DNA of 30,563 nucleotides, from IMG/VR virus record IMGVR_UViG_3300042465_002853, positions 1 through 30,563 of that record; one strand, 5' to 3'. The stretch is from a virus. Each line of letters begins with the position of its first letter. Position 1 is the stretch's first letter. The notes under the pieces were generated by a model, which was not told the DNA's origin, ran no database searches, and saw only the letters and a program-made list of their open reading frames with translations. Positions 1 through 30,563 of this stretch are shown here, in pieces. The translations under genes and the position numbers were made by a program.

Positions 1-3000
1 TTTAATCTTTCAATATCACTATCAATTCTTAAATTATCACCTTCTTTGACAGTTTCAAATACATCAACACTCAAAGTATCTACATCAGCAGTTCCTCTAT
101 AGAAAAGAATCTTAGAGGTATCTCCAACCTTTGGTGCTTCTTTAAATGTTATGATACTTCCACCATTAAAGATATATGAAACATCAGGAACTTGAAGAAC
201 ATCATTAATGAATATTAAAAGATTTGCTTTTACTTCAATATTAGATCCTTTTTTAGATCTAATTGTAGTTTGCTCACCATTAATCTTGATCGGGAATGTA
301 TTTTTCTCACCATCAAATAAAGAATCTATAGGATCTATAACCTGAAGATCCCCAATAGACCATCCAGTAAATTCATCGGTGAATGTTTTATCAATTGTAA
401 TTTGGAATTCCTCAAATGAAATTGATGTGTCTGTAGGAATTCCAACTGTACCTCCAATAGAAACAGTGAGAATTTCACCTTGACCATATCCATATCCAGA
501 ATTTTTAATTTCAAAAGAAATTACACTTGAACCTTGACCAACAACGATATCGGCATATGCAGATGTTCCGAGACCACTAGAAGATGAACTATAAACTAAT
601 GGAATGTTTGAGTAAGATAATGGAGAATCAAATATCACAAATGGTGGATTTGTTGAAGTATATCCAGTTCCTGGATTTGTAATTGCAACGCCAGTTACAC
701 GTCCATTTACAACAGTTGCAATACCAATATATGTAATATCATAATTACCAGTGCTGGAAGTTGCAACTCCAACATTAACTGTTTGGATTCCTGATCTATA
801 TCCAGATCCACTGTTGCCAATACTAATTGTGGAGATTGTTCCTGCAATAGAAACCGTTGCGGTTCCTCCAGCTGATACTAATGGTTGATAACCAAGACCT
901 GATCTGGACCCTACAGAAACTATGACACCACCAACAGGAACATTACTTGAATTGATATCATAAGAAGTCGATGTTGCAGTTCCGATAAATGTTATTGAGG
1001 TAATACCAGATGTTTCTGATAAATCATAGTCACCTACTATTTCTATAGAACCAACTCTTGCAGGTCCTTGGAAAATATCATTAATAAGAATGATTGCATT
1101 ACTTGTAGAGAATCCTGCGACATTAGATCTTTCTGATTTTAATGTAAAGACTTTGTTTGTTCCATTAAAACCTGAGGAAATATCATCAAAAATATAATTA
1201 CGTGAATATGGTTCAGAGTCTCCATTAACAAATCCAGATCTTATAAATGATCTTCCACTAAATGTTGAATGAGTTTCTATTCCAACAAAATCTCTACTGT
1301 CTGGTGGATTGGTAGTAGATCCAATGGGAGTTGGTCCATAAGGAGCAGTTACAAAATTAATTACGTTATCAACAATATTGAAGTTTCCATTAACTTTTGT
1401 GATAACGGAGTTAATAGCATGAGTTGCCACACCAGTTCCCATCCAAGGTCTTTGAACAAGAACTACATTTGTAGATCCAAACCCTACAGAATTGATTCTC
1501 ATAATCTCATCGTCAATCTTAATCAAATCACCACCAAAGAAGGATGTAATTCCAGAGAAAGTAACTCTATCATCAACAATTCCAATACTTACTGCTGCAG
1601 TAGTTGTAACTGAAGTTGCCACTAATGGTGATTGAATAAGGTTGTCGATGCCAATTAAAACTCTCGCATTTTGGTTGGTGGAGACAAATCTATGAGAAGT
1701 TCCAATACCAACACTATTGATATCCAAAACATTTGGTGGAGTGCGAAGAGCATCTGATGCTGAAGCTGCAACTTTAACATCCAATTCACTATTCTTAACA
1801 ATATAGAGTGTTGAAGGAAGTTTATCGGTAGAACCAATTCCTGATATAGAAGTCGTTGCAATACCAATTGCCTGAGTCGTCCCAGCACCAGCATAAGAGT
1901 ATATAACTTTTTCACCAGTTACAAAGAAGTGCTCTGGTATCGTAATAGTATTATTTGATACATTTACGATATTGGAATCACTACCATCAAAATATCTTTC
2001 AAATATTGATTTTTGTTTATGAGTTAAATTAAATTGTCTCTTAACATCCGTTTCAGAACCTGTATAGAAACCATAACCAGTTCTTATAAACGCATTTGTA
2101 AAATCTATAGTTTCATAAGCAATACCTAAATCGACAAGTCCTATTGAATTTTGATATACTCTCACCTGAACATTAGTATTTGCATTAGGTGTAAATGTTA
2201 AATCAACATTTCCAGATGGACTTACAGTTGCACCAATTAATCCAATAGATGAGTTAGTTTGAATAACTCCAAATTCAGCAATATATGCTTCAGTTGTATC
2301 ATTAGAAACAATTACTTCGGAAACTTGGTATTGATTATTTGTAAGATCTTCAACACTAACGATGTAGTAAGAACCTTCATAAGTTGAACTATAAGAAGCA
2401 ATTGTTGTAATTCCTGGACTTGCTGTAGATGAAATGGCAACATAACTTGATTCAATTCTTGAGTCATTAAATATTTCAGTTCCAATTCCCGTGGAAGCAG
2501 TATTTGATATAGAAATTCTGGCAGAATTTACATTAAATTGTACCGGAGTTGTGGAATATGGAATTAAATCAATATTAATATTAGAACCTGAATAATATGC
2601 ATTATATGTTCCTATTCCTAAAGTGGAATATGATTGAAGATTGATAGTGTTTAGTTGACCGTAATCTTGCAATATGATATTAGTTCCATCATGTAAAATT
2701 GTCAGTTCTTCAAATTCATAATAAGAAGAGTCAGTAGCTCCAATTTGAACCAGAACTTTAGATGCTCTATATGTTGATGCAATTCCAACAATAGTAACTG
2801 CTGAAGAAGTTCCTGAAGGAACTATAGTAGTTGCAGATCCTACAAAAACTGTATTTCCAAGATTCGTTGATCCTACTGAAACAATAGTATCTCTAATGTC
2901 AAAAGAAATGGTGCTAACATCGTAATCATTTATGGTCGATCTTGTTGGATAGAAAAGAAGATTACCTTCTACACCACTAATATTAAAATCGAAAGAACCC

Positions 3001-6000
3001 ATATCATAATAAGTGTCAACTGTACCATATTGATTAATATAAGCAGTAGATCCATCATGAACAAGAGAAACTAAGGAAACTTGTTTCTGTGAAGTAAATC
3101 TTCTATCTTTTACAAAAATTAAAAATTTAACTGATCTAGAATCTAAATTAAAAGTATCAACTATACTAAATTGAGTTGTTCTGGGATTACTATTAAAATC
3201 GTCACTAATATCATCAATCATCAAAACTCTATTTCCTACCGATTCGATATAATCTTGAAGAACACGAGAACCAAAAATTATTTCATCAGATCTAACATTT
3301 CCATCAATAATAAAATTATTTTCAGAAACTAGATCAAAATCATAAACACAATTTAAATTGATAGATCTTGAAAGATCTGCAATACCAGAAACATCACCTA
3401 AGTTTTGTTCTGTATTGATCCCAGATACTGATGGATTAGATTCAATAATCAAATCACCAAACTTCTTAAATCCTGCGGTATGATTTAAATTACTTACAGG
3501 ATTTTCCCAAGTATCATATGGAATTTGAGACCTAAGAGCATATGAGAAATACTGATAGTAATCATTATCATGAACTCTCTGGAACTGATTATCTAAGAAA
3601 CCAGTTTCTTTTTGCCATCCTTTTACTACAGTTGATGCTGCTCCAACAACATAATTTGCAGTAGATGTGGTTATACTTTCAATTATTCCATTAGAAGTTG
3701 AGGTTCTACCAGTTACAACGTTACCGACAACAAAAGTTTCATTAGTAGAAACTTTTAAAGTTTCATTAATTTCATTCCAATCAACAACAATTCCAGAATA
3801 TTCTCCTGAAAATACAGTTTCTCCGATATTAAAGGTATTCTTTTGAAGAACGACATCAAATATTGGGAAATATTTTTGGGGGATCATTCTTCCTGCAGAG
3901 TTTACAGGATCAAAGGATCCAGGTATTTCACCGTTTGAAAGATAATTTGTTAAATTGTAAGATACAGTAGCTCCAATACCTCCAATATTTGGATCAGTAT
4001 TTACGATTGTGAATAAAGTGTAATTATAATTCGAAGAGTTATAACCTTTTCCGGTAGACCCTACTCCAACACTGGTATTTTCGATAAGAACCTTATCACC
4101 AATATTAAATGGAAAATCGGAAGCATTACTAAAACTAGATCCCAAAGTTACTATTACATCATTCGATGATGAAATATAACGAATTGAACTAATTCCAACT
4201 CCATTTGTATTATTAATCGGAATAATAGATGGAGTTGTATTATTAATTGACTTAGTATTTTTTAAGATTGTTACAGTTTTGGAATCTAAATTATATCTAA
4301 GGTCTACATCCGATACAATTTGATTAGTCAATCCATCAAGAACAACCAAATTGGGGGCAATTGAATAACCTCTTCCTACAGAAGATACTCCAATAGACTT
4401 AAATGATGATTGTGGGATGACTTTAATAACATCAGGAAGTTTTGCGGTAGGTCTAACCGAATAGTCATTAGAATATCCAAATCCAATATCACTTATATTT
4501 GTCTTTAGAACTTTGCCTATAGTGTTTGTAGATACTTCTAGAATTTCTCCAGAACCAAGATCCGAAGATACACTTTCAATTTCTGGTATTGCTGATAAAT
4601 TGAAACCACTATAATTTGTATGGATAGTTTCAATCTCACCATAAGCACTTGTGGAATTTGTTACATATGACAATTCAGAATTTGTTGTGTTATAGTTTGA
4701 TTTTTCTGGTGTTTTTGATAATATGTAAGAGAATGTATTTGAAGTGATTCCTGAAATTGATTGAGTTCCACTATAAATGCTTGGAACAATATTAATTGAG
4801 TTTGCGTCAATTATGTCAGTATCTACGACAACTTCCTCTTTTACTGAGGGAATTATACCTAAATTTATTGGAGTAAGTTTATAATATAGTTTTCTTGGAG
4901 TAGAATCATTTACTCTTAAAGCAACTGTTGCTGTGGTGTCGATACCAACTCTTCCGGTTCTTACAATTTCAACATTATTTGTATTTGTAAAGTCGAATGG
5001 GTATTTGAAGATAGAATCTGTGTAAAAATCAAGATCATATGCTGAATACAAGATTCCACTATCAGTAAATGAAAGTGAAGAATTTGATACATCAAACACT
5101 AATGTATTTTTATTGTTAAGTTCTATCGCAGGATTTATTGGACAAATAAAACCAGAAGATGATGAAGTAATGTTTACTACATTTCTTTCTATTCTAGAAG
5201 AATAGTAGTAACTATTTGATAACTTAATAGTATTTTCATCTACTACAATAGCATAGTAAATGCCTTCATTCAAAAGTCCTCCAGATGGAGAGGATGATGT
5301 ATGAATTATCTTCTGACTGGTATATAAACCATGATTTGGTAATGTTATTGTATTTTTAGCAGTATCAACTGCAGAAGCAGAGAAACTTAATCTATTGACA
5401 ACAATTCTTCTATTATAATCATCGTAAGAAATTGAAATCTGAGTAGAAATTCCTGCAGTAACATTTACAATAACAGAATCACCTAATTGCAATCCATGAG
5501 TGGAAGCAGTTGAAACGGTAACATTATTCTTAGAAATGTTCCCTACCAGAATGTTTTCATAATTTGTAGTAAAACTATGAATTTGCCCAGATCCAATACC
5601 AGTTAGATATAAAAGATTTGCTGCAGTCGATATTCCTGCATAATAACCAGTAGTTCCTAATCCAACACGGTAAGAACTAATACCAATAAGATCTGAGGCC
5701 AATCTAGTCGCATAAACAACAGAATTTTCAGAAAGTTGATATGAAGAAACTCCATCAGTAGAAATTGATATTTGGGTTCCACCATTTGAAGAATAAATTA
5801 ATTCATCACCAGACGTTAACTGATGGTTTGGTAAATAGATTGATCTTGTTGGAATTGAAATTTGTGTTGCACCAACTCCAGGATTTGAGAAGGTTAATGT
5901 AGTTGCAACTCCAGGACCTGACGTTGTTCCTATACCTAAAGATTCTGATGGATTGAAATAAAATTCTTTATTTAACTTGTAATCGTATTCATTTTCTACA

Positions 6001-9000
6001 TTTAAATTTACATACAGCTTTCTAGTAACTTCAGTAATTGCAATTCCAACCGAATAAGTAGTAATTCCAGATATTTCTCCAACATTTCTAAGAACTCTTA
6101 CACGAGATGATTCTTTATCTATGTTTAAGATCTTTACTCTTTCATTTAATACTTGATATGTGTCATTTTCTCTAATAAAAGAATTTGAGAGATTTCCAAT
6201 TACATTAAAGTAAGTTACAAGACCGGTATAAGCAGTAGATCCAATTCCAGTAGATACAATTAAACTATTGACACGATTTGATATATTAGAAGTCTGAGGA
6301 TCTTCAAATTCTGAAGTGAAGGTTACAGTGTCTCTGTTACTAAAATAATGGGGAGATGTGGAAAATGCAACATACTCATTCGAAACTGGATAAAATTCCA
6401 GATTTAATAACTCCGAAGTTGCTACACTAACTGAACTTACTGTTTTCCCTTTAATGAAAGAAACACTAGCTACTGGTTTTTTGGATGAAGCATCAACTGC
6501 TTTGAAGATAATTTTATCATTTACTTGATAATTTTCTCCACCTGTCAATATTCCAACAGAACTTATGGTTCCTGTCGAGACAGATTTTACTTCAGAAACT
6601 TGTTCTCTAATGTTATTCGGATTATATAAGAAATTATAACCACTATTAGAATTTGTTATATTATATGGTGTAGTGTTTCTAATCCAATCAGTATCATTAA
6701 TATTAATTTCGACTTGGTTTGAAGACTTAAGGAAATTAAATTCTTCGGGTTTGGATTTATAAGTGTTTCCGACAAAGTATGGGAATACCGGAGACTTATA
6801 ATTTCTAAAAGGACCAACAGAGTCTACCTGACCATCAGTAATTGTTGTAAAGTATGCATATACACCGTTAGGATATTCTGGAGTAACACAGAATCTTCCA
6901 TTATGTTCATCCAGGTCTCCATTACCAATAAACTCAAAGTCTTCAACGAAAAATCCTGCAGGATATAATGTGATGCTTGGTCTATTTGGTTGAAGATTTA
7001 ACTGATAACCAGAAACCATGGATCTAATAGATCCACCAGTAATTGATGAATAACCATAAGGTCCATAAATTGGATTTCCATCATAAGCCCAACCAATAAT
7101 TGGTGAGTGAGCATTTGAGTTTACTTCTCTACCATCAACAAACTGCAAATCTGTTTGATAGAAAGTGATACCGTTTCTAAATCTTGTACCGAGAACTGAA
7201 GATCTTAATTTTCTTGGAGAATATAGATGGAAATACTCCAATCCAAATCCAGAGAAACTATCTCCCAATACACCATCATCATCGGTAATTTGATTTGTTT
7301 GAACAAATCTTTCAAATAAATTAATATTCCAGGACTTAATATCACACTCAAATTTGGCCAATAAACCAGCAGCAGTTACATCAAGAGAAGTATTTGAAGT
7401 TAAATACCCAGTTCCACCAAAAATAACTTTTATAGAGGTTATAGAACCATTAGAAATTACCGGAGTTAATAATGCTCCAGATCCACTACCATTAATGGTT
7501 ATATTTGGAGGTGAACTATAATTACTTCCAGGATCATTAATAATAACGTCTACAATAGATCCATTATTGACAATTGGGGTTAACTGAGCACCACTGCCAT
7601 TTAACAGTAAAAACTCTGGTTGTCTGTTGTAGTTTAAAATTTCATCTGATCCAAAGGAATTTCCACCATCTTGAACATGAACAGATTCTATACTTCCTCT
7701 AAAGATTGGTTGAAGAACCGCATTAAAATCTTGACCAGTTAAAGTAGAAACTCCAATAGTACCGGATACTGTAACTGTTATTGGTTCATAATTAAAAATA
7801 TGAATACCACTACCAGAACTGGTAAGATTCACATACTCTTCAGTAATGTAATTAATATTTTTTGGTTGAGTAGTAGATGTTCCAACTAAAGAAAGTTTGA
7901 AATTGTTTTCATCTACTTTTGTAACATAATAAGTTGATGTAGATGCTAATCCTGCAATTGAGTTCTCTGTATAATCATACGTTACAATTTCTCCACTTTC
8001 ATATCCATGACTTTCAATATGAATTATGTTTAACGCAGTATTAATTCCAGATACATTAGAAGTTCTCTTTTTATTTTCGTAGTTAGTTCCAGAATTGACT
8101 ACCGTTACAGATCCTATTCTTTTTTTCTTATTCGTAGATTTAAATCTTTGAACACCGTTACCGGTATTTGTAAGTGAAACTGTATTTACTCCTAAAATAC
8201 TATCAGAATAGGTATAATGTAATTTAACGTTCTTAGAATCGATTACAGACACGAAATACGAAGAATTAGTAGATAATCCACCAACTACTGTTTGACCTTG
8301 TGGATCATATACTACTTGTTCGTAGTCTCTAAATTTATGATCATCAATAAATGAAATTTCATACGTCGTACCATTAACAGCACCAGACGTTGGACTTGCA
8401 TTAAATTCAACTAAATGATCAAAAGATATTAAGTTTGCTTTTGCTGATGCTAAAGAACCATTTCCTCCTAAAATTTTAATCTTAGGTTCTTCCAGATAAT
8501 CAAATCCACCATTAATAACTTCTATTCTTTCTAAAGCACCTTTTACATTACAATAAGCAGTAGCACCAGATCCTACAGAATCTGAAATTTGAAGAACAGG
8601 TGGATTAATTACATCGTATCCAGATCCAGAAGAAGTTACTGAAATATTTTCAATAGGACCATAAAAAATATTATTGTTAGATTTATAATTTAGAACTTCA
8701 ACACCATTAACTAAAATACCAGTTGATCCAGGTAATGTTTTGAGTACATTCTCATCATTAATGGGATTTGTTATTTTTCTAATCAGTTTTTGTGGTTCAA
8801 GTTGTTTTGTTTCCAGTGAACTCTCAGAAACAAAAGAAGAAAACTCTAATTTATTATTTGCTACCGTGCCAGAAACTGAAACAATCTTATTTGCAAAAAG
8901 ATTTGCCTTACTTTTTGCAAGTTGAATTGTAGTTCCGTTGATTTTTCTTACAAAGTAGTATCCATCATCTATTCCTAAATTATTTTGTTGCCCGCCAGAT

Positions 9001-10829
9001 CTGTAGTAAACAGAATCTCCTGTATAAAAAGGATGATTTCCAATATTTAAATTTTGACCACTAAACGTTCCTGAAAAAGTTACCGATCTATCATTAACAT
9101 TTATTTTTTGATTTAAGTATGTCGGTAAAGACGGCGCAGAAACATATAAGGATCTTTGATCATCAATATAAACATTTTGAACATTTGTGGTATACTTATC
9201 AAGAGATGAGTAATTACTAGAATCAAATCTAGACAATACCTTTCTTACATCAAATATTTGATTTACATTTAATACACCTTGACCAGAAACTGTAATTGAT
9301 TTTTGGTTTCTGTATGAAATTACAGTGCCAAATACTTCAGTTCCGGGACGACCATATGATGGAAGAATAGAAATTCTATCTCCAATTACAAAAGAGTGGT
9401 TATCATAGAAGTTTATAGCATACGAATTATTCGAAGAGTCAAGTAGTTCAATAGATTGTGTAGTGTACGAAGTTGCAATATTGAAAAACCAATTATTAAA
9501 CTTATACTCACTTATATTATCACCAAGTGTCTTTATTTTTATTGGATCTCCAACAGAAAACAAAGAGTTTTGATCTTTTAGTTGAATATCAGATAATACA
9601 CCCGTTATTCTAAACTTTACAATTTCCTGATCATTATCATATCCATATGCATAAACATTTGATTTAATCTCAGTCCCACTTGGAATTTCTTGAGTAATCC
9701 CTGAGCAATTTAAAAATTGGGTAAGAGTTTTATCTGTATATGTTATAATAAGTTTAGATCCATTTTGGAGATCAACAAGAAGTTCTCCTGATTGTGGAAA
9801 TCCAACTGTTGAATCAACATCAAGTGAAGTAAAATTGGGAGTAAACCCACTAACACTAGAATCAGTATCTCTAATATCTGTAATTAATAGAGTTTTAGGA
9901 TGAATTGTAAATTCTCCAAATATAGTTCCATCAACATCAATATCTCTATCATATCCAATATCCAAACTAAGAACATAATAATCCTTTTCTGCTCTTTGAA
10001 TTCTTTCTACTTGAGTTACAGTTCCTCGTGCTTTTGGTATAAAAGAATTTTCGTCTTGATAAACTGTTCTATTTACTAATTGGTTGATATCTCCATCAAT
10101 AGTTTCAACAACCAAGTCCTTGGTTATTCTATATTGAGCATCTGATGGTTGTATTAAATAATCTTGAGGTCGGATAACGGTAACGTCTTGACCGTATAAA
10201 GCTCTGAATAAAATTTCAAATGAACTCTCTGTGCCTTTTGAAGAATAAAAGTCAACTGCTTGTTTAACAAAAAGTCCATCATTCAATCCACTGTAAAGAG
10301 TTCTATCTTCAAATCCAGGAGTTACTTGTGTTTTTAATTTTACAAAAAACTTTTGTAGAAAAAGAACACTAAGATTCTTAACTACGGAACCGATCGTGTG
10401 TTCCTCTACAGCAGAATCTGAAAATACTAATTCGTCTGGATTTGATGGATTATCTAAAGATGTTACTCCACTAAAACCTCTAATACATCCAGTAAAGGAT
10501 GTTGCAGTTTTTCCTGTATACGATATGATCTCAGAATCAATTGAGACAAGACCGTAAGAATCTGGGAATCCGGCAGTAGACTCTACATTAATTGTTGTAT
10601 CAAAAAATGAAACATTTGATGTGAGAGTAGTAGAATCAATTAGATTTGATAAAGTATCTACTTTTACATATTGATCTAAGTTAGTAGCAAGATCATATGT
10701 AGATCCTTGACTTTCGAGAGAAAGATAGTACTGCTTTAAAAACTCGGAAACTAAAGGAAATTCGTCCTTTACAAACTCTGGAAGTTGATTTTCTACAACC
10801 GAACTGATTTTGATTCTTGTTTCTGACAT
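1..10829 (-). CDS. Giant virion/baseplate-associated protein with YHYH domain (3' end outside window)
   Basis: The frame stays open from the ATG at 10829 to the window edge, at least 3,609 codons; I checked the frame at several points including the last codons. It starts 4 nt after the gp6 stop. The N-terminus begins MSETRIKISSVVENQLPEF. Around residues 1235-1262 lies HSPIIGWAYDGNPIYG, the hallmark of the YHYH family. Many modules carry GSGY-type turns, such as NDPGSNYSSPPNITINGSG and IGNSGSGYRSG, so the chain looks like a string of beta-rich repeats. The position after gp25 and gp6 is that of gp7/gp10 in T4, and a very long structural protein here is typical of cyanomyoviruses. A baseplate or tail-fibre-attachment role is inferred. 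Homology to T4 gp7 cannot be shown by eye, so no symbol is given. Confidence 0.85.
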   Translation of the reverse strand, partial: MSETRIKISSVVENQLPEFVKDEFPLVSEFLKQYYLSLESQGSTYDLATNLDQYVKVDTLSNLIDSTTLTSNVSFFDTTINVESTAGFPDSYGLVSIDSEIISYTGKTATSFTGCIRGFSGVTSLDNPSNPDELVFSDSAVEEHTIGSVVKNLSVLFLQKFFVKLKTQVTPGFEDRTLYSGLNDGLFVKQAVDFYSSKGTESSFEILFRALYGQDVTVIRPQDYLIQPSDAQYRITKDLVVETIDGDINQLVNRTVYQDENSFIPKARGTVTQVERIQRAEKDYYVLSLDIGYDRDIDVDGTIFGEFTIHPKTLLITDIRDTDSSVSGFTPNFTSLDVDSTVGFPQSGELLVDLQNGSKLIITYTDKTLTQFLNCSGITQEIPSGTEIKSNVYAYGYDNDQEIVKFRITGVLSDIQLKDQNSLFSVGDPIKIKTLGDNISEYKFNNWFFNIATSYTTQSIELLDSSNNSYAINFYDNHSFVIGDRISILPSYGRPGTEVFGTVISYRNQKSITVSGQGVLNVNQIFDVRKVLSRFDSSNYSSLDKYTTNVQNVYIDDQRSLYVSAPSLPTYLNQKINVNDRSVTFSGTFSGQNLNIGNHPFYTGDSVYYRSGGQQNNLGIDDGYYFVRKINGTTIQLAKSKANLFANKIVSVSGTVANNKLEFSSFVSESSLETKQLEPQKLIRKITNPINDENVLKTLPGSTGILVNGVEVLNYKSNNNIFYGPIENISVTSSGSGYDVINPPVLQISDSVGSGATAYCNVKGALERIEVINGGFDYLEEPKIKILGGNGSLASAKANLISFDHLVEFNASPTSGAVNGTTYEISFIDDHKFRDYEQVVYDPQGQTVVGGLSTNSSYFVSVIDSKNVKLHYTYSDSILGVNTVSLTNTGNGVQRFKSTNKKKRIGSVTVVNSGTNYENKKRTSNVSGINTALNIIHIESHGYESGEIVTYDYTENSIAGLASTSTYYVTKVDENNFKLSLVGTSTTQPKNINYITEEYVNLTSSGSGIHIFNYEPITVTVSGTIGVSTLTGQDFNAVLQPIFRGSIESVHVQDGGNSFGSDEILNYNRQPEFLLLNGSGAQLTPIVNNGSIVDVIINDPGSNYSSPPNITINGSGSGALLTPVISNGSITSIKVIFGGTGYLTSNTSLDVTAAGLLAKFECDIKSWNINLFERFVQTNQITDDDGVLGDSFSGFGLEYFHLYSPRKLRSSVLGTRFRNGITFYQTDLQFVDGREVNSNAHSPIIGWAYDGNPIYGPYGYSSITGGSIRSMVSGYQLNLQPNRPSITLYPAGFFVEDFEFIGNGDLDEHNGRFCVTPEYPNGVYAYFTTITDGQVDSVGPFRNYKSPVFPYFVGNTYKSKPEEFNFLKSSNQVEININDTDWIRNTTPYNITNSNSGYNFLYNPNNIREQVSEVKSVSTGTISSVGILTGGENYQVNDKIIFKAVDASSKKPVASVSFIKGKTVSSVSVATSELLNLEFYPVSNEYVAFSTSPHYFSNRDTVTFTSEFEDPQTSNISNRVNSLIVSTGIGSTAYTGLVTYFNVIGNLSNSFIRENDTYQVLNERVKILNIDKESSRVRVLRNVGEISGITTYSVGIAITEVTRKLYVNLNVENEYDYKLNKEFYFNPSESLGIGTTSGPGVATTLTFSNPGVGATQISIPTRSIYLPNHQLTSGDELIYSSNGGTQISISTDGVSSYQLSENSVVYATRLASDLIGISSYRVGLGTTGYYAGISTAANLLYLTGIGSGQIHSFTTNYENILVGNISKNNVTVSTASTHGLQLGDSVIVNVTAGISTQISISYDDYNRRIVVNRLSFSASAVDTAKNTITLPNHGLYTSQKIIHTSSSPSGGLLNEGIYYAIVVDENTIKLSNSYYYSSRIERNVVNITSSSSGFICPINPAIELNNKNTLVFDVSNSSLSFTDSGILYSAYDLDFYTDSIFKYPFDFTNTNNVEIVRTGRVGIDTTATVALRVNDSTPRKLYYKLTPINLGIIPSVKEEVVVDTDIIDANSINIVPSIYSGTQSISGITSNTFSYILSKTPEKSNYNTTNSELSYVTNSTSAYGEIETIHTNYSGFNLSAIPEIESVSSDLGSGEILEVSTNTIGKVLKTNISDIGFGYSNDYSVRPTAKLPDVIKVIPQSSFKSIGVSSVGRGYSIAPNLVVLDGLTNQIVSDVDLRYNLDSKTVTILKNTKSINNTTPSIIPINNTNGVGISSIRYISSSNDVIVTLGSSFSNASDFPFNIGDKVLIENTSVGVGSTGKGYNSSNYNYTLFTIVNTDPNIGGIGATVSYNLTNYLSNGEIPGSFDPVNSAGRMIPQKYFPIFDVVLQKNTFNIGETVFSGEYSGIVVDWNEINETLKVSTNETFVVGNVVTGRTSTSNGIIESITTSTANYVVGAASTVVKGWQKETGFLDNQFQRVHDNDYYQYFSYALRSQIPYDTWENPVSNLNHTAGFKKFGDLIIESNPSVSGINTEQNLGDVSGIADLSRSINLNCVYDFDLVSENNFIIDGNVRSDEIIFGSRVLQDYIESVGNRVLMIDDISDDFNSNPRTTQFSIVDTFNLDSRSVKFLIFVKDRRFTSQKQVSLVSLVHDGSTAYINQYGTVDTYYDMGSFDFNISGVEGNLLFYPTRSTINDYDVSTISFDIRDTIVSVGSTNLGNTVFVGSATTIVPSGTSSAVTIVGIASTYRASKVLVQIGATDSSYYEFEELTILHDGTNIILQDYGQLNTINLQSYSTLGIGTYNAYYSGSNINIDLIPYSTTPVQFNVNSARISISNTASTGIGTEIFNDSRIESSYVAISSTASPGITTIASYSSTYEGSYYIVSVEDLTNNQYQVSEVIVSNDTTEAYIAEFGVIQTNSSIGLIGATVSPSGNVDLTFTPNANTNVQVRVYQNSIGLVDLGIAYETIDFTNAFIRTGYGFYTGSETDVKRQFNLTHKQKSIFERYFDGSDSNIVNVSNNTITIPEHFFVTGEKVIYSYAGAGTTQAIGIATTSISGIGSTDKLPSTLYIVKNSELDVKVAASASDALRTPPNVLDINSVGIGTSHRFVSTNQNARVLIGIDNLIQSPLVATSVTTTAAVSIGIVDDRVTFSGITSFFGGDLIKIDDEIMRINSVGFGSTNVVLVQRPWMGTGVATHAINSVITKVNGNFNIVDNVINFVTAPYGPTPIGSTTNPPDSRDFVGIETHSTFSGRSFIRSGFVNGDSEPYSRNYIFDDISSGFNGTNKVFTLKSERSNVAGFSTSNAIILINDIFQGPARVGSIEIVGDYDLSETSGITSITFIGTATSTSYDINSSNVPVGGVIVSVGSRSGLGYQPLVSAGGTATVSIAGTISTISIGNSGSGYRSGIQTVNVGVATSSTGNYDITYIGIATVVNGRVTGVAITNPGTGYTSTNPPFVIFDSPLSYSNIPLVYSSSSSGLGTSAYADIVVGQGSSVISFEIKNSGYGYGQGEILTVSIGGTVGIPTDTSISFEEFQITIDKTFTDEFTGWSIGDLQVIDPIDSLFDGEKNTFPIKINGEQTTIRSKKGSNIEVKANLLIFINDVLQVPDVSYIFNGGSIITFKEAPKVGDTSKILFYRGTADVDTLSVDVFETVKEGDNLRIDSDIERL

Positions 10830-10833
10830 TTTG

Positions 10834-12744
10834 TTATATTCTTACGAGGTCTCCGTTGGAATAACTTGAAGTTACCGTATATGTTGATCCAGAGATATCA
10901 GAACCTGAAGATATTTCATCTGATACCATATTTAACACACTAGAAGATGGGTCTAATTGAAGATATAAATCTTGCAATCCGATCACATCGTTTGATTTTG
11001 GTGATGCCGAAATTTCGATAATGGATTCTCCTCCAATATTTTTAGAAGTAGAAGTTATATTGACTGGATTTAATATAATTTCTCCACGTTCATAATCAAT
11101 TCTTCCTACATTATTTCTTACAACCGTTGGTGTATTGGTTGAAGTTATTCTAAAGAAAAATATTGATCCTGTTTTTCCATCTGCATTTGGAATATCAGAC
11201 ATATAAACAGTTCCATTTACGGAACTTACAGTAAATCCAGAAGACTTAATATTATATCCACTCATCTTACCAATATGGAATGCATTACCATAGCAAATTT
11301 CATAATCTGCAAATTGATTCAGTGCAGGTCTCATGTCTCTTCTCATAACAATTTTTGTTATGTTTGAAGTAATTGCACTATTACTATCATCAATTAACTT
11401 TAAGAATTTACTATATTTAAATCTCGCACCATATCTGTTCAATTCAGATGAATCAGCATACAAGTTTATATTGTTTGATATGATAGTCTTGAGGTAATCT
11501 GCACTTGGTGTTGCATTTGTATTATAATAAACAGATGAATCAAACTCAACGTAAAGATATTTCAGATCTAAAATCTCAGGAACAATACCTGCAACACTAT
11601 ACTTTCTCAGACTATTGACGATATTTTGTTTTACTTGACTTGAAACAAATGTTCCGTTTATGGGTTTAATTGAAATATAAACCTTTCCAAATCTAGGTGG
11701 ATTTAAATCTTCCCCACCAAAAACAGAGATAGATTCTGTTTCGGGATATATTGTAGGAATTATAGTTTCATAATCTGTTGCGGTTACAGCTCTATTTTGA
11801 GATGCATATATTCTAGGAGCATATTTTTTAATTGAATCTACAGACTCAATATTTTGACCACCTCTAGATTCTGTGTTTGTGGTTAAAAGAGAAATTCCCG
11901 TAGTAACCACACGATTATTATTATCTACAATTCTTCCATTAAAAGTGAAGGATGAAACTCCATTTGCATCTTCACCTGTAGTGGTCACATACGATGCTTC
12001 AATATAGTTTTGATTATCTAGTTTAACTCCAAATATACCATCACCAAAAATAAGTTCATATCTTTGATCTTCTATTTCTTGAATGAAGAAAACTCTAGAA
12101 GTTGAATCGACATCAAGCAAACTAGTAGATAATGTAAACTTACGAGTTACACTACTTGATTGTGTGTTTCTAACTAAAACTGATAATGATTGAGTATCAA
12201 TATCAGAGTTATCTAAAATAAATTTTTGATTTGGATTATTTGAATCAACCGTAAAGGTTTTTACTAAGAAAGTTCCCTCATAAACATCAACATTTTCAAA
12301 TAAGGCAATTCCATTAATAACTGGTTTAGTAACATCTTCTGGAATTGTAAATGTATAACTCTGATTACCAAAAGTACCAGTTGATGTACAAACAGTTCCT
12401 TTCTTAAGGGTCAGTGTTAAAGGTCTTGTTGTAAATCCTGTGGTATCTACAAAGAAAGATATATTTGCTCTTGCTGAGGTTTTAGAACGAGGAACATATC
12501 CAATATTCCTTGCTAAAGAAACAACATTTTCTCTTAGAGTAGCACTGTCAATAAACACCTCATTACTAATCATATTGGTATTATATGATGTAATATAGGT
12601 GTTATATGCTAAGACATCGATAAGAGTAGATAGAGTCGATCCTTCAAAATCATAGTCAGTAAAATTTGAGTTCGATCTAAGGTAATCCTTAATCGAAGTC
12701 TTGATTTGATCGAAGTCTAAATTAGTGAAATTTACTAGTGCCAT
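10834..12744 (-). CDS. 6: gp6, baseplate wedge subunit
   Basis: This 636-residue protein is close to the length of T4 gp6 (about 660). The N-terminus MALVNFTNLDFDQIKTSI, with the following segment on a linear chain, an early YNTY stretch and SLARNIGYVPRSKTSARA, is the typical start of gp6/Baseplate_J-type wedge proteins. In T4, gp6 dimers build the inner ring of the baseplate wedge and join neighbouring wedges. The ATG overlaps the stop of gp25 (TAATG), so the two are probably translationally coupled. The giant structural gene follows after 4 nt. Gene order gp25-gp6-large wedge protein supports the call. No damage is seen. Confidence 0.95.
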   Translation of the reverse strand: MALVNFTNLDFDQIKTSIKDYLRSNSNFTDYDFEGSTLSTLIDVLAYNTYITSYNTNMISNEVFIDSATLRENVVSLARNIGYVPRSKTSARANISFFVDTTGFTTRPLTLTLKKGTVCTSTGTFGNQSYTFTIPEDVTKPVINGIALFENVDVYEGTFLVKTFTVDSNNPNQKFILDNSDIDTQSLSVLVRNTQSSSVTRKFTLSTSLLDVDSTSRVFFIQEIEDQRYELIFGDGIFGVKLDNQNYIEASYVTTTGEDANGVSSFTFNGRIVDNNNRVVTTGISLLTTNTESRGGQNIESVDSIKKYAPRIYASQNRAVTATDYETIIPTIYPETESISVFGGEDLNPPRFGKVYISIKPINGTFVSSQVKQNIVNSLRKYSVAGIVPEILDLKYLYVEFDSSVYYNTNATPSADYLKTIISNNINLYADSSELNRYGARFKYSKFLKLIDDSNSAITSNITKIVMRRDMRPALNQFADYEICYGNAFHIGKMSGYNIKSSGFTVSSVNGTVYMSDIPNADGKTGSIFFFRITSTNTPTVVRNNVGRIDYERGEIILNPVNITSTSKNIGGESIIEISASPKSNDVIGLQDLYLQLDPSSSVLNMVSDEISSGSDISGSTYTVTSSYSNGDLVRI

Positions 12745-13145
12745 TATCGTGTTGGCTGTAATGCAAATGATAATTGTTGCGGTAATACATCAATTCCAAC
12801 AATATAATAATTAATAGTCACATTAAATTCATTATCATCATAATTTGGAGAAACATCAACCGAAATTAAATCAACTCTTGGTTCGTAATTATTGATGGTA
12901 TTAGTGATTTCATCTTTAATCACAGATGCAGAAATCTCATCCATGTTCTCAAAAAGTGTTTGAGATACTCTAGAACCGAGATTTTCGTTAAAAAATCTTT
13001 CTCCGGGAAGAGTAAAGATGAGATTTCTGACTGAACGGGCAATAGCAGTCTCATTTTTAATAGAAATTAAGTCATTATTCAGGGGATTAACCTGAAATGA
13101 CATACTAATGTCTTTGAAACCTCTACTTAGCCGTTCTACTGGCAT
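12744..13145 (-). CDS. 25: gp25, baseplate wedge subunit (lysozyme-like fold family)
   Basis: This 133-residue protein matches the length of T4 gp25 (132). The segment RNLIFTLPGERFFNENLGS followed by SQTLFENMDE and EPRVDLISVDVSP is the conserved core of the GPW/gp25 family. In contractile tails this protein sits in the wedge and primes sheath polymerisation. The ATG at 13145 lies 21 nt after a GATAAATA late-promoter motif, as expected for a structural gene, and the stop overlaps the gp6 start. Confidence 0.95.
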   Translation of the reverse strand: MPVERLSRGFKDISMSFQVNPLNNDLISIKNETAIARSVRNLIFTLPGERFFNENLGSRVSQTLFENMDEISASVIKDEITNTINNYEPRVDLISVDVSPNYDDNEFNVTINYYIVGIDVLPQQLSFALQPTR

Positions 13146-13166
13146 GAAAATATGATAAATCTATCT

Positions 13167-13174
13167 TATTTATC
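13167..13174 (-). promoter_or_regulatory. Late promoter of T4 type before gp25
   Basis: The minus strand reads GATAAATA, matching the NATAAATA form of the T4-type late promoter that is recognised by the phage late sigma factor with its clamp coactivator. It lies 21 nt before the gp25 ATG and overlaps the stop codon of the preceding gene. The same spacing recurs before other genes in this window. Confidence 0.6.
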
Positions 13175-13415
13175 ACCCATAAAGTGGTTCTGTACCGTAT
13201 TCCCAATCATCATAATCATCATCGTTACGAATTTTTGAGTGTAAATCGTTTTGAACCTGAAAATCATGCTTTTTGGGAGTCAAATCATCATTAGAAATCT
13301 CACGAAGCATCTTTTTATCTTTAATTTTCTCAAAAATTCCATAATCTGAAGTTAAATTAGTGGTTCCCCATAGTTCGTACATGTAATTTTGGTCACGATC
13401 TGCTGGTTTTCCCAT
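13173..13415 (-). CDS. Small acidic protein of unknown function
   Basis: This gene encodes 80 residues starting MGKPADRDQNYMYELWGTT and ending in an Asp/Tyr-rich tail (NDDDYDDWEYGTEPLYG). It has no signal peptide, membrane segment or motif that I recognise. Its start overlaps the end of the upstream 232-residue gene by 23 nt, and its stop overlaps the late promoter of gp25. Co-expression with the structural block is likely, but a structural role is only a guess from position. Confidence 0.75.
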   Translation of the reverse strand: MGKPADRDQNYMYELWGTTNLTSDYGIFEKIKDKKMLREISNDDLTPKKHDFQVQNDLHSKIRNDDDYDDWEYGTEPLYG

Positions 13416-14091
13416 TTGTGCTCTCCTGATTTGTTAAATCAGAACTTTTTACGGGGTTGCTATCCCGAATTTCAGTAACTTCGTACATAAAATCATCAGA
13501 TGTTTCAATTTTACGACGATTTTCTACTGAATATTCGGTCAAATCAATCTCATAACCTGGATTTTTGGTAATTCTGTTCTTTGTCCATGCATCATCATAC
13601 CATAATATTTTATTATTAGGGTACGCATAAAAATTACCGTTATCCATCTTAAAGAAATGAGCACATTTATGCTCTGGAGTCTCACTAAAGTTAGTATTCA
13701 GAGTAGATTTTGACTCCCATGACCAATCAAGAGTAAAAAGATATGTTCCTTCATTCTTTTCTCCTCTGTAATTGATAAGTTCGGCACGTAAGTTGGATAA
13801 TCTTGAACGAACTTGAACATCAATATAAGGAGAAAAACAATCCCACCACATACACTCCTCTAATTCAGGAACTGGTGCATCAGGTTTCCAACAAAATGCA
13901 TGAATGGGTCTTCGGGTCCAGTTGACTCCATTCTCTAGAAACGCCTCAAAGAGGGGTACATGCTTCTCTAAGGATGCTACAGAGTGTACGTCACATAAAG
14001 TTACCTCTCCATGACCTTTTTTATGATTAAAAAGGAATTCGTTGCGAATGTAACAAGTAATTGTTGGTAGATTATGATTTAAGTATGCCAT
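13393..14091 (-). CDS. Conserved-looking protein of unknown function, next to baseplate genes
   Basis: This 232-residue protein begins MAYLNHNLPTITCYIRNEF. It is rich in Trp, Cys and His, with WTRRPIHAFCWKPDAP, an ELEECMWWDCFSPY stretch and FTLDWSWESKSTLN, which suggests a compact globular fold. No catalytic signature is obvious. I believe similar proteins sit beside gp25 in many cyanomyoviruses, but I cannot name a family. No Shine-Dalgarno sequence precedes the ATG. The leader is the U-tract of the terminator at 14105-14128. It is not recognisably T4 gp53. Confidence 0.85.
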   Translation of the reverse strand: MAYLNHNLPTITCYIRNEFLFNHKKGHGEVTLCDVHSVASLEKHVPLFEAFLENGVNWTRRPIHAFCWKPDAPVPELEECMWWDCFSPYIDVQVRSRLSNLRAELINYRGEKNEGTYLFTLDWSWESKSTLNTNFSETPEHKCAHFFKMDNGNFYAYPNNKILWYDDAWTKNRITKNPGYEIDLTEYSVENRRKIETSDDFMYEVTEIRDSNPVKSSDLTNQESTNGKTSRS

Positions 14092-14104
14092 AAAATAATA
14101 AAAA

Positions 14105-14128
14105 AAGACAGAGAATAATCCCTGTCTT
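14105..14128 (-). terminator. Rho-independent terminator
   Basis: The minus strand has AAGACAG, a 10-nt loop and CTGTCTT, followed by a run of seven T and then TATTATTTTA. It closes the glycosyltransferase/49-aa/48-aa operon. The T-tract ends directly at the ATG of the next gene (14091). Confidence 0.75.
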
Positions 14129-14138
14129 ATCTATAATA

Positions 14139-14285
14139 TTAACCTTTACCTTGACCACGATACCTTTTCTTTCGACCATTTCGAGAGGTTGCAGAGAGAA
14201 GAGTCCGTGCAGAACGACCTTGACGTGTCTTTTTAGGTGCTCCAGGTTCAAAAATAGTCTTATTAGATCCACCACCTTTAGCCAT
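14139..14285 (-). CDS. Tiny, highly basic protein of unknown function
   Basis: This gene encodes 48 residues starting MAKGGGSNKTIFEPGAPKK and ending KKRYRGQGKG, very rich in Arg, Lys and Gly. The charge suggests nucleic-acid binding, but no family is recognised. The ATG overlaps the stop of the upstream 49-aa gene (TAATG), and a terminator lies 11 nt after the stop. This frame is preferred over the longer overlapping frame 14072-14275 because of the coupled start, the terminator position and the clean basic composition. Confidence 0.75.
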   Translation of the reverse strand: MAKGGGSNKTIFEPGAPKKTRQGRSARTLLSATSRNGRKKRYRGQGKG

Positions 14286-14434
14286 TAGATTTCCTCCAGT
14301 TCTAATTGTTCAATATCAAATTCCTCATCAGTATAATACTTAGAGGATAATTCGTCAAGGACCTCAGCACATTCTTCATATGTAAGGTCCTGATATATCT
14401 TACGTCCTTTGTATAAGATATTAAAGTGTTCCAT
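14285..14434 (-). CDS. Tiny acidic protein of unknown function
   Basis: This gene encodes 49 residues, MEHFNILYKGRKIYQDLTYE at the start and an acidic end (EEFDIEQLELEEI). The start overlaps the stop of the glycosyltransferase gene (TGATG) and its stop overlaps the next start (TAATG), so it is the middle gene of a three-gene coupled operon. The pattern of a short beta hairpin followed by an acidic helix is common in small phage proteins. No function can be assigned. Confidence 0.75.
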   Translation of the reverse strand: MEHFNILYKGRKIYQDLTYEECAEVLDELSSKYYTDEEFDIEQLELEEI

Positions 14435-15201
14435 CAGATCACACGAGTTTTTTCATGTCCCACACGAATACGAGGATCACACCAGATATCAAATCCAGAT
14501 TCTTTTGCATCAAGACAGAATGATACGTCTTCTCCACACATATCTTGAACTGCTCCAGATTCAAAGACTTGCATCTTAGGAGCAAACCAAGGATACTCAA
14601 GATTCTCAAAGACACCCTTCTTAATCAGAACCCAACCGAAACCAGTATAGTCAACAGTAAAAGGTTTACGACGTTTCGAAATACCTTCTACATTCTCATG
14701 ATTCATGACTCCACCATTCTTACGGAAGTCATCTTCTTCCAACCAGTGAGCAACAGATGTCGTATGACCATCTTCAGTTGCATACCAACCTGCTACGATC
14801 TCTTTCTCTTCACCTTCTTCACTCAGTGCAAGATCACACAGTTGCCAGAACTTTTCGGTGTTGAATACGATGTCACTATCAATCCACAGTTGATAATCAT
14901 AATTCAGTTTACCATCCCAAGGAATCTGCTTAGGACCACGGAGAACATTTGCACCAAGAACTTTACAACGAGCAAAGTTCACCATCGAACTATAATCTTG
15001 AGAAATCTGAATGCTCATATTGTTTTGTACAAGATCAAAACAGAGTTGCACAAATGCCTTCAGAAATGTAAATGAGCACCCACGACCAGGAAGACAGAAG
15101 ACAATTGATTTGCCCTTCATTCGTTCCTTAATTGCCTCATAATCCCATTCCGCCTCTTTAGGCTTGGGTGCATTAGCCTTCAAAGTAAATCCTTTTGCCA
15201 T
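14434..15201 (-). CDS. Glycosyltransferase, GT-A-like
   Basis: This 255-residue protein has the layout of a GT-A nucleotide-sugar transferase. It has an N-terminal beta strand with SIVFCLPGRGCSFTFLKAF (32-50) and a DxD metal-binding motif in YDYQLWIDSDIVF (D108, D110). Near the C-terminus GEDVSFCLDAKESGFDIWCD is followed by a His (H249), as in family-2-like enzymes. It may glycosylate phage DNA or virion proteins, or modify a host surface sugar; the substrate is unknown. A sigma70-type promoter (15226-15255) stands 24 nt upstream. The next two tiny genes overlap it. The cupin gene 0.5 kb upstream suggests a small sugar-related cluster. Confidence 0.7.
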   Translation of the reverse strand: MAKGFTLKANAPKPKEAEWDYEAIKERMKGKSIVFCLPGRGCSFTFLKAFVQLCFDLVQNNMSIQISQDYSSMVNFARCKVLGANVLRGPKQIPWDGKLNYDYQLWIDSDIVFNTEKFWQLCDLALSEEGEEKEIVAGWYATEDGHTTSVAHWLEEDDFRKNGGVMNHENVEGISKRRKPFTVDYTGFGWVLIKKGVFENLEYPWFAPKMQVFESGAVQDMCGEDVSFCLDAKESGFDIWCDPRIRVGHEKTRVI

Positions 15202-15225
15202 AAGAAAAAATAACCTTCAAGATCA

Positions 15226-15255
15226 ATTTTAACAGTCTATATATGCTCTTGTCAA
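15226..15255 (-). promoter_or_regulatory. Sigma70-type promoter before the glycosyltransferase operon
   Basis: The minus strand has a perfect -35 box TTGACA, an 18-nt spacer and a -10 box TAAAAT, ending 24 nt before the ATG at 15201. The -35 box overlaps the stop codon of the preceding 63-aa gene. Host-type boxes suggest early expression. Confidence 0.6.
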
Positions 15256-15443
15256 TACGAACCTTCTAAGGAGACTTTCCGGTTCACCATAAGTTCCTCA
15301 TAAGATAAATCATCAATCTCATAATCAGTATGCATAATACCTACCATGTTCTTTAAGGTCTTCCAAGTGACTTCAAATTCTTCTTCTTTGATCGAATGAA
15401 ATAAACAACGATCTTTTGCGTATATGTGATAAATCTTTTCCAT
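15252..15443 (-). CDS. Small protein of unknown function
   Basis: This gene encodes 63 residues starting MEKIYHIYAKDRCLFHSIKE, with an acidic middle (YEIDDLSYEEL). It may be a compact alpha/beta protein; no family is recognised with certainty. The ATG at 15443 overlaps the stop of the cupin gene (TGATG), which is why I prefer it to a GTG one codon upstream. Translational coupling to the cupin is likely. Confidence 0.75.
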   Translation of the reverse strand: MEKIYHIYAKDRCLFHSIKEEEFEVTWKTLKNMVGIMHTDYEIDDLSYEELMVNRKVSLEGSY

Positions 15444-15781
15444 CACTCTACTCTCCCATAATTGTCCTCTAATCTAACAATATCCTCCTCATCACATACT
15501 CCAAGTTGTGTTTCAATCACCGTAATACCGTTCTTCCCTGCTCTGAGACGATGTAATTCTTCCTTCCTTATAAACACACTATCACCAACCTCTAAGGTCC
15601 TTACAGAGTCTTCTAGAGTCAATTCTCCATCACCCTCAACAACTATCCAATACTCTTCCCTATGGAAATGATATTGGAGTGATATTGAGTGATTTGGTGA
15701 GATAATAATTCTCTTTACCTTATAATCAATCTCTTCTAAGATATTCTCAAATAACCCCCATGGGCGAACCTCTGTAGTCAT
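15443..15781 (-). CDS. Stand-alone cupin of the mannose-6-phosphate isomerase type II family
   Basis: This 112-residue protein is nearly a complete match to the C-terminal cupin of bifunctional mannose-1-P guanylyltransferase/mannose-6-P isomerases. It has RPWGLFENIL at the start, KVKRIIISPNHSISLQYHFH with metal ligands H38 and H40, E43 in REEYW, VVEGDGEL, H77 in the EELHRL segment, and ends with EDIVRLEDNYGR. The guanylyltransferase half is absent, so it may act as a free isomerase or epimerase feeding nucleotide-sugar synthesis. A TATAAT -10 box lies at 15814-15819 without a clear -35. Confidence 0.85.
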   Translation of the reverse strand: MTTEVRPWGLFENILEEIDYKVKRIIISPNHSISLQYHFHREEYWIVVEGDGELTLEDSVRTLEVGDSVFIRKEELHRLRAGKNGITVIETQLGVCDEEDIVRLEDNYGRVE

Positions 15782-15839
15782 AAAATTTTTTCCGGGATTT
15801 TTTATCTCACTGCATTATATATCAACACAAACAAAAATC

Positions 15840-15873
15840 CGGCAGTGCCTCCGAAGATCGTGAAGCACTGCCG
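15840..15873 (-). terminator. Rho-independent terminator
   Basis: A 9-bp GC-rich perfect stem (CGGCAGTGC/GCACTGCCG) with a 16-nt loop is followed on the minus strand by GATTTTTGTTTG. It lies between the broken HNH gene and the cupin gene and would stop transcription from the former. Confidence 0.7.
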
Positions 15874-15928
15874 TGGATATCGTATTAACCAACCTTCCAG
15901 AAGTTCCAATAAGGGGTTTTACGTCTTC

Positions 15929-16173
15929 TCATCTATTTGCTCTGTTTGTTTTTCTATCACACCATCTCAGATTATTTGCATTATTATTGAGTTTATTTCT
16001 ATCAATATGATCGACGAGGCATATTGTCGAGTATATGCTCCCCCTCTAAGAAATTGTTTAACTTCCACTAAGTCCTTCCTATCTTTCCCGTCAAAAAATT
16101 TATGAGGTTCTCTATAAACTTTACCATCCTCAGAGACATAATATCCATCGAACCTTGTTGGATGTTTTTTCAT
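15929..16173 (-). pseudogene. Decayed HNH homing endonuclease
   Basis: The first frame encodes KKHPTRFDGYYVSEDGKVYR and continues to LRGGAYTRQYAS, the usual N-terminus of NUMOD/HNH phage endonucleases (GYYVSEDGKVY). It then runs into another frame, where VDHIDRNKLNNNANNLRW CDRKTNRANR is encoded. That is the HNH catalytic motif with its His and Asn residues. The two halves are in different frames (total length 245 nt, not a multiple of three). The usual segment between them, containing HRLVAE, is missing. An internal deletion plus frameshift near 16020 explains both. The product is probably inactive, and a terminator follows. Confidence 0.75.
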
Positions 16174-16372
16174 ACCGGAATTTTTTTTATGAGAGTGATA
16201 GATAGGTCGAAAAAGACATACAGTGTAGGTTGCAGGGACCCATCGTTTTTATATAACCCCCCGTTACGCCCGCAGGGCACATAACCGCAACCGCATAATA
16301 ACTGCTGATCACGCATAACGAATATCATAACACATAAGGGTGCTAAGTGTCAACCCAACACCCCTAAGATCA
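16174..16372. other. Gap without a supported gene, with a short GC-rich patch
   Basis: No convincing gene was found. A GC-rich patch at about 16256-16285 contains a small hairpin: GTTA, C, then GCCC-GCA-GGGC, with TAAC closing the outer stem. It differs from the AT-rich surroundings. A 31-codon minus-strand frame crosses it but has no ribosome site or recognisable content. At 16337-16363 an imperfect 7-bp inverted repeat follows the stop of the 47-aa gene and lacks a T-tract. Confidence 0.4.
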
Positions 16373-16516
16373 TCAGAACTCGATCACATCAAGAGTCGGC
16401 ATGTTGTCGGCATCAGTGTCACTCACTGTGGTCTCACTGATAGTATCAAGGATCGAGAGAATCTCAGAACCAGTGTTACCCTTGGACAGCAGGGAGATGA
16501 GAACTTGCTTGGACAT
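16373..16516 (-). CDS. Small protein of unknown function, cyanophage type
   Basis: This gene encodes 47 residues, MSKQVLISLLSKGNTGSEIL followed by SILDTI and an acidic tail. It resembles a family of roughly 50-residue proteins that I recall as common in marine cyanophages: an amphipathic helical N-terminus, a Gly-Asn turn and an ILSILD helix. The function is unknown. No Shine-Dalgarno sequence is seen. It follows the 78-aa gene in the same direction and is too short for usual ORF cutoffs. Confidence 0.75.
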   Translation of the reverse strand: MSKQVLISLLSKGNTGSEILSILDTISETTVSDTDADNMPTLDVIEF

Positions 16517-16589
16517 AATAACGAAGAAAAGTGTTGTGAACTGTGTGTGGTTAGTTTAGAGTCATGCCCAGGACTTAGGTGTTAACGAC

Positions 16590-16826
16590 TCAGAGATCTT
16601 GCATCATTTCGTTGATCTTAAGTCCGTCGATCTTTGCGTCGTCCCACTTAACACCGTCAGGGGTCTCTGTGGAACCACAATCATACAGAAGACTCACGAG
16701 TTCCTGATAGTTAGTGCAGGTACGAGCAGAATAATAAAGACTCTCATCATTTTGGATCCAGAGTGCTACATTCCAGGTCTCGTAGTTAGCATAACCGTTG
16801 TAGGTAGTTTCGAGAGTGGCAGTCAT
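16590..16826 (-). CDS. Small DUF7249-like protein
   Basis: This gene encodes 78 residues. The segment NGYANYETWNVALWIQNDES (9-28) carries the YETWNVALW.NDE motif of a small domain found in many phages and plasmids (I recall it as DUF7249). The rest is acidic. The function is unknown. It is the first gene after copy 1 of the nine-copy hairpin element, with a 24-nt leader lacking a Shine-Dalgarno sequence. It is probably the first cistron of a short early unit that continues into the 47-aa gene. Confidence 0.8.
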   Translation of the reverse strand: MTATLETTYNGYANYETWNVALWIQNDESLYYSARTCTNYQELVSLLYDCGSTETPDGVKWDDAKIDGLKINEMMQDL

Positions 16827-16850
16827 TTAGTGGGTTTCGGTTGTCCTTAC

Positions 16851-16880
16851 ACTATAGGGACACTTTGGAAGTCCCCCCTT
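16851..16880 (-). repeat. Intergenic hairpin element, copy 1
   Basis: Read on the minus strand, the element is GGGGGGAC, four variable bases (here TTCC), AAAGTGTCCC, then TATAGT. GGGAC pairs with GTCCC to form a hairpin with a 9-nt loop. Nine copies occur in this window, all between genes and all in the direction of transcription. Here the stop of the HNH gene (TGA) lies 2 nt before the G-run, and the next ATG is 24 nt after TATAGT. Confidence 0.9.
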
Positions 16881-17306
16881 TCAGTTACCTACTCTATCAC
16901 TGATGTCACTTAAGACCTGCAATACGACCTCACAACTATCCTTACCGTTCTCCTCTAAATGTTGCATAAGGTCTTGCAGTTGTGGTAGAACTTTGGTAAC
17001 ACTTTCTGGCACCCTTATCATCACTCCTGAGCCCAGATCTTTATACTTTAGAGGTCTCCCTCCAGCAATAGTTTTGGGACGAAACTTCAGGTCTTTTTTA
17101 CTCTTTTCGATGTGGCACTTGTTACATAAGAGTTGACACTTTGATAACTCTTCCTCCAAGACTTCCTTAGGTTTATGATACCCAGAAGAAATATTAAATG
17201 ACTTTGTGGAAGGGTCAATATGGTCGAACTCTAATGTTTCTGTGCAACCACATTCTACACACTTTCCACCTAGTTTTTCGATGAGTATTTCTCTAAAATA
17301 GTTCAT
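16881..17306 (-). CDS. HNH endonuclease with a C-terminal extension
   Basis: This 141-residue protein begins with a zinc-ribbon HNH nuclease: C16-x2-C19, the catalytic pair in EFDHIDPSTKSFN (D28-H29), and LLCNKCHIEKSKKD (C61, C64, H65). The nuclease domain ends near residue 75. A second part carries GSGVMIRVPESVTKVLPQL and a helical tail, which resembles the RVP-type DNA-binding segments of cyanobacterial proteins. It is most likely a free-standing homing endonuclease. A 17-bp perfect inverted repeat sits 5 nt before the ATG with a TATAAT box inside its loop, suggesting leader-based control. The 3' end abuts hairpin element copy 1. Confidence 0.85.
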   Translation of the reverse strand: MNYFREILIEKLGGKCVECGCTETLEFDHIDPSTKSFNISSGYHKPKEVLEEELSKCQLLCNKCHIEKSKKDLKFRPKTIAGGRPLKYKDLGSGVMIRVPESVTKVLPQLQDLMQHLEENGKDSCEVVLQVLSDISDRVGN

Positions 17307-17311
17307 AGGTA

Positions 17312-17369
17312 TTTTGATAGCACATTACCTCATTATATAGGTGTTTTAAGATGTAATGTGCTATCAAAA
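17312..17369 (-). repeat. 17-bp perfect inverted repeat before the HNH gene, with an internal -10 box
   Basis: TTTTGATAGCACATTAC at 17312-17328 is perfectly complementary to 17353-17369, with a 24-nt loop. On the coding strand the loop reads CACCTATATAATGAG, containing TATAAT. The downstream arm ends 5 nt before the HNH ATG. Read-through RNA would fold into a long hairpin at the start site. RNA started from the loop would lack the first arm. There is no T-tract after it, so it is not a typical terminator. Confidence 0.85.
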
Positions 17370-17403
17370 CTAAACTGCCTTATTTGGTATAAAATGACAC
17401 AGA

Positions 17404-17577
17404 TTACCAACGATCAGGAGTACTTAGGTCCTCTACATAAGCATCACAGTGTTCAGCAGGTTCTAGGTTCAATACCTTATCCCACTGAATCTGGTGAGGA
17501 TTCATGTCACTGAAAACCTCAAGATCCAAAGTTACACGATAACGAACCTTCTGTGCCTGATGATACGCAACTGACAT
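17404..17577 (-). CDS. Small protein of unknown function, cyanophage type
   Basis: This gene encodes 57 residues, starting MSVAYHQAQKVRYRVTLDLE and ending VEDLSTPDRW. It has a beta-strand-rich centre (VRYRVTLDLEV) and an acidic end. It looks like a small protein that I associate with cyanophage accessory regions; its function is unknown. A good Shine-Dalgarno sequence (CAGGAG) stands 7 nt before the ATG and a full sigma70 promoter (17605-17633) precedes it, so this is a well-expressed early gene. Confidence 0.8.
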   Translation of the reverse strand: MSVAYHQAQKVRYRVTLDLEVFSDMNPHQIQWDKVLNLEPAEHCDAYVEDLSTPDRW

Positions 17578-17604
17578 AAGTGTGCTCCTGAGGTGTATGT
17601 GAAT

Positions 17605-17633
17605 ACTATAAGATGTCTGAGGGTCTGTGTCAA
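17605..17633 (-). promoter_or_regulatory. Strong sigma70-type promoter
   Basis: The minus strand has TTGACA, a 17-nt spacer and TATAGT, ending 27 nt before the ATG of the 57-aa gene. This is a textbook host-type promoter and probably early. It shows that TATAGT, the same hexamer as in the nine-copy hairpin element, can serve as a -10 box here. Confidence 0.8.
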
Positions 17634-17707
17634 CTGGTGTGGGTGTATTTATTGGAAATCCTTATGGTTTTGGGGGAGGATGTGTGGGATTTCTGATGTT
17701 CCCGTGG

Positions 17708-17736
17708 TTGACAACATGAGGGTCTTATGCTATGCT
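17708..17736 (+). promoter_or_regulatory. Possible plus-strand promoter
   Basis: The plus strand reads TTGACA, a 17-nt spacer and TATGCT, pointing into the repeat-rich gene-free region where no plus-strand gene exists. If active it would give a non-coding or antisense RNA. The -35 box and spacing are perfect, but the -10 box is only a partial match. Confidence 0.3.
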
Positions 17737-17958
17737 CGCTTAGATCACAAGACCTCGAAGGGTTTAAACAAGACCTCAGCACATTTATAAGGTATTCAAA
17801 GGATTAAAAGACCTTATTCTCAACAATAAGACCTTATTGATTCTCAATTAGATACACTTATTGAGAATGATTTAAAACACTAATATACATTTAAAAACAC
17901 ATTTATAATACATTTTTAACGTTTTTTAGGGTTATTTCATGTTTTTAGACAATAAAAA

Positions 17959-17982
17959 AGAGAGGGTAACCACTCCCTCTCT
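17959..17982 (-). terminator. Strong Rho-independent terminator
   Basis: The minus strand has AGAGAGGG, an 8-nt loop and CCCTCTCT followed by TTTTTATTG. It ends the five-gene run that begins at 19108 and separates it from the repeat-rich region. Confidence 0.85.
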
Positions 17983-18071
17983 CTATCAATCAACCACACT
18001 AACCCTTGAGAATTATCTACACTTTACAAGGTCACTTTTCATGTATCGAGTGGCTAACCTCTTCCACTGTA

Positions 18072-18197
18072 TTACTGATTAGTGGATGCGAATGACTCGA
18101 TTGAGTGTACTGCTCGGTTACCTAGATTTGCAAGTCCGTTGAATCCTACTGTTGCGAGGATGATACCAGTAACAACTCCAATCAGGAACTTAGTCAT
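18072..18197 (-). CDS. Tiny membrane or exported protein
   Basis: This gene encodes 41 residues, starting MTKFLIGVVTGIILATVGFN. The first 20 residues are a hydrophobic helix with a Gly-rich face, and the rest is a short polar tail (NRAVHSIESFASTNQ). It is probably an inner-membrane or periplasm-facing miniprotein; similar ones are frequent in cyanophages. The ATG overlaps the end of the upstream gene by 8 nt. It is the last gene before the terminator at 17959-17982. Confidence 0.7.
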   Translation of the reverse strand: MTKFLIGVVTGIILATVGFNGLANLGNRAVHSIESFASTNQ

Positions 18198-18420
18198 TAG
18201 ATTCTAGTGAACGAGTACAATACTGAAACCGAGTCCATTCTTCATCTGTAAAGTTATCAGATGCATATGGAATACCTACCACATATGCACAGAACTTGTT
18301 GACTGTTTCATTATTGGTTGGTGTTGCATTTGCGTTGGAGATGATAGCAACAGTGAGAATAATGAACTCAATTGCGAAACCTAGATGTAACCACTTTCGA
18401 TTGTTCTTAGTGACTTTCAT
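18190..18420 (-). CDS. Small exported or membrane-anchored protein
   Basis: This gene encodes 76 residues. A positively charged start (MKVTKNNRKWLH) is followed by a hydrophobic segment (about 12-28) and an ANA site near residue 32, as in a signal peptide or N-terminal anchor. The remaining 45 residues contain two Cys (FCAY and YCTR) that could form a disulfide outside the cytoplasm. The start overlaps the stop of the upstream membrane gene (ATGA). The function is unknown. Three consecutive membrane/export genes here suggest an envelope-directed cluster. Confidence 0.75.
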   Translation of the reverse strand: MKVTKNNRKWLHLGFAIEFIILTVAIISNANATPTNNETVNKFCAYVVGIPYASDNFTDEEWTRFQYCTRSLESND

Positions 18421-18602
18421 TTGGGTGAATAAAGACAGGAACTAATGCTACCAGGAGTTGCAATTATTTGCCCACCTTTTGCTATACACTGTGCTTCTAT
18501 TTGGGGATTGCGGAAGTGTAGAATTGTGAAAGAAATTGCAATGAGGATAATACCTACAACTGATGCAATCACTGTTGCTTCGATGTCAGTTTGTTTGATC
18601 AT
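18417..18602 (-). CDS. Small single-pass membrane protein
   Basis: This gene encodes 61 residues. After MIKQTDIEATVIAS comes a strong hydrophobic helix (about 11-31, VVGIILIAISFTIL). A short domain with two Cys (AQCIAKGG and SSCLYSPK) follows, again suggesting an oxidised extracytoplasmic tail. The start overlaps the upstream stop (ATGA) and the stop overlaps the next start (ATGA), so it belongs to a tightly coupled operon. Confidence 0.75.
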   Translation of the reverse strand: MIKQTDIEATVIASVVGIILIAISFTILHFRNPQIEAQCIAKGGQIIATPGSISSCLYSPK

Positions 18603-18781
18603 TTTGCGTTGTCGATTAGATCTTGTTCAATTTGATGAAGTGTTTGAACTGTCCAATTCTCAGGATTACCATAAGGTGCATACAGTTGACTATACCTAAG
18701 ACCATAAAGATCAGGATTTAGATCTTGCAACTTTTCTAGAGTTTCTGCAATCTTAACGCTGATTGTGTGTTGGTAAGTCAT
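18599..18781 (-). CDS. Small soluble protein of unknown function
   Basis: This gene encodes 60 residues, starting MTYQHTISVKIAETLEKLQD, with a Tyr-rich centre and a C-terminal amphipathic helix (TVQTLHQIEQDLIDN). No recognised motif or membrane segment is present. Its stop overlaps the start of the membrane gene (ATGA). It follows the 106-aa gene by 6 nt and is probably on the same transcript starting at element copy 2. Confidence 0.7.
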   Translation of the reverse strand: MTYQHTISVKIAETLEKLQDLNPDLYGLRYSQLYAPYGNPENWTVQTLHQIEQDLIDNAK

Positions 18782-18787
18782 AAGAGT

Positions 18788-19108
18788 TCAGTTCAGACGC
18801 ATACCAGAGAAGAAGGGAATTGGGGAACCTTGGAAGTTAAGGAACCACTGTCCTTTCTTTTGGAAGATGTATTCTTTGTCTACACCATGAGCAGCAAGAA
18901 TAGCATTCAGACGGGACTTAGTTGTAGGAGTCTGCCAACCTCCATCGAATAGTTGAACATAAGTGGGACCAATCTCGGCAATTAGATTGTTGTGCAGATA
19001 CACACGAGAAATATCATGACCACTGTAATATGCGACTTCAGTGTTATCTTGCTTCCAATCAGTAGAGTTACTGATTGCTTCATTCATCAGGGTTTCGATC
19101 TTACGCAT
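18788..19108 (-). CDS. Conserved-looking phage protein of unknown function
   Basis: This gene encodes 106 residues, starting MRKIETLMNEAISNSTDWKQ. It has a beta-strand block VYLHNNLIAEIG, the segment DGGWQTPTTKSRLNAILAA, and ends KKGQWFLNFQGSPIPFFSGM. This pattern of strands, a GW-x-T-x-TTKSRLNA helix and a WF strand occurs in many phage genomes, but I know no function for it. It is the first gene after hairpin element copy 2 with a 30-nt leader lacking a Shine-Dalgarno sequence. Confidence 0.8.
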   Translation of the reverse strand: MRKIETLMNEAISNSTDWKQDNTEVAYYSGHDISRVYLHNNLIAEIGPTYVQLFDGGWQTPTTKSRLNAILAAHGVDKEYIFQKKGQWFLNFQGSPIPFFSGMRLN

Positions 19109-19138
19109 GGTTGAAAGTTGAGTGGGTTTGGTGGTTAC

Positions 19139-19169
19139 ACTATAGGGACACTTTCAACGTCCCCCCTTT
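19139..19169 (-). repeat. Intergenic hairpin element, copy 2
   Basis: Same core as copy 1 with GTTG as the variable bases. The 3' flank TATAGTGTAACCACC is shared with copy 4. The 5' flank AACCAACACAAA is nearly the same as in copy 7. It separates the 67-aa gene from the 106-aa gene. Confidence 0.9.
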
Positions 19170-19176
19170 GTGTTGG

Positions 19177-19380
19177 TTAAACAGTTTGGTAGTATTCTCC
19201 GATGAATTTGATCATACCAATTAACTTCTCATGAATCTCTTGTAGATCCTCATCATATTCAACTTCGGCAATTTCGTTGAGATTGATTGTTCCGTTGGTA
19301 TGAATGGGAATGTAGAATAGTGTGCCCTCGGTGTCGATTGAGTATGCACAACCGTGACCTTCTGGAGTGTAGAGAATCAT
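19177..19380 (-). CDS. Small protein of unknown function
   Basis: This gene encodes 67 residues, starting MILYTPEGHGCAYSIDTEGT. It has a beta-rich first half and an acidic helical second half (EVEYDEDLQEIHEKLIGMIK). The start overlaps the stop of the 47-aa gene (ATGA). It is the last gene before element copy 2. No family can be named. Confidence 0.75.
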   Translation of the reverse strand: MILYTPEGHGCAYSIDTEGTLFYIPIHTNGTINLNEIAEVEYDEDLQEIHEKLIGMIKFIGEYYQTV

Positions 19381-19520
19381 TTTTCAGTGGGGATTGTTGG
19401 ACCTTGGACAGAACAGAACTCGGACAAATAATAGTCTAGAGTGACACCTTCAATCGCAGCATATTGACTATATTCTTCATGTTGTTCAGGTGTGAGAATA
19501 AAGAACTCAGTTTCAATCAT
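19377..19520 (-). CDS. Tiny protein of unknown function
   Basis: This gene encodes 47 residues, starting MIETEFFILTPEQHEEYSQY and ending VQGPTIPTEK. Both ends are coupled: its ATG overlaps the upstream stop (TAATG) and its stop overlaps the next ATG (ATGA). The clean double overlap and good codon content support a real gene. It is acidic, with one Cys and no motif. Confidence 0.75.
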   Translation of the reverse strand: MIETEFFILTPEQHEEYSQYAAIEGVTLDYYLSEFCSVQGPTIPTEK

Positions 19521-19717
19521 TAAGCAGCAATTACATCATAGGTCAGAGAGTTTACAGTATAACCCATGTTGTTGTAGATGACATAACCGAAATCATCAAC
19601 ATTAGGTATATCCCAAAGACATGATTTTGCTTCAGTGATGATAGCATTCATTTCGTCTTGAGTGAGATCTTCATCATCAAAATCAAACTCAATATCTGTT
19701 ACTTTGTAGTAATTCAT
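19520..19717 (-). CDS. Small acidic protein of unknown function
   Basis: This gene encodes 65 residues from the ATG at 19717 (MNYYKVTDIEFDFDDEDLTQ); a TTG three codons upstream is less likely. It is strongly acidic near the N-terminus, and the C-terminal half (DFGYVIYNNMGYTVNSLTYD) looks like beta strands. The stop overlaps the next gene (TAATG). Strongly acidic phage miniproteins are sometimes DNA mimics, but nothing here proves that. Confidence 0.7.
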   Translation of the reverse strand: MNYYKVTDIEFDFDDEDLTQDEMNAIITEAKSCLWDIPNVDDFGYVIYNNMGYTVNSLTYDVIAA

Positions 19718-19726
19718 AATTGTCAA

Positions 19727-19936
19727 TCAGTTACCGAAGAAAGCATCGAACTCGTCTGCAATCTGATCAATCAGTTCATCAGTTGCATCGAGATCAAAGA
19801 GACAGCAAACAAAATCTACACAATCATTCAGATCAGTGAGAGGTGCAGTATTGCACATAAACTCACACAGAGCAGGTGCGATGTCGGTTTGAAAGTTAAG
19901 GTCAGTGTTGGTCATCTTGTCTTGAGTGGTGTTCAT
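19727..19936 (-). CDS. Small acidic protein of unknown function
   Basis: This gene encodes 69 residues. The second half is very acidic and Cys-containing (DCVDFVCCLFDLDATDELID, then ADEFDAFFGN), with an amphipathic helical pattern. The ATG follows TATAGT of hairpin element copy 3 with no gap, leaving no room for a normal leader if TATAGT acts as a -10 box. An internal ATG at codon 8 is a possible alternative start. The function is unknown. Confidence 0.7.
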   Translation of the reverse strand: MNTTQDKMTNTDLNFQTDIAPALCEFMCNTAPLTDLNDCVDFVCCLFDLDATDELIDQIADEFDAFFGN

Positions 19937-19966
19937 ACTATAGGGACACTTTGCACGTCCCCCTTT
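19937..19966 (-). repeat. Intergenic hairpin element, copy 3
   Basis: The core carries GTGC as its variable bases and five rather than six G in the first run. The 5' flank TGATTGAAAA is shared with copies 4 and 8. The next ATG directly follows TATAGT. Confidence 0.9.
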
Positions 19967-19970
19967 TCAA

Positions 19971-20189
19971 TCACAAACCGTTGATAAAGTCTGCGAGTGC
20001 TTCATTGTACTCTGCTTGAGTGTTAAAAACACGACCATGAATGTTCAGAGGAAATTGTTTCTTAACGCCTGCATTTGCAACGACTTGGCAATCTGCTTCA
20101 TCATATCCCATCTCGATGAGGTTTGCAACGTAAGGGTTTTTGTGTGTCATTTCAGTAGTTGTAGAATAAGGATTTGGGAGGGAGATCAT
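19971..20189 (-). CDS. Small protein of unknown function
   Basis: This gene encodes up to 72 residues. The ATG at 20189 directly abuts the upstream stop (TGAATG), while a second ATG at codon 14 (MTHKNPYVANLIEMGYDEAD) may be the true start. YVANLIEMGYDEADCQVVAN resembles a UBA/CUE-like helical segment (hydrophobic-MGY-D/E-x), followed by VFNTQAEYNEALADFINGL. The function is unknown. It ends 7 nt before the G-run of element copy 3. Confidence 0.65.
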   Translation of the reverse strand: MISLPNPYSTTTEMTHKNPYVANLIEMGYDEADCQVVANAGVKKQFPLNIHGRVFNTQAEYNEALADFINGL

Positions 20190-20456
20190 TCAGCAGGCAC
20201 CCCACATAGGATTTGCGAGTTGTGGCAGAGTGTGAAAATCAGTGACCTGATAACCCATGTTGATTCGATCTTCACACTCACGAGTAAAATCTTTCTTGCT
20301 GATTACTTTCTTGCTCATCGTATCAGTGCCCTTGAAAGAAACAATCTTGAGCATATAATCAGGAGAAACATCTGCATCAAGTGATACTTTCACGGGGTAG
20401 TAATCAACAACCATGGAAGGTTGATCGTCGATTTGAGAGATTGCGGAGAGTTGCAT
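20190..20456 (-). CDS. Small protein of unknown function
   Basis: This gene encodes 88 residues, starting MQLSAISQIDDQPSMVVDYY. The first half is beta-rich (YPVKVSLDADVSPDYMLKIV), followed by a charged helix (SKKVISKKDFTRECEDRINM) and an unusual Cys-terminated end (QLANPMWGAC). It is the first gene after element copy 4, with a 19-nt leader lacking a Shine-Dalgarno sequence. No family is recognised. Confidence 0.75.
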   Translation of the reverse strand: MQLSAISQIDDQPSMVVDYYPVKVSLDADVSPDYMLKIVSFKGTDTMSKKVISKKDFTRECEDRINMGYQVTDFHTLPQLANPMWGAC

Positions 20457-20475
20457 TTCAGAGTTTGGTGGTTAC

Positions 20476-20506
20476 ACTATAGGGACACTTTGCACGTCCC
20501 CCCTTT
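20476..20506 (-). repeat. Intergenic hairpin element, copy 4
   Basis: The core carries GTGC as its variable bases. The 5' flank TAAGTGATTGAAA is identical to copy 8 and includes the stop codon of the upstream gene. The 3' flank TATAGTGTAACCACC is shared with copy 2. Confidence 0.9.
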
Positions 20507-20509
20507 CAA

Positions 20510-21112
20510 TCACTTAACCTGTGCTGATGCTTCCTCCCAGATCTTACGATAGATTGCATTAGAGTCGTGTTCAATTTCAACATCACAAACTGTTGTTGCA
20601 CCATCATAAATCATCGTCACATCTTCAGGTGCAACAGAGAAACTTAAACGTGCAGTGTTTGGTGTTACTTTCTTGCCATAAAACACCGCACTATCTACAA
20701 CAGCAATTCGAGCATAGTGAGGATCAATCAACACATAACAATCTGACTTTGATTGAAAAGAACTGGTGCCCTTTGCTTTCTTCTGAATATCCCACTGTTT
20801 GGTGTAAAAGAGTTTCTTTCCCGTCTTCTGTGGTTTCATACCACTGCACTGGGTTTTTGCATCGGGGAATATGTTACCATCAAACACATAATCAGGATCA
20901 TTTGCTCGACCCTTACTGTTTGCTCTCAGATTGATGTATTTGCTGATTTCTTCGAGAAATCCATACTCAATCCCTTCACCACGAGCAAAACAATCAATAC
21001 CAAAAGATGATGGATACTGAAGTGAAACAACCTTCGCAACTTTCATAAAGTCACGATACACTTCCTGTGGGATTTGTTGAAGTGCTGCAATAAACTGTTC
21101 GGTCTTAGTCAT
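20510..21112 (-). CDS. Protein of unknown function, 200 residues
   Basis: The protein starts MTKTEQFIAALQQIPQEVYR, a helical region, followed by a mixed alpha/beta body with DCYVLIDPHYARIAVVDSAV and DVTMIYDGATTVCDVEIEHD near the end. It has no recognised catalytic motif, transmembrane segment or signal. A good Shine-Dalgarno sequence (AGGAG) precedes the ATG at 21112, unlike most neighbours. It ends just before hairpin element copy 4. I considered a DNA-binding or nuclease fold but see no supporting residues. Confidence 0.8.
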   Translation of the reverse strand: MTKTEQFIAALQQIPQEVYRDFMKVAKVVSLQYPSSFGIDCFARGEGIEYGFLEEISKYINLRANSKGRANDPDYVFDGNIFPDAKTQCSGMKPQKTGKKLFYTKQWDIQKKAKGTSSFQSKSDCYVLIDPHYARIAVVDSAVFYGKKVTPNTARLSFSVAPEDVTMIYDGATTVCDVEIEHDSNAIYRKIWEEASAQVK

Positions 21113-21144
21113 TAGAATCTCCTCGTAAGGATAAGTGAATTGAA

Positions 21145-21288
21145 TTACTTGAAAACTGCGTTGACTCCTATCACCTTTGCTGTAGGATTGCGGGCGAGTG
21201 CTGTTTCCTTTGCATCCTGATAGTTTCGTGCCTCTACAGTCTCGGTGAAGACTTTGCCTGCAACATACAATTTAACTTCGCATTTCAT
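21145..21288 (-). CDS. Tiny protein of unknown function
   Basis: This gene encodes 47 residues from the ATG at 21288: MKCEVKLYVAGKVFTETVEA, then RNYQDAKETALARNPTAKVI. It is a beta-hairpin followed by a helix, a layout seen in many phage miniproteins (VKLYVAGK ... A..R.YQDAKETAL). The ATG overlaps the stop of the 31-aa gene (ATGA), which is why I chose it over a longer TTG-start frame. Confidence 0.75.
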   Translation of the reverse strand: MKCEVKLYVAGKVFTETVEARNYQDAKETALARNPTAKVIGVNAVFK

Positions 21289-21380
21289 GCTGCTAATGCT
21301 CCAGAAGGAATGGTAACGATTTCGGGCAGTTTGGTAACACAACCATCATAAGTTTCGACTTGAACTCGATAGTTTTTCAT
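21285..21380 (-). CDS. Tiny protein, 31 residues
   Basis: The peptide starts MKNYRVQVETYDGCVTKLPE and ends VTIPSGALAA. Both ends overlap neighbours by ATGA (with the 61-aa gene upstream and the 47-aa gene downstream), which strongly supports translation despite the small size. It is probably a small beta-rich peptide. No function is known. Confidence 0.6.
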   Translation of the reverse strand: MKNYRVQVETYDGCVTKLPEIVTIPSGALAA

Positions 21381-21562
21381 TTGAAATAGAATGAATGAAC
21401 GTCAGTTTCTTCGTTGTATTGAATAATGAAATCACCAATCTCTACATTATCACTTTCTTCCACAAGTTGAGCAAACTCAGTAACATTTGCAAATGGAAGT
21501 GAAGGAATAACGCAATCACCAAACTCATCAAAAGAGTTGATACAGTTGCCGATGAACTTCAT
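21377..21562 (-). CDS. Small acidic protein of unknown function
   Basis: This gene encodes 61 residues, MKFIGNCINSFDEFGDCVIP and an acidic end (ESDNVEIGDFIIQYNEETD). It follows the 81-aa gene by 2 nt and overlaps the 31-aa gene (ATGA). Two Cys lie in the first 17 residues. No recognised motif is present. Confidence 0.75.
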   Translation of the reverse strand: MKFIGNCINSFDEFGDCVIPSLPFANVTEFAQLVEESDNVEIGDFIIQYNEETDVHSFYFK

Positions 21563-21564
21563 AA

Positions 21565-21810
21565 TCAGTAGTGTGCCTCAGAGTAATCAAGTTGTGCAGA
21601 GTATTCTGCAATCAGATTGTAGCATTTGGTGCGAGTTTGATCATCAGCACCCTCCATAAAAGAGAGGCAATACTTCATCCGTTGCTCAGGATGTGCGTTG
21701 ATTCGATCAATCTCAGCACGTTGCTTTTCACGATAGGAGTTGTATGCGAACATCTCACGATCTTCGATGCTCATGGTGTGAAACTTGCGATTCATGGTAG
21801 TTGTGCTCAT
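21565..21810 (-). CDS. Small helical protein of unknown function
   Basis: This gene encodes 81 residues, starting MSTTTMNRKFHTMSIEDREM. It is mostly charged helices, with YNSYREKQRAEIDRINAHPE and a C-terminal LIAEYSAQLDYSEAHY. The ATG directly follows TATAGT of element copy 5. It leads a four-gene coupled run that ends with the 47-aa gene at 21145. The function is unknown. Confidence 0.75.
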   Translation of the reverse strand: MSTTTMNRKFHTMSIEDREMFAYNSYREKQRAEIDRINAHPEQRMKYCLSFMEGADDQTRTKCYNLIAEYSAQLDYSEAHY

Positions 21811-21840
21811 ACTATAGGGACACTTTCAACGTCCCCCCTT
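21811..21840 (-). repeat. Intergenic hairpin element, copy 5
   Basis: The core carries GTTG as its variable bases. The stop codon TAA of the GIY-YIG gene is fused directly to the G-run, and the next gene's ATG directly follows TATAGT, so the element fills the whole intergenic space. Confidence 0.9.
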
Positions 21841-22465
21841 ACTGATACCTAAACTTAAATCCTTTTGTATGTTCTCTTTTTCCTTTGCATATTTGACAAA
21901 TAGTTGATCTTGATAGATTATATTTTCTTGCAAATTCTGCGATATTAAAAATAACTTCTTCTTTACCATCTGGATGAGTAACAATATAACTTTTTGCTCT
22001 ATTTGTATTTCCAAATGGTCTATGTGGATTAGTATTTGCTTCTACTCGTTTTCTAATTAAATGTTCTGATTGTTTTCTTCCACGAAGTTGGGATGCTATC
22101 TTTTCGGTGTGTTCTAAAGTTCTTGGTGGTTTTGGTTTTCTTAATTTCTCTTTTGCCTCTTCACTCATGTTCCAAGTATTGCCCTTTTGTGATGGGGGTT
22201 TATTTCCACCCTCAGTCATATTATACTCTGCACCATATTTTTTTATGAACTCATCCTCCTTTTGTAAAGCATCGTCACCTTGATATATTTGCTCAACAAT
22301 AAAATTATCTGCTCCATACTTTCTTATGGCGTTATATATTTTTTGATTATTTCTTTTATATTTTGAGTTGTCAATATGTGTCTTAAATCGTTGCTCTATG
22401 GACAAAGATGTGAAACCAATATAACACTTATCGTTGATTGTATTTGTTATCTTATAGAGGAACAT
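21839..22465 (-). CDS. GIY-YIG homing endonuclease (Seg-like)
   Basis: This 208-residue protein has the GIY-YIG core at 4-20 (YKITNTINDKCYIGFTS), the catalytic Arg at R25 in IEQRFKTH, and the acidic catalytic residue E70 in LQKEDEFIKKYG. Short NUMOD3-like segments follow at about 99-142 (MSEEAKEKLRKPK; LRGRKQSEHLIRKR). A C-terminal helix-turn-helix of the NUMOD1/IENR1 type follows (FNIAEFARKYNLSRSTICQI, then CKG). It is probably an intact free-standing homing endonuclease inserted between the nucleotidyltransferase gene and element copy 5. A CATAAATA late promoter lies 20 nt before the ATG. Confidence 0.93.
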   Translation of the reverse strand: MFLYKITNTINDKCYIGFTSLSIEQRFKTHIDNSKYKRNNQKIYNAIRKYGADNFIVEQIYQGDDALQKEDEFIKKYGAEYNMTEGGNKPPSQKGNTWNMSEEAKEKLRKPKPPRTLEHTEKIASQLRGRKQSEHLIRKRVEANTNPHRPFGNTNRAKSYIVTHPDGKEEVIFNIAEFARKYNLSRSTICQICKGKREHTKGFKFRYQ

Positions 22466-22485
22466 CTGTATAAATCAATTTCAAC

Positions 22486-22493
22486 TATTTATG
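22486..22493 (-). promoter_or_regulatory. Late promoter before the GIY-YIG gene
   Basis: The minus strand reads CATAAATA, a match to NATAAATA, 20 nt before the ATG at 22465. Part of it can pair with ATTTAT farther down the leader (a 6-bp stem). Late timing is usual for T4 homing endonucleases. Confidence 0.55.
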
Positions 22494-22508
22494 CAAACTT
22501 CACTCTAC

Positions 22509-23405
22509 TTAAACCCACTCTTTAGGAAGTACAAAGTTTGCATGAGAGAATGTCTCACGATCAACTACCTTGAACATGCCAAACTCGTTGGTGATAACAT
22601 AACCCTCGTGGAAGGATTGCACACCGCAAAGTTCACATTCAATCTCATCTTCATCATGAATGAATAGGAACAAATCATCCTTGATAGACTTCACCAAACG
22701 CCAAAGTCTGATGAGGTTCTTATCACAATCACATTTTTCTGCAATTTCATCCTCATCAACGACCCTTTGCTCGCGGATGCAGGCATTTATCTCTTTTTTG
22801 ATTTGTGATGCCTTGCGATCAGACACAAACTCACATAGAGTGCTCATTTGCTTGGCAAACTTACACACATCTTCCAAATCCTCACGATAAGGACTCAGAG
22901 AGACCTCAGGTTGCACAAACAAGCAACAATCAGTGCTTTTCAGTTTGTACTGCAAAGGAGCAGCAGATACCTCACGCAGATCATCACCACCACTGTAGAT
23001 TGTGTGAGGTGCGATGATGAGATCTTGAGTGATTACCTGAGGGAACTTGTAAGTGATCGTGTTGGGACGATAAGTATCAGAACCCCCAGCACCAATAAAG
23101 TCACCTTGATAGATACGATTTGTGTGAGGAAGATGATCAAAGCACAGATGCAGAACATCCGCAACTTTACCCTCATGATTCGCATCAATTTCTTCATGAG
23201 AATGATTGATCTTGATCTTTACTTTGTTAAAGACGGATTTAGTGCCAACAAAGAACTTTCCGTTTGCAGGATTTCGACCCCAGACAATAGCAGGGGCACC
23301 GTCGATCTTGACGGAGATTGTAGAATCAGCAGAGAACCAATCAAGAACCGAAAGGTCGCCGTTGAGAATAGAATCCTCAGGATGTTCCAGGTGAGTGTTC
23401 TTCAT
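22509..23405 (-). CDS. KxDG nucleotidyltransferase (DNA/RNA ligase superfamily-like)
   Basis: This 298-residue protein starts MKNTHLEHPEDSILNGDLSV. Motif I, VKIDGAPAIVWG, puts the likely AMP/GMP-accepting lysine at K33. A motif III-like RIYQGDFIGAGG is at 98-108, motif IV is EGYVI (267-271), and a motif V-like FKVV follows (K279). The order and spacing fit the covalent nucleotidyltransferase fold of ligases and capping enzymes, without a separate OB domain. The substrate is unknown; RNA repair is one option. Two CxxC-type pairs (KCDCDK; ECELCG) are noted. The start is at 23405, directly after TATAGT of element copy 6. The in-frame extension to 23564 lies inside the upstream gene and the element. 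Confidence 0.7.
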   Translation of the reverse strand: MKNTHLEHPEDSILNGDLSVLDWFSADSTISVKIDGAPAIVWGRNPANGKFFVGTKSVFNKVKIKINHSHEEIDANHEGKVADVLHLCFDHLPHTNRIYQGDFIGAGGSDTYRPNTITYKFPQVITQDLIIAPHTIYSGGDDLREVSAAPLQYKLKSTDCCLFVQPEVSLSPYREDLEDVCKFAKQMSTLCEFVSDRKASQIKKEINACIREQRVVDEDEIAEKCDCDKNLIRLWRLVKSIKDDLFLFIHDEDEIECELCGVQSFHEGYVITNEFGMFKVVDRETFSHANFVLPKEWV

Positions 23406-23435
23406 ACTATAGGGACACTTTGGAAGTCCCCCCTT
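23406..23435 (-). repeat. Intergenic hairpin element, copy 6
   Basis: The core carries TTCC as its variable bases, the same as copy 1. The upstream 78-aa frame runs through the hairpin and stops at the TAG inside TATAGT, and the next ATG directly follows the hexamer. Confidence 0.9.
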
Positions 23436-23643
23436 GTTGTTTCTTGTGCTGTTGAATAAAATTGCGAGCAGAACTCTCAGTGCGGCAGACTTTGAGTTGC
23501 TCCCCATTATGAATGACCATAAGTTGGTTTCCAAAAGGTATCGCCGCATACTCACCTTTGCCAAGAATAAATCCCTCTTTCATTATACTTTCTAAAAAAT
23601 CGTGATTTTTGTTGCGGTGGATGACCCATAGGGTCTGTGACAT
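23407..23643 (-). CDS. Small protein whose 3' end lies in the hairpin element
   Basis: This gene encodes 78 residues, starting MSQTLWVIHRNKNHDFLESI, with FGNQLMVIHNGEQLKVCRTE in the middle. The last eight residues (GGTSKVSL) and the stop TAG are encoded by hairpin element copy 6. The sequence before the element ends in a basic Gln-rich helix (NFIQQHKKQQ). Either the element was inserted into the end of this gene, or the gene evolved to use the element's stop. A terminator lies 15 nt upstream of its ATG, so its promoter is unclear. The function is unknown. Confidence 0.7.
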   Translation of the reverse strand: MSQTLWVIHRNKNHDFLESIMKEGFILGKGEYAAIPFGNQLMVIHNGEQLKVCRTESSARNFIQQHKKQQGGTSKVSL

Positions 23644-23658
23644 AGAATTGCAGAAAAA

Positions 23659-23676
23659 TCAGGGTTTGACCCCTGA
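23659..23676 (-). terminator. Rho-independent terminator after the helicase
   Basis: The minus strand has TCAGGG, loop GTCAAA and CCCTGA, then TTTTTC. It lies 24 nt after the helicase stop codon. Confidence 0.7.
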
Positions 23677-23700
23677 CCAGCACTGGGTTCTCAGTGAGAC

Positions 23701-24945
23701 TCACCTGCGAACCACCGACACAGCAGGTTCCCCCTTCTCAAAGATCGTATCAACAACCGACTGAACTGCCTTGGCAGTGGTGATGCCAACCTTGCTGTAC
23801 ACTGGGATACACACAAGACCAAACGATTTGCTATACTGAGCAAGGTTGCCAGGTTCGATACGTCCCTCTCGCATACCTTGAGCATCATCGTGATGCAGAC
23901 GGATGCAACGTCCGATGGTCTGACTGATACCGATGAAATCCATGTTACGCAGGAAGAGAACTGCCTCAAGACCAGACACGTTGATACCTTCTGCAAGGAT
24001 GGAATGGTGCAGAACCACAAACTTCTTGGAGTTGTCTTTGCCCCATGCACTTAGGGTATCGAAGAATACCTCACGGTTCACTTTGCGACCGTCAATCACT
24101 GCTCCCGTTTTTGCCGTGATGTACATCCAAGAATAACCGCGACACTCTAACTGGAAGCAGAAATCAGTTTCGGTCACCAGAGAGACAATCTGCTTGGTTG
24201 CCTTAGCACAGATCAGAATCTTGCCAACCTTGTTGTCATCAATCGTTTCCAGTAGGTTGGCAGAATCTCGGTCAAAATTGGTCTGCTTGCCCTGTACCAT
24301 CTCCAGTTGCTTGACGATCACTTTAGGGGGCACAATATAACCACCTTCAACCAACTCAGGAGCAGGAACTTTGCAAATGACCTGACCATAAACTGCAGAA
24401 TCATTCATGCCAGGTTTGCCAACTGCCAACGAGTGCTTTGGAGTTGCGGTAAAGAAGTAGCAACGACGTGCAGTAGCAGAGAAGTGCTCAGTTGCAGGGA
24501 AAAAGTGTCGTTGAACTGAATTATGTGCCTCATCAAAGTAGATGGTATCCACATCAATCTCTGCTGCCTGCAGACGATTGAGAGAGTTGTAGGTGGTCAC
24601 AATCAGTCGATGATTGTCTGCGTTAGCAGTAACCCAGTTCTGAATCTCTTGAGGACGAGTAGAACTAAAGTGGTGAGTTTCACCAGAGTGAACGTGCATC
24701 ACTTCTGCGTTGGTGATAAACTCCAGAAACTCAGAAGAGAGTTGCTCAGCAAGCAGAATGCGCGGAGCAACAACAACGATGGTCTGAGGAGTTTCAGACT
24801 GCAACTGACGCAGAGCATCATAGATCATCTTGAGAGTCTTACCACCACCAGTGGGCACAATCACCTGACCTTTATCATGCTGTTGCATAGCAGCAACACC
24901 ACGTTCTTGATGCGGTCGGAGAGTAATTTGCATGGGGTTCATCAT
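23701..24945 (-). CDS. SF2 DEAD/DEAH-box helicase
   Basis: This 414-residue protein has a complete two-domain superfamily 2 helicase: LRPHQERGVAAM (Q-like), Walker A VPTGGGKT (30-37), APRILLAEQL (Ia), IYFDEAHNS with the DEAH box (138-141), FFTATP (motif III, 165-169), LICAKA (IV), LAEGINVSGLEAVLFL (V) and SQTIGRCIRLH (VI, 341-351). It belongs with the UvsW/RecQ/type-III-restriction-like translocases, but it is short and lacks added domains. A role in recombination, replication restart or RNA remodelling is inferred. The start (MMNPMQITLRPHQ) is 2 nt after TATAGT of element copy 7, and a terminator follows the stop. Confidence 0.9.
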   Translation of the reverse strand: MMNPMQITLRPHQERGVAAMQQHDKGQVIVPTGGGKTLKMIYDALRQLQSETPQTIVVVAPRILLAEQLSSEFLEFITNAEVMHVHSGETHHFSSTRPQEIQNWVTANADNHRLIVTTYNSLNRLQAAEIDVDTIYFDEAHNSVQRHFFPATEHFSATARRCYFFTATPKHSLAVGKPGMNDSAVYGQVICKVPAPELVEGGYIVPPKVIVKQLEMVQGKQTNFDRDSANLLETIDDNKVGKILICAKATKQIVSLVTETDFCFQLECRGYSWMYITAKTGAVIDGRKVNREVFFDTLSAWGKDNSKKFVVLHHSILAEGINVSGLEAVLFLRNMDFIGISQTIGRCIRLHHDDAQGMREGRIEPGNLAQYSKSFGLVCIPVYSKVGITTAKAVQSVVDTIFEKGEPAVSVVRR

Positions 24946-24947
24946 AT

Positions 24948-24977
24948 ACTATAGGGACACTTTGCATGTCCCCCCTT
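24948..24977 (-). repeat. Intergenic hairpin element, copy 7
   Basis: The core carries ATGC as its variable bases, allowing one extra A-T pair in the stem. The 5' flank AACAAACACAAA is close to copy 2. The helicase ATG lies 2 nt after TATAGT. Confidence 0.9.
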
Positions 24978-24985
24978 TGTGTTTG

Positions 24986-26017
24986 TTAAATCTTTACGAG
25001 TTCAGTAAACTCTTCCTTTTGATTGTCTTGGGGTAGGAATCGGTGCTCACAATCAGGGTGATGCCAAGGAAGCATAGATTTGTGTCGAACAGAATCCAAT
25101 CCAAAGAGAGAGCAAAGTTTCTGTTCAAGTTGAGCAAACTTATCGGAGAAAACTTTTGACCTAGTTGTATCCAGACTTTCATTTGCCATCAGTTTGACCG
25201 AGAACAAGAAATGGATCGGTTTGTTAGCGATAACTGCTTGAGATGCAAGACCAATAATACTTCCCCACCGTGAACTAAAGTTAGACATGTTCACATACAT
25301 GGTGTATTCGCCTTCATTTTTCCAGAAATCTTCTACCCATTCATCTTTAGTTTCATTAAAGAAAACAGGAAGTCGATCATCATTCCAAGATTGGAATCGT
25401 TCAGCACCATCAGACTTTCCAGAAACTACTCGTTCGATGATAATTTTGTTAAAGATCTCTTTGATAGCACTCTCAGAGATCGCACCCTTACCAAGGAACC
25501 TAGTCTCTGCTTTGATTTGATCATCGGTTACAACAGCACCGATGGTGATAAGTTCACGAACTGCTGCATTTACATCTGCTGCAGAAACTGGATTGTAAAC
25601 ATCCTTCTTCTTAATGTTGGATGCAGTGGCAAATCGAACTTTTGCAGCATCATTCTCAAAACGAACTCCTTGACACATCCACCCAGGAATTGAAAGGTTT
25701 TGAGAAACATTAAATCGGTGATCTCCGTTAATTGTTTCGTCAGTATCTACATCATAATAAATGATAGAAGAATCTAGTCGAATACCATTTTCTTGAATAT
25801 CCTCTTTCAGTTCTTCAACCTTACCAAGATCAACTCCATTTGCCCGACCAGGATTTTTCCAGTGCGAAAGATCTTTCCACAATTTCATGTGGATGTCACC
25901 GATCAATTTTACACCAGCAACTCCATAAGTGCTAGGTTCATAAGTCCAGTTTTCTGGATTACATGCAATAGCATCCCAGTATTGGCAAACAAAAGGATTC
26001 AGTGCAACAGTTGTCAT
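24986..26017 (-). CDS. ParB/sulfiredoxin-like domain protein
   Basis: This 343-residue protein has a ParB/Srx-like core at about 66-101: KVEELKEDIQENGIRLDSSI, then a strand, then ETINGDHRFN (cf. the GxHR motif of ParB nucleases/CTPases). A helical region follows with DVNAAVRELITIGAVVTDDQ and a C-terminal domain of unknown fold (NFSSRWGSIIGLASQAVIAN, CSLFGLDSVRHKSMLPWHHP DCEHRF). A His/Cys cluster near the end may bind metal. It could be a DNA-binding nuclease or regulator. It lies directly upstream of the helicase unit. The function is not known. Confidence 0.55.
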   Translation of the reverse strand: MTTVALNPFVCQYWDAIACNPENWTYEPSTYGVAGVKLIGDIHMKLWKDLSHWKNPGRANGVDLGKVEELKEDIQENGIRLDSSIIYYDVDTDETINGDHRFNVSQNLSIPGWMCQGVRFENDAAKVRFATASNIKKKDVYNPVSAADVNAAVRELITIGAVVTDDQIKAETRFLGKGAISESAIKEIFNKIIIERVVSGKSDGAERFQSWNDDRLPVFFNETKDEWVEDFWKNEGEYTMYVNMSNFSSRWGSIIGLASQAVIANKPIHFLFSVKLMANESLDTTRSKVFSDKFAQLEQKLCSLFGLDSVRHKSMLPWHHPDCEHRFLPQDNQKEEFTELVKI

Positions 26018-26085
26018 AATAAAATGAATGTTTGATTAAAGTTTAGCAGTTTTGGGATTGAATGTCCGTAAGTATTGGACAGTTC

Positions 26086-26280
26086 TCAGACTGTCTCTTT
26101 CAGTCGTTGCAGATCTGTGATGATAAACTTCATCACAGATTCAGAATAACCTACAGCATAAGGATAAGACTTCACAGTTTCATATTCGTTACCATCAACA
26201 TTATAGCATACGTTGACAGCAGACTGCAAACCTTCAATTAAGGTCTCAATAGTAGTAATAGGCACAGTCACAGTTTTCAT
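26086..26280 (-). CDS. Small protein of unknown function
   Basis: This gene encodes 64 residues, starting MKTVTVPITTIETLIEGLQS and ending FIITDLQRLKETV: two amphipathic helices around a Tyr-rich centre. It is the first gene after element copy 8, with a leader of about 36 nt. Two overlapping small hairpins lie around its stop codon (26063-26095). No family is recognised. Confidence 0.75.
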   Translation of the reverse strand: MKTVTVPITTIETLIEGLQSAVNVCYNVDGNEYETVKSYPYAVGYSESVMKFIITDLQRLKETV

Positions 26281-26316
26281 GGTGTTGTAAACGATTCTGG
26301 AGGGGTCTGGTGTTAC

Positions 26317-26347
26317 ATTATAGGGACAGTTTCAACGTCCCCCCTTT
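26317..26347 (-). repeat. Intergenic hairpin element, copy 8 (most diverged)
   Basis: The core carries GTTG, with AAACT in place of AAAGT and TATAAT instead of TATAGT, moving the hexamer to the sigma70 -10 consensus. The hairpin stem is intact. The 5' flank TAAGTGATTGAAA equals that of copy 4. Confidence 0.88.
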
Positions 26348-26350
26348 CAA

Positions 26351-27088
26351 TCACTTAGAAGTATATTTGTGCTGGAGTTCCTTTTCTGACTTCTTGCCAG
26401 TGCTGGTGAGAACAAGATCTCTCAGTTCTCTCTCACCTTTCTTGTAAAGTGCCTTTCTTTCTTGAGTGGAAAGACCAGATGCCTTGCGTGGAGTATAATC
26501 AGCAGCAGGTGCCTTTTCTGGTGCTTTCTTTCTCAGAAGTTCTGATGCTTTCTTCTCTGCTTCTTTTGCTTTAGGTTTTGCTGCTGATACAGTTCCACCC
26601 GATTTTGTTGCTGCAATTCTTGCTTGTGCTGCCTTTCTTCTTTCTTCTTTTGCTGCTGCTAATTGCTTCTCTCTTGCAGAACCTCTTTCCTGTTCGGGTT
26701 GCTGAACTCTGGTGGATGCTTGTCTTTGAGTGCCAATATCCTTTCGAGGTTTATAAGACACTGGTTCAGTCTTTCCACCACCTACAGCTTTGGTTCTGCG
26801 AATTTCTGGAGTTGATTTCTTACGTTCACGACCGATTCTGCCACCTTCACCAGTCTTTCTAATTTGAGAACGTCCTTGAATTTCTGGGTCATACACTTCA
26901 TTTGCAAGTTCCTGCTTTATTTCATCTTTCATACGCTTTCTATCTTCTTCAGCATCTCTTTTTGCTTGAAGATCTGCAGTATATTGTTTTGCTCTACTCT
27001 TAAAACTATCGGCAGCATCTTTTTGCTTTTGTGCAATTTGTTGCCTGCGTTGCTCAATACTTTCTTGGAACTGCTGAAACGTTTTCAT
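26351..27088 (-). CDS. Highly charged protein with T4-internal-protein-like N-terminus
   Basis: This 245-residue protein begins MKTFQQFQESIEQRRQQIAQ. The first residues resemble the capsid-targeting sequence of T4 internal proteins (MKTYQEFIAEA), which the gp21 protease removes after Glu. The rest is Lys/Arg/Gln/Ala-rich and largely coiled coil or disordered (AAAKEERRKAAQARIAATKS). It is strongly basic, as in DNA-packed injected proteins. The ATG follows an ACTAAATA late-type motif by 24 nt and a GTAGAG ribosome site. A role as a head-internal, co-injected protein is inferred. An alternative is a scaffold or tail chaperone. Confidence 0.7.
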   Translation of the reverse strand: MKTFQQFQESIEQRRQQIAQKQKDAADSFKSRAKQYTADLQAKRDAEEDRKRMKDEIKQELANEVYDPEIQGRSQIRKTGEGGRIGRERKKSTPEIRRTKAVGGGKTEPVSYKPRKDIGTQRQASTRVQQPEQERGSAREKQLAAAKEERRKAAQARIAATKSGGTVSAAKPKAKEAEKKASELLRKKAPEKAPAADYTPRKASGLSTQERKALYKKGERELRDLVLTSTGKKSEKELQHKYTSK

Positions 27089-27112
27089 CTCTACAATATA
27101 GACCCTTTGAAG

Positions 27113-27120
27113 TATTTAGT
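27113..27120 (-). promoter_or_regulatory. Late-type promoter before the putative internal protein
   Basis: The minus strand reads ACTAAATA 24 nt before the ATG at 27088 and touches the stop of the preceding gene. The same octamer precedes the second putative internal protein (28599-28606). Confidence 0.45.
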
Positions 27121-27632
27121 CAAGGGGTAGTGTCCAGTTTCTCAACTGCCACAATATCCTTATGATAAGATTTTTTTCTCCTACCCGTTAGAATATCACG
27201 GACACATGTGGGGGTATATCCATTTTTTATACACCAAGGTTCTAACCCAATAATAACAATTTCCTCACCATTAACAAAAGTTATTTTATACTTTCCAGGT
27301 TTTTGTCCACAACCCGAACCCCTCTTTGCCTTAAAGTTTTTTAAACTTTTAGATAATCTACCCTTTTTCCAACCAGGAGGATTATTGAAAAATAGTTTTT
27401 CTGTTATTCCATCATTATACCATTTTTTACCTTTAGCAGCTTTAGAACCAATAGATTTCCAATCTCTTGGCAATCTTCCCCTCAAATATCCTTCTGGTTG
27501 ATTTTTGGACTGAACTTCTTCCAATCCATTATTCCACCAAGGATAATTCTTACCGCATCTCGCAATAAAATCTTCCTCTGGGATAGTAGTATCCCATTTC
27601 ATCTCTTTAAGAGATTTAAATACATCTTCCAT
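27120..27632 (-). CDS. Mobile-endonuclease-like protein with repeated W-x-N-x-G modules, no catalytic domain seen
   Basis: This 170-residue protein has two tandem modules: YPWWNNGLEEVQ ... PEGYLRGRL (about 30-53) and KWYNDGITEKLF ... PPGWKKGRL (70-92). Such WYNNG...PxGWxxGR modules occur in phage GIY-YIG/HNH homing endonucleases. The C-terminus (VNGEEIVIIGLEPWCIKNGY, then TPTCVRDILTG) is an IENR1/NUMOD1-like DNA-binding helix-turn-helix. No nuclease core is visible, so it may be a truncated endonuclease or an independent DNA-binding protein. A TATAAATA late promoter and a long inverted repeat precede the ATG. Confidence 0.7.
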   Translation of the reverse strand: MEDVFKSLKEMKWDTTIPEEDFIARCGKNYPWWNNGLEEVQSKNQPEGYLRGRLPRDWKSIGSKAAKGKKWYNDGITEKLFFNNPPGWKKGRLSKSLKNFKAKRGSGCGQKPGKYKITFVNGEEIVIIGLEPWCIKNGYTPTCVRDILTGRRKKSYHKDIVAVEKLDTTP

Positions 27633-27654
27633 CTGCTTTAATCGTGGTTATACT

Positions 27655-27662
27655 TATTTATA
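27655..27662 (-). promoter_or_regulatory. Late promoter, perfect T4 consensus
   Basis: The minus strand reads TATAAATA, 22 nt before the ATG at 27632, in the loop of the inverted repeat and just after the terminator at 27671-27686. Confidence 0.7.
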
Positions 27663-27670
27663 AAAGAAAA

Positions 27671-27686
27671 GGGGCATTTCTGCCCC
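27671..27686 (-). terminator. Rho-independent terminator
   Basis: The minus strand has GGGGCA, loop GAAA and TGCCCC, then TTTTCTTTTA. The loop is a stable GNRA-type tetraloop. It would end the transcript of the 69-aa gene. Confidence 0.85.
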
Positions 27687-27735
27687 CAATCTCTTTGCTT
27701 AAACAACCACGATTAAGCATTAGTATTTAGTTGTA

Positions 27736-27945
27736 TCAATCTTCCTTTAGTTTATCTTGTGCAGATTTGCTGATTTTACAAACCATGTCATTATCATAAA
27801 AATACTTAACACGTTCACGACGAGCAGCAATCAAGAGATCGTATTGTTCCTTTTGATCTTTAGTGTAGGTAAAATCTTGCTTCCTCCAAGCATCACGGAG
27901 TTCAAAGATGTGTGGAAGAACATTAACAGTGTCAGTCATTTTCAT
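27736..27945 (-). CDS. Small charged protein of unknown function
   Basis: This gene encodes 69 residues from the ATG at 27945 (MKMTDTVNVLPHIFELRDAW); codon 3 is another possible start and an upstream TTG is less likely. It is rich in charged helices (ERVKYFYDNDMVCKISKSAQ). The stop is followed by ACTAAATACT, a direct repeat of the sequence at the other end of the 170-aa gene. No family is recognised. Confidence 0.7.
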   Translation of the reverse strand: MKMTDTVNVLPHIFELRDAWRKQDFTYTKDQKEQYDLLIAARRERVKYFYDNDMVCKISKSAQDKLKED

Positions 27946-27977
27946 TAAGAGATGCAAGAAATACAATCAACCAAAGT

Positions 27978-28169
27978 TCAAGTGCAATCAGCACTATCGA
28001 TTCCACTACTATCGGAGGGAGTGACATTTGGTTTTACATAACGAACATTATAAGGAGACTTGAAGAAACGACGGAAGGCAGTAACAATAATAACACCTGC
28101 CGAAATAACACCAACCAAACCAAGGAAGGTGACAGCATCACCAGTAAAAGTATAAGTATCAGGGTTCAT
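27978..28169 (-). CDS. Small single-pass membrane protein
   Basis: This gene encodes 63 residues. One hydrophobic helix (about 13-31, VTFLGLVGVISAGVIIVTAF) is followed by a basic stretch RRFFKSPYNVRYVKP and an acidic tail ending SADCT. By the positive-inside rule the tail is cytoplasmic. The function is unknown. It lies 2 nt after the stop of the 47-aa acidic gene, so the two are probably co-transcribed from element copy 9. Confidence 0.75.
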   Translation of the reverse strand: MNPDTYTFTGDAVTFLGLVGVISAGVIIVTAFRRFFKSPYNVRYVKPNVTPSDSSGIDSADCT

Positions 28170-28171
28170 AA

Positions 28172-28315
28172 TCAGAAATCGAATTCAGTGTTAAAGTTTT
28201 CAGTAAAAGAGAGATCATCAATCTCTACATCATTATCATCCCATCCTTTCATCTCAGGAATGTCAAAGATTTCACCAGGTGCATCTTGAATTTCAGACCA
28301 GAGATCGTCGAACAT
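28172..28315 (-). CDS. Tiny very acidic protein
   Basis: This gene encodes 47 residues, MFDDLWSEIQDAPGEIFDIP, then EMKGWDDNDVEIDDLSFTEN and a short end. About a third are Asp or Glu with almost no basic residues. It resembles a family that I recall from cyanophages. Such acidity could indicate a DNA-mimic inhibitor, but this is only a suggestion. The ATG follows element copy 9 by 17 nt. Confidence 0.75.
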   Translation of the reverse strand: MFDDLWSEIQDAPGEIFDIPEMKGWDDNDVEIDDLSFTENFNTEFDF

Positions 28316-28332
28316 AAGAGTGTTGTGCTTAC

Positions 28333-28362
28333 ACTATAGGGACACTTTGCACGTCCCCCCTT
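28333..28362 (-). repeat. Intergenic hairpin element, copy 9
   Basis: The core carries GTGC as its variable bases. The stop TAA of the upstream 72-aa gene is fused directly to the G-run, as in copy 5. This is the right-most copy in the window. Confidence 0.9.
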
Positions 28363-28579
28363 AATGAGAACCTCTAATATCCTCGTGATCTTTTTTCAGA
28401 AGAGTTCTCATGTTTGCTTGATGAGCATCCAATTCATCACGATTTCTAATTCTTAACTGACGATTGATATTTGTTGCTCTCCTTACACTTTGAGAACGTT
28501 GTTGTGCAGTTTGTTGTGGTGTTGCTAACTTAAATCCACCACCTACAACTTGTTCACAAAATTCTCTAAATGTTTTCAT
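28361..28579 (-). CDS. Small basic protein with T4-internal-protein-like N-terminus
   Basis: This gene encodes 72 residues from the ATG at 28579: MKTFREFCEQVVGGGFKLAT, then an Arg/Gln-rich helical body (QQRSQSVRRATNINRQLRIR). The MKTFREF start matches that of the 245-aa protein at 26351-27088 and the T4 capsid-targeting peptide (MKTYQEF). The start was chosen over a longer frame because of this motif, the GTAGAG ribosome site and the ACTAAATA motif 19 nt upstream. It is probably a head-internal protein, by inference. Confidence 0.65.
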   Translation of the reverse strand: MKTFREFCEQVVGGGFKLATPQQTAQQRSQSVRRATNINRQLRIRNRDELDAHQANMRTLLKKDHEDIRGSH

Positions 28580-28598
28580 TTTCTCTACACTTTTTGAA

Positions 28599-28606
28599 TA
28601 TTTAGT
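28599..28606 (-). promoter_or_regulatory. Late-type promoter before the 72-aa gene
   Basis: The minus strand reads ACTAAATA 19 nt before the ATG at 28579, with a GTAGAG ribosome site between. This is the same arrangement as at 27113-27120. Confidence 0.45.
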
Positions 28607-28607
28607 T

Positions 28608-28874
28608 TTATTCAAACTCGAATGGTTTATTTACTTTGCGTTCTGATGGTGTTGTATATGATGGAATACCTGCGTTGTCAACATAAACTTCAACAACAGT
28701 TTTTCTATCCCACTGACGAATCACACCAGCAACAATAAAACAGTTAGTGATCAGATACGTTGCGAAGATAATAGTTCGGATGATAGCAATTTTATCCGAT
28801 TCTTTATCACACTTAGATGCCTTCTCTCCAAGGGATTTCGCCCACCATCTCCACAAGGTTTTAGGTTTCTTCAT
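28608..28874 (-). CDS. Small membrane protein
   Basis: This gene encodes 88 residues from the ATG at 28874 (MKKPKTLWRWWAKSLGEKAS). A basic Trp-rich N-terminus is followed by a hydrophobic helix (about 30-51, IIRTIIFATYLITNCFIVAG) and a polar C-terminal part. The longer upstream frame is rejected because it overlaps the 57-aa gene out of frame. Similar MKKPKTLW... membrane proteins are common in cyanophages as far as I recall. The function is unknown. Confidence 0.75.
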   Translation of the reverse strand: MKKPKTLWRWWAKSLGEKASKCDKESDKIAIIRTIIFATYLITNCFIVAGVIRQWDRKTVVEVYVDNAGIPSYTTPSERKVNKPFEFE

Positions 28875-29034
28875 TATACCGAATGTCAGCAGTTTTCTTG
28901 TTGATTTTGTGTCTGATGAGATATTTGTTAAGATGTGTTTTATCTTGGAAATAACAAACTCTTGGTTGTTTACCATCCTTAAACTCTAATCGGATTGGAA
29001 ATGTGAGATAAGGAAAATCTGTGGAAGTATTCAT
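28861..29034 (-). CDS. Small protein of unknown function
   Basis: This gene encodes 57 residues, MNTSTDFPYLTFPIRLEFKD, then GKQPRVCYFQDKTHLNKYLI and a Lys-rich end. The strand-strand-helix pattern (IRLEFKDGK.RVCYF...HL.KYL) recurs in small cyanophage proteins. The start lies 3 nt after the stop of the zinc-ribbon gene, and its end overlaps the membrane gene start. The function is unknown. Confidence 0.75.
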   Translation of the reverse strand: MNTSTDFPYLTFPIRLEFKDGKQPRVCYFQDKTHLNKYLIRHKINKKTADIRYNEET

Positions 29035-29037
29035 AAC

Positions 29038-29220
29038 TTACTCCTTTGGTTTTGGTTTGTTACATTCGTTGCATACAGTAGAATATCCATGTTTGAACTT
29101 TCTTACAGGTTGAAAGTTCTCATCATCTAATGTTTTAGTTATATTGCAATACTGACATTTATATTCACTTGGAGCAGAAAGAGTTGTCTTTCGTAACAGT
29201 AAGTTCTTAAAGAATTTCAT
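29038..29220 (-). CDS. Small zinc-ribbon-like protein
   Basis: This gene encodes 60 residues from the ATG at 29220 (MKFFKNLLLRKTTLSAPSEY). Two CxxC knuckles, KCQYCNITK and VCNECNKPK, stand about 29 residues apart and would bind one zinc ion. The longer in-frame extension is rejected because it lies inside the upstream gene. The fold is similar to HNH-associated or transcription-factor zinc ribbons. It could bind nucleic acid or be a remnant of an endonuclease. Confidence 0.7.
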   Translation of the reverse strand: MKFFKNLLLRKTTLSAPSEYKCQYCNITKTLDDENFQPVRKFKHGYSTVCNECNKPKPKE

Positions 29221-29593
29221 AATCTTGCAATATTCCATAACGAAAGTGCAGTTTACATCGAGGCCAAGATTTCCATTCACCATCCCATCTTTCTGGATGG
29301 ATTTCGATGTATTTGGTGAGAAGATAGGGTGTTACTTTACCATGAGTTCCATTAGGAATCCAAGTAAAGTTTAGAAGTGGTCTTTCATCATTATATCCCT
29401 CATCACCTTCTTTAAGTTCTATGAAGTCAGCAGTGTGGGAATAATCAATTAGATACAAATTACCATCTGGTGCAATCCAATACTGTGACATCGTGCCACC
29501 GTATCCATATTCAATATCTTTTGTTTGGCACTGAGTATTGGTAAAGTGTTCTCCTAAGTTATAGGATGAACGAACGTAATCAAACATCCCCAC
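29207..29593 (-). CDS. Conserved-looking phage protein of unknown function
   Basis: This gene encodes 128 residues, starting MGMFDYVRSSYNLGEHFTNT, with CQTKDIEYGYGGTMSQYWIA and a Trp-rich C-terminal region. The MGMFDYVRSSYNLG...QTKD.E start is a pattern that I recall from many phage genomes. The product is probably a soluble beta-rich protein of unknown function. Its start overlaps the end of the 100-aa gene by 14 nt. Confidence 0.8.
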   Translation of the reverse strand: MGMFDYVRSSYNLGEHFTNTQCQTKDIEYGYGGTMSQYWIAPDGNLYLIDYSHTADFIELKEGDEGYNDERPLLNFTWIPNGTHGKVTPYLLTKYIEIHPERWDGEWKSWPRCKLHFRYGILQDYEIL

Positions 29594-29882
29594 TTTTCAA
29601 CTCCTCCATAACTTCCTCAAGAGTATAGGTCTTAACCTTGCCACTGTCAATATCATCAACCATCTGCTGCAAATGTTCAAGAAACTCCTTAGGATAAGTT
29701 TCATCTAAGTTAATACTACACCAGAACCATTCATAACACTGTTCGTAAGGATCATCATCTTCAAGTAAAGCATAACCTTCATAGTTTGATGTAATGAGAT
29801 CTCTCCACATACGAAAGTTATCCCTAAAGGAACGAAGTCCTGTAGGGATAAGATGTTGGAAAATGTATTCGGTCCAAGTCAT
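29580..29882 (-). CDS. Small acidic protein of unknown function
   Basis: This gene encodes 100 residues, starting MTWTEYIFQHLIPTGLRSFR, acidic and Trp/Tyr-rich in the middle (EDDDPYEQCYEWFWCSINLD). It ends with a helix (TYTLEEVMEELKSGDV) similar in style to antitoxin or regulator tails. The start overlaps the stop of the 58-aa gene (ATGA). No family is assigned. Confidence 0.75.
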   Translation of the reverse strand: MTWTEYIFQHLIPTGLRSFRDNFRMWRDLITSNYEGYALLEDDDPYEQCYEWFWCSINLDETYPKEFLEHLQQMVDDIDSGKVKTYTLEEVMEELKSGDV

Positions 29883-30055
29883 TTGAGATAATGCGGTCTT
29901 TCTGTATCAAACTGATAGAACTTCACATCCTTCATATCAAGACACATACGCACAGTTTCATGCTCTCTGTGTTCTCTTGCAGTTCCTTTATATAGTCCCC
30001 TGCGTTGATAAGCACAGCACCAGACATTATAGAAGATTTTAGATTTTTCAGTCAT
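29879..30055 (-). CDS. Small protein of unknown function
   Basis: This gene encodes 58 residues from the ATG at 30055 (MTEKSKIFYNVWCCAYQRRG); another ATG one codon upstream is possible. The body is charged (GTAREHREHETVRMCLDMKD) with three Cys. It overlaps the upstream gene end by 8 nt and the downstream start by ATGA, so it is part of the same coupled operon. The function is unknown. Confidence 0.75.
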   Translation of the reverse strand: MTEKSKIFYNVWCCAYQRRGLYKGTAREHREHETVRMCLDMKDVKFYQFDTERPHYLK

Positions 30056-30395
30056 CATCCCAGGGGGCAGGTTTGCTTAAAATTTCTTTCAATCTTTCAA
30101 CTACTTTGGGGTCTGATGGTTCATTCAACCTTTCTACAAGAGCATCAAAGTTTTCTTTTGGTAACACAATCTTTTCTGGTGGATAAGAACCTTTACCCCA
30201 GAACTCTTCAAACTTATGAACATAATTCATATGATCCCAACCATGATTAAGATTTAACCAGAAATCAGAATATCGTTGGTGATCATCCATTCGCCAACCA
30301 TCATGATTGATAAGACGATACCAATACCAGAAAATTGTGTACTTAATCGGTTTTAATCCGATGATCCACTTATTTAAGAACACTGGAAAGTTCAT
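30048..30395 (-). CDS. Protein with DUF1778/TacA-antitoxin-like C-terminal segment
   Basis: This gene encodes 115 residues from the ATG at 30395, which has an excellent Shine-Dalgarno sequence (GGGAGG) 9 nt upstream. The first 70 residues are Trp/Tyr/His-rich without a known motif. The last 38 begin IVLPKENFDALVERLNEPSD and end LKEILSKPAPWDDD. This resembles the toxin-binding tail of DUF1778 (TacA) antitoxins: (LS..DF..FL..LD.PP.P...LR.LL..PAPW). The ribbon-helix-helix domain is absent. It may neutralise a host GNAT toxin, or the similarity may be convergent. Confidence 0.55.
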   Translation of the reverse strand: MNFPVFLNKWIIGLKPIKYTIFWYWYRLINHDGWRMDDHQRYSDFWLNLNHGWDHMNYVHKFEEFWGKGSYPPEKIVLPKENFDALVERLNEPSDPKVVERLKEILSKPAPWDDD

Positions 30396-30562
30396 TATGT
30401 CCACCTCCCTAACCTCAACTTGCGTTCTGGTGAAATACGAGGATCATAAGGATCATCATAAGGATAGATGTATTCGCAACACCAACCCCACGATAATGCT
30501 TCCCAGAAGTCATCATATCCAAAATGATCCATTGTGATACGACAATCAATGATATATTCAAT
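30395..30562 (-). CDS. Small acidic Tyr/Trp-rich protein, 5' end unclear at the window edge
   Basis: The frame is open to the right edge. An internal ATG at 30532 would give 45 residues: MDHFGYDDFWEALSWGWCCE, then YIYPYDDPYDPRISPERKLR and a short end. Upstream codons (EYIIDCRIT) also look coding, so the true start may lie beyond the window. The stop overlaps the next ATG (TAATG). The function is unknown. Confidence 0.6.
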   Translation of the reverse strand: MEYIIDCRITMDHFGYDDFWEALSWGWCCEYIYPYDDPYDPRISPERKLRLGRWT

Positions 30563-30563
30563 A

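Follow-up and report, generated by a model that had tools for sequence, protein, structure and literature searches.

A repeated intergenic element with a constant core and a genome-specific block, probably a promoter, in T4-like cyanophage contigs

What are the short, nearly identical sequences that separate the accessory genes of a T4-like cyanophage, and do they act as DNA, as RNA or as sites of gene exchange? The question is raised by a 30,563-base IMG/VR viral record (the window), whose gene set resembles that of T4-like cyanophages. Its general gene order is that of S-SM2 and SynMITS9220M01, with the baseplate genes gp25 and gp6-type at 10834-13145 and the accessory region after them.

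The nine copies in the window

A first-pass annotation had described nine near-identical hairpin elements between the accessory genes, all in the coding direction. All nine coordinates are correct, with the motif written on the minus strand. The search with GGGACNNNNAAAGTGTCCC, allowing at most three mismatches, gives nine matches in the window, where 0.30 are expected and two is the maximum reached in 100 dinucleotide shuffles of the window. All nine lie on the coding strand, here the minus strand, and the structural half contains none, as had been stated. The four variable bases were likewise verified to fall into the classes TTCC, GTTG, GTGC and ATGC. The hexamer TATAGT, described as conserved, is present in eight of the nine copies, while the copy at 26323-26341 reads AAACTGTCCC TATAAT. 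The copies are:

Copy 1: 16847..16881, minus strand; 5' block plus AAAGTGTCCCTATAGTGTAA; heads a 78-aa gene, 16590-16826 (phrog_871)
Copy 2: 19135..19169, minus strand; heads a 106-aa gene, 18788-19108 (phrog_554)
Copy 3: 19933..19967, minus strand; TAGTATG form, element ATG in frame; heads a 69-aa gene, 19727-19936
Copy 4: 20472..20506, minus strand; heads an 88-aa gene, 20190-20456 (phrog_500)
Copy 5: 21807..21841, minus strand; TAGTATG form; heads an 81-aa gene, 21565-21810
Copy 6: 23402..23436, minus strand; TAGTATG form; heads the DUF6267 gene, 22509-23405 (MKNTHLEHPED...)
Copy 7: 24944..24978, minus strand; ATGC class; heads a UvsW/ResIII-type helicase, 23701-24945
Copy 8: 26313..26347, minus strand; deviant (AAACTGTCCC, TATAAT); heads a 64-aa gene, 26086-26280
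Copy 9: 28329..28363, minus strand; heads a 47-aa gene, 28172-28315

Eight copies are located between a same-strand stop and the next start. The exception is copy 6, which runs into the 3' end of a 78-aa ORF (23407-23643) and whose own ATG is the start codon of the DUF6267 gene. Eight copies start at or just past a stop codon, 12-22 bases ahead of AAAG, and each finishes at or closely upstream of the following start codon. Among the genes headed by a copy, the helicase and the seven small genes had been recognized correctly, but the supposed nucleotidyltransferase is a DUF6267 protein (Pfam PF19782, 4e-80). The seven small genes are mostly PHROGs without known function.

Other promoter classes are found elsewhere in the window. 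ATAAATA occurs four times, never within an element, with sites 21-29 bases upstream of gp25, of a GIY-YIG gene and of the gene at 27120-27632. The elements themselves lack the ATAAATA at -10 of T4 late promoters. Near-consensus sigma-70 sites precede other window genes.

The constant core

The element is about 35 bp long. Its constant downstream core is AAAGTGTCC(C/T)NNTAGTRTRA or, spelled out with an optional T, AAAG(T)GTCC(C/T)NNTAGTRTRA; offsets are numbered from the first A of AAAG. The pattern plus TATA has matches in 57 IMG/VR stretches, many of them multi-copy, and a weight-matrix scan found copies with an identical 3' half and a different 5' half. When the 3' half was used by itself to scan IMG/VR, at least 754 distinct copies at no fewer than 282 loci were obtained.

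In this collection the C at -5 is invariant, although the search did not demand a C there. T12, A13, T15, R16 and T17 are conserved at 96-100%, the region past offset 9 having been left free, and in the type III set, which was picked via the 5' half, the same core positions are conserved at 91-100%. Positions 10-11 are TA or AG in most copies, and AGTA replaces TATA in about one third. Downstream of TATAGT, C21-A22 is modestly conserved. Upstream, an excess of A at -31/-30 and of T at -28/-27 is followed by a further A/T excess at -20 to -14. These two A/T-enriched zones lie about 11 bp apart and partly within the upstream coding sequence.

The element calls to mind the promoters of single-subunit RNA polymerases: GTGTCCCTATAG resembles the SP6 promoter, and the reverse strand CACTATAGGGA that of T7. 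This likeness in sequence is the one point in favor of a T7/SP6-type promoter, which is extremely improbable. The exchange of TATA for AGTA in so many copies speaks against it, and no PF00940 polymerase is found in S-SM2 or SynMITS9220M01 (T7 control: 1e-110). Such a polymerase is thereby refuted for these two complete genomes, the window being a fragment.

The genome-specific block

Upstream of the core lies a 12-base block (-15 to -4), which is GGGGGGAC in the window. At least 12 versions were found among the collected copies, including GGGGGG(A/T)C, CTGGGGCC, GTTACTCACC, ATAGCTCACC, GTTAGTAACC, GTTAGGATCG, AACTTGGATCC and AACTGAAGCC. Some versions are related among themselves.

The version of the block is set by the genome and not by the downstream gene. 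Block identity is 0.89 within loci versus 0.47 between loci, with the flanks near background. Before different genes of one genome it is about 0.90, compared to 0.42-0.50 before orthologous genes of different genomes (proteins 30-80% identical). At one kind of site, ahead of the 48 DUF6267-type genes that have an element, the block likewise follows the genome. By column, -21 to -1 (C-5 excepted) and 9-11 follow the genome, whereas the columns from offset 16 onward follow the gene. In loci with at least four copies, 630 of 655 copies match the local block type. This concerted, genome-specific rewriting of one part in every copy seems to be a new feature.

The stem

The stem GGGAC/GTCCC had been called conserved, which is the case inside the window but not in relatives. 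Only type I pairs well along the whole proposed stem. Pairing is partial in types II, IX and IV, and types III, IIIb, V, VI, VII and VIII combine an unchanged 3' arm with a mismatching 5' arm. Most block versions are unable to form the stem, and no compensation is observed. In an ungapped alignment of 63 sequences, 68.2% of the cells are paired versus 68.0% in shuffles, and covariation at the stem does not exceed that of the shuffles, a test of low power as the 3' arm is nearly invariant. Since the 5' arm is replaced without any response of the 3' arm, the stem is not the principle of the element.

Type I copies fold at about -10 to -11 kcal/mol, and the folding z-scores range from +0.2 to -1.7. 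No Rfam family of curated structured RNAs matches the element. On the coding strand, no terminator is called at any of the nine window elements, and there is no T-run. The hairpin as a conserved unit was rejected on the unpaired 5' arms, the z-scores and the lack of covariation. The stem had also been proposed as the working part; with at least 12 alternative 5' blocks on one 3' arm, most of them unpaired, this proposal is not supported. The stem is incidental to G-rich blocks.

These results bear on the promoter-early/stem-loop cassettes (PeSLs) known from T4-type phages (PMC4503421, citing Arbiol 2010 and Comeau 2014). A PeSL-like terminator-promoter cassette, as the first-pass annotation proposed, would have a GGGAC/GTCCC hairpin active in RNA and would move between genes. 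The fold energy of type I and the gene-order breaks at elements (see below) agree with this, yet such a cassette is unlikely: the 3' arm is retained in types III, V, VI, VII and VIII alongside an unpaired 5' arm, pairing (68% of cells) and covariation stay at shuffle level, the z-scores reach from +0.2 to -1.7, the coding strand has neither a T-run nor a terminator call, and the element tends to remain with the same genes.

Start codons and start point

In the collection, too, the element typically follows a stop codon directly and precedes a start codon. The start codons behind the element lie either at offset 16 or at about 31 to 60. Of 298 cases with an ATG at offset 16, 270 have this ATG in the frame of the gene; the corresponding count for the type III set (chosen by the 5' half and partly overlapping with the 298) is 95 of 109. 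In 71 cases from several families it is the sole in-frame ATG within 25 codons, and about half of these are not DUF6267. The ATG of the element is thus used in frame, and at least those transcripts therefore start at or before offset 16. The transcripts of the offset-16 genes are perhaps leaderless.

A different start point is suggested by C21-A22 past TATAGT, which as a sequence feature would point to a start near 22. With TATAGT/TAGTRT as -10, the start would fall at about offset 22-25, but the -10 placement is not clean. TAGTRT fits TANNNT, there is no -35 consensus in the element, and none of the nine window copies appears in the list of promoter-like sequences. The in-frame ATG statistics weaken TATAGT as a plain -10 with the start downstream. 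Two overlapping promoters, early and middle, within one element are possible. As a test for promoters, opposite-strand upstream genes are confounded by antisense ORFs. An element ahead of a tRNA would separate a promoter from a translation signal; no such case was found, with only seven tRNAs in the loci.

The position of the element also raises the question of whether it acts in the RNA. As an intercistronic signal in a polycistronic mRNA, it could be a processing, translation-initiation or repression site for a phage RNA-binding protein. Its placement between stop and start codon, its strand specificity and the ATG that is kept in frame, hence probably translated, are in line with this. The start codons at 16 or about 31-60, however, leave no fixed ribosome site, no fold is conserved, and the conserved A/T positions with their spacing of about 11 bp reach into the upstream coding sequence. 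A signal at the RNA level is therefore rather unlikely, and DNA is favored because of the variable start distance, the lack of a conserved fold and the upstream A/T positions. A/T positions about 11 bp apart that reach into the upstream gene are as expected for DNA recognition such as that of an UP element.

Gene context and gene turnover

In all 184 loci with at least two copies (845 elements), the copies share one strand. The element is also linked with particular genes. As the loci were fetched for carrying elements, the following fractions are not natural frequencies and the contrast between element genes and control genes is the informative part: the window genes under an element have one at 26-71% of their homologues, whereas of 16 other window genes taken as controls, 11 have it at 0-10%, two are without homologues and three deviate from a plain negative, at 0.26, 0.36 and 0.80 (the 0.80 is based on five homologues).

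Gene order breaks in excess at the elements. Conserved upstream adjacency is 0.107, 0.192 and 0.300 at element gaps versus 0.25, 0.37 and 0.50 at other gaps (downstream protein identity of 30-60, 60-80 and 80-95%), so that adjacency is kept about half as often at element gaps as elsewhere, although the size of this effect is approximate because of the longest-ORF gene calls and contigs that overlap in origin. Unit heads may have looser linkage for other reasons too. Support for gene turnover at the elements comes from this statistical signal rather than from traced single exchanges. Together, the single strand, the fewer conserved adjacencies and the gene association uphold the earlier description of a repeated signal of the expression type at the head of small gene units. 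The idea of a mobile cassette is not borne out: the element tends to remain with the same genes while the block follows the genome.

The breaks and the homogenized copies, together with the GIY-YIG endonuclease gene close by, could also be accounted for by a recombination or homing site without any role in expression. A pure site would require neither the constant co-orientation nor the position just 5' of starts with integration of the start codon, and this explanation is very unlikely.

Occurrence in other viruses

The first-pass annotation knew of no description of the sequence in cyanophages; it proves to be common among viral contigs and also occurs in a few isolates. Related copies are found in S-SM2 and SynMITS9220M01, and P-TIM68 and S-B05 each have a related form in about ten copies. 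No copies were found within the stretches read of Bellamy, Syn9 and S-CAM9, whose intergenic repeats are of other kinds and include host-like -10 sequences, nor within those of P-SSM2, S-SRM01, S-SKS1 and P-SSM7. In the syntenic gaps of element-free phages other promoter-like sequences are often present; in P-SSM2, TATAAT precedes the DUF6267 gene in a gap without the element. Among 84,980 bacterial and archaeal genomes there is no exact match to the element, and a host origin was rejected on this result.

Comparison with known systems

Doron and colleagues (ISME J, 2016) are said to have described a novel early regulatory element in cyanophage Syn9, which possibly shares with the present one the role of a non-host-like early-gene signal in T4-like cyanophages. 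The gaps of Syn9 contain AAGTGTCCAC-like boxes, but these have no block, no C at -5 and no TAGTRT. The Syn9/Bellamy box was also considered as an RNA hairpin and rejected, its arms being mostly uncompensated.

By function, the element would resemble both the PeSL cassettes and the MotA-box promoters, while it lacks defining features of each. As far as PeSL cassettes are portrayed in the source cited above, the likeness lies in a repeated intergenic regulatory unit among small variable genes and, as a statistical signal, in excess gene turnover. The element differs in having no intrinsic terminator, no stem kept across relatives and no clear sigma-70 -35/-10 pair, in staying mostly with its genes and in a block that follows the genome. 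The analogy with T-even cassettes thus holds for the effect on genome layout and fails for sequence and structure. S-PM2 does not have a high PeSL density (PMC4503421).

Middle promoters of T4 combine a phage-specific box, replacing the -35, with a -10-like part (PMC2988021), an arrangement similar to that of block and core. The MotA box itself, (WWW)TGCTTtA at 12 +/- 1 bp from the -10, is absent from every element consensus, and the block of the element varies between lineages. Marine T4-like cyanophages are reported to be without motA and/or asiA, according to the passage of PMC5780444 that cites Doron 2016. Halovirus HF2, an archaeal virus, offers another parallel among tailed viruses in its families of short intergenic repeats; nine of these have demonstrated promoter activity, and their sequence is different (PMC8707807).

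Proposed role

On the sequence evidence, the element is probably a phage promoter with a lineage-specific block that is homogenized per genome and read by a phage factor. Transcription of a small unit of accessory genes, early or middle ones, would start at each copy of about 35 bp. The recognition part would be the upstream 12-bp block together with offsets 9-11, read by a lineage-specific, phage-controlled DNA-binding factor alongside the host RNA polymerase, a role modeled on that of the MotA box in T4 middle promoters. The likeness among the copies of one genome may be maintained by the shared reader and/or by gene conversion. As the copies are kept alike within a genome, a gene moving between phages would end up under the version of its recipient. 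When S-SM2 and SynMITS9220M01 were set against Bellamy and Syn9, about 100 candidates for the trans factor emerged, with no clear DNA-binding protein among them. These candidates are mostly antisense ORFs.

A more far-reaching reading, to be held tentatively, is that of private promoter alphabets. Here, constant core and genome-specific block would be matched in each genome to a phage factor of its own, about 5-12 promoters per genome would be rewritten together, and exchanged genes would be relabeled at the element.

Implications

T4-like cyanophages infect abundant phototrophs of the ocean, and their early genes are mostly uncharacterized. The combination of a constant core and a lineage block provides a tool for marking gene units in metagenomic viral contigs; it also predicts co-regulated genes and guides the hunt for the phage factor. 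The promoter idea can be tested directly in cultured phages, where about ten copies are present per genome. Should the block prove to be a recognition site, it may restrict which expression signals still work after gene exchange between phages. If promoter alphabets are indeed private to each genome, ocean viruses would possess a rapidly diversifying cis/trans code of transcription.

Transcription signals other than the element

Besides the element, the ~35-bp intergenic repeat read as a putative promoter, the window contains the following signals.

Signals on the minus strand of the window
13167-13173, minus, ATAAATA site upstream of gp25
22486-22492, minus, ATAAATA site upstream of the GIY-YIG endonuclease gene 21839-22465
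27655-27661, minus, ATAAATA site upstream of gene 27120-27632
17633-17605, minus, near-consensus sigma-70 promoter, 11/12 matches
29650-29622, minus, near-consensus sigma-70 promoter, 11/12 matches
17984-17957, minus, convincing intrinsic terminator
27687-27670, minus, convincing intrinsic terminator
14128-14105, minus, convincing intrinsic terminator

ATAAATA is of the T4 late type, and in the window such signals sit among early-type genes, 21-29 bases from the genes downstream. The genes behind the two sigma-70 promoters carry no element. In appearance, the element is unlike the terminator-like sites of this genome.

The plus strand (reverse) of the nine elements reads CACTATAGGGA, which is identical to the T7 promoter core. 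Since neither complete relative (S-SM2 and SynMITS9220M01) encodes a T7-type polymerase, this match was judged a coincidence and the elements were rejected as T7 promoters.

The DUF6267 protein (gene 22509-23405, under element copy 6) contains VKIDGAPA, a KxDG motif that resembles motif I of nucleotidyltransferases and ligases.

Intergenic repeats in related cyanophages

Syn9 and Bellamy possess their own intergenic repeat: a partial dyad at gene ends (TGTGMCA-N9/10-TGKCACA) is followed by TGTATTATTAA or TGTATTCTATAA, plus AGAGTCAAAGG, ahead of the start codon. Further lineage-specific repeats occur in S-CAM9 (GTTTATATTGGCCATGTTGAGAGGAACACC) and S-SKS1 (TAAGTAACACTTACTCATTCACTCACTAACTAACA). 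The isolates P-TIM68 and S-B05 each carry ~10 copies of a related element (GTTAGTTACCTCTAAATTGA...; ATTACTCACCTCGAAATGTCCACTATAGTGTAACCAC).

In three viral loci (L013, L034 and L055), versions of the 12-bp 5' block are mixed, type II being accompanied by one or two type I or hybrid copies. These loci may represent conversion caught in progress.
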